DNA of 64,000 bases from Nitrospirota bacterium (lineage in GTDB: Bacteria; JACPQY01), in assembly GCA_016180645.1 (NCBI GenBank), contig JACPAV010000010.1, positions 1 through 64,000 of the forward strand, given 5' to 3'. Shown here one piece after another: positions 1 to 64,000 of this stretch. Numbering within the stretch: position 1 is the first letter of the stretch; each line of letters begins with the position of its first letter. The notes beneath the pieces were generated by a model, which saw only the letters and a program-made list of their open reading frames with translations, had not been told where the DNA came from and did no database searches. Made by a program: the position numbers and the translations under genes.

Positions 1-1
1 C

Positions 2-3000
2 GATCCTAATTCAAACGATTTCGGCGACCTCAACGTGGTGGAGTGGAGGGGTACCGTCTACACGACCCTCGCGGACTGGCAGGGGTCCGGCAACGGCTTT
101 GACGCGAATGCCACGGAGGGCGCCCCGCAGTTCATCAGCACGCAGGCTCCATTCGATTTTCACGAGCGGTCCAACTTTGGAACGTGGTGCCCCTGCGGGA
201 TGCAGGACGACCCCCTCGACGGCTATCCGGCCACTCCGATCTGCAACGGCTGCTCCGCGGGTGTGAACGCGGCCTGTGACCGGACCACCGCAGACCCCGA
301 TTGCTGGTTCACCTTCTCCAACCATTCCCTGGCCATCGATACCGGAGCGAACGCCGGTTCATACACCAGCTTCTCGAATGAAGTGAAGGACAACGGCGGA
401 CGGCGGAACGCCGGCCGCTACGGGGATACCACCGAGGCCTCCCTCTCCGGCTGTCTCACCTTCGACAACTCCTGGGTGGGGAAGACGAACACGTCGTGGA
501 GCACGGCGAGCAACTGGTCCACGGCGGGCGTACCCGGCGCGGGCCAGGCCGTCTGCATCGGCGACCCCGCCGGCTTCGCGAACAATCCGATCCTTAACGC
601 GGACAGCATCATCGGCTCGCTCACCGTCCGCTCCGCATTCGGGTCCGGGCTTCTCGCCGGGGTCCTCGTCATGGACAATGCGAGCGGCACGGGAGGCGGC
701 GTCTGCGGAGGCGCCACGCGGGATTGCATTCTCACCGCGACGGGTAGTGTCGATTTGCAGACCGGCGCGACGCTCACCTTCACGGCAGGCGACGCGGGAC
801 GCCTGCGTATCGGGCGCAACTTCACCCAAACCGGCGCCTTCGGCACGAACAGCGGAACGGTTGAACTCTGCGCGGGCGCCGATGACGCCGCCGTGCCTGG
901 AAATCCGGATTGCGGCACGGCCGCAACACAGTGCATCGACGCCTCGGGCGATTTCTGGACGCTCAAAGTGACGAACGCGCTCGGCGCCTCCGCCGCCTGC
1001 CCGGCGCCGTGCGCGGGGTCCGGGTTCGTCTGCACCGGATCGAACTTCGGCATCAAGAACTCTTTCGACTCGAACGGCAAGTTCCTCGCGTCCGGTGGCG
1101 CCGTCACACTGAACGGCGCGAGCGCCGAAACGATCACCGGCGCGGCGGGCGACGCCTTCGCCACGCTCACGATCAACGATGCGAGCGATCCCGGCACGAT
1201 CACGATGGACTTCAACGGGACCGTTCAGGTGAATACGGCGCTGAACGTGGCCGACGGCAAGCTCTCGATGACGGGTCCCGATGTCCTCGCGTTTGCGAAC
1301 GGCGCCGCGCTCTCGGTGACCATGCCCGACGGATACCTCACGACGAATCTGACCGGCGGCAAGCCGACGATTCGCGGTCCCGTGGACGGCGGCAACAACT
1401 GCACGGGCACGTATGGCTTCAACCTGGACGGCACGGCGTCCACCCTCGACGTCAACGGCGTCGTCCTCCGCTGCCTCAATGACACGGGCCTGAATTTCTC
1501 GGCGGCCGCCTTCGCCCGATTCCAGGATGCCGAGTTCCTTCGCCCCGGACTGGTGGTCACCAACACCTCTCGCCACATCAGCCTCCCGGCGGCAGCCGCT
1601 TTCACCCTCATCGGTCCCACCTTCGACGGCAACGCCAACTACAACATCTACGAGGCGGCCGCGTCGACGGCCACGGTGACCGTGGCGGGCGGGCTCGGCG
1701 CGAAAGGTGAAGAGACGGAGTCGGGAGCCGACGGAACGGGCGAATCGAACGATTGCGACAACGGCGACGATACCTACAGCTCGGGGCTGTTTGGTTTCGC
1801 CGCGAACAACGGTTGCGGCGACAACTCCACCGCCTCGGAAGGAAAGATTTCGTGGACGTATCCCCATTTCACGTGGACGGGCACGATCAACTCCGATTGG
1901 AACAACCCCGGCAACTGGAACCGCATCGACAAGGGGGACTCCTGCACCACCGCCACCGAGCTCTGGCCGGGGCAGAGCGCGGTCTCCCAATACTGCGACG
2001 TCCTCATCATGGACCAGGCCAACGACCCGGTCATGAACGTGGACGGCATCACGCGCGACCTGACCGTGGCCAACAGCGGCGTTCTGAATCCAAACGGCAA
2101 AATCCTGTCCGTCTACGGCAACCTCACCAAGGATTCCAGCTCGACCTTCTCGTCCAGCGTCGACCTTCGGGCCGTGGGCGGCAACAACCAAAACTTCGTT
2201 TTCTCGGGCGCCTCCACGCAGACGATCTCCCAGCTCACCACGAACAAGACCGTGGGCAAAGCGATGACGCTCAACACGAGCCTGATTGTGAGCGGGACGA
2301 CAACGGTGACCTCGGGAACCTTCCGATTGGGCGGCGGAATCACGTTCGAGCCGCAGGCCGCCCTTACGGTGAGTTCGAACGGGACGTGGGATCTCGGATC
2401 GAGCTCCACCACGAAGCGCGGCAACAACGTCACCCTCGACGGGACCTTCGCGTCGGCTGGAACCAGTGTCATCACGACCAACGCGCGCAACGCCGTGGAA
2501 GCCTCCGCCGATCCCTGCGGCGCGCGCAATGCCTTCAATGTCGGCGCCGGCGGCGCCGGAACCCTGAACGTCTCCGGGCTGACGTTCCTCTGCGCCGATG
2601 CAAACGGGTTCCAGATCCAGAACGGCGTGACGCTCACCGCGCTCAACAACGTCACGTTCCGCCATGCCCCGTCGGGTGGGACCCATCTTACGATCAACCG
2701 CGCGGCCGGCTCGGCAGCGAAGACATTCACCGGCATGGCCTTCGATCCGACCTTCAACGAAACCGGCTGCGCCGGGGCCTCGGGTCAAATCGTCCGCAGC
2801 ACGGGCGGCGCGGGATCGGGAGCGATCACGATTCAAGACTACGAGTACGGCGGCACGTGTACCGACCCGGATGCGATGGATACCGAAACGACCATCGACA
2901 ATGTCTGGCGCAGCAAGACCAACTGGTCGGGCAACTGGCGGAAACGTCTTCCCGTCACGATCAACAATACGACCGGCGCCGCCTTCGACGAAGGCCGAAG

Positions 3001-6000
3001 CGTACACTACAAAACCAGCGTCGCGGCCTCGCCGGGGAACGCCGTCTGCAATGGGAGCGAGGACGCCACCGGGCCGGACAAGCGCGAGGATTTCCGGCTG
3101 ATGGCTTCCGATGGCGCCCAAATGGACCACATTCCGGTCGAGATCAAGAACTTCAATTGCCCGGGGGCCGGCACTCACGACATCGAGTTCTGGTTCAAAC
3201 TCCCGCGCCGGGTCCCCGCCGGAGGGTCGGACACCGGAGTCTCCTTCATGTACGGCAACGACGGGAGCGCCACGACGTCGCCTTCCCAGCCGACCTACGA
3301 CGACAGCGAGCTCACGGCCTCGGCCGTCGATTGCGACGCCGTGGACGGCGCGCCCGACTACTGCGGAGAGGGCGCCGAGGTCACGATCACCGGCCTCTGG
3401 AACGAGACTCATAACTGGACGCCGTGCTTCCTCCCGGACGCCTACACGCAGGTCGTGATCGACGAAGGAGTCACTCCCTTCCGTTTTTCACCCACGGTGA
3501 ACGTGCCCGTGACGATTCGAAAACTCGACGTGATCGATTCCCGCGCCACGGCCGATACCACCGACGCCCTGGTCGTCACTACGAACAACCTCACGGCCAG
3601 CGGCAATATCGAAATCCTGACGAACGGGAAGATCGATGCATCCGCGTCCTCCGCCGCCATCACGCTCGCCGGTTCGTGGGGAAACTCCGGCTCGTTCCTG
3701 GCCGGGCAAACCACGGTCACTTTCAATGGAACGGCGAGTCAGTCCATCTCGGACACCAAGGGCACCCCGGACCCCTTCTACAACCTCACGATATCCGATC
3801 GCGTGAACGGCACGTGCGCCGATCGGAAGGTTTGCGCAAGCACGTCCTTTACCATCAAGAAGAACTTCGTTTCCTCCGGCGATTTCGAGTCCACGAGCGG
3901 AACGACCACCTTCGGCGGAACGACGACCCAGACGCTCACCGCCGCCGCGGGGGACATTTTCAACAACCTCACGATCAACAACTCCGGCGCAACGCAGGCC
4001 GACGAAACCGTGACGGCGACCAACTCAACGTTTTCCGTTACCGGTTCCGCGGGCGGCACGCTGGCGGTCTCGGATGGAACCCTGAAACTGGTCGGCGCCA
4101 CCATCGCGAAAGTCAAGACGGCGGTGGACGTCCAGTCCGCCGGCACGCTGCGAACGGAAACGTCCGGCGGCACCCCATGCTTCACCAATCCGCAGAGCAC
4201 GTCGTGCGGCGCCTCCTCGGCCGGGAACAACTTCGCGTTCACCGTATCGGGGACGTTCGACGTGAGCGGACTTGCCGTGGACCGCGCCGATGCGAGGGGA
4301 TTGGACGTTCAAAGCACGGCTACCGTGACCCAGGCGAGCGAACTGTTGTTCACGAACAGCCTGGGCGGGGGCGCCTCGGCCTACATCAATCTGCCCAATT
4401 CGGCGCTCGCCTATTCATTCCTCCTCCCCAGCTTCGACGCGGCGCCCACCTACAACATCCGCGCCACAACGGTGAACCCCACCGCCGGCGTGATTGGAGC
4501 GGGAGGAGCCAAGGGGCAGGAGGATTCCACGGGCGGGAACGGGATCGGCGGCGAGGAAAACGATTGCGACCCGAGCGACGCCGGCTACACGGGCGCCGGC
4601 GCCGGATGTGGAAGCACGGTGGACGGCAGCCAGGGCCAAATCACGTGGTCCTACCCGAACTTCATCTGGGAAGGGGATTGCAGCGCGGCGTGGGACGACG
4701 GCCGAAACTGGAAGACCCATTCAAACGCCGCCGACTATCCGGGGTGCACCGGCGGCGCGCCCTGCACGGCCGGGTCGCATGACGTGTTGATCCAGGCGCC
4801 GATTGCCGCCGGTCCCGATCAGGACGGCGACGGCTGCACGGCCTCCAACAACCCCACGCTGTCCGCCCCGGCCGCGATCACCCTCCGCGATCTTACCCTG
4901 GCCGGCGGCGCCAACCTCACGTTGAGCAACACCTCTCTCACGCTCTCCCGCACCTTCTACAAGTCCGGCGCGGCCGCGGTCTCCCACACGGCCGGCACGC
5001 TCATCCTGAACGGCGCGGATGTTGGGGGAGCGACACACGACGTATCGATCTACGGCGCCACGGAGCTCAAGAATTTCCAGATCAGTCACGCGAACATCAC
5101 CGCGCGGTTCATGGGCGGCCCGCTGACGATCGACAACAGGCTGAACGTCACCGTCGGAACGTTCGATCTCAACGGCAACCGCGTCATCGTGCAGGGAACG
5201 ACCACGCCGGCCTCGGCGCTGACCGTGACGGGCACGCTCTACATGCCGGGGTCTTCGAGACTGGAGCTGGAAGACGTGGCCGCCTCCCTCACCGCCTCCA
5301 TCACCACCGGCCGGCTCACCACGCTGAAAAATACACAAGGCACGCCCACGATCACCGCCAAGCCGCCGGGAAGCGCGCCGGTGTGCAACGCAGACCGCTC
5401 CAAGAGCTTCGCCTTCAACTTGACCGGGACGTCCATCCTCGACGTGGACGGCCTCAACTTCTCCTGCGCGAACATCGCGGGCTTCACCGTCGCCGCCGGG
5501 ACGAACATCTCCAAGTTCAACAACGTCAGCTTCACGAACGCCACGCCGTCCTCCGCCTACAACGGCGCCACCCACATGACCATCACCGGCCCGGTGACGG
5601 GCACCACCTCCTTCAGCTTGATCTCGTTCGACGACAGCTACGTGGAGCAGGGAGTCGTGTCCGTCGGCGCCGTCGTTCGCGCCCGAGGGGACAACGCTCC
5701 GGTACAGGGCTCCTGCAACTCCGATCCGCCGGGGGGGGGGTGCGAACTCTTCACGTTCACTCAGTACAGCTACGGAGGCCTCTCCGCCCCCCAGACGGTG
5801 GATGAAACGCTCAACGGAAGTTTCATCCGGTGGACCCGCACCGCGAACTGGGCCGCGCGGTGGGACAAGAAACGGCAGATCACGATCCGCGAGTGCCCGG
5901 CCGGCGCGTGCGACGCGAACGACGTGGCCCGGCTCTACTTCGACTCCACCACGGTTCCGACCGGCTCGGACCTGTGCGCGGCCAGCACGAGCGCCGTGAA

Positions 6001-9000
6001 GGGCAACGACATCCGGATCTACTACGCAGCCTCGCCTCCGCAGGAAGTCCCCCGCCAGATGGTCCAGATGAACTGCACGACCAATGTCGTGGAGATCAAG
6101 TACAAACTGGTCAATACGATCGGCGGCGTGCCCAACAACGACTACTTCCTCATGTACGGCAGCTCGAACGCGCCGGATCCCTGCACGCAGAACCCGACGA
6201 TGTGCGTCACGCTGGACGAAACCCTTTTTTCCGACGGCTTCGAACGGGGCAGCCTGACGACGAACTGCTCCGACAGCGGCGCGGGATCGTGCAACGGCGA
6301 TACCGGCATCGGCGCGGGCTGGATCGAGAACCAGTGCAACGCGACGCTCGATGACGAAGCCATCATCAGCGACGCCTCGGACAACCCGAACGTGGTCGGC
6401 GGCGGCCGCGGCCTGGAGGTCGGGGGCCTCAACAACGGTCCCGGCGTCGTCTGCGCCGACACGCCCCAAATCAACACCACCGGAAGACGGGATGTCCACG
6501 TCATCTACTACCGCCGGACGATGGACAACTTCGCCGGCGGCAACGACAACTACCGAGTCCAGTTCCTGGATGTCACCAGCACCGTCCGCGCCATTGAAGG
6601 TCCCACCGGCTCGGGCAGCCCGTGGACCAAGATGGACTTTCTAATCACCACGCCCGCCTGGATCGACAATGGCGCCTGCGCCCCCAACTGCAACGTTCGA
6701 GTGAGGTTCAAGGACGACGGCCGGAGCGATCCCCAACTGGGCGAGGACATGTGGGTGGACGATATCCAGGTCGTGGCGCTGCCACTCGATCTGGACGGAA
6801 ACGTCGCGTTCGGCGGCTCTTGCGGCCGGCGGATCTGCTTCAGCGCCGTAGAAACGGACGTCCGGGGCAAATGGTCCGAACCCTTCAACTGGTCGCCCAA
6901 GCAGGCCACGGATGCCAACACGGACGTGATGATCAACAACGCAACCACGGCGTTCCGGTGGGATCCGGACGTGGACGTGGCCAGTGCGGCTTTTTCCATC
7001 CAGGTGGTGGACAGCCGCTCCTCCGAGGCCTCGGATGCAAATCAACTCTCTCTCTCTCCCGCGGCGACCCTCACCGTCACCTCCGGTTTCACCGTCGGCG
7101 CGAACGGGAAGGTCGGCGGGCTCCGGGAGGACAACCTCACGCCCGGCATTGAGGCCAATCTCGATGTGAACGGGATGCTGAGCGTGGACGCCGGCGGCAC
7201 TCTCGATTTCACCGGATCGAGCAACACGTTGACCGTCGCCGGAGATTTCACCTCGAACGGAACGTTCTCCCCCGGGTCGAACACGATCACCCTCGACGGA
7301 AGCAGCGCGTCCAATCAGGTTCTTACGACGGCTCCGGCAACCGCATTCAATCATTTGACGATCTCGTACACCGGAACGGGCGATGTGACGACGGCGTCCA
7401 CCTTCAGCGTGGCGGGCAATTTCACCTCGAACGGCCAGCTCAATCAAAGCGCGGGAACGATCACAATGAACGGCACGGGTGCCCAAACGTTCGCCACCGC
7501 GGCAGGGGACATCCTCGGCGCCCTCACGGTGAACAACACGGCCGACCCGGCCATCAACCAGGTCGTGATGACCAATTCCACCGTCCGAATCAACGGGGCC
7601 GTAACGATTTCCCAAGGGGCGTTCAAGATCCAGGGATCCAGCGTGCTCAATGGAGGCACGGGGCTCACCGTCGGCGCGAACGGCCGGCTGATCGTGAACT
7701 CCACAGGGGCAGGAAAGCCGCTCATCGATTCAACGGGCGCCGGCACGAATATCAGCTTCGCGGTCACCGGCAAGCTGGACGTCAACGGCCTCACGCTCCG
7801 GCGCCTCAACAACTTCGGCCTCGTCGTCAACAGCGGCGCCCAGGTCCTGGCCTTGAACGAAGTCGGCTTCGAGACGGGGCAAAACGGCGCGGGATCCGTC
7901 TACATCGGCCTGCCGACGGATGGCGTCGACTATTTCTTCCTCCTTCCTACGTTCGACGCGAATGCGGCCTACAACATCAAGGTCGCCGCGGGCTATCCCG
8001 GCGTCAACACCGTTCGCGTCGAGGCGGCCGCCGGAGCGAAAGGCCAGGATGACTCCACCGGGGGCAACGGGATCGGCGGCGAAGAAAACGATTGCGATCC
8101 CGGTGATGCCGGGTACACGGGAAGCGGGGCAGGGTGTGGCAGCACCACCGATGCAAGCCAGGGACGCATCGCGTGGAGCTACCCCAATTACATCTGGGAC
8201 GGCGACAACGGCGTCGGCGGCGATTCGGATGGCCTCTGGACGACGGCGTCCAACTGGAAGAGCGGCCTCGCGCCGTCCACCGGGGACTGCCCGAGCACCG
8301 ACGACGTCCTGATCGCCACGCCGGCCGTGAACGATTGCAGCGGCGGCACCGCCCCGTGCTGGCCCGCCTTCGGCGCCGGATCGGTGTTCGTCAACAACCT
8401 CACCTTGGCCGCGGGAACGACCCTCACCGTGAGCACGGCCGGGACCTTCGGGATCTGCGGCGACTTTTTCAAGAGCGGCACGGCCGCGCTTTCCCACACG
8501 GCAGGAACGATCGAAGCCAGAGGAGCGAACAGCAAGGATTTTACCCTCCTCGGGAACGCGACGTTCAATGCCTTCCGCCTCAACAAGGGCGCCGCAGCGA
8601 CAACGCTCACGCTCAAATCGGGCGATCTCACGGTGAACACCGTCACGAATCTCGACGTCGGCACGCTCGACCTGGCCGGGCGGACGTTGACCTCGGTCGG
8701 AAACCTCACCGTCGCCGCCAATGGAGTCCTGAACCTGACCTCGGTTTCAGCGCTCAAGATGGGAAACACCGCCGCGGCTGCCGTCAACGGGAAACTGACG
8801 AGTCCCTCCGGCAGCAACCCGACCATTACCGGGAACGGCGCGCCTTGCACCGCGGGCCGCTATGGATTCACGGTGTCCGGCGCGGGCGCCATATTGGACC
8901 TCTACGCGCTGAACTTCTCGTGCGCCAACGCCAGCGGCTTCAACGTTCAATCGACTGTTCCGGTCGGCGGATTCGTGAGGATGGACAATGTCAACTTCAC

Positions 9001-12000
9001 CAACGCCTTGTCCGGGGGAACGCACTTCCGCGTCGATCGCTCCGCCGGGCCGGACGGCTTCACGTTCTCCCTCCAGAATCCGTCGTTCGACAACTCGTTC
9101 ACGGAAGGGTCGGGCTTCATCGTTCGGGCCGTGGGCAACGGCGCCCCGGCGCAGGCTTCGTGCAATCCCGATCCCCCCGCCGGCGGCTGCGAAATCATCA
9201 CGTTCAACAACTTCTCCTACGGCGGGAGCGGCAGCCCGCCCAACCTGGACGAGCAGACCAGCGGCATCCTTGCCCGCTGGACGCGCGCCCAGCGGTGGAA
9301 GGGCAACTGGCAGAAACGCCGGCAGATTACGATCAACAACACGGGCTCGGCCGCGGATACCGTCCGCCTGTACTTCGACGGGACAACCAATCCCACGGCG
9401 TCCTCGCTGGTCGGCCAGACGTTCTCGGCTCCAAATTGCGACGACCTCCGCGTGTACTACAACGGAGCGCCGAAACAGGACGTGGCGCGGTCCGTCCTCC
9501 AATGCACAAGCAGTGTCATCGAAATCAAGTTCAAGCTGGTGAATGCGATCACGAGCGCGCCGAACAACGAGTATTTCCTCTACTACGGCAACCCCGCGGC
9601 GGCGACCCCCCCGACCTACACGGCCGATACCGTGCTTTTCCAGGACGGCTTCGAGCGGCCTACGGGAGCCACCGTGGGCAATGGGTGGGTCGAACAGGTG
9701 GCCGATCCTGAACTCACCGGTATCTGCGCCGCGGGGGGATCGAGCGCAGGCGTCGCCGTGGGCCACACCAACAGCGACCCGAACGGCGGCGGCGCCGCCG
9801 GCGGTTCTCTGGCGAACTCCTTCCTCTACCGAACGTTGTCCACCTCCGGATCCAGGCGGATCGTCGTGACCTACACCCGGAAAACGACCGCGGATAACAA
9901 CTTCGACAACAACGATTTCTTCCGGATGGAGGCCTGCTCCGCGGCCGGCGCCTGCGCCCCCGTCACCGAAACCGCGGGATACCCGTGCACGGCGCTTTCC
10001 GGCTCGCTCTCCTGGGTCGGGGCGCGGACGAGCATCGACTACAACCAGCAGTTCGCCACGGTGGAGTGCGTTCTCGGGGCGGCCTACGAAAACAACGCCA
10101 ACTTCGCCCTCATGTTCGACATGGATCGGGACATCGCTTTCGACGAGGACCTGTGCGTCGACGACGTCAAGATCGAGTCCAAACCCCTGAACATCGACAT
10201 GAAGACGGGACAGGCCTCCGTGAGCGCCGTGGAGGAGCCGACAACGGGTGAATTCACCGATCCCTTCAATTGGACTCCGTTCGGCTCGCCGGACACCACC
10301 ACACTGGCCCGCATTGAATATGGTGAATTGATCTCGGGCGTGGCGAACAATTTCCGCCACGGGCCGGATGTGGATGCCGCGACAACCGTGTTCTCGCTGG
10401 ACGCCATCAACACCCAGTCGGCCGTGGATGGCGCAGGGGATGCCCTCAACATCACCACCGCCGCCCTAAGCACCATCGGGTACATGAACGTCGGGACGAA
10501 CGGGAAGGTGGATGCCTCAACGTCGTCCGTCACGCTCCAGGTGGGAGGCAATTGGACCGACGCCGGCGCGGTCGGCAAGGGGTATCTGGCCGGAACGACC
10601 ACGGTGCAGCTCAACGGCGCGGGCGCTCAAGTCGTAACCACTTCGAAGGACCTGTACAACCTGACCGTCTCCAATACGGCGGCCGCCGGAATCAATGTGA
10701 CGACGGCCTCCAGCTTCAAAGTAACCAATCTCTTCAGCTCGAACGGCAAGTTTGTCGCCTCCACCCCCAGCACGATCACGCTGGAGGCCGCCGCGAACAA
10801 GGCGTTCGCCGCCACGGGCGCCTGCACGGGACCGGGATACACGGATTGCGATGCCTTCTTCAATGTCACCTTCAACAACACCGGCGCCGCGGGGTCGGAT
10901 CGGTACAGCGCCTCCGACTCCCGATTCCGCGTGAACGGCGTGATGGCCCTCACGGACGGCGTCTTTGTCCTGAACGGCGATGGCGCGGATGCCGATGCCC
11001 TCAACGGCCAAATCATCTTCGGACCTTCGGCCCTCCTCGATCTCCAGGCCGGGGCGGAACTCGAAACACGCAAAACCAATGCCGCGAAGCACTGCGACGC
11101 CAACGATGCGGCGCCCTGGGCGATCGACGATCCGGCCAATACCTTCCCGAAACTGACCACCAGTTCGGCCGCGTCCTATTTCGCTTTCAACAGCGCCGGC
11201 ACCATGGACTTCGACGGCCTGATCGTCGAACGCCCGAACAACAACGGTCTGACGATCACCTCCACCGCGAGCGACCGACTCGTGGCCTTCCGCGATGTCT
11301 GTTTCGTGAGCGGGCAAAACAGCGGCGCCCATGCCCGCTACTTCGCCGCGCCGAACGCGAGCGTTTCCTACTTCCTCCTCCGGCCGTACTTCGACGCCGG
11401 CGCGATCTACAACGTCTACACGCCGAACGCCGTGCCCACGGTAACGATGGCCCAGGCCCAGGGTCCGACGGGGGAGGAGACCGAAAGCGGCGCCGACGGC
11501 ACCGGCGAGTCCAAAGATTGCGATGGCGGCGACGCCTCCTACGCGCCCACCCCCAGCGCCGCCGCGCCCACCAACGCCGGTTGCGGCGATGCGGGCGCCA
11601 CCTCGCAGGGTCGCGTCATCTGGGTCTACCCCGGCTTCATCTGGACCTCGGCCACCGGCGTGGCCAACAAATGGGACGACGCGGGCAACTGGTCGTGCGC
11701 CGTCACTCCGACTTGCACGGACGCCATGTGTGACACGGATGGCAACGGCGGCGGGGACGTGACCGGCGCCAAGTGGCCGGATGTCACCACGCCGGGATGC
11801 ACGATCCTCATCTTGGATCAGGACGACGACCCCGATCTCTCAGGCGCGCTGAATGCCGTGTCAAAAGACCTGGTCGTGGCGACCGGAACGCTGAACATCA
11901 CCACGTCTGGAAATCTCGACGTGACCGGCGATCTCTTCCGCGGCGCGGATTCGGACCCCGCCACCTTCAATACGGGGAACGGCGACGCCGAGATCAACCC

Positions 12001-15000
12001 GTCCGTCGCCGGCGGACCGATCCGCATGGGAACGGCGGCCGGAACGGATGCGGCGCTCCAGCGGATCACGCTCTCGGGCGGAGGCGCCCTCCGGAAACTG
12101 ACGATCCGCAATGGGAACAACGGCGCGGACACGACCCCCAACACGCCGGACGACGGAACGGTCCGCCTCGAAGACAACATCTCGATCCGCAATGTCGTGA
12201 ACGTGGATGACGGCATCCTCGACCTGAACGGCAAGACCGTCTCGATGGACGATGCGGCGAGTTTCAGCGTCAACCTGAACGGCCGGCTGAAAACGAGCGG
12301 GGTAAGCACGATCACCGCCATGGATTCGAACACGGCCACTCCGGAGATCGATTGCCAGGCCTCCCGCTTTGTATTCGACATCAACGGCAGCGCGGATATC
12401 GACGGGCTTGACGTGGCCTGCGCCAATTCGAACGGCATCCATGTCGCCTCGACCGCCACGTTGACCACCGCCGCCCCCCAACTGGAGAAGTTCCGCGATG
12501 TCCGTTTCCACCAGGGCGTGTCGGGCGGAACCCACTTCACCATCGAACGTCCAAGCGGCTGGAGCAACGATTCCGCCGGCACGCTCGACTGCCCGGACGC
12601 CGGACTTGTCCTGTTCCGCGACTTCAAGTTCGACGGCACGTTCAATGAAGCGACGGGCCATATCGCGCGCGGCAGCGGCGTGGCGGGAGGGGCCGAAGAG
12701 CGCATCCGGTTCTGCGACTACTTCTTCGGCGGCGTGAACGATCCGTCCGGTCTCGATCAGGAAACGAACATCACCCTCCTGTGGGGCCGCTCGCCCGTGT
12801 GGAACGGCAACTGGGACTACAAGCGCGCCGTCACCGTCTGCCCGCCGGGGATCTGTCCCGCGCCCCAGAGCACCGCGAAGAAGGGCCGCGCGCGCATCCA
12901 TCTGACGGGCGCCGACGCGGCGGACGTGTTCGGCAACAGCCGGGCCGACGCGAACGACGTGCGCATCGTCGGCTTCGTGGCGAACACCGGCAAGTTCGAG
13001 GTTCGCGAGGTGCAGCGCGTGATCGACACCTTCAACGCGACGGACGTCATCCTCCGATTCGACCTCATCCAGGACGCGAGCGTGGACAACCGCGACTACA
13101 CCCTCTACTTCGGGAACCCCGGCGCCGCCGCCCCCGCGGCGTGGACGCCGCCCTCGAATCCCCCCGTCACGCGCGATCAGGACAGCGGCCATGTGACCGT
13201 TGCCGCCCGCTCCACGATCGCCGGTCTTTGGTCCGAACCCTTCAACTGGACGCCGATGGGGGCGCCGGATGAAAACAGCACGGCCGTCATCGACGCGTCG
13301 ACTCAGTGCTTCCGGAATGCGCCGACGCTCGATGCCGCCGTGGATCTGGCGAAGGATTCCACCAACGATGACGACTACAAGGTGTTCTCGATCCTGGCGA
13401 GGGACACACGCACCGGTTGCCCCCCGGCGGCCGCCGCCGCGCTGACCCTCACGGCCGAACCGTTCCAGGTCCAACGCGACATGTGCATCGGCATCGGCGG
13501 TTCCACCTGCGCGGGCGCAACGGGACTCAGCGCCCAGGTGGATGCCGCCGGCCTGACGACGACTTTCAAAATCGGCCGCCACTGGCGCGACAAGGCCCCG
13601 GCGGCGCAGGGATTCCTGCCGGGCAATACGACCATCGAACTCAACGGGACCGGCCTCCAGGAAATCGATATCTCCAACAACAAGGATTTCTACAACCTTA
13701 CGGTGACGAATTCCTCCGCGGCCGTCAGTTGCGCCGGACCGACGAGCGGAGTGTGCACCGATGATTCGTTCGGCGTGCTCAAGAACCTGACCTCGAACGG
13801 ACGCATGGGCGTGGGGCCGGGCGTTCCGGGAACCGTCACCTTCAGGGGGAGCGCGAACCAATCGCTTTCCCTCAACGTGGACGGCGCCGCGCCGGACGAC
13901 AATCTCAACAGTGTGACCGTCGACAATTCGGGCGGGGTCCCCAACAACGTGGTCACTTTGACCGCCAACGGGCGCATGGACGGAGCTCTGGCCGTCAACG
14001 GCGGCGTTTTCTCCATCACGGGCCTCAAACAGATCAAGGTCGGCTCGGCCGTGAGCGTGGCCTTGGGCGGGACGTTCCGCGCGGCGCCCGACGGGGGAGG
14101 AAAGCCGATCCTGGTGGACACCAGCAGCTCGGATGGGGCGGCCGCCAATTGTTCGAGCGACTATTCTTTCGATCTGGACGGCGTGGCGGACGTGAGCGGG
14201 TTGGAAGTCCGGTGCGTCGACGCGGCCGGAGTGGACGTGAGCGTTTCGGGCACTCTGACGGCTTGGAATGAAGTCGAGTTCTCCAGGCCTTCCAGCCCCG
14301 GCGCCGGCTCGCGATACATGAACTTCGCCAACGTCGCGAGCATCTGCGCGGGGGCGACGTGCTCGATCCTCCTCAACAGTTTCGATGCCAACACGGACAA
14401 GAACGTTCGCATCGCCGCCGGCGCCGGCCTCGCCCTGGACATGGTCAATGCCCTCGGCGCGAAGGGCCAGCGGGAGGCCTGCCCGGGCGCCGGAGGCAAT
14501 AACCTGGGCGGGGAGGAGTACGACGACGACCCGGATGACGTGACGGGCGGCGGGAGCGTCGATTGCCCCTTGACCGAAGGCCGCATCACCTGGCGCTACG
14601 CGCACTACCTGTGGCTCGGAGGCGCGGGGGCCGGTTGCGCCACGGCCACCGCTCAGGCGATCTGCTGGGAGAACGCCAACAACTGGCAGGTGAACCCGAC
14701 CTCGGGCGGAACGTGCGATGCGCCGCCCTCCTATCCGAACAACGCGGCCGCAAGCAACGGGTGCGACATCCTCATCCTGGACCAACCCAACGATCCCACC
14801 TTGGTGACGGATATCGACATCCGTGACCTCCTGCTGGTCGGCGGCACGGTCCTGACCGTCAACGCCGGATCCACGACCCAGTCGCTACGCCGCGAATTCT
14901 TCAAGAGCGCCGCCGCCGACATCGCCCACAACAGCGGCACCTTCACACTCTCCCAGGCGGGCAACGCCAACCTGACCGTCTTCGGAGGGGAAACATTCCA

Positions 15001-18000
15001 GTCCCTCCGGTTGGACAAGGGAGTCCTGGCCGACACCATCACCCTGAACGGAGGCAATCTTGCCGTGCTGGGGAACACGACCCTTGACAGGGGCACGCTC
15101 AACCTGAACGGATACAGTCTGACGCAAGGGACGGCGGGCGGTGGGAACCTGACGGTGACGGACGGCAACGGCGGCCTCACACTCACCGGAGCGTCCCAAC
15201 TCGTCATGGCCGCGGGACGAACCGCCCTCGTGGCGGGCAGTTTCACGTCCACGCCTTCCGGGGGAATTTCCCCGACCGTCACGTCCACGGCGCCCGGCGG
15301 CAGCGGCGCGGACTGCGTCGACCGCTTCGGAGCGTTCGATGTCACGGGCGGAACGGTGAACGTGACGGGCATGAATGTCTCCTGCGGAAACAGCGGCGCC
15401 GAGGCGGACGGATGGAATATCGGCGCCGGCGCGACACTCGCCAATTTCAACAACGTGTCCTTCACCAAGACCCGTCCCAACACGACGCATTTCACGATCA
15501 ACCGCGCCGACACCGCCGCCGCGGCCACCCTCACGGGCCTCTCGTTCGATTGCTCCTACTATCAGAACTGGACGGGAACGCCCGCGTCCTGCACCACGCT
15601 CGGAAGCGGCCGTATCGCGCGCGGCGTGGGCGGCGGCACGCCGACACAGCCCACCTGCGATCCCGATCCGCCGGGGGCCAACTGCGAACAGGTTACCTTT
15701 GCGCAGTACACCGTCCCTGCCGGCGTGAACCCGAGCGCGCAGGATGAGGCCCTGAACGGCATGTTCATCCGATGGACCCGGATCCTGCGATGGGGGGGCG
15801 ACTACGCGTTCAAACGCGCGCTGACCGTCGCGAATCCCGGCCCGGGGAACTACGCCGCCGGTGACGTGGGCGAGGTGGAGCTGACCGGAGCAGCGGCCAC
15901 GCAGATCTACGGGGCGTCGCAAACGGACGGGGACGACTTCCGACTCTTCTACGCGGGTTCCGGCGCGCCCGTCGAGAGATCCATCGACCGGGTGAACTCC
16001 ACGTTCTCGCTCACCCTCGTCAAGTTCCGGTTCCAGATCAACCCCGCCGTGAACTCCACCGCTTCGGATCCCAACTACCTTCTCGTCTACGGCAATCCGA
16101 GCCTGGCCGCCGGTCCATCGGTCGATCTGGGTGACAAACTGCTCCAGGACAAATTCGAACGCGCGGCAAGCACCAACCTCGGCAATGCCGAATTCCCGGC
16201 GGGCGCACCGGGACCGTTCGCATGGTCCGAAACGGTGGGCGATTCGGACATCAAGGCCGGCGTTCTGGAAGGGGTGGGGACTCTCGTGGTCGGCGGGGCC
16301 GTGGCGGGTCTGAACGCGGACGTCCAGATCCCGAGGCCGACGACCACCTACGCGAGTATTTCCGTATCCTACAACCGGTCCTCCGGCACGAATTTCGGCG
16401 GAACGCTCGCCGATCAGTACATCGTCGAATGGACAACGGCGAACCCGCCCGTCGGCGCCTGCGGCACCTGGAACGTCGTCGAGTCCATCGGCAACTCCGT
16501 CGGCGGAACCGTTTCCTTCAACCTCGGCGGCGGGGCCAGCAACAGTCCCGATTTCCGTCTGAGATTCTGCCAGATCAAAGACAGCGGATTTGACGGCAAT
16601 CTGGCCATCGACAACCTCCTCCTCACCGCGGGAAGCGTCGATGCGCCGCCTTCGAGCATGTCGGCGGGAGCGGCCGTTTCCATCAAGGGCGACATGAGCG
16701 AGTACTTCAACTGGACCGTGAGCGGCGCGCGGGCGGGCAACGGCGCCATCGGATCGGATACCAATACCGAACTGGAAATCGACTCCGTCGCCCAGGCCTT
16801 CTACTACCGCCCGGAACTCAACGCGAACATCGGCGTTTTCGCGCTGCGGGCTCTCAGCACCACGTCGGGCGATCCCACCGATACCAACGCCCTATACCTC
16901 CACGATCCCGACTCGAATCCGGCCGCCAACAGCGTCACGCTGACCACGCAGGGGCAGGTCAAGATCGGCGACAACGCGGCGGGAAAAACCGCCCTCGTTC
17001 AGAACGCCCTGCAAGTCCTGGACGTGGGCGGGGAGTTCCTCGTGGATACGGGCAGCACCGTCAACGCCACGCTCCCGGCGGTCGGGACCGGCACGATCCG
17101 GACGGCCGGCAACTTTACGATCAGCGGCACGTTCACGCCGGGGAGCACGACCGTGGAGTTGGATGGGACCGGGACCTCCGATCAGACGATCAGCCATACG
17201 GGCGACTTCTACCATCTGACCGTCTCGCGGACGGGAACGGGAAAAGTGATCACGAGCAATTCGTTCGCCGTGAAACGCAACTTCACCTCCAACGGCAAGT
17301 TTGCCGCCTCGGCCGGAACCGTCACGCTCAATTCCTCCAGCGAAAACCAAACGCTCACGACGGCCTCGGGAGACGCCTTCTTCGGCCTCACCGTATCGAA
17401 CACCGGCGGCGGGACGACGGTCTCCACCGCCACCTCCTTCGCGGTAAAGAAGGACTTCACGTCCAACGGCCGCTTCGTCGCCTCCGCCGGAACGGTGGAC
17501 TTCAGCGGCACGACCAATCAATCCGTTTCGGCGGCGGCCGGAGATCAGTTCTTCGGTCTCACCGTATCGAACGGCGGCGGCGGCACAACGGTATCGACCT
17601 CCTCCTCTCTCGCCGTGAAGGGGAATTTCGCATCCAACGGCAAGTTCTCCGCTTCGGCCGGAACGATGGACTTCAATGGGACCGCCAACCAGACGATCAC
17701 CACGACAAGCGCGGATACCTTCAGCGGTCTCACCGTCTCCAACAGCGGGGTCGGGGCAACCGTGTCCACCGCAACGTCTTTGGGCGTCCTGGGCGGCTTT
17801 GCCTCCAACGGAAAGTTCAGGGCCACGGCCGGCACGATCACCCTGAAAGGGACCGCCAACGCGGGCCTGACCGTGGCGACGGGCGACGAGCTCTGGACGC
17901 TTGCGATGGACAAGACCGGTACGGCGGGGAACGACATCCTGACGGTCTCGGGAGGGTCCGCCAAGGCGCTGGGCGGGCTCACGCTGACCGACGGGATTTT

Positions 18001-21000
18001 CCGGATGACGGGTCCGGTATCGCTCACGGTCACGGGAGCGATCAGCCAAGCCTCTGCCGCAACGTTGCAAACGGACCAGACGGGTGGGAAACCGACGCTC
18101 TCGGGTCCGGCCGCCGGATATCTGGCCTACGCGCCTTCCGGGCCGCTCAATCTCGACGGCCTCGCGCTGAACCGACTCACCAACCCCGGGCTGGACCTCT
18201 CGGCGAACCCGACGCTGACGTTTTTCCGCGACGTGGATTTCACGAATGGGCAGAACGGCGCCTCTTCGCGCTACGTGACTCTGCCGGCGGCGGCCGTGAA
18301 CTGGACCTTCCGCCGCCCGGGCTTCGACGCAAGCGCCGTGTACAACGTCTACACCACCTCGGCATCGCCGATCGTGTTCGTAGCGGGTGCAACGGGGGCG
18401 AAAGGTCAGGACGACAGCACCGCGGGCAACGGCATCGGCGGCGAGGAAAATGACTGCGACCCGAGCGATACCGGCGGCTGCGGCGACACCTCGGACGCCC
18501 TCCAGGGCCAGATCTCCTGGGCGTACGGAACCTACATTTGGGAGGGCGACGTGAGCAGCAGTTGGGCAACGGGCGCGAACTGGCTCGGCAACCCGGCGGG
18601 TCCGCCCACCACCGCGGATGACGTCCTCATCATTGCGCCTCTTCCCGGCGGGTTTGACCCCGTCATTGGCGCGGCGGCGACGGCCAAGCGGCTCTGGATA
18701 GCCGGCACGGGGAACCTGACTGTGGGTGCAAACCTGGCCATCGAAGGGGATCTGATCAAGGCGGCTACTTCGACGTGGAGCCACACGGCCGGGACCGTGA
18801 CGTTCCAGGGCGGGGTGAACCAGACGATCAACGTGGGCGGCACGCCGAACTTCCTGAACCTGACGATCGCAAAGGGGGGCGGAACGGTCTCGACCGCAAG
18901 CAGTTTCAACGTGGCGGGGAACTGGAGTTCGGACGGCACGCTGAGGGCCTCGGCGGGAACCGTGACGTTCAATTCCGCCACCGCCGATCAAACGTTTGCG
19001 GCCGTTGGCACGGACGAGTTCTACAATCTTGCCGTCTCGAAAGCAGGCGCCTTCAAAGTCACCACCGTCTCCTCCTTCAAGGTCAAGAACAACCTCGCCT
19101 CCGACGGCCGGTTCGAAGCCACCGCGGGAACGGTCACCTTGGAAGGAACAGGGAACAAGACGTTCACGGCGGCGTGCCCGACGCCCTACACGACGTGCGA
19201 CGAGTTCTTCAACCTGAGCCTCAACAACAGCGGTGGGGCGGGATCCGACCAATACAATCTCGGAGCGTCGGACTTTGAAGTCAAAGGCGCGCTGACGCTC
19301 GTCGACGGCGTGATCAACCTCACCGGCACGGCCAACGTCTACTTCGGTCCGGGTGCGACGCTCAACGTGCAGGTCAACGCCGAACTGGAAGCGCGCAAGT
19401 CCACCGCAAGCGAGCACTGCGACGCGGATGACGCTTCCCCATGGAGCATCGGCGCCGCATCCTTCCCGAAGCTGACGACCTCCGCCGGAAACTTCGCGTT
19501 CAGCCCGAACCCGGCCGGCAAGCTCGACTTCGACGGCCTCATCATCGACAAACTCAACGACAACGGTTTGACGCTGGCGGCCGGGACCAATCTCGTGGCC
19601 TTCAACGATGTCTGCTTCACCGGCGGGCAGAACGGCGCCTCCTCCCGCTACATCGCCGCGCCCAGCGCCGCCGTGTCGTACCTCTTCACGAGGCCCTATT
19701 TCGACGGCAGCGCCGTCTACAACGTCTACACCCCGGACTCCACGCCGCTGGTCGTCATTTCGGGGGCGCAGGGCGTGAAGGGTCAAGAGGACGCCGTGGA
19801 TGGCGACGGCATCGGCGGCGAGGAGAACGACTGCGACGCGGTGGACTACGGCTACGCTCCGACGCCGAATGCCGCCGCGCCGACGAACGCGGGTTGCGGC
19901 TCGACCGGCAACTTCGCGCAGGGCCGCGTCATCTGGTCCTACCCGGCCTTCACGTGGACTTCAGCCACCGGTGTGGCCACGAAATGGGACGACGCAGGCA
20001 ACTGGTCCTGCGTCGTGACGGCGACCTGCTTCGACGCGGACTGCGACACGGATGGAGCCGGCGGGGCCGACACGACCGGCGCCCAGTGGCCGATTGCGAC
20101 CACGACGGGATGCACCGCCTTGATTGTCGATCGGGACGATGACCCGGATCTCTCGGGCGCGCTGAGCGCCGCCGTGAAGGATATGGTCGTCGCGTCGGGC
20201 ACGTTGAACGTTTCCACGAGCGGACTCCTGATGGTCTACGGCAACCTCTTCCGAGGGCAGGACAATACCCCCGCCACGTTCAACGCAGGAGACCGCGACG
20301 CCGAGATCAACCACACATCGGGAGAGGTTCAAATGATGGGGGCGAGCGCGTTGCAAAGCGTCATTCTCGTGGGGGGGGGGAGCCTGTGGAATTTCACCGC
20401 CGCCAACGCGAGCAACGGCGCCGACACGTTCAACAACACGGCGGACGACGGGACCGTTCGCCTGGAGGACAACGTTTCCATCCGAAACGCCATCACGGTC
20501 AACGACGGCATCCTCGACCTGAACGGAAAGACGGTCCACGTGGACAACGGCAAGACCTTCACGATCAACACGACCGGCCGGTTCAAGGCCGCCGGCACGT
20601 CCACCGTCACCGCGATCGATTCGAACACCGGAACCCCCTACGTGGTGGACTGCCAGGCCTCCGGATTCGTCTTCAACGCGAACGGAGCGCTGGACGTGAC
20701 GGGCCTGGACTTCTACTGCGCAAACGACAACGGCTTCAACATGGCCGCCACCGCCCTCACCGGGGCGTCGGAGAACTTCCGAAGCGTCGCCTTCCACGAC
20801 GTGGTGGACACGGCCGGCATCGCCGGGGCGCCCACTCACCTCACGGTGGCCCGTCCGGAAGGGTGGAACAACGACAACGGCGGCGCCTGGGATTGCAGCA
20901 ACCCGGGCCTCACCCTCTTCAAGAGCATGCAATTCGACGGAACGTTCGGGGAAGGCACGGGACAGATCGTCCGCTCTTCCAGCGCCGCGGGCGGCGCCCA

Positions 21001-24000
21001 GGAACGCATCCGCTTCTGCACCTACTTCGCGGGCGTCATCTCCAACCCCGACAAGGACGACTGCGACGTGGACACCAAAACGCCGGTCCCGCCGTGCAGC
21101 GCCGATGCGGACGAGATCGACAATGTCTGGGAGCGGTCCGTCTACTGGGCGGGCAACTGGGATTCCAGGAGGTCGGTGTTGATCCACCCGTCCACGCCCG
21201 CCAGGGGCGAGGTCATCATCCACCTGACGGACGGCTCGAACGGAAACCCGACCGCGGCCACCCTCTACAACGCTTCCTCCTCCGCCGTGAAGTGCGACGA
21301 TTTCCGCGTCCTCGCGTACGTGGCCAACGACAACAAGTTCGAGTATCGCGATGTCGGACGGATCATCGACAGTTGCACCAACCTCGACGTTCAAGTCCGC
21401 TTCTACGTCCTCAAGAACGCCGGAGACAGCAACCTCGACTACACCCTCTACTACGGGAACCCCAATGCGACTGCGCCGGGGCCGTTCACGCCTCCGAACC
21501 CCTCCGTAACGGTGAGCACGGACGCCAACTCGCCCGGTTCGCCATGCGGCAAGAAAGTGTGTGTCCAGGCCGAAGTCTCGACCGCCGGCCTGTGGTCGGA
21601 TCCGTACAACTGGGTCCCGGCGGGGAGGCCGGACGAAAATACGTACGTGACGCTCGACGACTCGACCGTCGGCTGCGCCAACGCGCCGCCCGGCGGCTGC
21701 TTCCGCCACGATCCCGAACTGGATGGTGAGCAGACAGGAACGGCCACGGGGGCGACCGCAACGACGCTCTCGGACACGGCCCAGGCCTGGGCGACCAACC
21801 AATGGGCGGGTGGGACCGTTGAGATCACGTCAGGCACGGGGGTAGGCCAGACGAGAAGCATCCTGAGCAGTACGAACACGACGGTCACAGTAGCTTCGGC
21901 GTGGGGCACCACGCCGGCATCGGGCTCCGGCTACAAGCTCGCCGTGCAAGGCTTGGCGCTGTATCTCGACGTGCTCGACACGACGTCCAGCGCGGCGGAT
22001 AACGACGCCCTCAACCTGCTGGGCGCCAATTCCATGAAAGTCGGCTGGCTCCAGCCGGGCAACGATGCTCTCTACTACACGTCCGATGACGTCTCCGTAG
22101 GCGGCAACGTCACGATCGGCGCAAACGGAAAGGTCAACGGCGCGGGGGCCACCGGCACGATCCGTGTGCGCGGCAACTTCACCAACAACGGGGTTGGAGC
22201 GGGAGCGTTCACGGCGGGGAGCACGCGGGTGATCTTCGACGGCACGGCCGCTCAGACGCTCGGGGGCGGCAACGCCACCACCTTCTACAATCTCTGGACC
22301 CTCCGCGCGAACGCCACGCCTCTCTACATCAGCGGCGCGACGACGACTCTCAACGTGACCAAAGGCTTCACCCTCGCCTCCGGTGGGATCTGGGACCACT
22401 GCGCCGGAACGGTCAAGATCGCCGGCGGCGAGACCGTCACCGTGAACGGCAACCTGCGGACAAACGATGCGACCAACTGCGCTTCGGCGGCCACGCCCAC
22501 CGTTACGTCAACGGACGAAGTGACCCCCACGCGGTACAACTTCAACCTGAACGGCATCGTGGAGGTCAACGCCCTCAACTTCAAGTTCGCCACCTGCGCG
22601 GGCATGAACATCACGGCGACGGGAATAATCCTGAAACTCGACAACGTCAACTTCACCAACGCCCAGTCCGCCGGAACCTGCGGCCACCTCACGATCAATA
22701 TACCGGGGCCGGCAAGGGAAACGCTCTTCAACGCGACCTTCGACTCAAGCTTCAATATCGCCTCGGCGGGCTACTCCGGCGAAACGGCCAGCGTGGGCTA
22801 CAATGTGAAAGTGTGCGATACGAACGCGACAAACCATATCAGCGGAACGGGCAACGACGTGGTCGTCACCGTCGGCGCGCCGTCCGCGGGCGGCGGCGCC
22901 GGGTTCGGCGAGAACTTCGACCGCGAAGACCCCCCGGATGACGGCACGGGCGCCACGAGCAACGACTGCGCCGCAGCCAACGACGCCCGGATCGATTGGT
23001 CGAGCAACATCTCCACGACCCCCGGGCTGACCGTGGGTAAGGTCCGCGGCAAACCGGCGGTTGCGCTGGACGTGTTCAGCGTGTTCAAAGGCAACTACCT
23101 CGCCACGGGGAACGCAGCGGGCACCCAGGGCATCTATCTCATGGGCAACAACGCGGGCCTGAAATACGGATCGAACGCCGGCTACACGTGGGACCCGGTG
23201 GCCACGGGCGACGGCGAAATCGTCGGCGAACCCGTCTACGTGAGCGAACGGTGGTGCCCGGACAATCGGGACACCGTCTACATGGGCACCACCACCGGGC
23301 GCGTCCTCAAGCTCATCGACACCGGAACCCCCACCGGCGGGACGTGCCCTGCCGATGGCTCCGGCCTCTGCGCCATCGATTTCAACGGCGGGGCGGCGGG
23401 CATCGGTTTGTCCCTGGGCGATGAGGTCACCGGCCCCATGGCGGCTGACGGCGAATTCCTATATGTCCCCGTGCTCCAAGGAGGAGTGCCGAAGCTGAAA
23501 TCCCTGGAACTGGGCGACAGCTACGATTGCAACCTGGCGACGTGCGATGTAGCCACGGATCCGCCCGGCGGCGGCTGCGCGGGCTTCGCGGGGAATTGCG
23601 CCTCGGATCCGATAGCGGCCGGCTGCCACGAGCTGTTCACCCTCTGCAACAATCTTGGCTTCCAGGACTGCGCCGCGGTGGGAACCGGAACGGGTCGCGT
23701 CGAATCGCGCCCCGCGGTCATTACGGACACCGACGCGGATTGCGGCGTACAGTTCACCTACATCACGCTCGCGGGCCTTAATGGCTCCCCGGGAGGCGTC
23801 CTCCAGCGCGGCAAGGTGAGCAAGTTCGCCGCCTCGCCGGGCTGCGGCTTCCAGGCCACTCCCACGTACTCGATGGGGACGGCCTACGCCACGGCAGGCG
23901 ACGTGACGGCCAACATCACCTTCGACACCTATCTCCTCGCGGGCAGCGTTCTCGAAGGAGCCGCCAACCCGGTCTTCTATGCCCTCAACCCCACCGGGAT

Positions 24001-24565
24001 CAATCTGGCGGGCACGGACCTGGACAACGACGGCGTGGCGCCCGGCGGCGGCGAACTCACGGCCGATTTCCCGTATCCCACCGTGTATCTGGATGGGGCC
24101 AACACCACCGGAAACCGAGGCGCCGGCGGAATGCCCGGCGCCATCACCCTCGGCAACGTGACCACTCAACCGCTGCTCCATCCCACGGAAGCATTCGTTC
24201 TCTTCGGCGACTCGAACGGCAGGCTGCATTGCATCATCACGGACAACAAAGTCCCGATCGCCGCGGGTCAGCCGGGCGGCGGGGAGCCGTGCGGCCCCTC
24301 CTGGCCCGTTCAGCCGCAAGCGGGCCAAGCCATTGCGGCAGGGCCCCTCGCCTACGACGGCGCGGTGTACTTCGGATACCCAAACGGCCGGGTCTACTCC
24401 TATGTGATCGACAGCGACATCACAACGAATGGCGCCCAACCGCTGGAATCGTATGTCTACAATCTCGGCGTCAACCTGAGCGGCGATATTTCTCTCTCGG
24501 AGGAAACCCCGCGGCGGATCCTCGTCGGGGCCTCGGACGGCCGGCTCTTCTGGCTGCCGAAATGA
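2..24565 (+). CDS. Giant modular secreted/surface protein with DUF2341-like and PQQ-like modules, 5' partial
   Basis: One reading frame runs from the left edge for about 8,187 codons to a TGA. No stop separates the first codon from the window edge, so the start lies upstream. The first ~110 residues resemble the end of a right-handed beta-helix (a TTLADWQ motif shared with the 1,205-residue protein downstream, then LAIDTGANAG). The body repeats W-x-NW modules followed by strand-rich runs of the type LTVxxGTL-NxxG-LxVxGNL, six DUF2341-like modules (GNWxKRxxxTI ... YxLYYGNP), jelly-roll-like DGFER...DDI segments after copies 2, 3 and 5, and acidic ENDCD linkers. The last ~500 residues hold propeller-like blades (YMGTTTGRVLKL, VLFGDSNGRLHC, ILVGASDGRLFWLPK). 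No membrane anchor, autotransporter barrel or sorting motif is seen at the C-terminus. A surface or extracellular adhesin/stalk is inferred; substrate and partner are unknown. Confidence 0.9.
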   Translation, partial: DPNSNDFGDLNVVEWRGTVYTTLADWQGSGNGFDANATEGAPQFISTQAPFDFHERSNFGTWCPCGMQDDPLDGYPATPICNGCSAGVNAACDRTTADPDCWFTFSNHSLAIDTGANAGSYTSFSNEVKDNGGRRNAGRYGDTTEASLSGCLTFDNSWVGKTNTSWSTASNWSTAGVPGAGQAVCIGDPAGFANNPILNADSIIGSLTVRSAFGSGLLAGVLVMDNASGTGGGVCGGATRDCILTATGSVDLQTGATLTFTAGDAGRLRIGRNFTQTGAFGTNSGTVELCAGADDAAVPGNPDCGTAATQCIDASGDFWTLKVTNALGASAACPAPCAGSGFVCTGSNFGIKNSFDSNGKFLASGGAVTLNGASAETITGAAGDAFATLTINDASDPGTITMDFNGTVQVNTALNVADGKLSMTGPDVLAFANGAALSVTMPDGYLTTNLTGGKPTIRGPVDGGNNCTGTYGFNLDGTASTLDVNGVVLRCLNDTGLNFSAAAFARFQDAEFLRPGLVVTNTSRHISLPAAAAFTLIGPTFDGNANYNIYEAAASTATVTVAGGLGAKGEETESGADGTGESNDCDNGDDTYSSGLFGFAANNGCGDNSTASEGKISWTYPHFTWTGTINSDWNNPGNWNRIDKGDSCTTATELWPGQSAVSQYCDVLIMDQANDPVMNVDGITRDLTVANSGVLNPNGKILSVYGNLTKDSSSTFSSSVDLRAVGGNNQNFVFSGASTQTISQLTTNKTVGKAMTLNTSLIVSGTTTVTSGTFRLGGGITFEPQAALTVSSNGTWDLGSSSTTKRGNNVTLDGTFASAGTSVITTNARNAVEASADPCGARNAFNVGAGGAGTLNVSGLTFLCADANGFQIQNGVTLTALNNVTFRHAPSGGTHLTINRAAGSAAKTFTGMAFDPTFNETGCAGASGQIVRSTGGAGSGAITIQDYEYGGTCTDPDAMDTETTIDNVWRSKTNWSGNWRKRLPVTINNTTGAAFDEGRSVHYKTSVAASPGNAVCNGSEDATGPDKREDFRLMASDGAQMDHIPVEIKNFNCPGAGTHDIEFWFKLPRRVPAGGSDTGVSFMYGNDGSATTSPSQPTYDDSELTASAVDCDAVDGAPDYCGEGAEVTITGLWNETHNWTPCFLPDAYTQVVIDEGVTPFRFSPTVNVPVTIRKLDVIDSRATADTTDALVVTTNNLTASGNIEILTNGKIDASASSAAITLAGSWGNSGSFLAGQTTVTFNGTASQSISDTKGTPDPFYNLTISDRVNGTCADRKVCASTSFTIKKNFVSSGDFESTSGTTTFGGTTTQTLTAAAGDIFNNLTINNSGATQADETVTATNSTFSVTGSAGGTLAVSDGTLKLVGATIAKVKTAVDVQSAGTLRTETSGGTPCFTNPQSTSCGASSAGNNFAFTVSGTFDVSGLAVDRADARGLDVQSTATVTQASELLFTNSLGGGASAYINLPNSALAYSFLLPSFDAAPTYNIRATTVNPTAGVIGAGGAKGQEDSTGGNGIGGEENDCDPSDAGYTGAGAGCGSTVDGSQGQITWSYPNFIWEGDCSAAWDDGRNWKTHSNAADYPGCTGGAPCTAGSHDVLIQAPIAAGPDQDGDGCTASNNPTLSAPAAITLRDLTLAGGANLTLSNTSLTLSRTFYKSGAAAVSHTAGTLILNGADVGGATHDVSIYGATELKNFQISHANITARFMGGPLTIDNRLNVTVGTFDLNGNRVIVQGTTTPASALTVTGTLYMPGSSRLELEDVAASLTASITTGRLTTLKNTQGTPTITAKPPGSAPVCNADRSKSFAFNLTGTSILDVDGLNFSCANIAGFTVAAGTNISKFNNVSFTNATPSSAYNGATHMTITGPVTGTTSFSLISFDDSYVEQGVVSVGAVVRARGDNAPVQGSCNSDPPGGGCELFTFTQYSYGGLSAPQTVDETLNGSFIRWTRTANWAARWDKKRQITIRECPAGACDANDVARLYFDSTTVPTGSDLCAASTSAVKGNDIRIYYAASPPQEVPRQMVQMNCTTNVVEIKYKLVNTIGGVPNNDYFLMYGSSNAPDPCTQNPTMCVTLDETLFSDGFERGSLTTNCSDSGAGSCNGDTGIGAGWIENQCNATLDDEAIISDASDNPNVVGGGRGLEVGGLNNGPGVVCADTPQINTTGRRDVHVIYYRRTMDNFAGGNDNYRVQFLDVTSTVRAIEGPTGSGSPWTKMDFLITTPAWIDNGACAPNCNVRVRFKDDGRSDPQLGEDMWVDDIQVVALPLDLDGNVAFGGSCGRRICFSAVETDVRGKWSEPFNWSPKQATDANTDVMINNATTAFRWDPDVDVASAAFSIQVVDSRSSEASDANQLSLSPAATLTVTSGFTVGANGKVGGLREDNLTPGIEANLDVNGMLSVDAGGTLDFTGSSNTLTVAGDFTSNGTFSPGSNTITLDGSSASNQVLTTAPATAFNHLTISYTGTGDVTTASTFSVAGNFTSNGQLNQSAGTITMNGTGAQTFATAAGDILGALTVNNTADPAINQVVMTNSTVRINGAVTISQGAFKIQGSSVLNGGTGLTVGANGRLIVNSTGAGKPLIDSTGAGTNISFAVTGKLDVNGLTLRRLNNFGLVVNSGAQVLALNEVGFETGQNGAGSVYIGLPTDGVDYFFLLPTFDANAAYNIKVAAGYPGVNTVRVEAAAGAKGQDDSTGGNGIGGEENDCDPGDAGYTGSGAGCGSTTDASQGRIAWSYPNYIWDGDNGVGGDSDGLWTTASNWKSGLAPSTGDCPSTDDVLIATPAVNDCSGGTAPCWPAFGAGSVFVNNLTLAAGTTLTVSTAGTFGICGDFFKSGTAALSHTAGTIEARGANSKDFTLLGNATFNAFRLNKGAAATTLTLKSGDLTVNTVTNLDVGTLDLAGRTLTSVGNLTVAANGVLNLTSVSALKMGNTAAAAVNGKLTSPSGSNPTITGNGAPCTAGRYGFTVSGAGAILDLYALNFSCANASGFNVQSTVPVGGFVRMDNVNFTNALSGGTHFRVDRSAGPDGFTFSLQNPSFDNSFTEGSGFIVRAVGNGAPAQASCNPDPPAGGCEIITFNNFSYGGSGSPPNLDEQTSGILARWTRAQRWKGNWQKRRQITINNTGSAADTVRLYFDGTTNPTASSLVGQTFSAPNCDDLRVYYNGAPKQDVARSVLQCTSSVIEIKFKLVNAITSAPNNEYFLYYGNPAAATPPTYTADTVLFQDGFERPTGATVGNGWVEQVADPELTGICAAGGSSAGVAVGHTNSDPNGGGAAGGSLANSFLYRTLSTSGSRRIVVTYTRKTTADNNFDNNDFFRMEACSAAGACAPVTETAGYPCTALSGSLSWVGARTSIDYNQQFATVECVLGAAYENNANFALMFDMDRDIAFDEDLCVDDVKIESKPLNIDMKTGQASVSAVEEPTTGEFTDPFNWTPFGSPDTTTLARIEYGELISGVANNFRHGPDVDAATTVFSLDAINTQSAVDGAGDALNITTAALSTIGYMNVGTNGKVDASTSSVTLQVGGNWTDAGAVGKGYLAGTTTVQLNGAGAQVVTTSKDLYNLTVSNTAAAGINVTTASSFKVTNLFSSNGKFVASTPSTITLEAAANKAFAATGACTGPGYTDCDAFFNVTFNNTGAAGSDRYSASDSRFRVNGVMALTDGVFVLNGDGADADALNGQIIFGPSALLDLQAGAELETRKTNAAKHCDANDAAPWAIDDPANTFPKLTTSSAASYFAFNSAGTMDFDGLIVERPNNNGLTITSTASDRLVAFRDVCFVSGQNSGAHARYFAAPNASVSYFLLRPYFDAGAIYNVYTPNAVPTVTMAQAQGPTGEETESGADGTGESKDCDGGDASYAPTPSAAAPTNAGCGDAGATSQGRVIWVYPGFIWTSATGVANKWDDAGNWSCAVTPTCTDAMCDTDGNGGGDVTGAKWPDVTTPGCTILILDQDDDPDLSGALNAVSKDLVVATGTLNITTSGNLDVTGDLFRGADSDPATFNTGNGDAEINPSVAGGPIRMGTAAGTDAALQRITLSGGGALRKLTIRNGNNGADTTPNTPDDGTVRLEDNISIRNVVNVDDGILDLNGKTVSMDDAASFSVNLNGRLKTSGVSTITAMDSNTATPEIDCQASRFVFDINGSADIDGLDVACANSNGIHVASTATLTTAAPQLEKFRDVRFHQGVSGGTHFTIERPSGWSNDSAGTLDCPDAGLVLFRDFKFDGTFNEATGHIARGSGVAGGAEERIRFCDYFFGGVNDPSGLDQETNITLLWGRSPVWNGNWDYKRAVTVCPPGICPAPQSTAKKGRARIHLTGADAADVFGNSRADANDVRIVGFVANTGKFEVREVQRVIDTFNATDVILRFDLIQDASVDNRDYTLYFGNPGAAAPAAWTPPSNPPVTRDQDSGHVTVAARSTIAGLWSEPFNWTPMGAPDENSTAVIDASTQCFRNAPTLDAAVDLAKDSTNDDDYKVFSILARDTRTGCPPAAAAALTLTAEPFQVQRDMCIGIGGSTCAGATGLSAQVDAAGLTTTFKIGRHWRDKAPAAQGFLPGNTTIELNGTGLQEIDISNNKDFYNLTVTNSSAAVSCAGPTSGVCTDDSFGVLKNLTSNGRMGVGPGVPGTVTFRGSANQSLSLNVDGAAPDDNLNSVTVDNSGGVPNNVVTLTANGRMDGALAVNGGVFSITGLKQIKVGSAVSVALGGTFRAAPDGGGKPILVDTSSSDGAAANCSSDYSFDLDGVADVSGLEVRCVDAAGVDVSVSGTLTAWNEVEFSRPSSPGAGSRYMNFANVASICAGATCSILLNSFDANTDKNVRIAAGAGLALDMVNALGAKGQREACPGAGGNNLGGEEYDDDPDDVTGGGSVDCPLTEGRITWRYAHYLWLGGAGAGCATATAQAICWENANNWQVNPTSGGTCDAPPSYPNNAAASNGCDILILDQPNDPTLVTDIDIRDLLLVGGTVLTVNAGSTTQSLRREFFKSAAADIAHNSGTFTLSQAGNANLTVFGGETFQSLRLDKGVLADTITLNGGNLAVLGNTTLDRGTLNLNGYSLTQGTAGGGNLTVTDGNGGLTLTGASQLVMAAGRTALVAGSFTSTPSGGISPTVTSTAPGGSGADCVDRFGAFDVTGGTVNVTGMNVSCGNSGAEADGWNIGAGATLANFNNVSFTKTRPNTTHFTINRADTAAAATLTGLSFDCSYYQNWTGTPASCTTLGSGRIARGVGGGTPTQPTCDPDPPGANCEQVTFAQYTVPAGVNPSAQDEALNGMFIRWTRILRWGGDYAFKRALTVANPGPGNYAAGDVGEVELTGAAATQIYGASQTDGDDFRLFYAGSGAPVERSIDRVNSTFSLTLVKFRFQINPAVNSTASDPNYLLVYGNPSLAAGPSVDLGDKLLQDKFERAASTNLGNAEFPAGAPGPFAWSETVGDSDIKAGVLEGVGTLVVGGAVAGLNADVQIPRPTTTYASISVSYNRSSGTNFGGTLADQYIVEWTTANPPVGACGTWNVVESIGNSVGGTVSFNLGGGASNSPDFRLRFCQIKDSGFDGNLAIDNLLLTAGSVDAPPSSMSAGAAVSIKGDMSEYFNWTVSGARAGNGAIGSDTNTELEIDSVAQAFYYRPELNANIGVFALRALSTTSGDPTDTNALYLHDPDSNPAANSVTLTTQGQVKIGDNAAGKTALVQNALQVLDVGGEFLVDTGSTVNATLPAVGTGTIRTAGNFTISGTFTPGSTTVELDGTGTSDQTISHTGDFYHLTVSRTGTGKVITSNSFAVKRNFTSNGKFAASAGTVTLNSSSENQTLTTASGDAFFGLTVSNTGGGTTVSTATSFAVKKDFTSNGRFVASAGTVDFSGTTNQSVSAAAGDQFFGLTVSNGGGGTTVSTSSSLAVKGNFASNGKFSASAGTMDFNGTANQTITTTSADTFSGLTVSNSGVGATVSTATSLGVLGGFASNGKFRATAGTITLKGTANAGLTVATGDELWTLAMDKTGTAGNDILTVSGGSAKALGGLTLTDGIFRMTGPVSLTVTGAISQASAATLQTDQTGGKPTLSGPAAGYLAYAPSGPLNLDGLALNRLTNPGLDLSANPTLTFFRDVDFTNGQNGASSRYVTLPAAAVNWTFRRPGFDASAVYNVYTTSASPIVFVAGATGAKGQDDSTAGNGIGGEENDCDPSDTGGCGDTSDALQGQISWAYGTYIWEGDVSSSWATGANWLGNPAGPPTTADDVLIIAPLPGGFDPVIGAAATAKRLWIAGTGNLTVGANLAIEGDLIKAATSTWSHTAGTVTFQGGVNQTINVGGTPNFLNLTIAKGGGTVSTASSFNVAGNWSSDGTLRASAGTVTFNSATADQTFAAVGTDEFYNLAVSKAGAFKVTTVSSFKVKNNLASDGRFEATAGTVTLEGTGNKTFTAACPTPYTTCDEFFNLSLNNSGGAGSDQYNLGASDFEVKGALTLVDGVINLTGTANVYFGPGATLNVQVNAELEARKSTASEHCDADDASPWSIGAASFPKLTTSAGNFAFSPNPAGKLDFDGLIIDKLNDNGLTLAAGTNLVAFNDVCFTGGQNGASSRYIAAPSAAVSYLFTRPYFDGSAVYNVYTPDSTPLVVISGAQGVKGQEDAVDGDGIGGEENDCDAVDYGYAPTPNAAAPTNAGCGSTGNFAQGRVIWSYPAFTWTSATGVATKWDDAGNWSCVVTATCFDADCDTDGAGGADTTGAQWPIATTTGCTALIVDRDDDPDLSGALSAAVKDMVVASGTLNVSTSGLLMVYGNLFRGQDNTPATFNAGDRDAEINHTSGEVQMMGASALQSVILVGGGSLWNFTAANASNGADTFNNTADDGTVRLEDNVSIRNAITVNDGILDLNGKTVHVDNGKTFTINTTGRFKAAGTSTVTAIDSNTGTPYVVDCQASGFVFNANGALDVTGLDFYCANDNGFNMAATALTGASENFRSVAFHDVVDTAGIAGAPTHLTVARPEGWNNDNGGAWDCSNPGLTLFKSMQFDGTFGEGTGQIVRSSSAAGGAQERIRFCTYFAGVISNPDKDDCDVDTKTPVPPCSADADEIDNVWERSVYWAGNWDSRRSVLIHPSTPARGEVIIHLTDGSNGNPTAATLYNASSSAVKCDDFRVLAYVANDNKFEYRDVGRIIDSCTNLDVQVRFYVLKNAGDSNLDYTLYYGNPNATAPGPFTPPNPSVTVSTDANSPGSPCGKKVCVQAEVSTAGLWSDPYNWVPAGRPDENTYVTLDDSTVGCANAPPGGCFRHDPELDGEQTGTATGATATTLSDTAQAWATNQWAGGTVEITSGTGVGQTRSILSSTNTTVTVASAWGTTPASGSGYKLAVQGLALYLDVLDTTSSAADNDALNLLGANSMKVGWLQPGNDALYYTSDDVSVGGNVTIGANGKVNGAGATGTIRVRGNFTNNGVGAGAFTAGSTRVIFDGTAAQTLGGGNATTFYNLWTLRANATPLYISGATTTLNVTKGFTLASGGIWDHCAGTVKIAGGETVTVNGNLRTNDATNCASAATPTVTSTDEVTPTRYNFNLNGIVEVNALNFKFATCAGMNITATGIILKLDNVNFTNAQSAGTCGHLTINIPGPARETLFNATFDSSFNIASAGYSGETASVGYNVKVCDTNATNHISGTGNDVVVTVGAPSAGGGAGFGENFDREDPPDDGTGATSNDCAAANDARIDWSSNISTTPGLTVGKVRGKPAVALDVFSVFKGNYLATGNAAGTQGIYLMGNNAGLKYGSNAGYTWDPVATGDGEIVGEPVYVSERWCPDNRDTVYMGTTTGRVLKLIDTGTPTGGTCPADGSGLCAIDFNGGAAGIGLSLGDEVTGPMAADGEFLYVPVLQGGVPKLKSLELGDSYDCNLATCDVATDPPGGGCAGFAGNCASDPIAAGCHELFTLCNNLGFQDCAAVGTGTGRVESRPAVITDTDADCGVQFTYITLAGLNGSPGGVLQRGKVSKFAASPGCGFQATPTYSMGTAYATAGDVTANITFDTYLLAGSVLEGAANPVFYALNPTGINLAGTDLDNDGVAPGGGELTADFPYPTVYLDGANTTGNRGAGGMPGAITLGNVTTQPLLHPTEAFVLFGDSNGRLHCIITDNKVPIAAGQPGGGEPCGPSWPVQPQAGQAIAAGPLAYDGAVYFGYPNGRVYSYVIDSDITTNGAQPLESYVYNLGVNLSGDISLSEETPRRILVGASDGRLFWLPK
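5731..5740 (+). repeat. G10 homopolymer tract in the giant gene
   Basis: Ten consecutive G inside the coding frame encode the Gly run of PPGGGCE. Tracts of this length are prone to slipped-strand length change; a one-base change would shift the frame here. Confidence 0.85.
17240..17910 (+). repeat. Four tandem ~57-residue (171-174 base) repeats
   Basis: The motif TSNGKFxASAGTVxFxGTxNQ followed by FFGLTVSN recurs with its anchor (tccaacg) at 17288, 17462, 17633 and 17804, giving steps of 174, 171 and 171 bases. The last copy is the most diverged. This is the cleanest tandem array in the giant gene and probably adds turns to a beta-solenoid. Confidence 0.85.
19060..21720 (+). repeat. Intragenic segmental duplicate of ~10690-13330
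   Basis: The protein stretch here follows the same order as the one encoded at about 10690-13330: a C-rich DCDEFF/DCDAFF segment, ELEARKSTASEHCDADDA versus ELETRKTNAAKHCDANDA, the PTNAGCG linker, KWDDAGNWSC, CDTDG, DDDPDLSGAL, LFRG, ERIRFC, then DUF2341. Divergence is substantial at both protein and base level, so the duplication is old but clearer than between other modules. Confidence 0.75.
20371..20380 (+). repeat. Second G10 homopolymer tract in the giant gene
   Basis: Ten consecutive G inside the coding frame, encoding part of VGGGSLW. It lies about 14.6 kb after the first tract in the same gene. It is a candidate phase-variable site. Confidence 0.85.
21727..21953 (+). other. Small module nested inside a W..NW unit
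   Basis: In other copies the segment RHGPDVDAATTVFSLDAINT is continuous. Here DPELDG is followed by about 75 residues containing TATGATATTLSDTAQAW, NQWAGGTVEITSGTGVGQTR and TTVTVASAWGTTP, after which the parent fold resumes with LALYLDVLDT. The inserted motif resembles a short beta module I have seen in other secreted and phage-related proteins. It is a clean nested insertion. Confidence 0.7.
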
Positions 24566-25128
24566 GACTTCTTGTTGCCTTCCTCATGGGACTGTGGCTT
24601 GCAGTACCGGTCTGGGCCGAGAGCCGCCCTGTTCGGGCGGTAGACAGCAAGGCCCTCAAGGAAAAGTTCTCCTTCACCACAAGGGCATCGGTGCCCGGAA
24701 TCGAACGGGCAGGGGCGACGTTCGAAACAGCCTTCCAGTACCTCGGCGGCCTCAAAGGCGTGGAAAAGATCGCCCTCCGGACATGGGACCCCATCTACGA
24801 GATCGTTTCCGGCTCGGGGCCGTCCGCCTGGGCGGGAGAAACCGTGATGGATCGCGCGAAAACCAATCTCGTGAAAGGCCGTTCATTCCGGATTCCGGCC
24901 GGCTCGGTCGGCGCGGGGGAGTTCCGCTTCCGTCTCAAGCGGCGTGTGCCTGAAGCGGACGAACCATGGATGACGCTCGAAAAGGAGCGCCGGATCAAGA
25001 CGCTGTCGGTCGATGAAGTCGAGTTGAAGGGGAAGGAACTGGGACTCTACGACGTCGAATTCGAGGTGGAGGTGAAATACTCGGACGGCCGGGCGGAGAA
25101 GACCGCTCTGAATATTGAAGTCCGCTGA
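24562..25128 (+). CDS. Small exported protein of unknown function
   Basis: The ATG overlaps the giant gene's stop as ATGA, a classic coupling arrangement, and gives 188 residues. The first 21 (MRLLVAFLMGLWLAVPVWAE) form a typical signal peptide with an AxA-like cleavage site. The mature part has no cysteine and is basic and strand-rich: TTRASVPGIERAGATFETAF, then RTWDPIYEIVSGSGP, RAKTNLVKGRSFRIPAG and a C-terminal LGLYDVEFEVEVKYSDGRA. It looks like one or two compact beta domains. I do not recognise the family. Its place between two very large secreted proteins suggests a periplasmic chaperone, adaptor or assembly role; this is inference. Confidence 0.75.
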   Translation: MRLLVAFLMGLWLAVPVWAESRPVRAVDSKALKEKFSFTTRASVPGIERAGATFETAFQYLGGLKGVEKIALRTWDPIYEIVSGSGPSAWAGETVMDRAKTNLVKGRSFRIPAGSVGAGEFRFRLKRRVPEADEPWMTLEKERRIKTLSVDEVELKGKELGLYDVEFEVEVKYSDGRAEKTALNIEVR

Positions 25129-28100
25129 AGTGCTCCGCTCTGCGTCATTCCTCGCCCTGCTGTTCACCGTTCACTGTTTTCTCCTCGCTCGCTCCGCCTG
25201 GGCCGTGTGCCCGGACGGCGCGGCAACGACGTGCTACTACGTAAACGATTGCTGTACGAGGAATGATGTCTATACGTACGCAGCGGATGCGGACATGGCT
25301 ACCGGGGATGACACACTGGCGTGCGCCTCTTACGAGAGTACGGCGACCCCGGCCCGAAGTATTCGCGAGATCATCACGAGTTGTCCTCTGGCGGCCAACA
25401 CTCGTATTTTTGTCGACACAGGATTCTATCTCAGCCGCCAATACACCGTGGACTGTTCGGTCGTGGATACGGCCAACGCCTGCGAGCTGGGCGGCGCCGA
25501 TCCCGCCGGCGTGGCGCCCTTCAATGATGCAGGAGCCGCGGGAAACATCCTCATTCAAGTGCCGAATATCGCCATCATCGGCGTCCCTTTCCCCGGCGGA
25601 ACCGTGGTGGACGGTCACGGCGCCACCGGCGGCGGCTCGGCTCAAACCAATGTTTTCTACATCGATGGTCCCGGCGGCGCGGACAGCGTGCGAATCCAGA
25701 ACATCGACATACCCCACGGCCAGCGAGGGATCTTCATCGACGATGCCGACAATAACATGATCGAAGGCGTCCTTTCACGGGACCATACAGGGGGGCCGCA
25801 GACCGGCATCGAGGAGCAACTCGGAAGCAACAACTACTTCCGAAACGTCGTCACGGCGAACAACGGGAAAAGGGGTCTCGTTCTCCTGGGGGCCGCAACC
25901 GCGGTTGTGGAGAACGGCACGTTCTACATGGATGGGTCCGCCGGTGGCGACATGAACGTTCTCGTGGGCAGCCAGGGTGGCACGGACTCCAGCAATGTGT
26001 CGATCCGGAACAGCATCTTCTTCATCGAAACCGGAAACAGGAGAGGACTCGTTGTGAACGACGGCAGCCAGGCCGGCTTCCGCAGTAACTTCAACAATTT
26101 CATCCGCGACACGGCAAGTGCGGACTGCGGTCGTTGGAGGGGGACGAACGCGACCACGTTGGCCGACTGGCAGGCTTGCACGGACAACAACAACTGCGGC
26201 GACGGTGCCACCTGCACCGCCGCCACCACCGAGTGCCTGGACGGCGGCGGCGGCGCCGACTCCTGCGATTGCGAAAGCGGCTCCGAACTTCTGGTTGCAA
26301 CCACCCACCCCGTTGACAGCGCGGACCGCGATTTTCACATGAAGGGCCGATTCGGCCATTTCGACGTCGGCGAACCGACGTGGTTCAACACCGCCGATTC
26401 CGACGGGGACGGGATCATCGATGAGGGACCGTTCGAGATCTTCACGTGGGGGGACGAGATCACGTACACCGTCTCGCCCCTCGATACGGGGTGCAACGTG
26501 GCCACCGGAGCCTGCGCCGCGCGAGGGATCGCTCCCACGGGTAATTCGAGCAATTTGGAGCACGAAGGCAACAGCGACCGCCCAAACGCCGAGGGATACG
26601 CCCAGAACTACGGCGCCTCCCGCGGCAGCTTCACGCTTCCACTGACGGCCGCGGTCGTCCAGGGCACGCTGGGCGACCCGGACCTCATCGGGGGAACGCC
26701 GCCCACGCGCACCATGGGGGTGGGGGAGCCCGCGCTCATAGTAACGCTCACCCACACCGGGGGGGCCGCGAACAGCGATACGTTCATCCTCGGCGACATG
26801 GATCCGGCAGACGTGTGCACGGCGCCGGGGACACTGGCCGGCCCCGGGTCCTCTTATCTCCAGATTACGGACGGCGTGGACACGATGGTCGCCTACCTAT
26901 CCGACATGAAAATCGGCGTCCCCACCGACTGGTGCATCGATCCGGGCGAAGCGGCCACGCTCTACTTCCAAGCCTACCGGCCGATGCCGGAGGGTTTCTA
27001 CAGCGGCGACTACTTCGCCACGCTCGTCCTGAGAGGCTGGATGTACATCAAGGACCACTTCAGCATGGCGGGAATCAACACCCTGTCCTTCTTCCGCGAT
27101 TTCATCCAGAACAAGCCCCGGCAGATGCGCGGCACGATCGGAGGGGTCAACAATTTCGGCGCGTTCGTGGACGGCCTCGTCCCCTTTCCGGACCAGGCGG
27201 TTACGACGACCAACAAATGGACCGTTCGCGGAGGCGGCGTGGCCACGGCGGACGTGGCGCGCCCGATCTACGTGCCCGGCTGTTTCGACGCCACCAACGC
27301 CGGCGCCAACGCGAACAACTCGGCCTTCACCATCCGCGCCGTGGACGGAACGGCGGACAACATCGTCCTCAGCGTATGCGAGAATGGGACCGGCGCGTAC
27401 AGCCTCAGCGCGTCCGTCGGAGGGTGCGACGGCGCGAGCGACAGCTACGTCCTCATTCAAGACATGAACGGCGGCACGTATCGCACCTGTTCGGCCACGG
27501 CGGGCGTTGTGACACCGTGCGCGCTGGCCACGACCTGCGCGGCCGGCAGCACCGCGGTGACCTTCAACACGGGCGGAGATATGGGGGCGCTGTGCAACGG
27601 CCCGGCCACCGTCGAACTGGGACTCTACGATGGCGCGGCCGTTACCGTGCGCACGATCCCCGAGCCGGTTTACATTGTGGACAGCGCCACGGCCAACTGC
27701 CGCACCTCCCGCATCCAGTACGTCCAGGGCACCCGGGATATGATTCCGGGGGGGGCGATCCAGGATACCCGTGCGGTGGGCGCCTCATTCGACCCGGAGC
27801 TGTCCATCCGGACGGTCTGGAACGATCGGGGGACGATTCAGGATGATCCGGCCAACACGTTTTCGGGCCTCACGATCATGGATGCCGAGGCCCAGAGCGT
27901 TACCGATGCCTCGCCGCGCACGGTGAGCTCCTACTGCGATCCGACGGGCGACAGTTGCGACGGCGGCGGCGCGAACCCCCTCCAAGTCGGGGAGAGCATG
28001 TACATCACGTTCGACGATGCAACCAACAACGGAGTGGACGACGCAGCGCCCAACATCCCGGCCGGCATGTGCAACGGCACCGCTGAACTGCGGCTCAACG

Positions 28101-28732
28101 TGCGCGGAACGGAAGGGGCGGACGGCGTGGCCCTCAATGAAAATCCCACGGTGGTGGACGGCGTAACCATTTCCGGCGGATACGACTGCATGACCTGCAT
28201 GGCCCAGACCCTCGAAATTTCCGGCGGTGACTCCTCGGCCGGCGACAATCGCGTCACCACCACGGCGGGTACATCCACCACATTGCGCGCTCAACTCTAC
28301 AACACCGGAACGGCCGCCTTCACGATTGCCGCGGGGACCTGTCAGGGGCCTCCTTGCGTGGGCGTGGGTACGGCTTGCTGTACGGCGGGCACATGCCTCA
28401 CGTTCACCGATGGCACGGCCGCCGGCACGTTCTGTGCCCCGGCGAGCAATGCTCGCACGTGTGGAGCCGACGTCTTCGCGTGCGCGGGGGCCGACAACTG
28501 CGCCTTGGGCTGCGCCGTCGGCGCCGGGACGCAGGCGCGGGTGACCTTCGCGGCCACCGTCGTCCCTGCCGTGATCCTGACAACCGAGCCGCCCAGCCCC
28601 TACACGCCGACGATCGTCATGACCGGGAGCCTGAACGAGACCTGCGACCCGGACGACATCGATGTGGATCCGGCATCCACGGGCATCGGCGACAAAGTCA
28701 CCGAATCCGGCTGGATCGAAATCGAACGGTAG
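25115..28732 (+). CDS. Secreted Cys-rich protein with right-handed beta-helix N-terminal domain
   Basis: The TTG start overlaps the previous gene by 14 bases. A GTG at 25130, one base after that gene's stop, is an equally good start and gives 1,200 residues. The signal peptide is LRSASFLALLFTVHCFLLARSAWA. Residues ~110-330 read like parallel beta-helix turns (GGTVVDGHGA, SVRIQNIDIPHGQRGIFID, NNYFRNVVTANNGKRGLVL, VENGTFYMDGS). They are followed by the TTLADWQ motif also seen near the left end of the giant protein. The rest alternates beta-sandwich-like segments with Cys-rich runs such as GTACCTAGTCLTF and CAGADNCALGCAVG. It ends with ESGWIEIER and no anchor. It is probably exported with the giant protein; its function is unknown. 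Confidence 0.85.
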   Translation: MKSAEVLRSASFLALLFTVHCFLLARSAWAVCPDGAATTCYYVNDCCTRNDVYTYAADADMATGDDTLACASYESTATPARSIREIITSCPLAANTRIFVDTGFYLSRQYTVDCSVVDTANACELGGADPAGVAPFNDAGAAGNILIQVPNIAIIGVPFPGGTVVDGHGATGGGSAQTNVFYIDGPGGADSVRIQNIDIPHGQRGIFIDDADNNMIEGVLSRDHTGGPQTGIEEQLGSNNYFRNVVTANNGKRGLVLLGAATAVVENGTFYMDGSAGGDMNVLVGSQGGTDSSNVSIRNSIFFIETGNRRGLVVNDGSQAGFRSNFNNFIRDTASADCGRWRGTNATTLADWQACTDNNNCGDGATCTAATTECLDGGGGADSCDCESGSELLVATTHPVDSADRDFHMKGRFGHFDVGEPTWFNTADSDGDGIIDEGPFEIFTWGDEITYTVSPLDTGCNVATGACAARGIAPTGNSSNLEHEGNSDRPNAEGYAQNYGASRGSFTLPLTAAVVQGTLGDPDLIGGTPPTRTMGVGEPALIVTLTHTGGAANSDTFILGDMDPADVCTAPGTLAGPGSSYLQITDGVDTMVAYLSDMKIGVPTDWCIDPGEAATLYFQAYRPMPEGFYSGDYFATLVLRGWMYIKDHFSMAGINTLSFFRDFIQNKPRQMRGTIGGVNNFGAFVDGLVPFPDQAVTTTNKWTVRGGGVATADVARPIYVPGCFDATNAGANANNSAFTIRAVDGTADNIVLSVCENGTGAYSLSASVGGCDGASDSYVLIQDMNGGTYRTCSATAGVVTPCALATTCAAGSTAVTFNTGGDMGALCNGPATVELGLYDGAAVTVRTIPEPVYIVDSATANCRTSRIQYVQGTRDMIPGGAIQDTRAVGASFDPELSIRTVWNDRGTIQDDPANTFSGLTIMDAEAQSVTDASPRTVSSYCDPTGDSCDGGGANPLQVGESMYITFDDATNNGVDDAAPNIPAGMCNGTAELRLNVRGTEGADGVALNENPTVVDGVTISGGYDCMTCMAQTLEISGGDSSAGDNRVTTTAGTSTTLRAQLYNTGTAAFTIAAGTCQGPPCVGVGTACCTAGTCLTFTDGTAAGTFCAPASNARTCGADVFACAGADNCALGCAVGAGTQARVTFAATVVPAVILTTEPPSPYTPTIVMTGSLNETCDPDDIDVDPASTGIGDKVTESGWIEIER

Positions 28733-28824
28733 CGCCAAGCGCCGCGAATCGTGGCTCGCCATATGCGAAGGGGGCGCATCTCATCTTGAGATCCAGGCTG
28801 AAGCTGAGTTCTGATAGCCGGTAG

Positions 28825-28854
28825 TTGACACATGACTATACACGTGTCTATACT
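28825..28854 (+). promoter_or_regulatory. Promoter/operator of the first Phd-PIN operon
   Basis: TTGACA at 28825-28830, 18-base spacer, TATACT at 28849-28854, then 6 bases to the ATG at 28861. The spacer carries an imperfect palindrome centred on CACGTG (TATACACGTGTCTATA), a likely binding site for the autoregulating antitoxin. The transcript would be leaderless or nearly so. Confidence 0.65.
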
Positions 28855-28860
28855 TGTATC

Positions 28861-29163
28861 ATGCAAAAGGTAAACGCCCTTCAACTCAGGCAGTCTCTAG
28901 GCAAGATTTTGAGAAAGCTGGAGAAGACCGGCGAGCCCATCCTGGTCGAGAAGAATCGCGAGCCCAAGGCGGTGCTCGTGACGGTGAAGGATTTCAAAGA
29001 ACGCTATCTGGACTTGCCCAGGCCCTCGCTCGAAGAGCGAACTCGAATCGTGGAGCGAATTGATGAACTGGCCAAAAGGGTGGCCCCGGAAATCGAGCCG
29101 ACCATACCCGGCGTGAACGATATCGTGACGCTTATCCGGCAAATGCGGGGTCCCCTTCGCTGA
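28861..29163 (+). CDS. Phd/YefM-family antitoxin
   Basis: The 100-residue protein begins MQKVNALQLRQSLGKILRKL and continues EKTGEPILVEKNREPKAVLV, the standard Phd/YefM N-terminal DNA-binding fold with its GEPIxVxKxxxPxAVLV strand. The C-terminal half is helical and charged (SLEERTRIVERIDELAKRV), the part that normally wraps the toxin. The ATG at 28861 is chosen because a consensus promoter ends just before it; an upstream TTG at 28825 would lie inside the -35 box. The stop overlaps the first codon of the PIN gene. It would act in the cytoplasm to neutralise the downstream PIN toxin and repress the operon. Confidence 0.88.
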   Translation: MQKVNALQLRQSLGKILRKLEKTGEPILVEKNREPKAVLVTVKDFKERYLDLPRPSLEERTRIVERIDELAKRVAPEIEPTIPGVNDIVTLIRQMRGPLR

Positions 29164-29576
29164 GAATCGTTCTGGATTCCTCGGTGGCTGTCGCTTGGTT
29201 CGTGAGGACCGGGGAGCCTTGGGTGGAACCGGCTCTGAAATGCAGGGAGCGGATACGATTGGGGACGGACACCGCCATCGTCCCGGAGCTCTTCTTCTTT
29301 GAGATGGTGGCCGTCTTGTGTCGCAAACTGAAAGCGCCGGAACCTGTCGCGGGCGCGCTTCGAGAATTGGATAGCTTCGTGCGGCTAAGATTCGCGCTGG
29401 ATACGGCCTTGGGCGATCTGGCCGTGGGGCTGTCCATCGCCCACGGGCTGAGCGGATATGATGCCGCCTATGTGGCTCTTGCAAGGCTGACTGAGAGTCT
29501 GTGGATCACGGCGGACCGGAAAGCGCATGAGCGTGTGGCGGCGCTAGGGCTGTCGCGGCTGGTCGGGCCGCCGTGA
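29160..29576 (+). CDS. PIN-domain (VapC-like) ribonuclease toxin
   Basis: The reading frame gives RIVLDSSVAVAWFV, then PELFFFEMVAVL, SGYDAAYVALA and a C-terminal TADRKAHERV. These match the four acidic positions of PIN nucleases. The first catalytic Asp lies in LDSS, upstream of the only conventional start (GTG at 29184), so translation from that GTG would lose it. The likely start is therefore the rare CTG at 29160, overlapping the antitoxin stop as CTGA, giving 138 residues. VapC-type toxins cut tRNA or rRNA; the target here is unknown. Confidence 0.85.
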   Translation: MRIVLDSSVAVAWFVRTGEPWVEPALKCRERIRLGTDTAIVPELFFFEMVAVLCRKLKAPEPVAGALRELDSFVRLRFALDTALGDLAVGLSIAHGLSGYDAAYVALARLTESLWITADRKAHERVAALGLSRLVGPP

Positions 29577-29579
29577 TGA

Positions 29580-29602
29580 GGGAGCATCCAAAAGATGCTC
29601 CC
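29580..29602. terminator. Bidirectional hairpin terminator
   Basis: GGGAGCATC (29580-29588), loop CAAAA, GATGCTCCC (29594-29602) form a perfect 9-bp stem between the convergent PIN and pseudopilin genes. There is no long T run, so it may be a barrier or weak terminator for both strands. Confidence 0.65.
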
Positions 29603-29613
29603 CTACGAGTCAC

Positions 29614-30162
29614 TCAGTCCACCGTCGTGCGAATCCGGCGCTCGGCGAGGATTCGCCCTGAATTTCCAAGTCGCCGGCCCACCGAATCGATCGTGCGCTT
29701 GGTGCAGGATTCTGAATCTCCGCCATCCGCATCGACAAATTCGGTGTCGGTGACGCTGATGTAGGCCGTCCCGTTCGGAAGCTGCACTTGGCAAAGGGTC
29801 GGCTTGGCGGTAAGGGAGGACCCCGCGGCCTCGTGACAATCCGGAGTCTCGCCGGGTTGGCCCCAATCGCAGTCCGATTCGAGATTGTGCACGGCCCATG
29901 CCACCCCGGCCTCGGCGATGTAGAGCGCCTCCCCCGAATAGAGCTGCCTCAGGCTGGCCTCCTGCTCGGTCGTCGTGACGCGATAGAGCAGAAGCCCGAT
30001 CGCCGAAATGGCGATGAGGATGAAGAGGGTGGTGATGAGGTTGATGCCTCTGCTGCCAAGAGTTCCTGGTTCCTGGTTCCTGGTTCCTGGTTGCGGAGAG
30101 AGTGTCTCCTTCTTGTTCCTTCCAGGAACGAGGAACTTGCCACCAGGAACTTCTTGAATCAT
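29614..30162 (-). CDS. PilX/GspK-like minor pseudopilin with repeat-derived leader
   Basis: The ATG at 30162 overlaps the upstream gene's stop as ATGA, giving 182 residues. A ~39-residue leader (MIQEVPGGKFLVPGRN, then KKETLSPQPGTRNQEPGTLG) precedes SRG and the hydrophobic helix INLITTLFILIAISAIGLLL. The helix is followed by the PilX/GspK signature YSGEALYIAEAGVAWAVHN. The helix lacks Glu at +5, as is common in this subfamily. Most of the leader is encoded by CAGGAAC heptamer repeats and a duplicated 62-base block. It is the last gene of a three-gene minus-strand pseudopilin operon. Prepilin peptidase should cut after RG, if the unusual leader is tolerated. Confidence 0.8.
   Translation of the reverse strand: MIQEVPGGKFLVPGRNKKETLSPQPGTRNQEPGTLGSRGINLITTLFILIAISAIGLLLYRVTTTEQEASLRQLYSGEALYIAEAGVAWAVHNLESDCDWGQPGETPDCHEAAGSSLTAKPTLCQVQLPNGTAYISVTDTEFVDADGGDSESCTKRTIDSVGRRLGNSGRILAERRIRTTVD
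30062..30092. repeat. Heptamer array GTTCCTG (CAGGAAC), ~4.5 units
   Basis: Four consecutive GTTCCTG units, with no mismatch, inside the leader codons of the minus-strand PilX-like gene, where they encode NQEPGTRNQEPGT. Confidence 0.95.
30091..30152. repeat. 62-base direct repeat, copy 1
   Basis: Matches 30801-30862 with one mismatch (ttgcgg versus ttgagg). It encodes the leader peptide from PGGKFLVPGRN to KKETLSPQPGT in the PilX-like gene. It includes two degenerate AGGAAC units. Confidence 0.95.
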
Positions 30163-30869
30163 CGCTCCGCCAAATCCCTCGGAAAGACGCTCGTTCGGAG
30201 CGTGACGTTGCGCAGGGGGTCCGTGGTGCTCGTCCCGCGGCGAAGCTGGAGCTCGATCTGGACCCGCCAGATGAAACACATGTCGGCGGCGGCCAGCGCC
30301 CCGTCTGGAATCTGGGTCCCATTGTAGCGATAGTATTCGAATAGGTCCGAGTTGACCACGTTCCGGGCAAGGGCTTCCCACGAGGTGCAGGCGTCGCAGG
30401 CGACGGCGCCGACCGCCGCGGCGGTGCCCCGCTCGAGGGTCGTGCCGTTCTTGCGGTAACACACGCGGGGAGTGTCGGGGAGGTTTGAGCGGAACTCGAA
30501 CTGGTCGTCCTTTGCGCAGAGAACGTCGGTCTCGGGCGCGCTGGTGGCACAGCCCGCGGGAACGGGGAGGGTGTTGTCGGAGTCCGAAAGCATCCGGATA
30601 TCCCGCGTCATCTTCTCCAATGCCTCCATCCCCTCCTTCACCATGTCGCGCCGCTCGGCCTGCGCGAGCCCGCCGCGGATGCCTTGGGAAACGATCAGTC
30701 CGAGCACGCCGGAGAGGGCGATCGCGAGGACGATGACGAGCACGAGTTCCAGCAAGGTGAAACCGGAAAAGGTTCCTGGTTCCGGGTTCCTGGTTCCGGG
30801 TTGAGGAGAGAGTGTCTCCTTCTTGTTCCTTCCAGGAACGAGGAACTTGCCACCAGGAACTTTCTTCAC
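30159..30869 (-). CDS. PilW/GspJ-like minor pseudopilin with repeat-derived leader
   Basis: The GTG at 30869 overlaps the upstream stop as GTGA and gives 236 residues. The leader reads KKVPGGKFLVPGRNKKETLS, then PQPGTRNPEPGTFSG. It is followed by the class III prepilin motif FTLLELVLVIVLAIALSGVL, with Glu at +5 and cleavage after G. The mature domain has MVKEGMEALEKMTRDIRMLS, four or more Cys, and a C-terminal IELQLRRGTSTTDPLRNVTL typical of PilW/GspJ. The leader is about 35 residues, against the usual 6-15, and is made of heptamer repeats. Its probable role is in the priming tip complex of a type IV pilus or type II-like pseudopilus. Confidence 0.82.
   Translation of the reverse strand: MKKVPGGKFLVPGRNKKETLSPQPGTRNPEPGTFSGFTLLELVLVIVLAIALSGVLGLIVSQGIRGGLAQAERRDMVKEGMEALEKMTRDIRMLSDSDNTLPVPAGCATSAPETDVLCAKDDQFEFRSNLPDTPRVCYRKNGTTLERGTAAAVGAVACDACTSWEALARNVVNSDLFEYYRYNGTQIPDGALAAADMCFIWRVQIELQLRRGTSTTDPLRNVTLRTSVFPRDLAER
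30772..30803. repeat. Heptamer array GTTCCTG/GTTCCGG
   Basis: Alternating GTTCCTG and GTTCCGG units within the leader of the minus-strand PilW-like gene, encoding RNPEPGTFSG on the minus strand. Confidence 0.9.
30801..30862. repeat. 62-base direct repeat, copy 2
   Basis: Second copy of the block at 30091-30152. It encodes the same leader segment in the PilW-like gene and ends just inside the GTG start at 30869. Confidence 0.95.
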
Positions 30870-31621
30870 CGGTTGACCACCATCGTCGTCAGATCGATGT
30901 AGGCCTGGTCCTTGGTCGTCCCGCCCCACGAGATCCGGACCGAGATGTACTTGAGATCGGCGTTGCCGGTGCCGGGGAAAGTGGACGACGAGTAGGTGGT
31001 GCCGTCGGAGGCGGGATAGCAGGTGCCGAAACATTGCCCGCTGCATGTCCCGTATCCTTTTCCGGACGTGTAGCAGACGGTGACGCGCTCGCGGAAATCG
31101 GAATAGTAGGAAATCGTCGTGCACGTGTTGTCGGCGATCAGGCCGACCCGATCCGTCCCCCCTCCCCCAAGGGGTGGGCAGCCGTCGATTTCGCTGTCCA
31201 TGCCGTCGTAGTCATCGATATCGGTAAAGGGGAGGGACAGGGCGCCGCCGCCGTCGCGCGACTTGTTTGTTTCAGGACCGAGTCCCATCGCATCCGTCAC
31301 CGGACTCGTGCACGTGCAGTAGGTCCCGACGGCCGGGCAGGTGTCCGGCGGCGGACAGTCCACTTGCGCCGACGTTGCCGAGATGTAGTTGTCCCACTTG
31401 TGCGAGAGGATTTCCTCCATGAGGTCTTGGCCCAGGGCGTAGGCTCGATTGTAGCTCTCCACCTGAACGCTGAGTTTCTTGCTCTGCCATATCGGGCGGA
31501 GGGCGACCACGAGGCCGACGGTGAGGAGGACGATCACCACGACCAATTCGATTAGAGTGACCCCTGAAAAGGTTCCTGGTTCCTGGTTCCTGGTTTCGGG
31601 TCCCTGGGCTTTTGACGACAT
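30866..31621 (-). CDS. PilV/MshD/GspI-like minor pseudopilin
   Basis: First gene of the minus-strand pseudopilin operon, 251 residues from an ATG at 31621. The leader MSSKAQGPETRNQEPGTFSG again contains the heptamer-encoded RNQEPGT unit directly before the cleavage site. The helix VTLIELVVVIVLLTVGLVVA has Glu at +5. The mature part contains many Cys (CPPPDTCPAVGTYCTC, CYTSGKGYGTCSGQCFGTCY) and a C-terminal ADLKYISVRISWGG strand pattern seen in PilV/MshD-type proteins. A -10-like TACAAT with upstream TG lies nine bases before the ATG, so the mRNA may be almost leaderless. Confidence 0.82.
   Translation of the reverse strand: MSSKAQGPETRNQEPGTFSGVTLIELVVVIVLLTVGLVVALRPIWQSKKLSVQVESYNRAYALGQDLMEEILSHKWDNYISATSAQVDCPPPDTCPAVGTYCTCTSPVTDAMGLGPETNKSRDGGGALSLPFTDIDDYDGMDSEIDGCPPLGGGGTDRVGLIADNTCTTISYYSDFRERVTVCYTSGKGYGTCSGQCFGTCYPASDGTTYSSSTFPGTGNADLKYISVRISWGGTTKDQAYIDLTTMVVNR
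31571..31608. repeat. Heptamer array GTTCCTG, degenerate end
   Basis: Three GTTCCTG units followed by GTTTCGG and GTCCCTG, in the leader of the minus-strand PilV-like gene, encoding GPETRNQEPGT. Confidence 0.9.
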
Positions 31622-31640
31622 CTCGATGACATTGTAGCAT
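31612..31640 (+). promoter_or_regulatory. Promoter of the four-helix/GspH fusion, overlapping a divergent promoter
   Basis: TTGACG at 31612-31617, 17 bases, TAGCAT at 31635-31640. On the minus strand, TGC-TACAAT (extended -10; TACAAT is the complement of 31631-31636) faces the pseudopilin operon. The two -10 boxes overlap, so initiation in the two directions should compete. Confidence 0.5.
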
Positions 31641-31680
31641 GGTGTGTGCCATAGAAAACTTACTGGAGGGATCGGGGAGC

Positions 31681-32658
31681 ATGAAAGACATCGAAGAATC
31701 GGAAGTTTTCAAGCGGGCTCACACGCTCGTCCTTGAAGTGTACCGACTGACCGAGCGGTTCCCAAACCGGGAAATGTTCGGCATCTCCTCTCAACTGCGG
31801 AGGGCCGCCCTCTCCGTGACTTCCAATCTGGTTGAGGGATCACAACGGATGAACCAAGCGGAGTACCGCCACTTTGTGAGCCTCAGCAAGGGATCGGCCG
31901 CGGAGGCCCGATACCAAACGCGTGTGGCCTACGAACTTGGGTATCTTTTGGAAAAGGATTTCAGAGAACTGTCCGCTTCCTACGAAAGAGTCATCCGCAT
32001 GCTCAGGGGTCTCTACGCGTCGCTCGATGGAAAGCGGCCTTCCAGGAACCAGGAACCAGGGCCTCTCTTGCCCACTAGGAACCAGGAACTAGGAACTAGG
32101 AACTCCGGAGCGTTTACGCTCTTGGAAGTCATCGTCGCCCTCGTCCTCATGGCGGTGCTGGCGGGTATTGCCATCAGCCGGATGTCGGGGTCGAGCCGGG
32201 TGAAACTGGAGCAGGCGGCGCGAATGATGTCGCACGACCTGAACTTCGCGCGCGACTGGGCCATGACGCACGCGACATCCGTGCGGGTGATCTTCGACCG
32301 GTCGACGGAAATCTACGGCGCGTCGTACTGGAGCGTGGATGCCGGCGCGGGAGCCGGCGCCTGGGAATGGATCTCGTCCTACAGCCTCGGGAGCGCCTTG
32401 ACGGTGGATATGGACGAACAGTTCGAAGGGGTGGACATCGCGGACTTCTTCATCGACGGCGCTTCGGTTCCGACGGCCAATCCTCCGGACGGCGTGGGCT
32501 ACACCAGCTTTGCGCTCAGCAGCCTCGGAACGCCGCGGCATGCGTACAACGGGACGCCCCTGACGTCCATGAATCGAGTTACGCTTTCCTTTGGAAGCTA
32601 CACCGAGTACGTGTCGATCCAGCCGTACTCCGGCTACATCTACGTCTGCTCGCAATAG
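31681..32658 (+). CDS. Four-helix-bundle (S23-type) protein fused to a GspH/FimT-like pseudopilin
   Basis: The ATG at 31681 follows a GGGGAG ribosome site. Residues 1-~118 (VFKRAHTLVLEVYRLTERFP, QLRRAALSVTSNLVEGSQR, ARYQTRVAYELGYL) are a complete 23S-intervening-sequence-type four-helix-bundle protein, normally a stand-alone cytosolic protein. With no stop, the frame passes through a heptamer array (RNQEPGPLLPTRNQELGTRN) into SGAFTLLEVIVALVLMAVLA, a prepilin motif with Glu at +5 but Ala rather than Gly at -1. A GspH/FimT-like domain follows (ARMMSHDLNFARDWAMTHAT). The pilin may instead start at an in-frame TTG near 32067. Either it is a true fusion or two genes joined by repeat expansion that removed a stop. 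Confidence 0.75.
   Translation: MKDIEESEVFKRAHTLVLEVYRLTERFPNREMFGISSQLRRAALSVTSNLVEGSQRMNQAEYRHFVSLSKGSAAEARYQTRVAYELGYLLEKDFRELSASYERVIRMLRGLYASLDGKRPSRNQEPGPLLPTRNQELGTRNSGAFTLLEVIVALVLMAVLAGIAISRMSGSSRVKLEQAARMMSHDLNFARDWAMTHATSVRVIFDRSTEIYGASYWSVDAGAGAGAWEWISSYSLGSALTVDMDEQFEGVDIADFFIDGASVPTANPPDGVGYTSFALSSLGTPRHAYNGTPLTSMNRVTLSFGSYTEYVSIQPYSGYIYVCSQ
32042..32105. repeat. Heptamer array CCAGGAA/CTAGGAA
   Basis: Two blocks of CCAGGAA and CTAGGAA units separated by ~20 bases. They form the in-frame bridge between the four-helix-bundle and pseudopilin parts of the 31681 gene. Confidence 0.9.
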
Positions 32659-32660
32659 AA

Positions 32661-32693
32661 TCGTCGAACGTCGCGCGGCGAACGTCGAACGCC
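32661..32693. repeat. Heptamer array GTCGAAC-type
   Basis: GTCGAAC, GTCGCGC, GGCGAAC, GTCGAAC in succession fill the gap between the pseudopilin fusion gene and truD. Confidence 0.8.
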
Positions 32694-32700
32694 AAGAACC

Positions 32701-33876
32701 ATGAAGATCAAAGTCAAGAGCGATGATTTCGTTGTCGAAGAAGTCCTGTCTGCGCATCCCTTGTCCGATCGGGGCGACCACGTTTGGTACAAGTTGAGAA
32801 AGAAGGGCCTGACCACGCCGGAAGCGGTGGGAATCCTGGCGCGGCGATGGAGTGTCCCGCCTTCGAAGTTCCACTACGCGGGACTCAAGGACAAGTATGC
32901 GATCACGACTCAGACCCTCTCGGTTGAAGGTCCTTCGGGCGATGGTCGGCGCGAGAAAGGTGACGACCTATCCGCCGAACCGCTGGGCCGGTCGGACCGT
33001 CCGGTCGGACCCGACCTGCTCGAATCGAATCGGTTCACGGTGGTGGTGCGGGATATCCCGCCTCTGGAGACTGAAAAGATCGCCGCGGCCTTCATGGAGG
33101 TCCTCAATTTCGGGTTTGTAAACTATTTCGGCGAGCAGCGGTTCGGATCGGCGCGCCACGGTCACGGCTTCCTCGCCCGTGAACTGCTGAAAGGGGAACC
33201 TGAAAAAGCCCTGAAACTGTACCTGGCGACGTGGGATCGAAAAGACCGCTCGCGTCTCAAAGCGTTCAAGAAGCATGTGAATGAGAACTGGGGGGACTGG
33301 TCGGCCTGCCTCAAATCCTCCCAGCGATCGACCGAACGAAGCATCATCCATTACTTGAAGGATCACCCACAAGACTTCATGGGCGCGGTAAATCGCATTC
33401 CACGATCACTCCTTTCGATCTTCCTTTCCGCCTATCAAAGCTATCTGTGGAATGAGACCGTGCGGCGCCATCTTTCGGAAGCCTTCGGGGGCGAGGTCCG
33501 CCTGTTCCCCTTCCGAAACGAGCATGTCCACTGGGCCTTCTATCGGATCATGCCGGACGCGGTTTTCGCGCGGCTGGAGGACCTCAACATTCCGCTGATC
33601 GACAAGCGGGTGGTGTACCCCGACGAGTTCATGGAGAAGACTATTTCCGCGCTTCTGGCGGAAGAGGGAGTGGAGCGGAGTCAGTTTGGGCTGAAAGGTA
33701 TTCGGAACGCTTTTTTCAAGTCATCTCCCCGGAAGATTGTGGTTGTCCCGGAAGATTTTGAGATCGACCCCACGGCGACGGACGAAGTCCATGCCGGGAA
33801 AAAGAAAGTCGTCCTACGCTTCTCGCTCCCTCCGGGCAGCTACGCGACAGTGCTTCTTAGACGGCTGGGGGCGTGA
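32701..33876 (+). CDS. truD: tRNA pseudouridine(13) synthase TruD
   Basis: 391 residues from an ATG with no clear ribosome site. The N-terminus MKIKVKSDDFVVEEVLSAHP and the catalytic motif HYAGLKDKYAITTQ, whose Asp attacks uridine, are diagnostic of TruD. Further family landmarks are NYFGEQRFGSARHG, LLSIFLSAYQSYLWNE and the C-terminal LRFSLPPGSYATVLLRRL. It makes pseudouridine at position 13 of certain tRNAs in the cytoplasm. It lacks the large insertion-domain elaborations of eukaryotic Pus7. The stop codon falls in the first unit of a GCGTGAG-type heptamer array, so the 3' end of the gene is set by the array. Confidence 0.95.
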   Translation: MKIKVKSDDFVVEEVLSAHPLSDRGDHVWYKLRKKGLTTPEAVGILARRWSVPPSKFHYAGLKDKYAITTQTLSVEGPSGDGRREKGDDLSAEPLGRSDRPVGPDLLESNRFTVVVRDIPPLETEKIAAAFMEVLNFGFVNYFGEQRFGSARHGHGFLARELLKGEPEKALKLYLATWDRKDRSRLKAFKKHVNENWGDWSACLKSSQRSTERSIIHYLKDHPQDFMGAVNRIPRSLLSIFLSAYQSYLWNETVRRHLSEAFGGEVRLFPFRNEHVHWAFYRIMPDAVFARLEDLNIPLIDKRVVYPDEFMEKTISALLAEEGVERSQFGLKGIRNAFFKSSPRKIVVVPEDFEIDPTATDEVHAGKKKVVLRFSLPPGSYATVLLRRLGA

Positions 33877-33899
33877 GGCGTGAAGGGTGATGAGTGATG
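33870..33899. repeat. Heptamer array GCGTGAG-type at the truD stop
   Basis: GCGTGAG, GCGTGAA, GGGTGAT, GAGTGAT, GTGAAAG. The truD TGA is in the first unit. CGTGAAGGGTGA (33879-33890) pairs perfectly with 33945-33956. Confidence 0.85.
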
Positions 33900-33935
33900 T
33901 GAAAGACACGGTCGATGGATTTCCGCGGGGTTTCT

Positions 33936-33969
33936 CCTCACCTTTCACCCTTCACGTTTCACGACTCAG
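33936..33969. repeat. Heptamer array TTCACCC/TTCACGT-type at the lysA stop
   Basis: On the minus strand: CTCTGAG, TCGTGAA, ACGTGAA, GGGTGAA, AGGTGAG. The lysA TGA is in the first unit. With the truD-side array it forms an inverted repeat (12-bp arms, 54-base loop) between convergent genes, which could act as a terminator. Confidence 0.85.
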
Positions 33970-35210
33970 AGCAGCGCCTCAAACGTCTGCCTGGGTCGGA
34001 TGATCTCCACCCGGTCCTCCTCCACCATCACCTCGGCGGGCCTCAGCCGGCCGTTGTAGTTGGACGACATGGCATACCCGTAGGCGCCTGCCGAAAGGAC
34101 CGCCAGGAGGTCGTTCGCCTCCACTCGGGGCAACCGCCGGTCGCGCGCGATGAAATCGCCCGATTCGCAGACCGGACCCACCACGTCAACCTTTTCCGTT
34201 CCCCTGGCCTGCTTGCGTACGGGGAGGATCTCATGGTGGGCATCGTACAGCGTGGGGCGGATCAGATCGGTCATCGCGGCGTCCACAATCACGAACCGCT
34301 TGCCTTCGTTTTCCTTGCGGTAGAGAGCCCGCGTGAGGAGAACACCCGAGTTGCCCACAAGGCTCCTGCCCGGCTCGACAATCAACTTAAGGTCTTTACT
34401 TATAAGTCCCTGAAGTAGCGTCTGAATGTATAGAGCCGGGGAGGGGGGAGCCTCCTTCCGGTAGCGGATCCCGAGACCCCCGCCGGCGTCCACGTATTGA
34501 ATGCGGATGCCGCCCTTTCCGAGTTCATGGACGAGATCGAGCACACGGCGGAGGGCGTCCTGAACGGGGGCGAGGGTCACCATCTGCGACCCGATGTGGC
34601 AGGAGATTCCTACTACCTGGACATGGGGCATTCCTTGGGCCTTGCGATAGAGGGGAAGGGCCCGTTTCCACGGAACACCGAACTTGTGTTTCTTGAGCCC
34701 CGTGGCGATGTAGGGGTGCGTCTTGGGATCGACATTGGGATTGACGCGGAACGATATCGGCGCGCGGCGCCCGATGGCCGCGGCGGTTTGTTCGATCACG
34801 TCAAGTTCCGCCTCGGATTCCGCATTGATCATGAGAATGTCGTTCCGCAGGGCGAATTCGATCTCCGATCTCGTCTTGCCCGCCCCGGAAAAAACGAGCG
34901 GACATCGGGCGCCCCCGGCCTCGGTCTGGGCCGTCTTGAGCGCCAGGAAAAGCTCGCCGGCGGAAGTCACATCGAAACCGGCTCCCAGTTCGCGGAAGGT
35001 CCGGAGAATGGCCAGGTTCGAATTGGCCTTCACGGAGTAACACACGATCGCTCGATCCTTCGCATCCGCCTCCTTGAGGCCCTGGTAGCGGTCGATCAAC
35101 TCGCTCCGGCTGTACACGTAGAGAGGCGTGCCGAACCGCGCGGCCAAGACGGCCAGGGAGACGCCCTCGAGGTGTAGATCGGCCTTCCTGTAGGTGAGAT
35201 ACGGGGTCAC
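33966..35210 (-). CDS. lysA: Diaminopimelate decarboxylase
   Basis: 414 residues from a GTG preceded by GGAGGGG. The sequence has the PLP-lysine motif VCYSVKANSNLAIL, the FDVTSAGEL strand, SFRVNPNVDPKTHPYIATG, ISCHIGSQ, the phosphate-binding GGGLGIRY and the catalytic GPVCESGDFIARD. It matches full-length LysA (fold III PLP barrel plus C-terminal beta domain) and converts meso-diaminopimelate to lysine. It is monocistronic and convergent with truD. Its TGA lies in the first unit of an opposing heptamer array, and another array (TCAAATC type) lies just upstream of the start region. Confidence 0.95.
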   Translation of the reverse strand: MTPYLTYRKADLHLEGVSLAVLAARFGTPLYVYSRSELIDRYQGLKEADAKDRAIVCYSVKANSNLAILRTFRELGAGFDVTSAGELFLALKTAQTEAGGARCPLVFSGAGKTRSEIEFALRNDILMINAESEAELDVIEQTAAAIGRRAPISFRVNPNVDPKTHPYIATGLKKHKFGVPWKRALPLYRKAQGMPHVQVVGISCHIGSQMVTLAPVQDALRRVLDLVHELGKGGIRIQYVDAGGGLGIRYRKEAPPSPALYIQTLLQGLISKDLKLIVEPGRSLVGNSGVLLTRALYRKENEGKRFVIVDAAMTDLIRPTLYDAHHEILPVRKQARGTEKVDVVGPVCESGDFIARDRRLPRVEANDLLAVLSAGAYGYAMSSNYNGRLRPAEVMVEEDRVEIIRPRQTFEALL

Positions 35211-35231
35211 GCCGTATCCCCTCCGACAACA

Positions 35232-35262
35232 TTTGAAATCTCAAATCTCAAATTTGAAATCC
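35232..35262. repeat. Heptamer array TCTCAAA/TTTGAAA
   Basis: TTTGAAA, TCTCAAA, TCTCAAA, TTTGAAA in register, upstream of lysA. It is also partly palindromic (ATTTGA ... TCAAAT). Confidence 0.8.
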
Positions 35263-35277
35263 CGGAGGGTGGTGGGA

Positions 35278-35868
35278 TCACTTCATCCCCTCTTCCGCGG
35301 GCGGTAACACGAAGCTGACTTCGTTGGAATCATCGCTGAGACGGCCCGACTCGTTGGCGGATACCACCACATAGAACGCCTTGTTTCGCGCCTTTTCCAA
35401 TTCCGAGGGCTTCTTCTTGAAGATTCGGCTCCCGGCGGCCGCTTCCGCGGCCTCCTTCCGAGCGGCCTCCTCGGCTTCCCGGATCTTGGCCACTTCTTCC
35501 GCCAAGGTGCGCGCTTCATCGGTGGGGATGTCGGCCCGGGTTGGGCGGCGTTCGCGGTAGCGGACGCGCTTGACCGTTTCACGTTCGGTTCTCTCGTCGA
35601 ACTTGACTTCCCCCACCGCATGATACGGCGCAAACTCGATCTTCCGAAGCACCTTGAACCCGGCCAGATCTTTCAAGGTCCAGCCGTTGGCGTTGCGCCG
35701 GGGAATACTCCAAGTCAGGACGATGTCTTCGCCTTCCTCGAACAGGGTCAGGTCGATGATCCTCTGGGGAACCACGTCCTCCGGTGCGTAGGGTTTCTCC
35801 TTCCTTCCGCAGGCGGCCACCCAGGCTCCGCAGACCAACATCGCAGCCACGGAGATTCCACGTTTCAT
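35278..35868 (-). CDS. Lipoprotein with fibronectin III-like fold
   Basis: From the ATG at 35868 the protein has 196 residues: MKRGISVAAMLVCGAWVAAC is a lipoprotein signal with Cys at 20. The frame is open further upstream (ATG at 35892). The mature part starts GRKEKPYAPEDVVPQRIIDL and has FEEGEDIVLTWSIPRRNANG, FKVLRKIEFAPY and, near the end, NKAFYVVVSANESGRLSDDS, a pattern of strands typical of fibronectin type III. A charged Ala/Glu-rich helix (EEVAKIREAEEAARKEAAEA) is inserted in the middle. It lies between lysA and the divergent pilM operon. Its function is unknown; outer-membrane-tethered scaffolding is possible. Confidence 0.75.
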   Translation of the reverse strand: MKRGISVAAMLVCGAWVAACGRKEKPYAPEDVVPQRIIDLTLFEEGEDIVLTWSIPRRNANGWTLKDLAGFKVLRKIEFAPYHAVGEVKFDERTERETVKRVRYRERRPTRADIPTDEARTLAEEVAKIREAEEAARKEAAEAAAGSRIFKKKPSELEKARNKAFYVVVSANESGRLSDDSNEVSFVLPPAEEGMK

Positions 35869-36011
35869 GGACGGAGCGTTCGTTCGCGTCATCGGCGCTT
35901 TGTCATAAGGTCCGGGCGGGGTAATGTCAACCCCGAGTGAGAATCTTGGCGTCTTCTTGACCGATCGCGCCGGCGATGTCCAAGCTGCCATTCACGAGTG
36001 GATACACCTTA

Positions 36012-36083
36012 TGGTATTGACCTTGCCATGCATACCAAAGATTGGGCTTTTGTGTTGACATTCTCGGTATTTAGCCTTAAACT
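36012..36083 (+). promoter_or_regulatory. Promoter region of the pilMNOPQ-aroC operon
   Basis: TTGACA at 36055-36060, 17 bases, TAAACT at 36078-36083, leaving a ~30-base leader before the pilM ATG. Upstream, TGGTAT (36012-36017) and ATACCA (36032-36037) form an inverted repeat with 14 bases between arms, a possible operator. A second -10-like TAGACT sits at 36111-36116, four bases before the ATG. The 252-base gap 35869-36120 holds no gene. Confidence 0.65.
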
Positions 36084-36120
36084 CACATGATGGGATGGAA
36101 AAGACAGGACTAGACTATAC

Positions 36121-37200
36121 ATGAGGTTTCTCGGGGGCAGCCAAGGAATGGTAGGTCTCGACATCGGATCGTCGGCCATCAAGCTCGTTCAGGTTACTTC
36201 GAAGCGCGACGGTTACGATCTCCAGAACCTGTCCACGGTTTCGGTCCCTTCCAAAGCGATTGTCGACGAGGCGCTGATGAACTTCTCCGCCTTGGGCGAG
36301 GCCGTGGGAACCTTGGTGAAAGACAAGGCGGTGAAGGCCAGGAAGGCCGCCTGTTCCATTTCGGGGAACGCCGTGATCGCCAAGGTGGTGACCATGCCGG
36401 CCATGGGAAAGGCCGAAATGGACGAGCAGATCCAGTGGGAGGCCGAGCAGCACATTCCGTTCAGCATACAGGATGTCAATCTTGACTATCAGATCCTGGC
36501 GCGCCGGGAGGGTGAGATGTCCATCCTTCTCGTGGCCGCGAAGAAGGAGATCCTGGCCGACTATGAGAAAGTCGTCGCCGAGGCGGGATTGGAGCTGAGC
36601 GTGGTGGATATCGACGCGCTGGCCATGTTCAATTGCTTCTACGCCAATCACTACCTGGCGAACAAGGCGGAGTTCGCCCACGGACTGGTGGCCCTCGTGA
36701 ACGTGGGGGCGTCGATGACGAACATCCTGATGGTGCGGGACGGCGTACCGACGTTTCTTCGGGACGTGCCCACCGGCGGCAACATCGTGACGACGGAAAT
36801 TCAGAAGGGCCTCCAGCTCAGTTTCGAGGAGGCGGAAGCGGTGAAGACGGGGCAGACGCCCGTCCAGGCGGCCCAGCAGAGCCGGCTCGATCAGGTTTTG
36901 TCCTCGGCGCTTTCGGGCATCGTGGGCGAAATTCAGCGGACGGCCGATTTCTACCTTGGCACGGCCGGGGAGGAAACCATCGGGCGCTACCTCGTGACCG
37001 GCGGAACCACCCGCGCGCCGGGGATGTTCGATCTTCTCCGTGAAAAGCTGGGGGTTGAGGTCGAGCCCCTCAATCCCTTCCAACGGGTCCACGCGGACAA
37101 CGCGAGATTTTCCCACGAGGTGCTGGATGGGCTTGCCGCGGTCAGTTCCATCGGCCTCGGTCTGGCCCTCCGCCAGTCCCAGGACGCATTCAAGAAGTAA
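36121..37200 (+). CDS. pilM: Type IV pilus assembly ATPase-fold protein PilM
   Basis: 359 residues with the actin-like signature GLDIGSSAIKLVQV at residues 11-24, ACSISGNAVIAKVVTMPAMG, the PilM hallmark QIQWEAEQHIPFSIQDVNLD, ALVNVGASMTNILMVRDGVP and the C-terminal YLVTGGTTRAPGMFDLLREK. PilM binds ATP at the cytoplasmic face and recruits the PilN N-terminal tail, the first step of the alignment complex linking inner-membrane machinery to the PilQ secretin. It is the first gene of an operon in canonical order M-N-O-P-Q. The motor genes pilB, pilT, pilC and pilD are not in this window. Confidence 0.96.
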   Translation: MRFLGGSQGMVGLDIGSSAIKLVQVTSKRDGYDLQNLSTVSVPSKAIVDEALMNFSALGEAVGTLVKDKAVKARKAACSISGNAVIAKVVTMPAMGKAEMDEQIQWEAEQHIPFSIQDVNLDYQILARREGEMSILLVAAKKEILADYEKVVAEAGLELSVVDIDALAMFNCFYANHYLANKAEFAHGLVALVNVGASMTNILMVRDGVPTFLRDVPTGGNIVTTEIQKGLQLSFEEAEAVKTGQTPVQAAQQSRLDQVLSSALSGIVGEIQRTADFYLGTAGEETIGRYLVTGGTTRAPGMFDLLREKLGVEVEPLNPFQRVHADNARFSHEVLDGLAAVSSIGLGLALRQSQDAFKK

Positions 37201-37204
37201 CGCC

Positions 37205-37849
37205 ATGATGATCAAGATCAACCTTCTTCCCTACCGCGTGATCAAGCGGAAGACGGAGGTCCGCTATGTGGTCCTTGTCCTGCTCGTTTCCTTGATGGCG
37301 GCGGGTGGACTCATGGTCATGTTGGAGTCGTGGGTGGTGGTCCGCGCCCGGGGCCTCCAGAAGGAGATCGTTCTTGCGGAGGCGGAAGAGGCCCGGCTGG
37401 CGAAAATCCGGGTGGAGGTCGATGAATTCAAACGCGTGGAGGCGGATCTCCAGCAAAGACTGAACGTACTGACTCAATTGCGGCAGAGCCGCACCGGCCC
37501 CGCCCGCTTCCTCGACGATCTGGCCGCCAGCACGCCGGAGCGACTTTGGGTGGAGCAATTCTCGGAGTCGGAAATCGCGCCGCCCCCTCCGCCGGCACCC
37601 CCTCCAGGACAAGCGGAGGGTCAGGCCCAGCAAGCACCACCGCCCCCGCCGCCTCAACGGATTTTCCACGTGCAGGGCAAAACGATCGATTACAAGTCCA
37701 TCGCGGAATTCATGATCAACTTGAAGAACAGCGAATCGTTCGAGGAAGTGGAGTTGGAGGAGGTCCAGGAGGAGCAGCAGGACAAGGGCGGGAAGTATCT
37801 CAAGTTCTCTCTCCGGGGCGTGATCGTGAAAGTGAGCGCGGAGCTGTAG
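37205..37849 (+). CDS. pilN: Type IV pilus assembly protein PilN
   Basis: 214 residues beginning MMIKINLLPYRVIKRK, the conserved INLLPYR tail that docks into PilM. One transmembrane helix follows (VVLVLLVSLMAAGGLMVML), then a coiled-coil region (EIVLAEAEEARLAKIRVEVD) and a ferredoxin-like periplasmic domain. The C-terminal domain contains an unusually long Pro-rich insertion (APPPPPAPPPGQAEG, APPPPPPQR) between strands, longer than in typical PilN. It starts four bases after pilM and its stop overlaps the pilO GTG by one base. Confidence 0.95.
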   Translation: MMIKINLLPYRVIKRKTEVRYVVLVLLVSLMAAGGLMVMLESWVVVRARGLQKEIVLAEAEEARLAKIRVEVDEFKRVEADLQQRLNVLTQLRQSRTGPARFLDDLAASTPERLWVEQFSESEIAPPPPPAPPPGQAEGQAQQAPPPPPPQRIFHVQGKTIDYKSIAEFMINLKNSESFEEVELEEVQEEQQDKGGKYLKFSLRGVIVKVSAEL

Positions 37850-38523
37850 TGGCGGCCAAGGTCGATCTTCGGGTGCAGTTTTTTCGCCTGCCCGGTCCGG
37901 CTCGGTATGGTTTGGCGGCTTCGGTATCGGTGATCGCCTTCGCCATTTTCTACTTTTCCGTTTTCATGGGTCAGCAGGGGAAGATACGCAACCTCCAGGC
38001 GGTGCTCGCTCAGAAGCAGCAGGCGAATCTCATGAACCGGCATGTCGAGCAGGAGCTTCCCCGGCTCAAACAGGTGGTCAAGGATCTGGAGGCGCAGATC
38101 AATGCAGGGCTGGCCGAGCTTCCCAACGAGAAGGAAGTTCCTCAATTGATTAAGGACCTCGAGAATCTGGCGCTCAAGCTCCGCATGAAGGTCTTTTACA
38201 TGAAACTTCAGAATGAAGTGGCGAAAGGATTCTATGCGGAGGTCCCCGTGGAGGTGAAGATCCGCGGCGCCTATCACAACACGGCAATCTTCTTCGACGA
38301 GATCAGCCGGTTTGCCAGAATCATCAGCATGACGAACATTCAGATCGGGCAGGTGACGAAGGACAAGGAAGGGAGTCCGCTCGTCACGACGTCTTGCCAG
38401 GCCACGACGTTTCGGTATCTGCCAAGCACCTTGCCCCAGGCGCCGGGTACGCCTTCAGGCGCGGGAGGGGGCGACCCAACTCCGAGTGCAGGGAAGCACG
38501 ACAGTGGCTCACAAGAGTTATAG
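37849..38523 (+). CDS. pilO: Type IV pilus assembly protein PilO
   Basis: 224 residues from a GTG whose first base is the last base of the pilN stop. One N-terminal transmembrane helix (GLAASVSVIAFAIFYFSVFM) is followed by a coiled coil (QEADLLQ-like heptads in QANLMNRHVEQELPRLKQVV) and the PilO ferredoxin-like domain with the typical VPVEVKIRGAYHNTAIFFDE and SRFARIISMTNIQIG. The C-terminal ~30 residues are Gly/Pro/Ser-rich and probably disordered. It forms the PilN-PilO heterodimer in the periplasm. Confidence 0.95.
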   Translation: MAAKVDLRVQFFRLPGPARYGLAASVSVIAFAIFYFSVFMGQQGKIRNLQAVLAQKQQANLMNRHVEQELPRLKQVVKDLEAQINAGLAELPNEKEVPQLIKDLENLALKLRMKVFYMKLQNEVAKGFYAEVPVEVKIRGAYHNTAIFFDEISRFARIISMTNIQIGQVTKDKEGSPLVTTSCQATTFRYLPSTLPQAPGTPSGAGGGDPTPSAGKHDSGSQEL

Positions 38524-38989
38524 CCCGGCGCTCCCCATCCTGGTCCTTCTCGGCCTCGTGCTGGGTTCGTGCAAGGGGAAACAGCCGCCCGCGCCGGTCA
38601 TGGCTCCCTCTCAGGCCGCCCGACCGCCCGAACTGCGCGAGGAAACTCCGAATGCGGTGAAACGGAGATACCGGTATGTTCCTGAAAATAAGCGTGATCC
38701 ATTCCGGACGTACGTCGAGGCGGCTGAAGTGGTGGGGGCGCGGGATTGCGGCCTGAAGTATCCACGCGAGAATTTCAAGTTGGTCGGCATCATGTGGGGC
38801 GATGTCGCTATAGCGGCGTTTGAAGATGAAGCCGGCGAGGGCTGCTTTCTAAGGGTGGGAGACCGACTGGGAAAGGAGAAAACAGTCATCAGAGAAATCC
38901 TGTTCGATCACGTCGTCGTGGTCGAAAAGCCTCTGGGAATTGGACCGGAAATCTCTCATGAGATGTGGCTCAATGAAGCGGCGAAGTAG
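38504..38989 (+). CDS. pilP: Type IV pilus pilotin-like lipoprotein PilP
   Basis: The GTG at 38504 has an AGGGAAG ribosome site and gives 161 residues; an upstream GTG at 38486 is possible. Lipoprotein signal LPILVLLGLVLGSC, then a Pro-rich disordered stretch, then the PilP core: YVPENKRDPFRTYVE, LKYPRENFKLVGIMWGDVAI, CFLRVGDRLGKEKTVIREIL. PilP bridges PilN/PilO to the N-terminal domains of PilQ. The gene overlaps pilO by 20 bases and pilQ by 17, consistent with tight coupling. Confidence 0.94.
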   Translation: MAHKSYSPALPILVLLGLVLGSCKGKQPPAPVMAPSQAARPPELREETPNAVKRRYRYVPENKRDPFRTYVEAAEVVGARDCGLKYPRENFKLVGIMWGDVAIAAFEDEAGEGCFLRVGDRLGKEKTVIREILFDHVVVVEKPLGIGPEISHEMWLNEAAK

Positions 38990-41168
38990 CTTCGTGGCGC
39001 GAGGCGCGTGGCGCGTGGCGCGGGTCCTGGGGTCTTTTCTTTTTACATTCTTATTCACGATTCACGATTCACGACTCACGACTTACGACCCCCACGATGG
39101 GGGAAGTGCCGCGAGAGGGCAGGAGCCCGGAGCGGCCGGCTCACGACTTGCGACTTACGACTTCCGACTCACGACCCCCCCCGCCTGGGCCCAGGACGAA
39201 GATGAGGAGGAACTGGAGGAATTGGACGAGGTGGAAGAGCCTTCCGAACCTGCTCCATCGGCCCCTTCGCCCAAAGCGGAGCCCTCGCCTGGCGGCAAAG
39301 ACAAGACGACGGAGGCCGGTGAAACTCCGGGCGGCGGTGATGAGGAGGCCGATGAGGACGAGGAGTTGGAGGAAGTCGAGGAGGATGCCTCCGGTCGGGC
39401 GAAAACGCCCGCTCCGGTCGGATTGAACGTGGACAGGATTGACTTCAAGAAAGAAGAGGGGTGGGCGCGCATCGTGGTGACCTGCTCGGCCCCCGTCACG
39501 TACCAGACGTCCCAGATCGAGGCGAAGGCGGTGGCTCTCGATATCCAGGGAGCGATGCTTAAGCCGGACCTCCAAAGGATTCTTGACGTCACCGCGTTTC
39601 AGAGCGTGGTGCATGCCATCGTACCGACTCAATTGCAGGGCGCGCCGAATCCAGTGGTTAGGGTCTTGGCCTCTCTGATGCAGCCGGCGGCGTTTCAAGT
39701 CGATGCGAAGGGAAGAACGCTCCTGTTCTCCTTCAAGGAGCCACCGGGAGGGGTCGCGCCCGGGCCGGCCCAACTGGCCGGGGAGATCAACATCACCGAG
39801 GAGTCGTCGGATCGCCGGAAAGTTTTTACGGGTCCCCGGATTTCCCTCGATTTCAAGGAGATCGATATCGACAACGTTCTCCGGCTCCTGGCGGATGTCA
39901 CCGGGATCAACATTGTGGCCGACGATGACGTGCAGGGGAAAATTACCATCAAGCTGAGCGACGTTCCGGCGGACCAGGCGCTGGATGTGGTGCTCGAGAC
40001 GAAGGGGCTTGGGCGCGTGGAGATCGGCGATCGAATCTTCCGGATCGCGCTAAAGACGCGTCTCGCGGAGGAGATGTCGAAGAAGGTGGAGGCCAAGAAA
40101 GCGGAAGAGAAGGCGGAGCCGTTGGTGACGAAAGTAGTGGCGGTGAATTATGCTTCGGCAGCTGAATTCGAAGGATTGATCAAGGACTCCATCCTGACGG
40201 AACGCGGCAAGATCAAGGTCGACACTCGTTCCAACACGATTGTCGTCAAGGATGTGAACAAGGCCGTCGCCGAGGCGATCACCCTTGTTCGTCGGCTGGA
40301 CATCCAGACCCCCCAAGTGCTGATCGACACCAAGATTGTCGAGGCGACCACCAATTTCCTTCGCACCGTCGGCGCCCAACTGGGCGCCACTTTGAATCTG
40401 GATCAGGCGCGGGGGGTGGCGATGGGTCCGGTAACGGCGGCTCAAGTGGGAGGCGCGGGGGTGACTGGGACGACGGTCCCTTCCCTGAACAACAACTTTC
40501 TGGTGGACTTTCCGGCTGGAGAAATCGGCGCCGGTCGGGGCAGTGGGATAGGGCTTTCGCTGGGCACACTGGGAAACTTTGCCACGGTCAACTTCATTCT
40601 GTCGGCACTGAAGGAATCGGGTGAAGGCAGGGTCGTGGCCAGCCCTCGCGTGACCAGCCTGGACAACAAGGAGGCCATGATTCTTCAGGGCGAAGCGATC
40701 CATATCTTGACCGTGACGGCCCAAGGCTCCGCCGTGCAGGAAATCGAGGCGGTGCTCCGTCTTAGGGTCACACCCCACATCACAACGGATGGAAGTGTTT
40801 ATCTCAAGATCAAGCTGGAACGGAACGAAGCCGATTTCAGTCGACTGGTGGCGGGAATCCCCAACATCATCAGGCGTGAGGCCGAAGCGGAGCTTCTCGT
40901 CCGGAACGGCGAAACGGTGGTCATAGGGGGTGTACATACGCGGATCGCGCGGAAGGCGAAATCCGGCGTCCCCATCTTGTCCGACATTCCAATCATCGGT
41001 ATGCTGTTTAGAAACAGTCAGAGAAGGGAGTCGTCGGATGAACTGGTGATGTTCCTGACTCCGCGAGTGCTCAATTTGCAGAATATCGAAGCTGTCGAGA
41101 CCATCGCCGAGCAGTCGGAAGAGGAGGCACTGAAGGAAATGAAGAAAGACGTCAGCATGGCCAGATAG
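38973..41168 (+). CDS. pilQ: Type IV pilus secretin PilQ with repeat-expanded signal peptide
   Basis: 731 residues from the ATG at 38973. The hydrophobic part of the signal peptide ([13 protein letters not shown]) is separated from the likely cleavage site TPPAWAQ by ~37 residues encoded by heptamer arrays and the 51-base hairpin element ([20 protein letters not shown], then [18 protein letters not shown]). Next come an acidic low-complexity region, an AMIN domain ([20 protein letters not shown]), a secretin/TonB N-terminal domain ([20 protein letters not shown]), an N1 ring domain and the secretin core ([60 protein letters not shown]). It forms the outer-membrane pilus channel. Confidence 0.95.
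38994..39023. repeat. Heptamer array GTGGCGC
   Basis: GTGGCGC, GAGGCGC, GTGGCGC, GTGGCGC inside the pilQ signal-peptide codons (ARGAWRVAR). Confidence 0.9.
39053..39180. repeat. Heptamer arrays ATTCACG/ACTCACG flanking the hairpin element
   Basis: 39053-39088 has ATTCACG x3, ACTCACG, ACTTACG. 39140-39180 has CTCACGA, CTTGCGA, CTTACGA, CTTCCGA, CTCACGA. Both are translated in frame within pilQ as [10 protein letters not shown] and [11 protein letters not shown]. Confidence 0.9.
39089..39139. repeat. 51-base double-hairpin element, copy 1
   Basis: CCCCC-acgat-GGGGG, then GCCGC-gaga-GGGC-agga-GCCC-gga-GCGGC. Copy 2 at 49435-49485 differs at two loop bases and one other. It is embedded in heptamer arrays and translated within PilQ. 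Confidence 0.9.
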
Positions 41169-41169
41169 C

Positions 41170-42336
41170 ATGTTGCGATATCTGACCGCCGGCGAATCCC
41201 ACGGCCCTCAGGTGACGGCCATTCTGGAGGGGCTCCCCGCGGGACTGCGCCTTTCGCGGGAGGATATCGATGCGCAGTTGACTCGGAGGCAGGGAGGGTA
41301 CGGTCGGGGGGGCAGGATGAAAATCGAAACCGATCGCGTCGACATGGTTTCCGGCCTCCGGTTCGGAGAAACCCTCGGCGGCCCGCTCACCATGGTCGTA
41401 CGCAATAAGGATTGGGAGAACTGGAAAAGGGAGATGGACCCCTTCGAGGGCCCGCCTGAGAGTCACAAGCCGTTCACCCGGCCAAGGCCGGGGCACGCGG
41501 ATCTGGTCGGCGGCCTCAAGTATGCTCATGAAGACCTTCGAAACGTGCTGGAGAGGGCCTCGGCCAGGGAGACAACCGCTCGCGTGGCCGTGGGCGCGGT
41601 ATGCCGGCGGCTGCTTCACGAATTCGGCATCCGGTTCCTGAGCTATGTACGCGAAATCGGCGGGATAACCGTTGAGACCGGCGACCTGCCCTTTGATGAA
41701 AAGTCCGATCTGTCCGATCGATCGGATCTCCGTGTCTTCGACCCCGATGCCGAGGCGCGCATGAAAAAGAAAATCGACGAGGCACGAAAACGAGGTGAAA
41801 CGCTCGGAGGGGTTTTCGAAGTTGTCGGCTTGGGAATCCCGCCGGGGCTGGGGAGTTTCGTCCAATGGGACCGGAAGCTGGACGGCCGGTTGGCCCGGGC
41901 ACTCATGAGCATCCAGGCCATCAAGGGTGTGGAAGTGGGAATAGGATTCGAGGCGGCTCGCTTGCCGGGTTCGGAAGCCCACGACGAAATCTTCTATGAG
42001 AAGGCTTCGACATGGGGATTCTATCGGAAGACGAACCGAGCGGGTGGTCTTGAAGGGGGCATGACCACCGGCGATGCGCTGGTTGTCCGAGCAGCCATGA
42101 AACCTCTATCAACCCTGATGAAGCCGCTTCAGAGTGTGGACATTCGAACGAAGGAGCCGTTCATCGCTCAAGTCGAGCGGTCGGATGTGTGTGCGGTCCC
42201 GGCTGCCGGTGTGGTGGGCGAGGCGGTGGTTGCTTTCGAAATTTGCGAAGTATTCTTGGAGAAATTTGGGGGCGACAGCCTGGAAGAGACCCGGCGCAAC
42301 TATGAGGGGTACGTTCGCCAGGTGAAAGAGAGGTGA
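41170..42336 (+). CDS. aroC: Chorismate synthase
   Basis: 388 residues starting one base after the pilQ stop. It shows the family signatures [20 protein letters not shown] at the N-terminus, [39 protein letters not shown] and [20 protein letters not shown], then [20 protein letters not shown]. The enzyme uses reduced FMN to remove phosphate from EPSP, giving chorismate, the last shared step of aromatic amino-acid synthesis. Linkage of aroC to the pil operon is common in Gram-negative bacteria. No repeat insertion is seen in this gene. Confidence 0.97.
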
Positions 42337-43091
42337 CCGCGGTGGACAAGACAATCTCACGATTCTGTTTCGGCTTGACCGCGCTTGCGGCGGGTGCTTG
42401 TACGGAAGTGATGGGTCCGCCGGACATGGTGCTGGAGGCTGATTCGGTGCAGGTGTCCGATGCGGAAGGGGATCAAGTTTCCTCCGGGGGCTTTGCGTTC
42501 TATGATGGCTGGAGCTACGTCGTAAACGTTCTGGCCTATAGGATCGTGGAGGAGCAGGATGCTCGAAAAGAGCCGGTTCCGACCATTAATCGTGACGGCG
42601 CTCGCATCCAAGTCCTTCCGGGTGTGCTCGTGGATCTCCACATGGACTATTTTTTCGTTTCGGATTGCACGCTTTTCCCCGCCGCGTCCTCCCTTCGCCA
42701 AGACGAGGAATACTGGCAGCTCTCTCAGGTCGGGGTCCAGAGCAAGGACTGCGCCATCCTGCTCCCCGCCGATCAGCTCGAGGCTCAGAAGAAGGGGGGC
42801 GCGTTGCCGGAATGCCTCCTGATGGGCATCGGGCCGGAGGACAACGGCAAGGTGGTCCTCGCGCGCACGGGACCCAACGGTCGGTTGATCCTGAAAATGC
42901 GATTTACAGACCCCGACCCGGACACCGATATTCAGGCGTTCTTTATGAAACTTCTCGCCATCTCCGGAGGCGCCTCGATGGCCTTCCAAATCCCCACGGA
43001 GGCCGGCAACGTCTGCGGTCAGACCGGCGGCGGGCTCGCACCGCCGCGGCTGCCTAGCTTCTTCCGGCGGCCTCCACCCCGGCTGAGATAG
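42333..43091 (+). CDS. Lipoprotein of unknown function
   Basis: The GTG at 42333 overlaps the aroC stop as GTGA; another GTG lies at 42342. The protein has 252 residues with a lipoprotein signal ([15 protein letters not shown]). The mature part has [56 protein letters not shown] and [20 protein letters not shown]. Five further Cys could form disulfides. The C-terminus is Pro/Arg-rich ([11 protein letters not shown]). I do not recognise the family. It lies between aroC and a LolD-like ATPase and may be an outer-membrane lipoprotein. Confidence 0.75.
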
Positions 43092-43123
43092 CGTAAACAA
43101 GTCGAACAGCGTAGGCTGGCGCC

Positions 43124-43795
43124 GTGGAAATCCGCGCTGTATCTTTGTGCAAGTCTTTCCGTCACAAGACAGGTGTAATCGAGGTCCTCAAGGGTCTCGA
43201 TCTGTCGGTGGGCCAGGCGCAGGCCGTGGCCATCATGGGAGCCTCAGGGGCGGGGAAGAGCACGCTCCTTCATATTCTCGGTACGCTGGATCACCCCACC
43301 TCCGGAACGGTGACCTACGATGGCTTGGAGCTGAATGGCCGAAATGGCCAGGATCTGACCCGGTTCCGCAACGAAAATATCGGATTCGTATTCCAAGCCT
43401 TCTTCCTCCTCCCCGAATTTACGGCCCGGGAAAACGTGATGATGCCGGCATTGATCCGGGGCATGACTCCCGCGGAGGCGCAATCCACGGCGGAGGAGAT
43501 CCTGCGGGCGGTCGGTCTCGAAAACAGGTCTCGACACAGGCCGGGCGAGCTTTCAGGCGGCGAGCAACAACGGGTGGCCATCGCGCGTGCGCTGATCCTG
43601 AAACCGCGGATTCTCCTGGCCGATGAACCGACGGGGAATCTCGATCAGAACACGGGGGCTGAAATCTTCGAGCTGCTGCGGAAACTCCAGCACGACGGCG
43701 GGATGACGCTCATCATGGCCACTCACAATCTCCACCTTTCGGCCAGGATGGACGTGGCTTACCGGCTGGAGGGCGGCAAGCTTCAGCCCGCCTGA
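43124..43795 (+). CDS. LolD/MacB-type ABC transporter ATP-binding protein
   Basis: 223 residues from a GTG. Walker A is GASGAGKST. The Q-loop region IGFVFQAFFLLPEFTARENV, with the LLPEFTA element, is characteristic of LolD. The signature is ELSGGEQQRVAIARAL and Walker B is ILLADEPTGNLD, followed by the H-loop MATHN. LolD powers release of lipoproteins from the inner membrane with LolC/E; MacB-type exporters use a close relative. No permease gene is adjacent, so the partner must be elsewhere. Its TGA marks the start of a long heptamer array reaching to mnmA. Confidence 0.88.
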   Translation: MEIRAVSLCKSFRHKTGVIEVLKGLDLSVGQAQAVAIMGASGAGKSTLLHILGTLDHPTSGTVTYDGLELNGRNGQDLTRFRNENIGFVFQAFFLLPEFTARENVMMPALIRGMTPAEAQSTAEEILRAVGLENRSRHRPGELSGGEQQRVAIARALILKPRILLADEPTGNLDQNTGAEIFELLRKLQHDGGMTLIMATHNLHLSARMDVAYRLEGGKLQPA

Positions 43796-43798
43796 TCA

Positions 43799-43895
43799 GC
43801 GGTCGGGGGTCGGCGTTCAGAGGTCCGGAACCAGGAACCAGGAACCAGGAACCAGGAACCAGGAACCAGGAACCAGGAACTAGGAACTAGGAACC
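43799..43895. repeat. Long heptamer array, mainly AGGAACC, upstream of mnmA
   Basis: It begins GCGGTCG, GGGGTCG, GCGTTCA, GAGGTCC, then about eight AGGAACC-phase units and three with CT for CC. It starts within a few bases of the stop of the LolD-like gene and ends 22 bases before the mnmA ATG. Confidence 0.95.
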
Positions 43896-43903
43896 TTCCC
43901 ACG

Positions 43904-43909
43904 TATACT
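43904..43909 (+). promoter_or_regulatory. -10 element of mnmA
   Basis: TATACT ends 8 bases before the mnmA ATG at 43918. The expected -35 position falls inside the AGGAACC array and has no good TTGACA match. This suggests a leaderless mRNA whose upstream element is repeat DNA. Confidence 0.4.
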
Positions 43910-43917
43910 TTCCAGCC

Positions 43918-45012
43918 ATGCTGAAGGAACGTATCGCCGTGCTCATGAGCGGCGGAGTCGACAGCTCCGTCGCCGCCGCCCTGCTCAAGGAACAGGGACA
44001 TGACCCTATCGGCCTCACCTACAACATCGGTCCCTCGCGAGTTCACGGAATCGCGGGTTCACGGGATCACGGTTCACGCTGCTGCGGCATGGACGACATG
44101 ACCGATGCCGCGACCATCGCATCCCAACTTGGAATTCCCCACTATGTCCTCAATGTCCGGGATTCGTTCGCGCGCGGGGTCATCGGAGATTTCGTCGAGA
44201 GCTACCTGAAGGGCGAAACTCCGCTGCCCTGCGCCCACTGCAACACGCGGGTGAAGTGGGGAGAAATGGCCGATCGGGCCAGGGAGATGGGGGCGAGCCG
44301 CATGGCCACGGGGCACTATGCAAAAGTCGATTGGGATGCGTCGCGAGGCCGGCACGTATTGAAGCGGGCCATGGATCTTGAGAAGGATCAGTCCTACTTT
44401 CTTTTCGGCCTCAGCCAGGAGCAACTTGCGTCCGCGATCTTTCCGCTTGGGGACCTCACCAAGCCCGAAGTTCGTGAGCGCGCCGAGGCGTTGGGGTTGG
44501 TCGTCTCCGACAAGAAGGACAGCCAGGAGCTTTGCTTCGTTTCCTCCGGCCACTACTCCGAAGTCATTGCGCCTCACGCCTCACGCCTCACGCCTCACGC
44601 CGCCGGAGAGATTGTGGATGTCTCCGGCGCCGTCCTCGGCACTCACGACGGCTTCTTCAAATTCACCGTGGGGCAGCGGCGGGGTCTCGGACTGAACGGC
44701 GGACCTTACTACGTGAAATCCATCGATTCCGCCACGAGGAAGGTCGTGGTCGGCAACGCGGATTCCACATTGACCGACAGCCTGACGGCTCGTGATCCCA
44801 ATCTGATCGGCTACGAGTCTTGGGAGTCAGTGGGGAGGGTTCGCGCCCGAGTTCGATACCGGCACAAAGGCGAATGGGGTTCGGTGCGATGGGACGGCCA
44901 AAGACTGAAGGTGGAGTTTGAAAATCCGGTTCGAGCCGTTGCGCCGGGGCAAGCCGTGGTCTTCTACCGCGAGGATGAAATCGTGGGCGGAGCGTGGATC
45001 ACACCGGGATGA
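43918..45012 (+). CDS. mnmA: tRNA-specific 2-thiouridylase MnmA with two repeat insertions
   Basis: 364 residues. The PP-loop is LMSGGVDSSVAAALLKEQG; the catalytic cysteines are in PLPCAHCNTRVKWG and SQELCFVSSGHY, the DxxYFL-type element is KDQSYFLFGLSQEQL and GQRRGLGLNGGPYYV follows. It thiolates U34 of tRNA for Glu, Gln and Lys. Two stretches look foreign: VHGIAGSRDHGSRC at ~residues 41-54 (44036-44080, TTCACGG-type repeats) and IAPHASRLTPHAAGE at ~218-232 (44571-44603, four CTCACGC units). Both preserve frame and lie in loops beside conserved blocks. Confidence 0.95.
   Translation: MLKERIAVLMSGGVDSSVAAALLKEQGHDPIGLTYNIGPSRVHGIAGSRDHGSRCCGMDDMTDAATIASQLGIPHYVLNVRDSFARGVIGDFVESYLKGETPLPCAHCNTRVKWGEMADRAREMGASRMATGHYAKVDWDASRGRHVLKRAMDLEKDQSYFLFGLSQEQLASAIFPLGDLTKPEVRERAEALGLVVSDKKDSQELCFVSSGHYSEVIAPHASRLTPHAAGEIVDVSGAVLGTHDGFFKFTVGQRRGLGLNGGPYYVKSIDSATRKVVVGNADSTLTDSLTARDPNLIGYESWESVGRVRARVRYRHKGEWGSVRWDGQRLKVEFENPVRAVAPGQAVVFYREDEIVGGAWITPG
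44036..44080. repeat. Degenerate TTCACGG repeat in mnmA
   Basis: TTCACGG, AATCGCG, GGTTCAC, GGGATCA, CGGTTCA, CGC within the coding frame. The period is close to 7 but less regular than elsewhere. Confidence 0.6.
44571..44603. repeat. Heptamer array GCCTCAC in mnmA
   Basis: Four exact GCCTCAC units in frame, encoding PHASRLTPHA. Confidence 0.95.
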
Positions 45013-45043
45013 GCGTTCAGCAGTCAGCGGTCAGCCTTCAGCC
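45010..45043. repeat. Heptamer array GTCAGCG-type after mnmA
   Basis: GCGTTCA, GCAGTCA, GCGGTCA, GCCTTCA, GCCCGAA directly after the mnmA stop; the TGA overlaps the first phase. Confidence 0.8.
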
Positions 45044-45079
45044 CGAAGTCATCTGGAATAGCCACGTGACTATAGTCCT

Positions 45080-45113
45080 AGAGCTGAAAGCTGATTGCTG
45101 ATGGCTGAAAGCT
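45080..45113. repeat. Heptamer array GCTGAAA/GCTGATT at the mtaB start
   Basis: GCTGAAA, GCTGATT, GCTGATG, GCTGAAA, GCT. The mtaB ATG is formed inside the third/fourth unit. Just upstream, CACGTG and the perfect palindrome GACTATAGTC (45068-45077) may hold a promoter or operator. Confidence 0.85.
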
Positions 45114-46507
45114 CAAACACAACGTTCACCGTCATCTCCATGGGCTGCCGCACGAATTATTCCGATTCCCAGGCGCTCAAGCAGAAACTGGCGGCCGAAG
45201 GGTTGCGATACGTTCCCTTCGCGCCGGGGATCCCTGCCGATCTGTATGTAATCAATACCTGCACCGTGACCTCCCGCGCAGACTTCGATTCGCGGTCATG
45301 GGTTCGCAAGGCGAAGCAGTGGAATCCCGACTCAACTGTTGTGGCCACGGGATGCTATGCGCAAATTCAGAGCGCCAAGCTTCTTGGGGCAGGTGCGGAC
45401 TTGGTGCTCGGCAATCTGGAGAAGGATAGGATTGGAGAGGTTCTGCGCCTCGCTCTGGAGGACAGGCGCCCGGTCGTGAGCGAGAAAATCAGGCGAAAGG
45501 GTATTCCCTTCGCAACGGGGACGTCCGACGACCAGGATCGAACCCGGCCCGTCCTCAAACTCCAGGATGGCTGCGATCAGTGTTGCAGTTTCTGCATCAT
45601 TCCCACCACGCGCGGGCACTCCCGAAGCCTCCCTCCGGACGCGGCGGTCGAGCAGTACAGGAGACTCGTCGGACTGGGCGCCCGGGAAGTGGTTCTCTCG
45701 GGTATCAATCTCTCTTCATATGGAGAGGACCTCGTGCCCCGAACAACGCTCGCGGACCTCCTGAACCGCTTCGAGGGGGAAAAAGATGGCGCCTGGATCC
45801 GCATCAGTTCGATCGAGCCGAGCGGATTGACCGAAGACCTTCTGGCGGTCATCCGGTCGAGCCGAAAAATTTGCCCCCATTTCCACGTGCCGCTTCAGAG
45901 CGGCGATTCGGAAGTGCTCGAGCGAATGAATCGGCCATATTCGATTGAAAAATATGAGGAGAAGATCCGCGCCCTGGCCAATGTCCGGATTGCGGCCCGG
46001 CGGGATGCCGGCCGTACTCTCGACGTTTCCGGTGGACAGGAAGTCCATGATAGCGGTGAGAGTGAAATGTGCATCGGCACGGATGTGATGGTGGGCTTTC
46101 CTGGGGAGTCGGAGGCGCAATTCGAAAACACCCTGCGCGCGGTCGAGGGCCTGCCTTTCGCCTACCTGCACGTGTTTCCCTATTCCGTACGTTCGGGTAC
46201 CAAGGCAGCGAAAATGAAGGGCCTCGTCGACCGGAAAACGCGCCAACGCCGGTCCACAACGATGTCCCGTCTCGGAGATCGGAAGAGAACGGAATTCCTC
46301 CAACGGCAAGTGGGTTTCGTCCATGAAGCATTGGTCGAATCTCGCGGGAAACGGCCAGCAGAGTGGCGGGCCACGACGCGGAACTATATCCGGATGTCCT
46401 TCTCCGGTTCGGGCGATCTGCGAAATCGGATTGTGAAACTTCGGGGGTTGTCCGTTGAGGGCGTGCGTTTGCATGCAGCTATGGTTCATGAGGAATCTGG
46501 CCACTGA
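45101..46507 (+). CDS. mtaB: MiaB-like tRNA methylthiotransferase (MtaB type)
   Basis: 468 residues from the ATG at 45101, itself inside a GCTGATG-type heptamer array. The N-terminal UPF0004 domain has SMGCRTNYSDSQ, INTCTVTSRADFDSR and VVATGCYAQ, giving the three Cys of the auxiliary 4Fe-4S cluster. The radical SAM motif is DGCDQCCSFCIIPTTRG (CxxxCxxC). LQSGDSEVLERMNRPYS and GTDVMVGFPGESEAQFENTL follow, with a TRAM-like C-terminus. MtaB adds 2-methylthio to t6A37 of tRNA. An extra ~25-residue segment (ARRDAGRTLDVSGGQEVHDS) precedes GTDVMVGFPG. recO overlaps the 3' end by 20 bases. Confidence 0.9.
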   Translation: MAESSNTTFTVISMGCRTNYSDSQALKQKLAAEGLRYVPFAPGIPADLYVINTCTVTSRADFDSRSWVRKAKQWNPDSTVVATGCYAQIQSAKLLGAGADLVLGNLEKDRIGEVLRLALEDRRPVVSEKIRRKGIPFATGTSDDQDRTRPVLKLQDGCDQCCSFCIIPTTRGHSRSLPPDAAVEQYRRLVGLGAREVVLSGINLSSYGEDLVPRTTLADLLNRFEGEKDGAWIRISSIEPSGLTEDLLAVIRSSRKICPHFHVPLQSGDSEVLERMNRPYSIEKYEEKIRALANVRIAARRDAGRTLDVSGGQEVHDSGESEMCIGTDVMVGFPGESEAQFENTLRAVEGLPFAYLHVFPYSVRSGTKAAKMKGLVDRKTRQRRSTTMSRLGDRKRTEFLQRQVGFVHEALVESRGKRPAEWRATTRNYIRMSFSGSGDLRNRIVKLRGLSVEGVRLHAAMVHEESGH

Positions 46508-47321
46508 AGCGATTGTCCTCAAAGCGACTCCTTTCGGCGAGTCGGACCGTCTGGTCACTCTATTCACGCGCGAGGCCGGTCTTCTTTCGGCCATGGCCAA
46601 GGGTGCGCAACGGAGCCGGAAGCGTTTCGGTGGTACGCTGGACTCTCTCTCGAAAGTGCAGGCGATGGTCCAGTGGCGGAAATCGAATGCGATGCCGCTC
46701 CTCGCGGCGGCATCCCTCGTCGATTTTGGATTGGGCATTCGATCGGATCTGCGGCGTGTGGCCCAGGCTTCCTATATGGGCGAGCTCATTTGGCGTGGTT
46801 CGAAGCCGGGCGTGAGGATGATGGACCTCTACGATGCCTGTTGCCTCGTCCTCGGCCGACTGGCGGCGGAGGGACCGGAGCCGGATACTCTCGCGTGGTT
46901 TCTGCTGAAACTTCAGACCGCCCACGGCTATCGGCCCAAACTCGATGTCTGCTCGATCTGTCAGGGTCCCATCGGGGCGCCCAACGGAAATCGAGGGCCA
47001 CGAACCACGAGCCACGATGAAGTGCCCATGAGCTACAAAAGCGGCGGCGTCGTTTGCTCCCGCTGTGCGGATCGTGCGGAAATCAATATGCAACTCCCCG
47101 TTGGCGCTCTCTCCTGGCTCCAGTCTCTTTCCAATCCCGCCGTCGCTGCTTGTCTCCCGTCGCCTCACGCCTCACCCTTCACGGCTAACGACTTGCGACT
47201 CACGGCTCACGAGCAGCGTGCTGCTCAGCAATTCCTCCACCGTTTCATTCTCTTTCATCTTGAGTTCCAACCCGCCTCATGGCGCTGGTGGCATCGGATC
47301 GTTGAAAGAACCGAGGCCTGA
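46488..47321 (+). CDS. recO: DNA repair protein RecO with repeat-derived insertions
   Basis: 277 residues from the ATG at 46488. The OB-fold N-terminus is NLATEAIVLKATPFGESDRL, LFTREAGLLSAMAKGAQRSR. A helical domain and a zinc motif with CSICQGPIG and CSRCADRAE follow. RecO loads RecA with RecR and anneals single strands. Two segments are repeat-encoded: NGNRGPRTTSHDE between the Cys pairs (GGGCCAC, GAACCAC, GAGCCAC units) and PHASPFTANDLRLTAHE (eight CGCCTCA-type units at 47161-47214). The second is followed by a perfect GAGCAGC-GT-GCTGCTC hairpin. The stop also lies in repeat-like sequence. Confidence 0.9.
   Translation: MRNLATEAIVLKATPFGESDRLVTLFTREAGLLSAMAKGAQRSRKRFGGTLDSLSKVQAMVQWRKSNAMPLLAAASLVDFGLGIRSDLRRVAQASYMGELIWRGSKPGVRMMDLYDACCLVLGRLAAEGPEPDTLAWFLLKLQTAHGYRPKLDVCSICQGPIGAPNGNRGPRTTSHDEVPMSYKSGGVVCSRCADRAEINMQLPVGALSWLQSLSNPAVAACLPSPHASPFTANDLRLTAHEQRAAQQFLHRFILFHLEFQPASWRWWHRIVERTEA
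46993..47020. repeat. Heptamer array GGGCCAC/GAACCAC in recO
   Basis: GGGCCAC, GAACCAC, GAGCCAC, GATGAAG in frame between the Cys pairs of the zinc motif. Confidence 0.8.
47161..47226. repeat. Heptamer array CGCCTCA/CGACTCA plus hairpin in recO
   Basis: CGCCTCA, CGCCTCA, CCCTTCA, CGGCTAA, CGACTTG, CGACTCA, CGGCTCA, CGAG, then GAGCAGC-GT-GCTGCTC (47211-47226). All of it is translated in recO. Confidence 0.9.
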
Positions 47322-47348
47322 GGTATGAGGGCCGATGTGGATTCCTGC

Positions 47349-47375
47349 ACTCAGTCCTCAGTCCTCGGTCCTGGG
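47349..47375. repeat. Heptamer array CCTCAGT between recO and argS
   Basis: CACTCAGT, CCTCAGT, CCTCGGT, CCTGGGG. It ends eight bases before the argS ATG. Confidence 0.8.
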
Positions 47376-47383
47376 GGCTGGAT

Positions 47384-49081
<1,698 letters not shown>

Positions 49082-49094
49082 CCCCCCGAATGAA

Positions 49095-49122
49095 GTCATC
49101 CTGAGCGAAGCGAAGGATCTCT
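49095..49122. repeat. Interspersed GTCATCCTGAGCGAAGCGAA motif
   Basis: The sequence GTCATCCTGAGCGAAGCGAA continues GGATCTCT right after argS. I recognise it as a short motif that recurs between genes in many unrelated bacterial assemblies and whose antisense reads SFASLRMT. Its nature is not established to my knowledge. Confidence 0.5.
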
Positions 49123-49162
49123 CGGATGAACCGAAAATGCGGTTTTCTATCGGGATAGCTTG

Positions 49163-49171
49163 TGATAAGAT
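49163..49171 (+). promoter_or_regulatory. Extended -10 promoter element
   Basis: TG-A-TAAGAT ends 7 bases before a GTG start at 49179, so the transcript would start at or near the start codon. No clear -35 box is present, as is usual for extended -10 promoters. Confidence 0.4.
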
Positions 49172-49178
49172 CATACCC

Positions 49179-49403
49179 GTGGGTATTAATATCGACGAAG
49201 TGATCGAGAAGGCATTGGAGTCGGCCTTCTCCCGTGCCCTCCAGCAGACCATTGAAGGCAAGGCGGAAATCCTCTTCAAGCGGGCATTCGAGAATGGTTC
49301 TCCTGTAGCCAGGAAGCTCGAACAGAAGATCGAAGAAGGATTTCAGAAGTTCTTCGAGAAAGGTATTCAGTGGGAGAAGAAGAAAACCGGTTTCAAGAAA
49401 TGA
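49179..49403 (+). CDS. Small helical charged protein, unknown
   Basis: 74 residues from a GTG placed just after an extended -10 element; an ATG at 49137 would add 14 residues. The protein is Lys/Glu-rich and strongly helical (INIDEVIEKALESAFSRALQ, RKLEQKIEEGFQKFFEKGIQ), with no Cys or membrane segment. It may form an amphipathic helical hairpin. It lies between argS and the SPOR protein; no family is recognised. Confidence 0.55.
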   Translation: MGINIDEVIEKALESAFSRALQQTIEGKAEILFKRAFENGSPVARKLEQKIEEGFQKFFEKGIQWEKKKTGFKK

Positions 49404-49410
49404 GATCCTT

Positions 49411-49434
49411 CAATTCACGATTGACGATTCACGA
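49411..49434. repeat. Heptamer array ATTCACG upstream of the SPOR gene
   Basis: ATTCACG, ATTGACG, ATTCACG, ACC leads into the second hairpin element; one more TTCACGATTCA unit follows it at 49486-49496. Confidence 0.85.
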
Positions 49435-49485
49435 CCCCCAGGAAGGGGGAAGTGCCGCGGGAGGGCAGGAGCCCGGAGCGGCCGG
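49435..49485. repeat. 51-base double-hairpin element, copy 2
   Basis: CCCCC-aggaa-GGGGG, then GCCGC-ggga-GGGC-agga-GCCC-gga-GCGGC. 48 of 51 bases match copy 1. Here it lies in the 5' leader of the SPOR gene. Confidence 0.9.
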
Positions 49486-49496
49486 TTCACGATTCA

Positions 49497-50216
49497 ATGG
49501 CTGACAACATCGGTCGAACCAGTTCGCGTTACGAATTCAGCGCCGATCCGAAGCAATTCGCGCTCCTGCTTGGAGTCGCGGGCCTTTTCGTGGTCGTTGT
49601 TTTCTTTTCCGGAGTTCTTGTCGGGAACATCGTGGCGAAACGACAGGCCAGGCCAACGCTGGCATCGGCGACCGTGCCGGGTGAGGCGGGCGACAAGAAA
49701 AGCGGGGCGATCGACGAAGAGCGGATTTTGAAGGAGTTGGATGCCTCCGCGGCTCCGGAGCCGGGAATGGCGACTCCTCCCGTTGAGTCCGCGCCGCTCC
49801 CCATGGCCGAGCCTGAGCCACCCACCCGGGAGGCAGCTCCACCGCAGATCAAACGGGAGGTTGTGGAACTCACGCCTCCGCCGCCGGTCCGGAAACCGAA
49901 ACCAACATTCGTCCCCTCCGTGAAACCCAAACCAGCTCCCTCACTTGCCACTCGCCACTCGCCACTCGCCACCGGCTCAAGCTACTACTCCGTCCAAGTC
50001 GCCGCCTTCCGGGAGCGGCCGCTGGCGGACCGATTCGCGAACAATTTGAAATCGAAAGCCTACGAAGCGTACGTTGTAAAGGCCAACCTGCCGAGCGGAT
50101 TGTGGTACCGTGTTCGCGTCGGCAAGGTTACTTCCGAGGCGCAAGCCCAGTCCCTCCACTCCAAGCTCGTCAACCGCGAAAAACTCGCCGGCATCATCGT
50201 CCACGAAGGCCGGTAG
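49497..50216 (+). CDS. SPOR-domain inner-membrane protein
   Basis: 239 residues. A short cytoplasmic N-terminus is followed by one transmembrane helix (LLLGVAGLFVVVVFFSGVLV), a Pro/Glu-rich periplasmic linker and a C-terminal SPOR domain (YYSVQVAAFRERPLADRFAN, GLWYRVRVGKVTSEAQAQSL). SPOR domains bind denuded septal peptidoglycan, so a FtsN/DedD-like role in cell division is likely. The linker contains SLATRHSPLATGS, encoded by CACTCGC heptamers at 49944-49975. The ATG at 49497 lies 11 bases after the second 51-base hairpin element, so that element is in the 5' leader. Confidence 0.85.
   Translation: MADNIGRTSSRYEFSADPKQFALLLGVAGLFVVVVFFSGVLVGNIVAKRQARPTLASATVPGEAGDKKSGAIDEERILKELDASAAPEPGMATPPVESAPLPMAEPEPPTREAAPPQIKREVVELTPPPPVRKPKPTFVPSVKPKPAPSLATRHSPLATGSSYYSVQVAAFRERPLADRFANNLKSKAYEAYVVKANLPSGLWYRVRVGKVTSEAQAQSLHSKLVNREKLAGIIVHEGR
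49944..49975. repeat. Heptamer array CACTCGC in the SPOR gene
   Basis: CACTTGC, CACTCGC, CACTCGC, CACTCGC, CACCGGC in frame, encoding LATRHSPLATGS in the linker before the SPOR domain. Confidence 0.95.
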
Positions 50217-50288
50217 CCCGCCTGCGGCCTTCACCAGGCTTGCTCGTGCCTGTTTGAAGCGTCCGGGTCTTCATGTCAGGATGAAAGG

Positions 50289-50810
50289 GTGAGCCGTCAA
50301 GATCCGAACCGGAGAGAACACAGCGCAAGACTGGAGGAACTGGCGCGGGCGTTCGCTGAAGCCTTGGTTCGGGACTGGAAAGATCGCCTCCTGTCCGTTG
50401 TGCTCTACGGCTCGGTCGCGCGTGGCGAAGCCGAGAAGCACTCGGACATCGATGTCTTGGTCACGGGTGATCCCATTCCGACGCCGTATGACCAGAGACT
50501 CCACCTGATCCGTTCCGCTGAAGCTTCCGTCGAGCCTCTGAAGTCCCGCCTCGTGGGCCAAGGTTACTTCGCCGAATTGGCCGTGCTGATCAAGCGAAAG
50601 GAGGACATCGACTGGCACACGCCGATCCTTCTTGACATCACGGAGGACGGCAGGATCCTCTACGACCGTGGTGACTACATGAAAATGACACTGGACGTGA
50701 TCCGGTCCCGGCTGAAAGCACTCGGCTCGAAGCGAATTCACCTTCCGGACGGGACATGGTTCTGGGATCTGAAACCTGACTACAAGCCGGGCGACATCAT
50801 CGAGATATGA
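50289..50810 (+). CDS. MNT-type nucleotidyltransferase
   Basis: 173 residues from a GTG. The catalytic motif VVLYGSVARGEAEKHSDIDV contains GSxARG and DxD, the minimal nucleotidyltransferase signature. A third acidic strand may be EDIDWHTPILLD. In HEPN/MNT pairs, MNT proteins AMPylate or otherwise adenylylate the HEPN ribonuclease and silence it. The next gene, overlapping by ATGA, is HEPN-like, so the pair is a probable toxin-antitoxin module. The longer C-terminus (GTWFWDLKPDYKPGDIIEI) is shared by many stand-alone MNT proteins. Confidence 0.88.
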   Translation: MSRQDPNRREHSARLEELARAFAEALVRDWKDRLLSVVLYGSVARGEAEKHSDIDVLVTGDPIPTPYDQRLHLIRSAEASVEPLKSRLVGQGYFAELAVLIKRKEDIDWHTPILLDITEDGRILYDRGDYMKMTLDVIRSRLKALGSKRIHLPDGTWFWDLKPDYKPGDIIEI

Positions 50811-51232
50811 CCAATCACGAGATCTGGCGAAATCTCTTCTCACACGGCGAAGACATGATCCGAACGGTGGAGACGGCGCATGCGGACGCAAAATGGGCTC
50901 TTGCCGTCCGCTGGGCGCAGGAATCTTTGGAGTTGCTATTGAAGGGCGTCCTGCGATTCCTGGGGATCGAGACACCGAAAACGCATGATCCGGGCAAGGT
51001 CATTCGGTCGTGTCCCGCGCGGTTCTCCGGGTGGAGCCGGGAAGAGATGGACTTTGTGTGCGATCTGTCGGCGTTCCTGCGAGAGTATCGCGAACTGAGT
51101 TTCTGTGGTGACGAAGACAGGCATCTTCCACCCCAGGAGATCATCACCAGGGAAATGGCGAGGCGGGCCGTGGACGGGCTGAAGCGCGCCCATGCCCTTT
51201 GCCTTCGCATCCTGCCCTCCCGACCGGCGTGA
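50807..51232 (+). CDS. HEPN-domain protein, partner of MNT nucleotidyltransferase
   Basis: 141 residues, all-helical: EDMIRTVETAHADAKWALAV, RWAQESLELLLKGVLRFLGI, PKTHDPGKVI, AFLREYRELSFCGDEDRHLP and a final helix MARRAVDGLKRAHALCLRIL. This matches HEPN proteins of the HEPN/MNT family. The canonical RNase motif (R-x4-6-H) is not obvious, so it may be a substrate-binding HEPN rather than an active RNase. The 190-base gap after it (51233-51422) shows no gene, only the promoter of the next operon at its end. Confidence 0.82.
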   Translation: MTNHEIWRNLFSHGEDMIRTVETAHADAKWALAVRWAQESLELLLKGVLRFLGIETPKTHDPGKVIRSCPARFSGWSREEMDFVCDLSAFLREYRELSFCGDEDRHLPPQEIITREMARRAVDGLKRAHALCLRILPSRPA

Positions 51233-51387
51233 TCGCCGCGTCCGCGTGAACTGAAGCGCGAGGGCCGGCATCCGGTGGGGAACGCAGCCTCCTTGAGCCG
51301 GAGACGGACGGGAGCGAGGCGCAGAGGATCGACAAGATGGCCCGCGCTTTCCATTTGAGCCGTGACCGCACCGGGGAACGAAGCCGC

Positions 51388-51415
51388 TTGACCAATCAGA
51401 CTAGACCTGTAGACT
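51388..51415 (+). promoter_or_regulatory. Promoter/operator of the second Phd-VapC operon
   Basis: TTGACC at 51388-51393, 16 bases, TAGACT at 51410-51415, then 7 bases to the ATG. Direct repeats AGACTAGA and AGACTAGT overlap the -10 box, and CTAG pairs frame ACCTGTAGA. They are plausible antitoxin-binding sites. The layout closely resembles the operon at 28825. Confidence 0.55.
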
Positions 51416-51422
51416 AGTAGGT

Positions 51423-51656
51423 ATGAAAGCAAGAGAGATCGGAGCCTTTGAAGCCAAGACGCATCTCTCGGAGGTCTTGGAGGAGGTCCGAAAAGGCCGC
51501 GCGTACGTGATTACGAAACGAGGACGTCCCGTGGCCGAATTGCGCCCACCCACGCTGCCCGACCGCCGGCTCCGGTTCGGTTGCGACAAGGGACGGGTGG
51601 TTCTCGGCTCGGACTTCGATGCGCCCCTTGACGACATGAAGGAGTATTCAAAGTGA
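51423..51656 (+). CDS. Phd-family antitoxin
   Basis: 77 residues: MKAREIGAFEAKTHLSEVLE followed by EVRKGRAYVITKRGRPVAEL is the standard Phd/YefM fold. The tail DFDAPLDDMKEYSK is the usual D/E-rich toxin-binding segment with the consensus xFDxPLxDF-like motif. The stop overlaps the GTG of the VapC gene by four bases. It would repress its own operon through the repeats around the -10 box. Confidence 0.92.
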   Translation: MKAREIGAFEAKTHLSEVLEEVRKGRAYVITKRGRPVAELRPPTLPDRRLRFGCDKGRVVLGSDFDAPLDDMKEYSK

Positions 51657-52036
51657 GAGTGCTCTTGGACACGCATGCCTTTCTATGGTTTGTAACCGGG
51701 GACAGGCGATTGAGCCGTCCGGCGCTCCGCGCCTTGGAGAAGAAGGGGGACGAGATCTTTCTCAGCGCGGCGAGCGTGTGGGAAATTGCCATCAAAGCGA
51801 GCTTGGCTCGGCTCGTGCTGCCGGCGCCCGTCCGAGAGTATGTCGCCGAGAAGATGGAGCAGGGTCTCCGTCTCCTGCCGGTGGAGTGGTCCCATGCTGC
51901 CGCCGTGGAGAAACTGCCGTTCCATCACCGCGACCCGTTCGACCGATTGTTGGTGGCGCAGGCCTTGGCCGAAAGCATGCCGATGGTGACGGGCGACCGG
52001 ACCTTCCGCGCGTACGGTGTCGAAGTGATCTGGTGA
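51653..52036 (+). CDS. VapC-family PIN ribonuclease toxin
   Basis: 127 residues from a GTG. It starts RVLLDTHAFLWFVTGDRRLS, then SAASVWEIAIKASLARL, HHRDPFDRLLVAQALAESMP and VTGDRTFRAYGVEVIW. These carry the four conserved acidic residues of the type often paired with Phd antitoxins (LLDTHxFLW / DPFDRLL / TxDxxF). A toxin acting on tRNA or rRNA is expected. No link to the neighbouring pilin genes is evident beyond position. Confidence 0.93.
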   Translation: MRVLLDTHAFLWFVTGDRRLSRPALRALEKKGDEIFLSAASVWEIAIKASLARLVLPAPVREYVAEKMEQGLRLLPVEWSHAAAVEKLPFHHRDPFDRLLVAQALAESMPMVTGDRTFRAYGVEVIW

Positions 52037-52113
52037 GAGAGCCGCATCCCAAGCTGCTGGATTTCGCTTCCCACCGGTCATCCGCCGTCCCGATGGCGGC
52101 CTCCGATTGGCGC

Positions 52114-52142
52114 TTGACACACATGTGGGTTTTTGCCAGTAT
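52114..52142 (+). promoter_or_regulatory. Possible promoter of the pilin cluster
   Basis: TTGACA at 52114-52119 with a poor -10 (CAGTAT at 52137-52142, 17-base spacing). A strong GGGAGG ribosome site follows before the ATG at 52166. Confidence 0.4.
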
Positions 52143-52165
52143 TGCCCTGAATGGGAGGAAATTCT

Positions 52166-52708
52166 ATGGTGAGATCGCGAATGAGCCGCAATTCAATCAT
52201 GACCGGTGTTAGTATTTCCAAAGGGAGCCGAAGTGGTTTCACCCTGATCGAGCTCCTCGTCGTCATCGCCATCATGGGAGTCCTCTCCGCAATCGCCATT
52301 CCGCAGTACCTCGGATATCGCGAAAGAGCGAAATCCGGTTCGCTGTTGCTGTCTGGGAATCAGGCGCAAAAGTGGGTTCAGGGCTGCATGGATGCTTTTG
52401 CGGCAGGTCAGGTTCCAAAGACGCAGACGGGGGCAGCCGCCGGAATTCTGAATGCGGCGGCGTGCTGTGCCGCCTATGGCACGGCGACGTACTGGGATAG
52501 TGGCGCTCCACTACCTCTTTCGCCCTTCTCGGGCAGTTCGGTTTCCGGCGCTTGCCCGGCAGTAGCCGCAAACACAGCGCTGTTTGGAGTGGCCGCGGCT
52601 CAAGGCAAAGTTGCACTGATTCCCGCGCCACCCGCATGCGCGGTCACGGTCACGAACTGTGTGAATGGTGTGGTTGCGGTCCAGACTTTTATCGCCTCCA
52701 GCGATTGA
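52166..52708 (+). CDS. Type IV pilin (major pilin candidate)
   Basis: The ATG at 52166 lies 7 bases after GGGAGG and gives 180 residues; later in-frame ATGs at 52181 and 52199 would shorten the leader. The leader ends SKGSRSG and is followed by FTLIELLVVIAIMGVLSAIA with Glu at +5. IPQYLGYRERAKSGSLLLSG continues the alpha-1 helix. The C-terminal domain has CAVTVTNC, a possible disulfide loop, and an internal ACCAAYG. It opens the second pilin locus and, with its strong ribosome site, is the best candidate for the major pilin. Confidence 0.88.
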   Translation: MVRSRMSRNSIMTGVSISKGSRSGFTLIELLVVIAIMGVLSAIAIPQYLGYRERAKSGSLLLSGNQAQKWVQGCMDAFAAGQVPKTQTGAAAGILNAAACCAAYGTATYWDSGAPLPLSPFSGSSVSGACPAVAANTALFGVAAAQGKVALIPAPPACAVTVTNCVNGVVAVQTFIASSD

Positions 52709-52742
52709 TCCGAACATCAGGTAAGTTCCATCCAATCGGTCA

Positions 52743-53264
52743 ATGATTGGCTGGGTCGAGGGATTCCGGCTGATTCCAAGTCGTAGTTTCAGTTCGTTTC
52801 TCCCGCTGCCTGGGTTTCTCATCGCTCTCACGATCCTCGCCTCATGCATGTTGCTCGGTTTCCCAAGCTATCGGGCGTATGCGGTCCGCAGCCGCGATGC
52901 AAGCGCCCAAGTCGATGCTCGGGAACTCAGGGTGGCAGAGGAACGGTTCTTCGTCGATCACGGCGTCTACACGAGCGACTGTGCCGCGCTTTGCGATAAT
53001 TCCTTTGGATTATCAAAAGCGGGTACTCAGTGGTTGAGTCTTGAAATCGAGCCTTCAGAGACGGGTAGGCCTACTTACACTGCGAAGATTTCTCATCCTC
53101 GCGGCACCCGGATCTACACGGCCACCCCGGAAGGAATTTCAGAACAGCCCTGCGGGCCGGATGCCGCGCCGGGCTGTCTGTCGGGTCCCGGAAAATGCGT
53201 GCCGGTGAACGCCCCCTGCTCATGTGGCTCCTCCCTCCCAGACCGGCCCGCTTGCAAGTTCTAG
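52743..53264 (+). CDS. Divergent pilin-like protein lacking Glu5
   Basis: 173 residues. After LPGFLIALTILASCMLLG, the sequence PSYRAYAVRSRDASAQVDAR and LRVAEERFFVDHGVYTSDCA aligns with alpha-1 and the start of the globular domain of pilins. However, the F-T-L-I-E motif is replaced by GFLIAL, so Glu5 is missing, and the hydrophobic stretch contains Cys. The C-terminus is Cys-rich (CGPDAAPGCLSGPGKCVPVN, APCSCG). It lies between two canonical pilins. It may be a minor pilin or a decaying copy. The ATG at 52743 is not preceded by a clear ribosome site. Confidence 0.65.
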   Translation: MIGWVEGFRLIPSRSFSSFLPLPGFLIALTILASCMLLGFPSYRAYAVRSRDASAQVDARELRVAEERFFVDHGVYTSDCAALCDNSFGLSKAGTQWLSLEIEPSETGRPTYTAKISHPRGTRIYTATPEGISEQPCGPDAAPGCLSGPGKCVPVNAPCSCGSSLPDRPACKF

Positions 53265-53287
53265 AGGCATGGAGTAAGGTGGGCAAG

Positions 53288-53773
53288 ATGAAGCGGCTCC
53301 TGCTTGGGTTCACTCTCATCGAGCTCCTCGTCGTCATTGCGATCATCGGGGTGCTGTCTGCCATCGCCACTTCCTCGTATGTAGGCTATCGTGCGCAGTC
53401 CAGAAATGTTGGTTGCAATGCCGATGCCATCAAGTTCGGCGTGGCGAATGAACAGTACTTCAGCTTGAACATGAAGTACATCCCTACTGTGGGTCAGTGC
53501 AATCTTCTGTGCACAAACTCATTCCTGGCCTCCAAGATCCAGGGCACGAGCTGCGCAATAACCTACGTTCCCGCCCCGGCGGCCAACCCCGCCACGTACA
53601 CGGCAACCCTCTGGCATCCCAACGGAAATACAAAATACGGGATTTCATCAGGCTCCTCCAACATAACGGCAACGGCGTGTGGAGGCGCGAATTGCGGCGG
53701 AGCGGGCATATGTCCGAACCTCGCAGGGTGCTGCTGCCCAGGCCAACCCCCGGGCTGCCCCGCCTGCTATTAG
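53288..53773 (+). CDS. Type IV pilin-like protein
   Basis: 161 residues from the ATG at 53288, giving a very short leader MKRLLLG before FTLIELLVVIAIIGVLSAIA (Glu at +5). The mature protein has NADAIKFGVANEQYFSLNMK and a globular domain with many Cys, ending in CGGANCGGAGICPNLAGCCC and PGQPPGCPACY. The terminal Cys cluster is like that of the preceding divergent pilin, which suggests the two are paralogues. The 140-base gap after it contains a sigma54-like promoter for pilV and no gene. Confidence 0.88.
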   Translation: MKRLLLGFTLIELLVVIAIIGVLSAIATSSYVGYRAQSRNVGCNADAIKFGVANEQYFSLNMKYIPTVGQCNLLCTNSFLASKIQGTSCAITYVPAPAANPATYTATLWHPNGNTKYGISSGSSNITATACGGANCGGAGICPNLAGCCCPGQPPGCPACY

Positions 53774-53882
53774 TCCAAGATCCGTCTTTTTTTTCAATAC
53801 CACGGTTCCAAGCAACGAATGCTGTCCTCTGCCATCGTAACCTACTGTAATTCCATAAGTTCCTGGACCTTGCGAGACGGGC

Positions 53883-53898
53883 TGGCACGGTTCTTGTT
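53883..53898 (+). promoter_or_regulatory. Sigma54-type promoter upstream of pilV
   Basis: TGGCACG at 53883-53889, four bases, TTGTT at 53894-53898, against the consensus TGGCACG-N4-TTGCA. The -24 half is perfect; the -12 half has T for C. Spacing of the GG and GT pairs is 12 bases, as required. Initiation would fall just before the GTG at 53914. Confidence 0.5.
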
Positions 53899-53913
53899 AT
53901 CTCTCATGGCATT

Positions 53914-54618
53914 GTGAAGGTTGAGACTGTTCCTAATATCGGACCCAAGGGCGGTTTTTCGCTCGTCGAACTCCTCGTTTCCATGGTGATCCTTGCCGTG
54001 GGCCTCACCGCCACGGCAACGGCGCTCCTTCGTATCCAGCAGAGCGTGCAGATTGCGTTCCATCAGTCTCAGGGCCTGCACATCCTCAATGAATTGCTCA
54101 TGCAGGTCTCTACCGTCAACTCTGCCAATAACCCCGGTATCGGTTTCTCGGTGACTCAGAACGTGCCGCTGGTGGACAATTTCTTCAATAGGGCCGGTGC
54201 CGGTACGTTCACAACCAATCCCCGGATGGATGCAGGGAGCGGTGGCCTGACATGCACAAGCGCCAACACGACCGTCCAGAATTGCCTGTTCAAGTTCTTC
54301 AATACACAAACGAACCAGTCGGAGAATATCATCAATGGCAACAACGCACTCGGAACCTGCCCGGTCGGTGGGCCTATCAATACAACCTGTTATGACCCTG
54401 ACCGGCTGGACCAAGACACCACCCGCTATAGGATTTCCTGGGCGATTACCAACAGGGCCGATAGCGCCGGCATCGGCGGCAATGTGCAGACCTATAACGC
54501 TTGCGAAGGGGCTACTCCGGGGCAGAATATTCTCGCCCGGCAAGTGACGCTAACGGTGCAGTGGCAAGAGCGGGGGCAAACCTACACCAAGTCTCAACCG
54601 CTTTTCCTGGGCTGCTGA
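53914..54618 (+). CDS. pilV: Type IV pilus minor pilin PilV
   Basis: 234 residues from a GTG. The leader MKVETVPNIGPKGG precedes FSLVELLVSMVILAVGLTAT (Glu at +5), then ALLRIQQSVQIAFHQSQGLH and LNELLMQVSTVN, the PilV pattern. The C-terminal ARQVTLTVQWQERGQTYTKS is typical of PilV. It overlaps pilW by one base. With pilW and pilX it forms the minor-pilin priming complex at the pilus tip. Confidence 0.88.
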   Translation: MKVETVPNIGPKGGFSLVELLVSMVILAVGLTATATALLRIQQSVQIAFHQSQGLHILNELLMQVSTVNSANNPGIGFSVTQNVPLVDNFFNRAGAGTFTTNPRMDAGSGGLTCTSANTTVQNCLFKFFNTQTNQSENIINGNNALGTCPVGGPINTTCYDPDRLDQDTTRYRISWAITNRADSAGIGGNVQTYNACEGATPGQNILARQVTLTVQWQERGQTYTKSQPLFLGC

Positions 54619-55430
54619 TGGGAAACAACTTGAAGCAGGACCGCGAGCCACGGATGGGATTCACGCTCTTGGAACTCCTGGTGGTGATGGCCATTACGGG
54701 AATCATAGCGGCCGCCAGCATGGCCATGTTTGCCGCCTTCAACCGCACCTACCGGATGCAGGCCAACATTCGCCGCGCCCAGCAAACCATGGCCATCGTG
54801 GGAAACCAGGTCATCGAGACCATCGCCAAGGCCAGTGGGGGGTTTCAGGGGTCGATGACGGTCGTAAATACGTCGAACTGTGGCGGCAACCCCTGCAGGC
54901 GGATGGGATTCGAATACTCGGTCAGCAAGACGGCGGGGGAGATGGGGGTGGCCAACACCACTGCCCATGTGGTCCAAGCGAAGGGAACCGTGAACTTCGG
55001 CGCGCTGACGACTGGAACAGGCTATTGGTGCCTCGCAAGGACGGCGACCGGGAATTGGGCGGGAAATTGCAACATGGATGGGAATGGCAGTTGTCAGACG
55101 TCCGATCCCGCCGCAGATTACTTCTGCCGCGGCAACGGCAGGGTGGGAGGGGCGCCGCTCCCCTCCGGAACACTCCAGTTCCGGAATATCCAATTCAATT
55201 GCTACACGAACGACAACCTTCCCGTCGCTTGCAATGCCGGCACGCCCAAGCGAATTGAGCTGGTCGTCCAGGCGAGGGTCTGCGTGGAAACCGGCTGCGC
55301 CTCCGCTTTCGTCGCGCTTCCCACCCCATCCCCGGCCGGGAGCGGCTGGCTGGATCAAACGTGGGCGTCCTCGCAGGTTATCCTCAATGATTTCCAAACC
55401 CCTGGCGGCGGGAACCGGAGGCCCTTCTGA
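54618..55430 (+). CDS. pilW: Type IV pilus minor pilin PilW
   Basis: 270 residues from the ATG at 54618, which shares one base with the pilV stop. The leader MGNNLKQDREPRMG is followed by FTLLELLVVMAITGIIAAAS with Glu at +5, then RTYRMQANIRRAQQTMAIVG, the PilW-type helix. The globular part has several Cys (NCGGNPCRRMGFEYSVSKTA, NCNMDGNGSCQTSD) and the C-terminal KRIELVVQARVCVETGCA strand. The stop overlaps the next ATG by one base, so pilV-pilW-pilX are translationally coupled. Confidence 0.88.
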   Translation: MGNNLKQDREPRMGFTLLELLVVMAITGIIAAASMAMFAAFNRTYRMQANIRRAQQTMAIVGNQVIETIAKASGGFQGSMTVVNTSNCGGNPCRRMGFEYSVSKTAGEMGVANTTAHVVQAKGTVNFGALTTGTGYWCLARTATGNWAGNCNMDGNGSCQTSDPAADYFCRGNGRVGGAPLPSGTLQFRNIQFNCYTNDNLPVACNAGTPKRIELVVQARVCVETGCASAFVALPTPSPAGSGWLDQTWASSQVILNDFQTPGGGNRRPF

Positions 55431-58400
55431 TGTCGGCGAGAGACACCCTCGGGAATCAGAAAGGCTTTGTACTCATCCTTGTGCTCATGATGCTGGCCGT
55501 GACCACCGTCATGATGACCGCCGCCGGAGGGGAAGCCGTTCACTGGCACAAAACCATTAATGCAGAGCAGGACAAGATGTTCGGCAAGAGCAACCGGCTC
55601 TCCAAGATGGCCGCGATTTCCATGATCTATAGTCGCCTGATGGGGTCCCACAAGTATGCGAGTGGGGAAACGCAGACCGGATTTCAATCGGCGGTCAATT
55701 ACATCCAAGGCAAGCCCAAGAGCGAGTATGCAAGTAACCTCGTTGCCAGCGGAAACGGTCAGACGTTCACCGATCTTACAGTCGGTGTCAATCTGAGCGG
55801 GACGACCAAGAACTTGGGGAATGGATTCCTGATCAAGTGCGACCAAGACGTCGAGAATTGGAGGAACTCGGAGGGGGGGAACGTGAGCGCATCCTACCGG
55901 GTCCGAAATTCAGTCGATATCCGGAAACCGGCCGACCCGACGCTTAATCCGGATCCGGATGCCGGGACCATCATGCGTACGCTGCTGGGAATAGGTCTCA
56001 CCGTGGAGATCTGCCGCCAGGACGGGTGCAGCGAATCCTTGACCGCTCAATCCTGCGACGTCGTGTTCACCATGGCTTTCCTTTCCCCTTTCGATTACCC
56101 GATCTTTATCGAAGAAACATTGACATGGGGGTCGCCGGCGGGCGCCACGATCAGTTGGGGTGATTTCACGGTGGACCGCGGGATGGCCTACTTCGGCGCA
56201 GGCGCCGAGGATCCGAACGATCTGATTGCTCTCGGGGAAGTGTTCCACACTCCCAAAGAAAAGGACAGAATCGCTTGCGATCCTGATACAACTTCCAACT
56301 GCGTGTTCGACAACAACAGCGCCACCGTCCACGGCGGGGACTGGCCCCGTGTTCTCAACGGGTCTCAGGAGCACGACATCGACAACCACGTGATGAAGAT
56401 TCCCTTCCCGGAAGCCTGCAAGAAACCGCCCGACAGCGTCGGCTCCATCGGTAAGGAATGCTACAAGCCTTTTACCGACCTGATGAATTGCATCGATAAC
56501 TGCAAGAACCCTCCCGGTTGCGGGACCCGGTTCGACAACGGCGGAATCGACGGGATGATTTCCTGCAAATGGGACGACAACAGTAACGGGACGATCGAAT
56601 ACAGCGAGCCTTACACGGACGATACGACGGTGGCTTCCATCGGCGCCGGCTGGGCGTGGACCGCCGCCCTTCCCACCTTCAATGGCAACGTCTCCGACTC
56701 CAATGCGGGCTCCGTGCCCAACATCAGTCTCGGGTGCTCGTCCAACACGACTTGGGCGACGATTTTCGATCCGCTCTGCCTGACGGGCGACGGCGTTATC
56801 AGCGGGAGCAACACGATCCAAAACTTGATCATCAACGGCAACTTGGACGTGACGGGCAGCGCGAACCCCTGCACCTGCCCGATCCTCGGGACCACCACGT
56901 GCAACGGTCAGTGCAAGTGCAACCCCTGCTCAAGCTGCAACGGTTCGTGCGGCCTCGCCGACCTCTTCGGAACCGGCTGCAACCTGACCAATCCGACGTG
57001 TTGTATCCCGTGCATCCCCGGCTGCATCCGGGATGTCCACTGTGGTTACAATGTAGGGGGCACCGTGGTGGTGAAGGGCAACGCGCGGTTCCGGAACCAT
57101 TTCAAGTTGAACCCGGGCAGCCGGCTCTACGTTTTGGGAAATCTCGAAGTGTACGACGCGAACCTTTCAGATGAGATCCGCCTCTGCACGATTCTGCCAT
57201 GCTTGGAAGGGCAGCTCATGTCCCTGGGCGTGGGGAAATACGACTTCCATGTTTGGACCAAGGAAAATAGCATGATCTATGTGCGGGGGGATGCCTTCAT
57301 CAAGGGCGCCGATGTTGGCCCGCTGACGGAAGCGACCCTCATGGGCTATCAACTGATCTGCTCGATCCTCAATCCGATCCTCGGCCTGTTCGGGATTTCG
57401 TGTCCGACCTCGTCGCCCTATATGCTCCTCGGCCCGAGGCCCAATTTCGGGGGAGAAACCAACCTGGCGAACACGATCAAGGATGATTCGCTCATCTTGG
57501 TGCGCGGGCTAACCCCCACCGTGCGCGACACCAACGCCAATGGCAACCTGGCGGATGAGAACCCCCAGACTCCGGAGGGGAATAATCTTGGAGATCCGGG
57601 TATCTGGGCCCCCAACAACTTCACACCGGCCAACTCCGCCTGGCACTCCGTCGGCCATTACAAGTGGAAGACACGGGACCTGCATGATCTGGTCCTCAAG
57701 GCCGGCGGGCGGACCAGGATGGACCTTCACCCCGGAAGAGTCTCCGATGCATCCGTGGCCTACAACAATAACACCCTGGCCGCACGGGGAGACCTCTGTT
57801 GCCACGCCCCATGCAGCAAAGGGTCGGGGACCACCGATCCCATCGATTTTGCGCTGGACATCAGCGAATCGAGGAAGCAGGCGATTCAAATGACTCCCAT
57901 CGGATCGCACGTGCACCGGCACGCCTTTGACAGCAATGCGGCCAACACCAGTGACAACGATTCCAACATGTGCGCGGCTTTGTCGTTCCCCGCGGCCCCC
58001 AACAACTGCCTGGCCTGGCAGCAGGACCACGAAGCCGAACAGTATTTCGGCCAACCGAATAACAACAACTTCACGTACTGGAACGGTGGTGGCTGGGCCG
58101 CCTCGGCGCCGATCGGAGGCGGTTGCTCAACGAATACGCTTAACGCCAATTACTGGGGTTACTCCCAGCCGGTGTTCAAAGGTCACGCCGATCTCGAACT
58201 GTGGTCCTACGGAAGCCCCTGCATCATCGGTCTCCCATACCAGAACATGGCCGTGTACGGCACGATTTTCTCCATGGGAAGCATCGCCACCAACCAGACC
58301 TTGGTGGGGCTGGGAAACATGGTGTCCATGGGCCCGCAAGTTTACCCGGAGCACATGAGCTCCATGCTGGTGAATGACAACAATGTGTGCGACGACGGTT

Positions 58401-58891
58401 ACAGTTTTGCGAAAGACAAGGACCACAGCCTGATCGTGGTGGCCGGCGGCGACCTGTTTACCGCCCAAGGGTTGGGCATGGAGAGCTTCGTGTGCAGTGG
58501 AGTTGATTTCAACTCCATTTGCGCCTTCCTCCTGAACATCGGTTGCTTCAACACCGGCATGTTCGACGGCAAGGCCAACTACGGCGTGATCTATTCCAAC
58601 GGGAAGGCCGGGTACGAAGAATCTTCGATCTTCAACGCCAATGCGATCCGGTCGAACGGAAACCTGATGGTTCGGCATATGGTCTCTCCCACCGACGTGT
58701 TCGACAGCCTTGAGGGATTCTGCAATTTCTTCGGGTTCAGTTGCACCGTCTACAACGAGCCGTGCATCAAGATCAACGAACAGCTCTGCGGCGGCGCGGA
58801 CTGCCGGTACGACGAGAAGCTCCAGCAGTTGGGATTCCCGATCCAACAACTCGTTCAACTCGTTCAAGTCATCTCGAATTCGCCCCTATAG
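55430..58891 (+). CDS. Very large PilX-like pilus protein with Cys-dense segment
   Basis: 1,153 residues, against about 170-200 for normal PilX. The N-terminus MSARDTLGNQKG then FVLILVLMMLAVTTVMMTAA is PilX-like, with no Glu5. The next ~130 residues follow PilX. The rest is a large extracellular region with beta-solenoid-like segments (GSNTIQNLIINGNLDVTGSA, GGTVVVKGNARFRNHFKLNP) and an extremely Cys-dense stretch near 56865-57045 (CTCPILGTTTCNGQCKCNPC, then CNGSCG, CCIPCIPGC). SRLYVLGNLEVYD and later SNGKAGYEESSIFNANAIRS continue the solenoid pattern. It is placed after pilVW where pilX/pilY1 would be, so a tip adhesin is likely. Confidence 0.82.
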   Translation: MSARDTLGNQKGFVLILVLMMLAVTTVMMTAAGGEAVHWHKTINAEQDKMFGKSNRLSKMAAISMIYSRLMGSHKYASGETQTGFQSAVNYIQGKPKSEYASNLVASGNGQTFTDLTVGVNLSGTTKNLGNGFLIKCDQDVENWRNSEGGNVSASYRVRNSVDIRKPADPTLNPDPDAGTIMRTLLGIGLTVEICRQDGCSESLTAQSCDVVFTMAFLSPFDYPIFIEETLTWGSPAGATISWGDFTVDRGMAYFGAGAEDPNDLIALGEVFHTPKEKDRIACDPDTTSNCVFDNNSATVHGGDWPRVLNGSQEHDIDNHVMKIPFPEACKKPPDSVGSIGKECYKPFTDLMNCIDNCKNPPGCGTRFDNGGIDGMISCKWDDNSNGTIEYSEPYTDDTTVASIGAGWAWTAALPTFNGNVSDSNAGSVPNISLGCSSNTTWATIFDPLCLTGDGVISGSNTIQNLIINGNLDVTGSANPCTCPILGTTTCNGQCKCNPCSSCNGSCGLADLFGTGCNLTNPTCCIPCIPGCIRDVHCGYNVGGTVVVKGNARFRNHFKLNPGSRLYVLGNLEVYDANLSDEIRLCTILPCLEGQLMSLGVGKYDFHVWTKENSMIYVRGDAFIKGADVGPLTEATLMGYQLICSILNPILGLFGISCPTSSPYMLLGPRPNFGGETNLANTIKDDSLILVRGLTPTVRDTNANGNLADENPQTPEGNNLGDPGIWAPNNFTPANSAWHSVGHYKWKTRDLHDLVLKAGGRTRMDLHPGRVSDASVAYNNNTLAARGDLCCHAPCSKGSGTTDPIDFALDISESRKQAIQMTPIGSHVHRHAFDSNAANTSDNDSNMCAALSFPAAPNNCLAWQQDHEAEQYFGQPNNNNFTYWNGGGWAASAPIGGGCSTNTLNANYWGYSQPVFKGHADLELWSYGSPCIIGLPYQNMAVYGTIFSMGSIATNQTLVGLGNMVSMGPQVYPEHMSSMLVNDNNVCDDGYSFAKDKDHSLIVVAGGDLFTAQGLGMESFVCSGVDFNSICAFLLNIGCFNTGMFDGKANYGVIYSNGKAGYEESSIFNANAIRSNGNLMVRHMVSPTDVFDSLEGFCNFFGFSCTVYNEPCIKINEQLCGGADCRYDEKLQQLGFPIQQLVQLVQVISNSPL

Positions 58892-58895
58892 AAGT

Positions 58896-59459
58896 TTGAA
58901 ACGCAGCCGTCTGATTCTGGGGGTGGTCGCGGCCGCGGTGGTGGTCGCCATCGGCATCTATCTCGCCCAGCGGGCCGTTCGCGAAAGGGGGGAAGCGCCG
59001 CCGGTGGCCCAAGCTCCCGCGAAGCCGGCAGGGGAGCCGTCGGCCGTCCCGCCGATGACCCCCATCCCGACGCCGCCTAGACTCCCCGCGGGCGGAGGAG
59101 AGGCAGTGAAAAAACTCATGGAGCGCCCCTTCCCGGAGAATCTGGATCAGGCGTCTCGGGACGTGGAGAGAGACATCCGGGAGGCGTACAAGCAGACGAC
59201 CGGAATGCTGCCGCAGCAGGTGGCCGCCTCCATGGGCGAGAGGGACCCGGAATCACGCCGAAAGATGCTGGAGACATGCAAAGAACTGGAACGGCAAAAT
59301 CGGGAAGTCCCACAGCGATACGCCGATTCCCTGGCAGAGTGGAAGCGGATGGAGAAGACTGCGCCGGAGGAAGCCCAGAAGGCCAAGGGCGGACTCTACA
59401 TGAGTCTCTATCTGAATCGGCTGAACCATGAATACTGCAAGGGGATTCTCAGGCAATAG
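58896..59459 (+). CDS. Membrane-anchored Pro-rich helical protein
   Basis: A TTG start at 58896, five bases after the preceding stop, gives 187 residues. One N-terminal anchor (LILGVVAAAVVVAIGIYLAQ), a Pro-rich linker (APPVAQAPAKPAGEPSAVPP) and a charged helical domain (ENLDQASRDVERDIREAYKQ, RRKMLETCKELERQNREVPQ, YMSLYLNRLNHEYCKGILRQ). It has two Cys, in METC and HEYC. It overlaps the next glycosyltransferase gene by 32 bases. It shares its layout with the protein at 61293 and is a possible partner of the adjacent GT-C enzyme. No family is recognised. Confidence 0.7.
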   Translation: MKRSRLILGVVAAAVVVAIGIYLAQRAVRERGEAPPVAQAPAKPAGEPSAVPPMTPIPTPPRLPAGGGEAVKKLMERPFPENLDQASRDVERDIREAYKQTTGMLPQQVAASMGERDPESRRKMLETCKELERQNREVPQRYADSLAEWKRMEKTAPEEAQKAKGGLYMSLYLNRLNHEYCKGILRQ

Positions 59460-61296
59460 AGCCGTTGGAGGTTTCTGCGCGGCTGCCTACGGGGTGTACT
59501 TGGTCCTGCTGCACCCCGATGTGGATTGGGGCGATTCGGGTGAGTTGATATCCGCCGCGCATCTCCTGGCGCCGGCGCACTTCCTGGGCTATCCCCTCTA
59601 TGTGATCCCCGCCAAGTTCTTTGCGCTCATGCCCCTGGGCTCCGCGGCCCTCCGTGTCAGCTGGTTTTCGGCACTCCTGGGAACCGCCACCTTGGGGGTG
59701 CTGATGATGGCGCTGATGCGATCGATCGGAAATCGAGAGTCCGGCTTGGCCGGGCGGATGAAACCGATGGTGCTCTGGGCGGTGGTCGGCCTGCTGGCGG
59801 CCGTGGGTCTCTCCCATGCCTTCATGGGCCAATCAATCCAGGCGGAGAACACACTGCCTGCCTTGCTCCTCTTGGCCTTGGGCCTCTGGTGCCTGCATGG
59901 GTCTGCCGGCGCCCACAGAGTGGGTTACGCCGTTTTCTCGTTCCTGGCCGCGTACCACCCGGCGCTCCTCCCCATTTCGCTCCTGGGCGGAGGCGTTCTG
60001 GCGTCCGGTTTCCCCAATGGCCGGCGACTCAGGGAGTTCGGCTTGTACATGGCCGTTCAAGCGGCCGCCATGAGCGTGAATCTGTTCCTCCTCGTCCGGT
60101 CCCAAGCCTCCGTGCCGCTCTCCTATGCCTTCGCGCGAACTCCCGCCGATTGGCTCTCTACTCTCCAGACCGGTTTTCGGAAATACTACGGCTCGGACCT
60201 TGTCCCCGTCCTGGCGGTCGATCGCGCCTCGGACTCCATCCAGGTCTTCCTCCCGCAGTTCGCCGCTGTGGTCACACCGCTGGCGCTCTACGGACTCTAT
60301 CGATTGATTCGTCGCTATTTTCGACTCTCCGCCCTGATGATTCCCATGCTCATTCTTTTTTCCGCGTTGGCGCTTCTCAATCCTTCCCAAGAACGCGAGG
60401 GGTACTCGCTGCTGATCGTCGTGGCGCTCCTGTGGCTGACGGGAGCGGGGCTGGTGGGAATCGCCTCCCTCCGGTGGAGACGTCCGGCCCTCGCCGCCGT
60501 ACTGCTCATCGGGGCGGGCGGCTGGCTCGCAGCCGCCTTCAACGTGTACGATCTTGCGAGAAAGGGAGTCTCCCAGAGTGAGATCGCCCGGCGGCTGGGG
60601 GAGGAGATTCTTGCGGAACTGGAAGGACGCGCCCTGTATGTCGCCGCAAATGAAAGGCTCGCCCTCGTGACGGAGTACATCCAGTTTGTCGAATTGCGCC
60701 GGCCGGACGTGGTGCTGGCCTATCTCCCGATGTTTTTCACCGAGGGCGGGGCCCGACGGGTGGAGGAGCGGCACCCGGATCTCCTGCCGCCTTTGGTCCG
60801 CCTTCCGGCGGGCCAGTTCTCCTGCGCCCTTCCCCTGTGGGACGTATACGTCTCGCAGCTCGTCGCCCGAAATATCGCTCGATTTCCCATTTACACGGAG
60901 ACCCATGCCGCATGGAGCTTCCCATCGCAGGTGGACGCACGGACGATGTCTGCATTCGTGAGGACGGGGGTTCGTGATTTCCGGGAGTACATCTACCTGG
61001 CGGCGGACGGTCTGACGGAGCAAAACCTTCCTTATCGATTCCTCCCCTCCAACCCAGTCGGAGGAAAGGAGTTTTCCAGGCGCGGGTTCCTGTACGCTTT
61101 TGGCGGGCCGGTGGCGCCGATTACGAAACGGAAGCTGCTTCGGATTTGGGAGACCGACCGCACCACACCCATCGACGAAGAGGTCTTGACTCAGACGCTC
61201 TACCAGTGGGCCGCCTATGACTTTGCCAAGGGGCGTTTGAGGGAGGCGGTGGACGGCTATCGCCTGGCGGGCTCCTCCTATCGAAGGACCACTTGA
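59428..61296 (+). CDS. DUF2723/TMEM260-like GT-C membrane protein
   Basis: 622 residues with about ten membrane segments. The N-terminal motif DVDWGDSGELISAAHLLAPA then HFLGYPLYVIPAKFFALMP matches the DUF2723 signature (GDSGEL...HPPGYPLY), whose animal relative TMEM260 is a protein O-mannosyltransferase. A soluble C-terminal domain follows (EGRALYVAANERLALVTEYI, RRPDVVLAYLPMFF) and a TPR-like tail (ALYQWAAYDFAKGRLREAVD-like). Lipid-linked sugar transfer to exported protein in the periplasm is expected from the family. Its position directly after the pilin genes suggests pilin or PilX glycosylation; this is inference. Confidence 0.85.
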   Translation: MNTARGFSGNRAVGGFCAAAYGVYLVLLHPDVDWGDSGELISAAHLLAPAHFLGYPLYVIPAKFFALMPLGSAALRVSWFSALLGTATLGVLMMALMRSIGNRESGLAGRMKPMVLWAVVGLLAAVGLSHAFMGQSIQAENTLPALLLLALGLWCLHGSAGAHRVGYAVFSFLAAYHPALLPISLLGGGVLASGFPNGRRLREFGLYMAVQAAAMSVNLFLLVRSQASVPLSYAFARTPADWLSTLQTGFRKYYGSDLVPVLAVDRASDSIQVFLPQFAAVVTPLALYGLYRLIRRYFRLSALMIPMLILFSALALLNPSQEREGYSLLIVVALLWLTGAGLVGIASLRWRRPALAAVLLIGAGGWLAAAFNVYDLARKGVSQSEIARRLGEEILAELEGRALYVAANERLALVTEYIQFVELRRPDVVLAYLPMFFTEGGARRVEERHPDLLPPLVRLPAGQFSCALPLWDVYVSQLVARNIARFPIYTETHAAWSFPSQVDARTMSAFVRTGVRDFREYIYLAADGLTEQNLPYRFLPSNPVGGKEFSRRGFLYAFGGPVAPITKRKLLRIWETDRTTPIDEEVLTQTLYQWAAYDFAKGRLREAVDGYRLAGSSYRRTT

Positions 61297-62048
61297 AAGG
61301 CTACCGTACCCTCGTCCTGCTCATAGTGCTCACCACCGTGGTCCTCATCGCGGCGGTGGCCCTCGGCATCCGGTCCCGAAGGGCGCTGCAGTCACTTCTC
61401 CCGGCAGCCACCCCTTCAATTCCGGCGGAAGCCCCCCGTCTGCCCAGTGCGCGGGCGCCCTCGGCTTCAACCCCTCAGGCGGATTCGACCCGGCGGACCT
61501 GGCCCGTGAGTGAGCCGGAGCCCGAGGGGCGAACGCAGGCGCCCGTCCCCGCGGAAGGCCCGGCCCCGGGGTCGGCCCCTCGCTGGGTCGTTCCGGGCCC
61601 CCCGGCCCCCTTCAGTCTCCCCACGGTGGACTGGGAGGCGCTCATGAACTTTATCGAACGCAGGATCGGCGAAACGGACCTGCGCTCCATGCCGCCGCCC
61701 GAACCCACGGATGCGGCACTGACGCAGCTCGGGGGACGCCTTGAAGCCGTGGCCAAGAAGGTGGTGGATTCGGACACGGGTCGGGACTTGGTTGAGTATT
61801 ACAAGAGCCTGGTCACCCTCGGCAGCATGCCGAGGGCATCCAATTTCACGGCCACCTTGAAAAAATCTCATGAAAAGTTCTTGGAGGAGGAGGCGGGTAA
61901 CTACATCAATGTCTCCCAGTACTACAAGCAGATCGGCAAGAACATCGGGCCGGATTGGGAAAGACTCAAAGAGGCCAAGCTGAAGCTCTGGGTGAACGCC
62001 TACGTCCATCTGCTGGCCGCGGACCTCGCGGCTTCACAAGGACAGTAA
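61293..62048 (+). CDS. Membrane-anchored Pro-rich helical protein, second copy
   Basis: A TTG start overlaps the previous stop as TTGA and gives 251 residues. One N-terminal anchor (TLVLLIVLTTVVLIAAVALG) precedes a long Pro/Ala/Ser-rich linker and a helical C-terminal domain (EALMNFIERRIGETDLRSMP, GRLEAVAKKVVDSDTGRDLV, LKLWVNAYVHLLAADLAAS). The layout is the same as the 58896 product, though sequence similarity is not obvious by eye. The linker is long enough to extend well away from the membrane. Function unknown. Confidence 0.72.
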   Translation: MKGYRTLVLLIVLTTVVLIAAVALGIRSRRALQSLLPAATPSIPAEAPRLPSARAPSASTPQADSTRRTWPVSEPEPEGRTQAPVPAEGPAPGSAPRWVVPGPPAPFSLPTVDWEALMNFIERRIGETDLRSMPPPEPTDAALTQLGGRLEAVAKKVVDSDTGRDLVEYYKSLVTLGSMPRASNFTATLKKSHEKFLEEEAGNYINVSQYYKQIGKNIGPDWERLKEAKLKLWVNAYVHLLAADLAASQGQ

Positions 62049-62064
62049 TCCTCTCCCGGGTACC

Positions 62065-63606
62065 TTGATCCTTCCGTTCTGGATCGTGCTGGGCGTGGTC
62101 TTGCGCCTCCTCGTCGTGCCTCCTGAACCCGGCTTCGATGAGGTGTGGAGGCTTCTTTCGGCCGAAGCACCATGGCCGGATCTCTGGAAACGATCGTTGC
62201 TCCTGCTCGGAGGCAACCCGGCCTACCCGGCCTTCTTGAAACTGTTTGGAATTGTCGACGAGGTCTCCCCCTGGAGTCGCTGGCCTGGAATCCTCGCCTT
62301 CATGATGGGCATGTGGATGGCTTGGAGGATTTTTCGCCGTTGGTTCGGAAGTCGCATCGCCCAATGGACACTGGTGGCCCTCGCGCTAAGTCCCTTCCAA
62401 GTGTTCCACGGTGTTTCGTTGAAGGAGTATTCGATCCTTCTGCCGGTCACTCTCTTGGGGACCTGGCTGGGATGGGAAGCCGCGCAGCCCGGCGGCAGGC
62501 GAGGGTGGACGTGGTGCGCGCTTGCCGCGACGGAGGTGCTTGGAGTCCTTCTCGCGTTGCCCACGGCGTGGTTCTGGCTGGCCCTCGGAATCGCTCAGGT
62601 GATCGTGCATGGCGTGCGCGGATTCCGATGGAGAAGCTGGATGGCGGCCCATGCCCCGGCCGCCCTGCTGGCGGGATGGACCATTGCTACGTGGAGCCAG
62701 GGCTACCTGCCAGGTTTCCTCCATTTCGGCGGAACCGTCCGAAACGACGTCCTCAAATGGGCGACAGACCTCGTGGTGTACGTGCAGGTGTGGGTGTGGG
62801 ATCCGCCGGCCCGCGTTCAACTGGGGCTCAGGGGAACCCCGCTCCCCGGAGGAGTGTTCACGGCCTATCACCTCCTTTGGTTCCTCAAACACATCCTGCC
62901 ATGGCTGCTCGGACTTCCCATCCTTCTCCTCGGCTTCTTCGGCTGGCGGCGCGGCGCGCCCGTGCAACGGAGCAGCGGAGTTCTTGGATGGTGCTTCATG
63001 CTTGCCGTGGGCCCCGTTCTCGCCTACGGGATCTTTTTCGCGATCCTCGGACATCCCCATCTCATGTACGCTCGGGTATTTTACGGCTCATCCCCTTGCT
63101 TGTATGTGCTTCTTTCAATCGGCGCTGCCCGGTTGAGTGGAGGCGCGAGGTGGGTGATGGCGCCCATCTTGGGCGCCGCCGGAATATCTCTGATTCTGAT
63201 GAGCTTGGGGAGACATCCGGACCAGGAAAGGCCGCTCGGACCGACTCTTCGAAAGTGGGCGTCGGAGCTCGGGAATGGCGAGGTCGCCGCCGTTTTCCCC
63301 TCGGAGGCCTTTCCGTATGTGCGAAAACTCCTCCCGGAACCGGCTCGAGACAGGATCCGTCCGACGGAGATGAGGGCCGCGCGAGCGGACCTCTCCTGGG
63401 GGCCGACGTTGGTCGACCCCCGATACATCGAGGACTTGTCCTCCTGGAGGGATCCGGATGTTCGTTGGCTCCTGGTTGTCCCGTGGGCGCTCCATTGGAA
63501 GGATCCGGAATTGTCGAGCCTGCAAGACGGGCCGGTCGAATGGGATCTCACCGTCGAGAGACCCAACCTTCGCATCTACCGCCGTCGACAGCTGGGGATG
63601 CCATGA
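62065..63606 (+). CDS. GT-C family polytopic glycosyltransferase-like protein
   Basis: A TTG start gives 513 residues with about ten membrane helices. After the first helix comes PPEPGFDEVWRLLSAEAPWP, an acidic first-loop motif as in GT-C enzymes (ArnT/PMT/PglL-like), then LLGGNPAYPAFLKLFGI and LALSPFQVFHGVSLKEYSIL, the conserved SPF...H...E pattern of dolichyl/undecaprenyl-phosphate-sugar transferases. A short soluble C-terminal domain ends EWDLTVERPNLRIYRRRQLG. The sugar and target are unknown. It overlaps the next gene by ATGA, and that gene is its paralogue. Confidence 0.8.
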   Translation: MILPFWIVLGVVLRLLVVPPEPGFDEVWRLLSAEAPWPDLWKRSLLLLGGNPAYPAFLKLFGIVDEVSPWSRWPGILAFMMGMWMAWRIFRRWFGSRIAQWTLVALALSPFQVFHGVSLKEYSILLPVTLLGTWLGWEAAQPGGRRGWTWCALAATEVLGVLLALPTAWFWLALGIAQVIVHGVRGFRWRSWMAAHAPAALLAGWTIATWSQGYLPGFLHFGGTVRNDVLKWATDLVVYVQVWVWDPPARVQLGLRGTPLPGGVFTAYHLLWFLKHILPWLLGLPILLLGFFGWRRGAPVQRSSGVLGWCFMLAVGPVLAYGIFFAILGHPHLMYARVFYGSSPCLYVLLSIGAARLSGGARWVMAPILGAAGISLILMSLGRHPDQERPLGPTLRKWASELGNGEVAAVFPSEAFPYVRKLLPEPARDRIRPTEMRAARADLSWGPTLVDPRYIEDLSSWRDPDVRWLLVVPWALHWKDPELSSLQDGPVEWDLTVERPNLRIYRRRQLGMP

Positions 63607-64000
63607 AGCGCGCGGCCCTGCTCGTGGTTCTCTTCATGTTGGGAGCCGGCGCGCGCGCGTTGTGGCTCCGGAGGGAGCCGACATTCGATGAGGTGTGGCG
63701 GCTTGAGGCGGCGAAAGCAAATGGGAGCGCCCTGTGGGGCGCCTCGGAGAAGCTGTTGGGTGGGAACGTCTTGTACCCGGCGGCCCTGAAGCTGTTTGGG
63801 ATCAGGTCCAAGGAAGGAGTGCGCCCCACACTCGTCATGCTGGCCGCCTTGAGCGCATCGATGGTCATGAGCTACCTCGTCTTCCAATCCATGTTCGGAC
63901 GGAGGGTGGCCACGGGGACGACGGCGCTGGTGGCCCTAAGCCCATTCCAGGTTGTCCATGGCGGTGAGCTGAAGGAGTATTCCCTCTTGCTCCCCTTCGC
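63603..64000 (+). CDS. GT-C family glycosyltransferase-like protein, 3' partial
   Basis: The ATG overlaps the previous stop and the frame runs off the right edge after 132 codons. It begins MKRAALLVVLFMLGAGARAL, then REPTFDEVWRLEAAKANGSA, KLLGGNVLYPAALKLFGI and LVALSPFQVVHGGELKEYSL. Each block aligns with the preceding protein (PGFDEVWRL, LLGGNPAYPAFLKLFGI, ALSPFQVFHGVSLKEYSI), so it is a tandem paralogue. Its full length and C-terminal domain cannot be seen. Confidence 0.8.
   Translation, partial: MKRAALLVVLFMLGAGARALWLRREPTFDEVWRLEAAKANGSALWGASEKLLGGNVLYPAALKLFGIRSKEGVRPTLVMLAALSASMVMSYLVFQSMFGRRVATGTTALVALSPFQVVHGGELKEYSLLLPF

Follow-up and report, generated by a model that had tools for sequence, protein, structure and literature searches.

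The window analysed here, a stretch of 64,000 nucleotides from a Nitrospirota genome, opens inside an enormous reading frame, raising the questions of whether a gene of this size is real, of what its product is built and how that product might be exported and used. The first letter of the window is also base 1 of contig C10, so that the frame is open at its 5' end and its 8187 codons, which contain no stop in a frame scan, are a minimum. The probability of such a stop-free run arising by chance at 65% GC was computed as ~10^-90, and the other five frames contain 20 to 418 stops over the same interval. The GC3 excess (0.72-0.90) is confined to the giant's frame in each 1-kb bin, and related module pairs differ at 0.47-0.55 of third positions compared to 0.26-0.36 of second positions. 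A short-read misjoin at repeats is unlikely given that the frame lacks exact direct repeats of 24 bp or longer. The single huge mosaic frame of the preliminary description is thus borne out, with a coding signature throughout; the visible part of the product has a mass of 837 kDa, a pI of 4.4 and 2% Cys.

Searches of the raw giant sequence against Pfam and NCBIfam returned nothing above the cut-offs. Self-comparison yields numerous pairs with identities of 24-59%, and leave-one-out profile searches delineate 14 copies of a homologous module of 344-576 aa, each opening with a W...NW-type motif and each recovered at E <= 2.7e-29 (Z=1000) by a profile built from the remaining 13; as a control, the module profiles found zero matches in shuffled and reversed sequence. 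With M for module, L for acidic linker, D for DUF2341 and J for putative beta-sandwich, the order is M1 L M2 D M3 L M4 D J M5 L M6 D J M7 L M8 D M9 L M10 D J M11 L M12 L M13 D M14 L propeller (Table 1). The W..NW solenoids and the acidic linker (alignment A1) reported earlier are both present. A supermodule of ~3 kb, said to recur six or seven times, is also seen, but, as judged from the profiles, the basic unit is the 14-fold, probably beta-helical module: the supermodule consists of two modules and one DUF2341 domain, occurs six times and leaves M12 as an extra module. A profile search of the rest of the genome found the giant's modules only in one paralogue, encoded on contig C16, and a supermodule profile had no confirmed relatives among the named genomes.

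Table 1. The giant reading frame, its predicted parts and the neighbouring genes (positions in the window)
Feature	Position	Strand	Evidence or remark
Giant ORF, >=8187 aa	2..24565	+	5' end cut by contig edge
Probable right-handed beta-helix domain, end part (residues 1-154)	2..463	+	weak alignment
Predicted beta-helix module M1 (W..NW start)	464..1723	+	leave-one-out E 4.8e-47
Predicted beta-helix module M2	1865..2896	+	leave-one-out E 2.3e-29
DUF2341 domain 1	2897..3301	+	profile-profile vs sister-genome DUF2341, prob 99.1
Predicted beta-helix module M3	3368..4507	+	leave-one-out E 1.5e-57
Acidic Cys-containing linker (GGEENDCDPSD...GCG...)	4508..4657	+	alignment A1
Similar linkers	1724-1864, 8033-8203, 11468-11638, 14456-14632, 18392-18532, 19769-19951, 22922-23011		
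Predicted beta-helix module M4	4658..5827	+	leave-one-out E 5.1e-37
DUF2341 domain 2	5828..6199	+	profile-profile
Putative beta-sandwich (jelly-roll) 1	6233..6826	+	alignment A8; Pfam/PDB match absent
Predicted beta-helix module M5	6842..8032	+	leave-one-out E 9.3e-66; AF2 + VIA-align
Predicted beta-helix module M6	8204..9271	+	leave-one-out E 1.4e-38; AF2 + VIA-align
DUF2341 domain 3	9272..9616	+	profile-profile
Putative beta-sandwich 2	9620..10201	+	alignment
Predicted beta-helix module M7	10223..11467	+	leave-one-out E 1.3e-58
Predicted beta-helix module M8	11639..12775	+	leave-one-out E 4.5e-54
DUF2341 domain 4	12776..13141	+	profile-profile
Predicted beta-helix module M9	13199..14455	+	leave-one-out E 5.1e-51
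Predicted beta-helix module M10	14633..15775	+	leave-one-out E 2.7e-29
DUF2341 domain 5	15776..16147	+	profile-profile
Putative beta-sandwich 3	16151..16645	+	alignment
Predicted beta-helix module M11, longer owing to additional inner repeats	16664..18391	+	leave-one-out E 2.1e-97
Predicted beta-helix module M12	18533..19768	+	leave-one-out E 2.1e-70
Predicted beta-helix module M13	19952..21121	+	leave-one-out E 3.2e-48
DUF2341 domain 6	21122..21526	+	profile-profile
Predicted beta-helix module M14	21563..22921	+	leave-one-out E 5.8e-33
PQQ/BamB-type beta-propeller, C-terminal, common to paralogues	23012..24562	+	PDB profile matches
188-aa protein, signal-peptide-like start	24562..25128	+	overlaps giant's stop codon; same operon
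1205-aa protein, signal-peptide-like start, Pfam Beta_helix	25115..28732	+	PF13229 5.2e-6; same operon
Minor-pilin-like genes	PilX-like ends 29617; PilV-like 30866-31621; FimT-like 32098 (+)		

The fold of the modules was addressed with an AlphaFold2 model of one supermodule (M5-L-M6-D-J), for which the input alignment comprised seven stretches of the window. The mean pLDDT is 64.9, with values of 70-93 across most of the solenoids. When compared to known structures with VIA-align 2, model residues 442-810 match the tailspikes 6f7k (Z 17.4, rmsd 3.9, 294 aligned residues) and 2vbk (Z 17.2), and residues 61-491 match the PL6 lyase 7o7a (Z 16.1, rmsd 4.3, 302 aligned); beyond residue 810, that is, in the DUF2341 and beta-sandwich part, matches are sparse. 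Foldseek returned zero matches to this model at E <= 0.001, so the assignment comes from AlphaFold2 and VIA-align, and with moderate confidence we consider all 14 modules likely to be parallel beta-helices. The predicted fold is the right-handed parallel beta-helix of phage tailspikes, PL6 lyases and autotransporter passengers (VIA-align Z 12-17), but in contrast to those proteins, the giant carries 14 helices serially in one chain, shows no sequence match at the Pfam level and has no autotransporter barrel.

A related domain probably precedes M1. Giant residues 15-27 (WRGTVYTTLADWQ) can be aligned to WRGTNATTLADWQ, found at residue 341 in the Beta_helix protein encoded two genes downstream; the alignment is weak overall and points to residues 1-154 as the probable end of a right-handed beta-helix domain. 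Extrapolating from this one weak alignment, the missing part may comprise only a signal and that beta-helix domain, ~300-400 codons; this would fit the finding that, elsewhere in the genome, further modules are seen only in the C16 protein. Among ~100 contig ends (60 starts, the start of C39 and 40 ends), none overlapped the 5' edge by 12 bp or more and none had a frame recognizable as the continuation of the giant. Contig C39, with pilin-like genes at its edge, was discarded as the continuation since its last 129 bases have no evident gene start and its pseudopilin is the GspG protein of type II secretion. Elsewhere in the assembly, further large repeat proteins, with DNDCNGTVDD, Calx-beta-like and NHL-like repeats, are cut at the contig starts L118, L130, L137 and L153, large secreted proteins with repeats being abundant in this genome. 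The ends of many contigs (for example, L105, L112, L114 and L139) contain one and the same translated element, GGSSDPPDKREHLKMLPYES, which probably represents a dispersed repeat at which the assembly breaks up.

The helices are interspersed with six DUF2341-like domains, spaced by 2.9-3.5 kb with one interval of 5.4 kb. Single copies fall short of the Pfam cut-off (PF10102), yet when the six copies are aligned, their profile matches three domains in a protein of 4737 aa from a sister genome with an hhalign probability of 99.1% (E 1.5e-18); the latter protein reaches PF10102 at 1.5e-12 and is also matched by the A1 profile. By this comparison, the six domains belong to DUF2341, as originally called. 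Large extracellular proteins with DUF2341 have been described from archaeal type IV pilus loci (PMC4858521), whereas here the six copies space beta-helix modules. The optional jelly-roll of the preliminary description corresponds to a segment present after three of the six DUF2341 domains; the label itself is plausible, but none of the three segments has a match in Pfam or PDB. A more specific identification as a MAM (MAM / InhA-like) domain found no support: the Pfam and PDB searches were blank, and hhalign failed to link the segments to the MAM-like regions of paralogues.

At the C-terminus, the profile of the last domain matches the designed propeller Cake9 (6tjh, 1.6e-39), 3hxj (1.4e-9) and BamB (8orr, 1.7e-5) in PDB. 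Profiles from alignments A3 and A4 recover 3hxj (1.4e-9 and 5e-11), BamB 8orr and, at 1e-39 to 1e-48, the designed Cake propellers, and several family members show weak matches to PF13570/PF13360. On these profile matches, the C-terminal domain is a PQQ/BamB-type propeller, in agreement with the PQQ-like propeller noticed at the outset; the AlphaFold2 model of this part is poor (pLDDT 38).

At least four more proteins of this genome, and six of the sister genome (JACPQY01, a groundwater MAG deposited as Nitrospirae bacterium), terminate in the same propeller, the two genomes being our sample of the phylum. In this genome, besides the giant, these are encoded on C16 (4426 aa), C21 (1611 aa), C2 (an 1837-codon frame) and C11 (a 903-codon frame); in the sister genome, on C21 (4737 aa), C82 (4152 aa and one cut), C28 (2363 aa), C22 (at least 2294 aa) and C61 (cut). 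In all 11 aligned proteins, no more than a few residues separate the C-terminus from the final propeller strand (..G...G..[YF].L..), and several finish in DPTP or DPSP; the upstream parts vary, including PPC, fn3, Big_1, DUF2341, sialidase-like BNR repeats and beta-helix arrays. The most telling result comes from beyond the window: as far as sequence can tell, this C-terminal propeller unites a family of predicted secreted proteins that otherwise differ. In ~290 genomes, nearly all from outside the phylum, weak propeller matches were found in two at E <= 1e-8, and a DUF2341 region was found at the same threshold in one genome beyond the two phylum members; a four-row propeller profile matched the sister MAG alone in the named-genome scan, and none were found in the phage and plasmid collections. 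Two further frames with propeller starts are cut at the ends of contigs C18 and C56 in this genome. The start of C56 (L149) and the end of C18 (L173) share an identical 99-bp stretch within the propeller-coding region, so that the assembly graph seems to be interrupted there by near-identical propellers of paralogues.

The route of secretion, previously described as open, appears so at least in part because the contig edge removes the giant's N-terminus, and the complete paralogues partly close this gap. Sec-like starts were found in the C16, C21 and C2 proteins and in the 4152-aa and 4737-aa proteins of the sister genome, with a hydrophobic stretch in C16, C2 and both sister proteins. The genome encodes gspC, gspD, gspE and gspF on C4 and gspG on C39, all above NCBIfam cut-offs, and PilQ within the window. 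The absence of an evident anchor holds for the visible 8187 aa, in which we found no convincing transmembrane segment. The simplest path, and the likely one, would be Sec followed by type II secretion. A classical autotransporter was rejected, the C-terminus being a propeller and a Pfam match to an outer-membrane barrel being absent. Type IX cargo was rejected as well, as the tail domain Por_Secre_tail (PF18962) is absent from the genome, whereas a Bacteroides control matched. By analogy with the C-termini of type IX cargo, the PQQ-type propeller could be a new sorting, export or anchoring module of the phylum, a possibility that we regard as rather unlikely.

Downstream of the giant, the 188-aa protein of the same operon has no Pfam match. 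Between this operon and a minor-pilin-like gene set lie an antitoxin-like ORF and a PIN-domain-like ORF of VapBC-type appearance (28825-29573). The set itself (29606-32655) includes PilX-, PilW- and PilV-like genes on the minus strand and a FimT-like gene on the plus strand, with short stretches encoding PGTRNQEPGT repeats upstream of the prepilin motifs. A 23S rRNA intervening-sequence (four-helix) protein is fused in frame to the front of the FimT-like frame. Following four prepilin genes, positions 55430-58891 encode a protein of 1153 aa that is PilX-like at its N-terminus, contains many Cys and has zero matches in Pfam and NCBIfam.

Taken as a whole, these observations suggest, with a probability of about 0.58, that the giant is a secreted surface protein exported via Sec and type II secretion that acts as an adhesin or as a coat or matrix rod; the secretion of the giant itself, its surface location and its adhesive or structural role are what we infer. 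The host would be a Gram-negative, groundwater-type bacterium in which an N-terminal signal just past the contig edge sends the giant to Sec, with type II secretion as the most probable means of then passing the outer membrane. Once exported, the giant would form a long, stiff, acidic rod of a leading beta-helix domain and 14 parallel-beta-helix modules, with the acidic linkers as hinges, the DUF2341 and beta-sandwich domains as spacers and the propeller at the C-terminus. Such a rod would probably be an adhesin or a coat or matrix fiber, with the spacers and the propeller providing binding or docking faces.

The giant could instead be a PilY1-like tip adhesin of type IV pili, with the propeller docking on minor pilins and the N-terminal part binding the target, a reading that we consider quite unlikely. 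PilY1/PilC proteins likewise combine a C-terminal propeller with variable N-terminal regions and occur as several paralogues per genome (PMC13190605), DUF2341 has been put forward as a domain of archaeal pilus-tip proteins and reportedly occurs in PilY as well (PMC4858521), the minor-pilin-like set lies 1-4 kb past the end of the giant's operon, mostly on the opposite strand, and pilM...pilQ are located at 36-41 kb. However, Neisseria_PilC (PF05567) matches none of the 11 propellers at E <= 10 and 3HX6 is missing from the PDB matches at the same threshold, the propellers being of the PQQ/BamB type instead; the pilin genes are convergent and outside the giant's operon, the other propeller-protein loci examined have no prepilin motif nearby, and the giant is far larger. 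Membership in the PilY1 family was rejected on these grounds.

It is similarly doubtful that the giant is polysaccharide-active, its modules binding or cleaving glycans and the tandem array providing a multivalent glycan grip or a depolymerase. In structure, the modules indeed come closest to tailspikes, PL6 alginate lyases and GH28, and two propeller paralogues adjoin what read in sequence as exopolysaccharide chain-length/BY-kinase-like genes (L023 and L024), but beta-helix matches indicate fold, not function, the modules are mostly 25-60% identical, and the invariant columns of alignment A1, chiefly W, N, G, P, C, F and D, include no recognizable catalytic set. An assembly or annotation artefact, whether misjoined modules or a non-coding open frame, is exceedingly improbable: the assembly is fragmented, with large repeat genes cut at many contig ends, but the giant ORF contains no repeat of at least 24 bp, GC3 stays in frame along its entire length, substitutions between modules concentrate at third positions, and the independent sister genome has comparable giants of 4152-4737 aa.

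As a secreted surface rod, the giant would join a known class and is not a size record. Giant surface proteins have been described before, many known giant bacterial ORFs being adhesin-like surface proteins (PMC11573180, PMC10066038); those of Omnitrophota reach 39,678 aa (PMC10066038), and Giant1-5 of Apilactobacillus kunkeei span 3,000-8,000 aa (PMC12863079). The shared features are very large size, encoding by one gene, a surface or extracellular location (or a proposal thereof) and frequent origin from poorly characterized lineages, as here. Many Omnitrophota giants have multiple transmembrane helices, whereas none was seen here, and the beta-helix array, DUF2341 and the C-terminal PQQ propeller distinguish the present protein. 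Within the collections searched, both the architecture and a C-terminal propeller shared across the phylum are new.

These findings indicate that the very large secreted proteins of a barely sampled phylum include a family with nothing in common but a C-terminal propeller. They also provide a parts list, beta-helix and DUF2341, for giant proteins of a class in which recognizable domains are usually lacking. Should the propeller be a sorting module, a single domain would deliver the differing N-terminal parts to the surface or hold them there. The propeller-ended family thus turns the export and holding of such giants into a testable question.

Follow-up and report, generated by a model that had tools for sequence, protein, structure and literature searches.

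Why do four adjacent pilin-like genes carry residues encoded by a 7-bp repeat directly in front of their prepilin cleavage sites? The question is raised by a locus in the window analyzed here, a stretch of 64,000 nucleotides from a Nitrospirota bacterium (contig JACPAV010000010.1, positions 1 to 64,000). The first-pass annotation suggested that the repeats are either tolerated in a leader that is cut off or tune expression or export. We favor, with a probability of about 0.6, that these leaders are footprints of hairpin elements similar to 23S rRNA intervening sequences (IVS), or of the solo arms of such elements, and not purpose-made leaders.

Repeat-encoded leaders of four pilin-like genes

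The PilV-like, PilW-like and PilX-like minor pilin genes lie consecutively on the minus strand, and a divergent open frame (31639-32658) is located on the plus strand (Table 1). Stop and start codons overlap in GTGA between the PilV-like and PilW-like genes and in ATGA between the PilW-like and PilX-like genes, which is a usual sign of coupled genes. Prepilins were recognized by a hydrophilic leader ending in Gly or Ala, followed by about 20 hydrophobic residues, often with Glu at position +5. These features are present in the PilV-like, PilW-like and GspH-like proteins (GVTLIE, GFTLLE, and AFTLLE, respectively). The PilX-like protein lacks Glu at +5, yet it is similar to PilX_N below the cut-off.

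Table 1. Features of the pilin locus and further heptamer arrays in the window; a slash marks the prepilin cleavage site.
Feature	Position	Strand	Remarks
PilX-like minor pilin gene	29614..30162	-	39-aa leader before G/INLITT; PilX_N PF14341, E 4e-4, below Pfam cut-off
Insert of ~98 nt in PilX leader	30055..30152	-	inverted heptamer arms and short spacer, no gene; near-identical to PilW insert
Array AACCAGG x4.4 encoding RNQEPGT	30062..30092	-	right arm of PilX insert; TRF and periodicity scan
PilW-like minor pilin gene	30159..30869	-	36-aa leader; G/FTLLE motif
Insert of ~98 nt in PilW leader	30765..30862	-	structure as in PilX insert
Array AACC(A/C)GG encoding RNPEPGT, PilW leader	30771..30802	-	TRF and periodicity scan
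PilV-like minor pilin gene	30866..31621	-	20-aa leader; TIGR02523 PilV, E 3e-5, below cut-off
Left arm of IVP cassette	31571..31607	-	minus strand encodes PilV leader RNQEPGT; TRF and periodicity scan, RNA fold
IVP gene (PF05635/TIGR02436 four-helix bundle)	31681..32070	+	PF05635, E 2.5e-32; TIGR02436, E 2e-30
Right arm of IVP cassette	32042..32104	+	two heptamer blocks (32042-32060, 32074-32104)
GspH-like prepilin part of open frame	32065..32658	+	PF07963, E 2.6e-6
Array in N-terminal region of secretin PilQ	39053-39089		
Array between MnmA domains	44570-44601		
Array in ArgS	48743-48798		words shift stepwise, AGGGGTC to AGGAACC
Array directly before SPOR domain	49942-49972		

The translated leaders and cleavage sites are MSSKAQGPETRNQEPGTFSG/VTLIEL (PilV-like), MKKVPGGKFLVPGRNKKETLSPQPGTRNPEPGTFSG/FTLLEL (PilW-like), MIQEVPGGKFLVPGRNKKETLSPQPGTRNQEPGTLGSRG/INLITT (PilX-like) and, at the end of the longer open frame, ...LPTRNQELGTRNSG/AFTLLEV (GspH-like). 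In all four genes, a few residues separate the RNQEPGT-type peptide from the cleavage site that follows it; on this point arrays and translations agree with the first-pass annotation. The leaders of the three minus-strand genes are indeed long, as it had also noted (20, 36, and 39 residues), and that of the GspH-like protein comprises 14 or about 157 residues; leaders of array-free prepilins in the same genome measure roughly 5-15 residues. Very long pilin leaders are known from Streptococcus sanguinis (PMC10191384). When an annotated genome shows a long, repeat-like prepilin leader or signal peptide, it need not be an artifact.

Arrays were detected with TRF and a periodicity scan. Tandem arrays of periods 4-6 and 8 were not found in the window, so the period-7 arrays are not due to chance. 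With 3.5-4.5 units, the arrays at the pilin genes are short, and in several cases they are imperfect. AACCAGG arrays are free of stop codons whichever frame is read. In the PilV-like, PilW-like and PilX-like genes, no in-frame ATG, GTG or TTG separates the array from the cleavage site, so these arrays should be translated. Starts downstream of the repeats, named beforehand as an observation that would speak against repeat-encoded leaders, are therefore unlikely, and an internal start was rejected for these three genes.

An IVP gene between heptamer arms

The divergent frame begins with a PF05635 gene, which encodes a 23S rRNA intervening-sequence protein (IVP). The PF05635 match lies above the curated cut-off (111.7 bits vs. 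33.8) and covers the complete domain (positions 1-105 of 106), the TIGR02436 match is likewise above its cut-off (105.2 vs. 24), and the protein is related to a solved one (PDB 2gsc, E 3e-19). The ATG at 31681, 3′ of GGGGAG, is the probable start. The IVP/S23p family is an orphan one that has been described from 23S rRNA and is weakly similar to the retroelement protein Avd. Up to the right arm the frame is free of stops, and it continues across the repeats into the prepilin. The gene had been described as a GspH-like fusion; the read-through into the prepilin was found, but the frame begins as an IVP gene. Judged from the reading frame, an IVP-GspH fusion protein is possible. An alternative TTG start at LPTRNQELGTRNSG would give a 14-residue leader and no fusion; this TTG, directly before PTRNQELGTRNSG/AFTLLEV, is a candidate start of the prepilin alone.

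The IVP gene is preceded by (GGTTCCT)n and followed by (CCAGGAA)n, which are inverted copies of each other, and this cassette is located between the divergent PilV-like and GspH-like genes. Read outward, each arm gives RNQEPGT, the left one for the PilV leader and the right one for the GspH leader, in which it encodes RNQEPG and TRNQELGTRN. Even the ATG of the PilV-like gene sits inside the cassette, in the stretch that separates the IVP gene from the left array. In the predicted RNA fold of 31565-32110, both arms form a closing stem of about 27 bp (-217 kcal/mol, z -3.9).

The ~98-nt inserts in the PilX and PilW leaders are predicted to form hairpins as well (-44.7 kcal/mol and z -4.0 for PilX, z -3.0 for PilW), and the first half of both leaders (VPGGKFLVPG) stems from an inverted copy of the array heptamers. 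The four repeat leaders thus trace back to a single cassette and to two copies of a single insert. The first-pass annotation had argued from four adjacent genes with repeats at the same protein position; the position holds, but the argument becomes weaker, since two of the arrays are the arms of one cassette and the other two belong to copies of one insert.

A related arrangement is the IVS of Coxiella burnetii, which comprises an S23p ORF, a 28-bp terminal stem and tandem heptamers upstream of the gene, the number of heptamers varying between strains (PMC4990558). The cassette shares with it the PF05635-type gene inside terminal inverted repeats, here with the stem predicted from the RNA fold, and the heptamers beside the gene. 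It differs in its arms, which are heptamer arrays encoding parts of neighboring proteins, and in its location between two prepilin genes, outside a 23S rRNA helix, and is therefore called IVS-like and not IVS.

In the favored reading, 7-bp tandem repeats would make up the two inverted arms of the element, which may or may not enclose a PF05635 gene. One copy, with the IVP gene, would separate the divergent PilV-like and GspH-like genes and form the 3′ part of each leader with its arms, and two gene-less copies would lie in the PilW and PilX leaders. As prepilin peptidase would remove the leader, whose sequence is presumably little constrained, such an insert would be tolerated; in-frame copies would survive because of this cleavage and weak constraint and because AACCAGG arrays are free of stops in any frame. 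The repeat leaders are probably still processed, and tolerance rather than use would keep them. The element presumably moves, and the IVP protein may well take part in its movement; an older proposal that IVS ORFs serve mobility is cited in PMC4990558. Against this, neither an empty site nor a target duplication nor any movement was seen, G001, with its non-syntenic pilin locus, being the one family relative available for comparison. The leaders would derive from a heptamer-armed element linked to IVP and not be special in themselves, and the tolerance already proposed is largely right.

Several known elements share traits with this one. Small hairpin IVSs without an ORF exist in Salmonella. 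REP/RAYT systems (REPIN) also combine a gene inside short inverted repeats with many gene-less copies elsewhere, which serves as a lead only, as the unit in the window lacks a tyrosine transposase and its arms are tandem heptamers. Rickettsia palindromic elements are likewise tolerated in frame within proteins, but they differ in size and sequence and lack tandem heptamers.

Arrays in other prepilin leaders and at permissive sites

Heptamers recur in prepilin leaders. In the same genome and its family relative G001, 11 of 25 prepilins carry an array either inside the leader or immediately 5′ of it, compared with about 14 of 561 genes (Fisher p 2e-10), the counts being non-independent as neighboring genes share words; grouped, five of six prepilin clusters have arrays. 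This enrichment counts against pure tolerance and could mean more than that. The words differ: in G001, a sister genus whose synteny with the window ends after TruD and whose pilins are located elsewhere on the same contig, PilW and PilX carry GTTCTCG and CTTCACN, and a second prepilin cluster CGCGGCT and CGGCTCA. In the C5 prepilin cluster of the genome under study (GTCACGA/GCGTCAC), some leaders have arrays with no IVP gene nearby, which speaks against the element.

Further cases were found at larger distance. When about 85,000 species genomes were scanned for an exact pattern, two matches were obtained, in Desulfobacteraceae and WH4.bin1. In the gspGHIJK operon of the former, GspI and GspJ have heptamer leaders, while GspG and GspH have none; the leader of the latter is MMPRNKEQGTRNKAAG/FTLIEA. 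Prepilin leaders with TTCACNN occur in 2 of 386 further genomes, G286 and G318 (0 matches for the reversed control pattern). IVP genes were found in three of these four heptamer-leader genomes (Desulfobacteraceae, WH4.bin1, and G318); G286, which has a heptamer leader yet no IVP match, counts against the element. The word AACCAGG together with a prepilin motif was found, among 386 diverse genomes, in the genome under study alone. This exact word is rare, and the more general claim relies on other words and scans. That other words occupy the same prepilin position in other genomes supports tolerance of the cleaved leader.

Such variation bears on a possible tuning role of the hairpins in minor-pilin translation or export, in which structure just 3′ of the coupled starts would set the amount of pilin and the inserts would be kept for this purpose. 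Stable hairpins are predicted in PilW and PilX, and translational control has been proposed for TAACTGA heptamers adjoining start codons (PMC4679880). With words and peptides changing between genomes, 14 of the 25 prepilins having no array at all, and a PilV leader that is one arm and forms no local hairpin, we consider this very improbable.

The array census covered about 1.1 Mb of the 4.7 Mb genome, part of it picked for having arrays, and rates are quoted from an unbiased 720 kb only. Its 15 arrays comprise nine intergenic ones, five in the first 150 bp of genes and one in a gene interior; that 14 of 15 avoid gene interiors in this way again supports tolerance. An Amidase_3 protein likewise has an array in its signal peptide. 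At this and the other permissive sites (MnmA, the SPOR protein, ArgS, and PilQ, Table 1) the sense frame is open, which favors tolerance of arrays in dispensable parts of proteins. A remark of the same type was made earlier on the TAACTGA repeats of Beggiatoaceae (PMC4679880).

For the pilin genes, the chief alternative is phase variation, in which gain or loss of a 7-bp unit would shift the frame and switch a minor pilin off, the arrays acting as contingency loci. The model for such loci is Neisseria opa, with phase-variable pentamers in the signal sequence. Here, too, the units in the cleaved N-terminus are not divisible by three and lie as frame-shifting tandem repeats in coding sequence; by computation, removal of one unit ends PilV, PilW and PilX after 20, 55 and 68 codons. 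Pili are surface structures, unrelated words recur at the prepilin-leader position, and the number of heptamers beside the Coxiella S23p ORF varies between strains (PMC4990558). Unlike those of opa, the arrays are short and several imperfect; similar ones are carried by ArgS, MnmA and linkers, where an off-switch is not credible, and two of the four are arms common to one cassette. Phase variation therefore seems unlikely.

IVP genes and inverted arrays across genomes

Association of IVP genes with inverted arrays was observed across lineages. In the genome under study, other IVP genes have repeated words on both sides, with inversion clearest in C7 and 8-bp units in C19. For 27 genomes representing different families, PF05635 loci were surveyed in windows of 300 bp upstream and 350 bp downstream. 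A 7- or 8-bp array was found in the flanks of 22 of 27 IVP loci, compared with 0 of 30 for ribosomal protein L21 and 1 of 30 for ParE toxin (a TCAT run). An inverted flank similarity score of at least 14 was reached by 20 of 27 IVP loci and by none of the 60 controls (0/30 each for L21 and ParE); direct similarity was rare (2/27). The five IVP loci without a detectable array were counted against the element. Arrays of period 7 or 8 amounted to 20 per 400 kb sampled from IVP-containing genomes (9 of 20 stretches, 7 of 15 genomes), whereas 400 kb sampled from 20 IVP-free genomes contained none; periods 4-6 and 9-12 were near zero in all scanned sets. The L21, ParE and IVP-free controls were unmatched for intergenic content, which weakens the comparison, though the inverted pairing at IVP genes is hard to explain in this way.

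An inverted mate within 300 bp was found for only 6 of 68 arrays, and the rule that every array is half of an inverted pair was rejected. As 62 of 68 arrays are solitary, arms must in addition become lost or spread one at a time, or result from slippage. Slippage might even suffice, if heptamers simply expand in unconstrained sequence and IVP genes merely share such regions; the solitary majority and the stepwise change of words within arrays, e.g., in ArgS, fit this. It leaves unexplained the restriction to periods 7 and 8, the inverted copies flanking IVP genes and the lack of arrays in IVP-free genomes, and is quite improbable in our view.

More broadly, and tentatively, PF05635 proteins may act as the functional component of a class of mobile elements that is widespread yet undescribed and has inverted 7- or 8-bp tandem arrays of site-private words as ends. 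The arms would spread through the genome and, on meeting a gene, provide it with a start codon, leader, signal peptide or linker; in the window, four pilin genes would owe their present 5′ ends to one cassette and two gene-less derivatives. If the link between IVP genes and arrays holds, it offers a testable role for the orphan IVP/S23p family, an explanation for the heptamer repeats of many genomes and a concrete route from inserted DNA to new protein N-termini. Literature searches yielded no description of IVP genes with heptamer flanks outside rRNA; as coverage was partial, this is weak evidence of novelty.

TAACTGA direct repeats of Beggiatoaceae, Cyanobacteria and Bacteroidetes are similar in being dispersed heptamer arrays, mostly beside start codons and, when intragenic, at protein ends (PMC4679880). 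They differ in having one dominant word per genome and no reported link to IVP, whereas the genome under study has many site-private words. Heptamer words vary between cassettes even inside one genome, as in the five cassettes of G318.

Arrays within proteins of the window

Two conserved enzymes, ArgS and MnmA, carry tandem arrays of 7-bp units (heptamer arrays). The internal array of ArgS encodes GSEVRDQEPGTRNQEPN and changes its word from AGGGGTC to AGGAACC with the register kept, and the array of MnmA, with the peptide HASRLTPHAA, separates two domains. Three distinct heptamer arrays, with the words GGCGCGT, ATTCACG/ACTCACG, and GACTCAC, lie near the N-terminus of PilQ, a secretin. A giant open frame of 8176 aa is located upstream of the pilin locus.

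Arrays elsewhere in the same genome

On contig C39, the start ATG of a prepilin lies inside a GCTGAAC-type array, which thereby supplies the start codon; the resulting leader (MADRSKSG) is normal. A single 2316-aa protein with eight arrays of differing words is encoded on contig C33. The longest among the arrays seen, 14 perfect units of TCACGAC, was found on contig C58, which also bears a second PilM-like gene.

Inverted arrays in other genomes

Genome G318 contains several cassettes with a gene for the 23S rRNA intervening-sequence protein (IVP, PF05635), each with a separate 7- or 8-bp word and frequently with inverted arms. In genome G065, two mutually inverted 8-bp arrays spaced by about 240 bp were identified remote from known IVP genes. 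This pair is possibly a gene-less element, with inverted arms but lacking the IVP gene.

Positions of arrays and open frames (L, DNA stretches with their own coordinates)
Feature	Stretch	Position	Strand
Giant open frame	window	35-24565	
PilQ arrays	window	38940-39175	
MnmA array	window	44570-44601	
ArgS array	window	48743-48798	
2316-aa protein, C33	L051	1508-8458	
TCACGAC array, C58	L057	7280-7378	
Prepilin start, C39	L128	near 1661-1738	minus
Inverted pair, G065	L214	1482-1749	
IVP cassettes, G318	L248-L257

Follow-up and report, generated by a model that had tools for sequence, protein, structure and literature searches.

Does the signal peptide of this pilus secretin owe its unusual form to a misplaced start codon, to decay of the gene, or to repeats that the gene has taken up and survived? 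The gene in question, pilQ, encodes a type IV pilus secretin and occupies positions 38973..41168 on the plus strand of the window (the whole stretch of 64,000 nucleotides analysed here), with a product of 731 residues when read from the ATG at 38973. The product scored 369 bits with TIGR02515, where the cut-off is 284, and contains AMIN, STN and Secretin domains, AMIN starting at residue 156. pilM (family match above the cut-off) and a gene with a PilO domain were found upstream. With a family match above the cut-off and pil genes as neighbours, it is an otherwise normal PilQ.

The signal peptide of pilQ

The original prediction had placed the hydrophobic core of the signal peptide 37 residues from the cleavage motif AWAQ. 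Translation and hydropathy assigned the core to V18-I30 (39024..39062, plus strand), and AWAQ, the original cleavage motif, starts at A71 (39183..39194, plus strand), which leaves 40 residues between them; the wide separation therefore stands, with 40 in place of 37. As had also been predicted, the peptide between core and AWAQ is encoded wholly by heptamers of the TCACG type and an element of 51 nucleotides. On the plus strand, a first TTCACGA/CTCACGA array found by repeat search (39053..39086) overlaps the last residues of the core and is followed by the element, a double hairpin that contributes 17 residues in the pilQ frame (39087..39137; covariance model match 39087-39138; fold z = -3.24), and then by a second, more degenerate array (GGCTCACGACTTGCGACTTACGACTTCCGACTCACGA; 39138..39175, repeat search). 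Tandem Repeats Finder located one more repeat, absent from the original prediction: a GTGGCGC heptamer array at 38993..39022 on the same strand, which encodes part of the n-region.

A wrongly chosen start codon was ruled out. The in-frame starts ATG 38973, GTG 38994 and GTG 39015 all lie upstream of the core, the next one (TTG 39222) lies past AWAQ, and no in-frame start exists between core and AWAQ; because pilQ start codons occur only upstream of the split, a wrong start cannot account for it. Comparison of the 5′ ends with G001, the single relative of the same family that was compared (54-62% protein identity), supported the split and revealed no true start farther downstream. Both this genome and that of the window (G000) are drafts assembled into many contigs, G001 being a MAG. 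In G001, pilQ starts at the stop codon of pilP (MSLVPAPLRFLGPAALALALFGFVPLPRAQEEELEEIEE), and its signal peptide, in the position after pilP that the split signal has in the window, is contiguous and of ordinary form, reading MSLVPAPLRFLGPAALALALFGFVPLPRAQ/EEELEE (the slash marks cleavage here and below); an acidic linker of the same kind as that after AWAQ in the window then follows. When the repeats were removed in silico from the window pilQ, a short contiguous signal sequence resulted. The pilP-like gene of the window (38486..38989, plus strand, from the ORF list) overlaps the pilQ start by 17 nucleotides at its 3′ end; family and domain profile searches of its product gave no match, and the gene order is as in G001, where the C-terminal end (HEMWL) is similar.

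Scanning with the -3/-1 rule put AWA/Q 43 residues past the core. The nearest acceptable sites, GGS/A, GSA/A and SAA/R, lie 15-17 residues past it and are element-coded; the last of them, a putative site SAA/RGQ, corresponds to the codons of S45-A46-A47 (39105..39113, plus strand). Small residues at -3 and -1 within a few residues of the core, as Sec export with signal peptidase I demands, were thus not found in the window PilQ. Since the n- and h-regions are intact, targeting should persist, and judging from the sequence PilQ is probably still targeted with an N-terminal repeat tail. On the -3/-1 rule, cleavage at or near an element-coded site may well occur, a reading we hold tentatively; that PilQ stays uncleaved seems rather unlikely, and some other outcome, cleavage at AWA/Q included, would be a little less probable still. 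The repeat tail falls in the acidic low-complexity N-terminal stretch ahead of the AMIN domain and is therefore probably tolerated by the protein.

We consider it likely, with good confidence, that the pilQ signal was enlarged in frame by heptamers and by an element of a dispersed, apparently mobile family that survives in genes. An ordinary signal peptide would have been extended by two kinds of repeat, with GTGGCGC heptamers in the n-region and TCACG-type arrays between core and cleavage site, and the 51-nucleotide double hairpin would have entered the latter. Cleavage of PilQ would then fall at a non-canonical site, for instance the element-coded SAA/R, or the protein would stay anchored, its tail presumably harmless. 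The pilQ gene is a case in which nature has tried how far a core can shift from its cleavage site.

The double-hairpin element and its insertion sites

BLAST with the pilQ insert, together with a covariance model, identified about 33 copies of the element in G000, the model matches including five 90-nucleotide variants and one 60-nucleotide variant; copies from which the model was built match it by construction. One clear copy was detected in G001, on a 9,300-base contig (JACPQY010000051) of the groundwater MAG 'Nitrospirae bacterium' NC_groundwater_665_Ag_B, and this assembly was the only one matched in one pattern scan of the GTDB r220 genomes, in which the window's own genome may have been hidden. 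The aligned copies gave the consensus GACCYCC-AGGAN-GGRGG-AA-GTGCCGC-GAGA-GGGC-AGGA-GCCC-GGA-GCGGCC, laid out as two hairpins with an internal loop in the second; RNAalifold recovered this structure without guidance. Among 22 distinct copies, 96.7% of the pair cells were standard, compared to 31-48% when the partner was slid. Compensatory change was found in 6 pairs (23 cells), and none of 500 shuffles reached the covariation score. Given the roughly 33 genomic copies and compensatory changes beyond any shuffle, the element in pilQ is more than chance. A described RNA family was ruled out as its identity, since a search of 12 element loci against Rfam 15 with E up to 1 returned no match to the element, and a literature search that covered few subscription journals found no account of it.

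The size classes are 51, 60 and 90 nucleotides (54 in a sister subfamily described below), each a multiple of three, and in most copies none of the six frames contains a stop. The larger variants carry extra sequence in the second hairpin that keeps the frame (39 nucleotides more in L101, L102, L104, L107 and L109, and 9 more in L106); as a whole, the 90-nucleotide variant folds no better than its shuffles (z = -0.81). Two copies of 52 nucleotides, with an odd base, both lie outside recognised genes. The window holds a second copy (49433..49483, plus strand), which sits in a TTCACGA array shortly ahead of a SPOR-domain gene and is probably noncoding. Elsewhere in G000, a selenocysteine tRNA (RF01852, 47.2 bits; L014:196-286, contig C22) was observed just upstream of a noncoding copy.

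A table of flanking sequences, with the element taken as GACC...GGCC, disclosed no target duplication, and positions 1-2 of the element did not co-vary with the right flank. Of 34 copies, 29 are preceded by C and 25 are followed by G. About six copies, that of pilQ among them, lie in TCACG arrays, which account for well below 0.3% of the genomic sequence; even with a generous array fraction, the binomial probability of such placement is about 5e-10. Heptamer arrays keep their seven-nucleotide phase across the element, and a TCACGA array presents a C/GA site every seven bases, in agreement with the site preference, from which we infer that the supply of C/GA sites caused the placement in arrays. 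The element would enter as a precise block of 51, 60 or 90 nucleotides, mostly between C and G(A), and without visible target duplication.

Other heptamer arrays in the window were found at 30062-32104, 43827-43895, 44570-44601, 48770-48798 and 49942-49972; they belong to the families GTTCCTG/GGAACCA, CGCCTCA and CACTCGC, and several lie within long ORFs. A long, nearly perfect CTCACGA array of at least 13 units was observed at about 301-400 of locus L034 (contig C58:7280-7377 of G000). Expansion of heptamers within genes seems to be genome-wide.

Copies in genes and in a second lineage

Each copy was read in six frames, and the host ORFs were scanned for domains. This placed 22 copies within ORFs with a recognised domain, about 16 of which, by our reading of the sequences, appear to lie clearly within the coding region and not near a possible start. 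The hosts include MurD, DnaG, SucD (the alpha subunit of succinyl-CoA synthetase), ribonucleotide reductase, NuoB, an alpha/beta hydrolase, a DUF1329 protein, a nitrate-reductase-delta-like protein, the N-terminal part of FtsZ, and a Wza-like exporter with 51- and 90-nucleotide copies in tandem. For several copies near the N-terminus (ftsZ, a mutase, a molybdopterin enzyme, khpA and scpA), the true start could be downstream of the element. In SucD, MurD, DnaG and the alpha/beta hydrolase, alignments revealed that the 17-30 element-coded residues are extra with respect to solved homologues and fall at gaps relative to them. The MurD of G001 is without exactly 17 residues, reading RALDSVPGRTVLILGG where that of G000 reads RAIESMT-(17 residues)-RKTVLILGG. 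All three sense frames are used among the copies, and at least one host apparently reads the element antisense. Since its length is divisible by three and its six frames are mostly without stops, the element survives in genes as a short hydrophilic peptide, and the in-frame copies amount to natural insertion experiments in essential enzymes.

Two further loci were recorded. A molybdopterin oxidoreductase gene on the minus strand (L098:1-1659) has the element and TCACG heptamers just before its Tat signal, a second export signal touched by the element family. A glycosyltransferase-like ORF (L089:704-1738, minus strand) carries the element antisense, with other short repeats on its flanks together with a heptamer array in reverse complement that reads HESRVATHESRV.

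A scan of 290 genomes, run with stricter filters and therefore liable to miss remoter subfamilies, gave matches that were weaker but recurred within each of two genomes; these belong to another group, which shares no kinship with the window genome below the domain level. A subfamily of 54 nucleotides was then found in all three genomes examined of that second phylum, with the same two-hairpin layout, compensatory pairs of its own and, as in the 51-nucleotide subfamily, GGA in the hairpin loops. Its copies lie in frame in an OppD/DppD-like ATPase, PhoH, a TPR protein, a restriction helicase and a zinc-ribbon protein, and a leucine aminopeptidase (PepA) reads one antisense, with 19 residues that are missing from its best solved homologue. 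Since the subfamily occurs in a second lineage, and in frame there too, the element family is not a local oddity. That two unrelated lineages share it points to transfer, which would require some mechanism of mobilisation.

We infer that the family is mobile. Changes that keep the structure would reflect selection for folding on the source copies, as expected if the element moves in the form of a folded single strand. Seven Y1 (IS200/RAYT-like) transposase genes are present in G000 (L114-L120), but the element model matched none of these loci and no copy flanks any of the genes, which rules out such a transposase as a neighbour. Carriage by phage was discarded because neither core pattern was found in the viral contigs searched for both. 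A broader proposal, doubtful at this stage, is that miniature mobile elements in at least two deep lineages might have evolved for life in genes, with size classes in multiples of three, mostly stop-free frames and movement as folded single strands, and might supply a replacement signal processing site.

Alternative readings and comparison with known elements

Since seven is not a multiple of three, gain or loss of one unit would break pilQ, and the gene, which encodes a surface secretin, carries its heptamer arrays at the 5′ end, so that PilQ might be switched on and off by slippage with the element as a bystander. This phase variation is, however, very unlikely: the pilQ arrays are short and degenerate (about four units, 80-95% matches), which disfavours frequent slippage, and the same element occurs in housekeeping genes, where switching would kill. 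That pilQ is instead a decaying or non-functional gene whose signal was destroyed by repeats would fit a distance from core to cleavage site far beyond the normal range and the presence of other secretin genes in G000. We regard decay as improbable, given that the remaining 650 or so codons are open, that the PilQ match is well above the cut-off, and that the gene keeps its order after pilM and the PilO-domain gene while the total insert preserves the frame.

The strong covariation and the GGA hairpin loops in both subfamilies could instead mark a functional RNA motif, such as a protein-binding double hairpin, kept for mRNA regulation and not selfish. Copies at arbitrary positions in unrelated coding regions, in several frames and also antisense, speak against this, as does the lack of an Rfam match to the element, and we give a regulatory motif the same low standing as decay. 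Least probable of all is that the element is excised from RNA before translation as a tiny self-splicing or excised sequence, leaving the proteins normal. Excision would agree with the conserved structure and with insertion that is precise and leaves no target duplication, but about 51 nucleotides is far below the size of any known self-splicing intron, and nearly all copies keep an open frame and sizes in multiples of three, neither of which excision would need.

Palindromes that code in frame have been known chiefly from the Rickettsiales, whose members are intracellular and reduced; a compact family with another architecture that has repeatedly entered core genes in uncultured bacteria would make the phenomenon a more general one. 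Tandem 7-mers scattered through the genome are also familiar as the heptameric STRR of cyanobacteria. The TCACGAY and GGAACCA heptamers of G000 are scattered likewise but, unlike STRR, they also occur in coding frames and serve as landing sites for a hairpin element.

REP/RAYT systems resemble the present family in having short hairpin repeats in many copies and Y1 genes in the same genome, whereas REPs are extragenic and many copies of the element are intragenic. GTAG/CGTC tags define REP super-families, and among the Rickettsia palindromic elements (RPE) those of R. conorii have CGTC as their terminal tag (PMC3733652). No such tag was found at the ends of the element, nearly all copies of which end GACC...GGCC. 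The enterobacterial RU-1/ERIC, RU-2/YPAL and RU-3 and the Correia elements of Neisseria are MITE-like, with open frames sometimes fused in frame to genes, and RU-2 contributes to a signal peptide known from prediction (PMC2229807, PMC2759123). They measure 100-170 bp, are mainly intergenic and mostly have target duplications or terminal inverted repeats, in contrast to the many intragenic copies and the absence of visible duplication in our family.

The closest parallel is found in RPE, dispersed hairpin-forming repeats with no known transposase that join protein genes in frame; the Rickettsia guanylate kinase (Gmk) stays active with an RPE insert (PMC2229807, PMC10969869). Like RPE and the Wolbachia palindromic elements, the element is small, dispersed and hairpin-forming, and lies both in frame in conserved genes and in intergenic regions. 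It is a short hairpin repeat in many dispersed copies, in frame in conserved genes (SucD, MurD, DnaG, the alpha/beta hydrolase and PepA), as expected of a repeat of the RPE kind. RPE proper are stem-loops of 105-146 bp with terminal inverted repeats of about 12 bp, and the element has neither this length nor such repeats: it is GC-rich, measures 51-54 nucleotides, forms side-by-side hairpins without terminal inverted repeats or tag, occurs in two unrelated uncultured lineages and, unlike RPE, is often nested in heptamer arrays. The element works like RPE and, because the size and terminal inverted repeats of RPE are missing, is best treated as a separate family.
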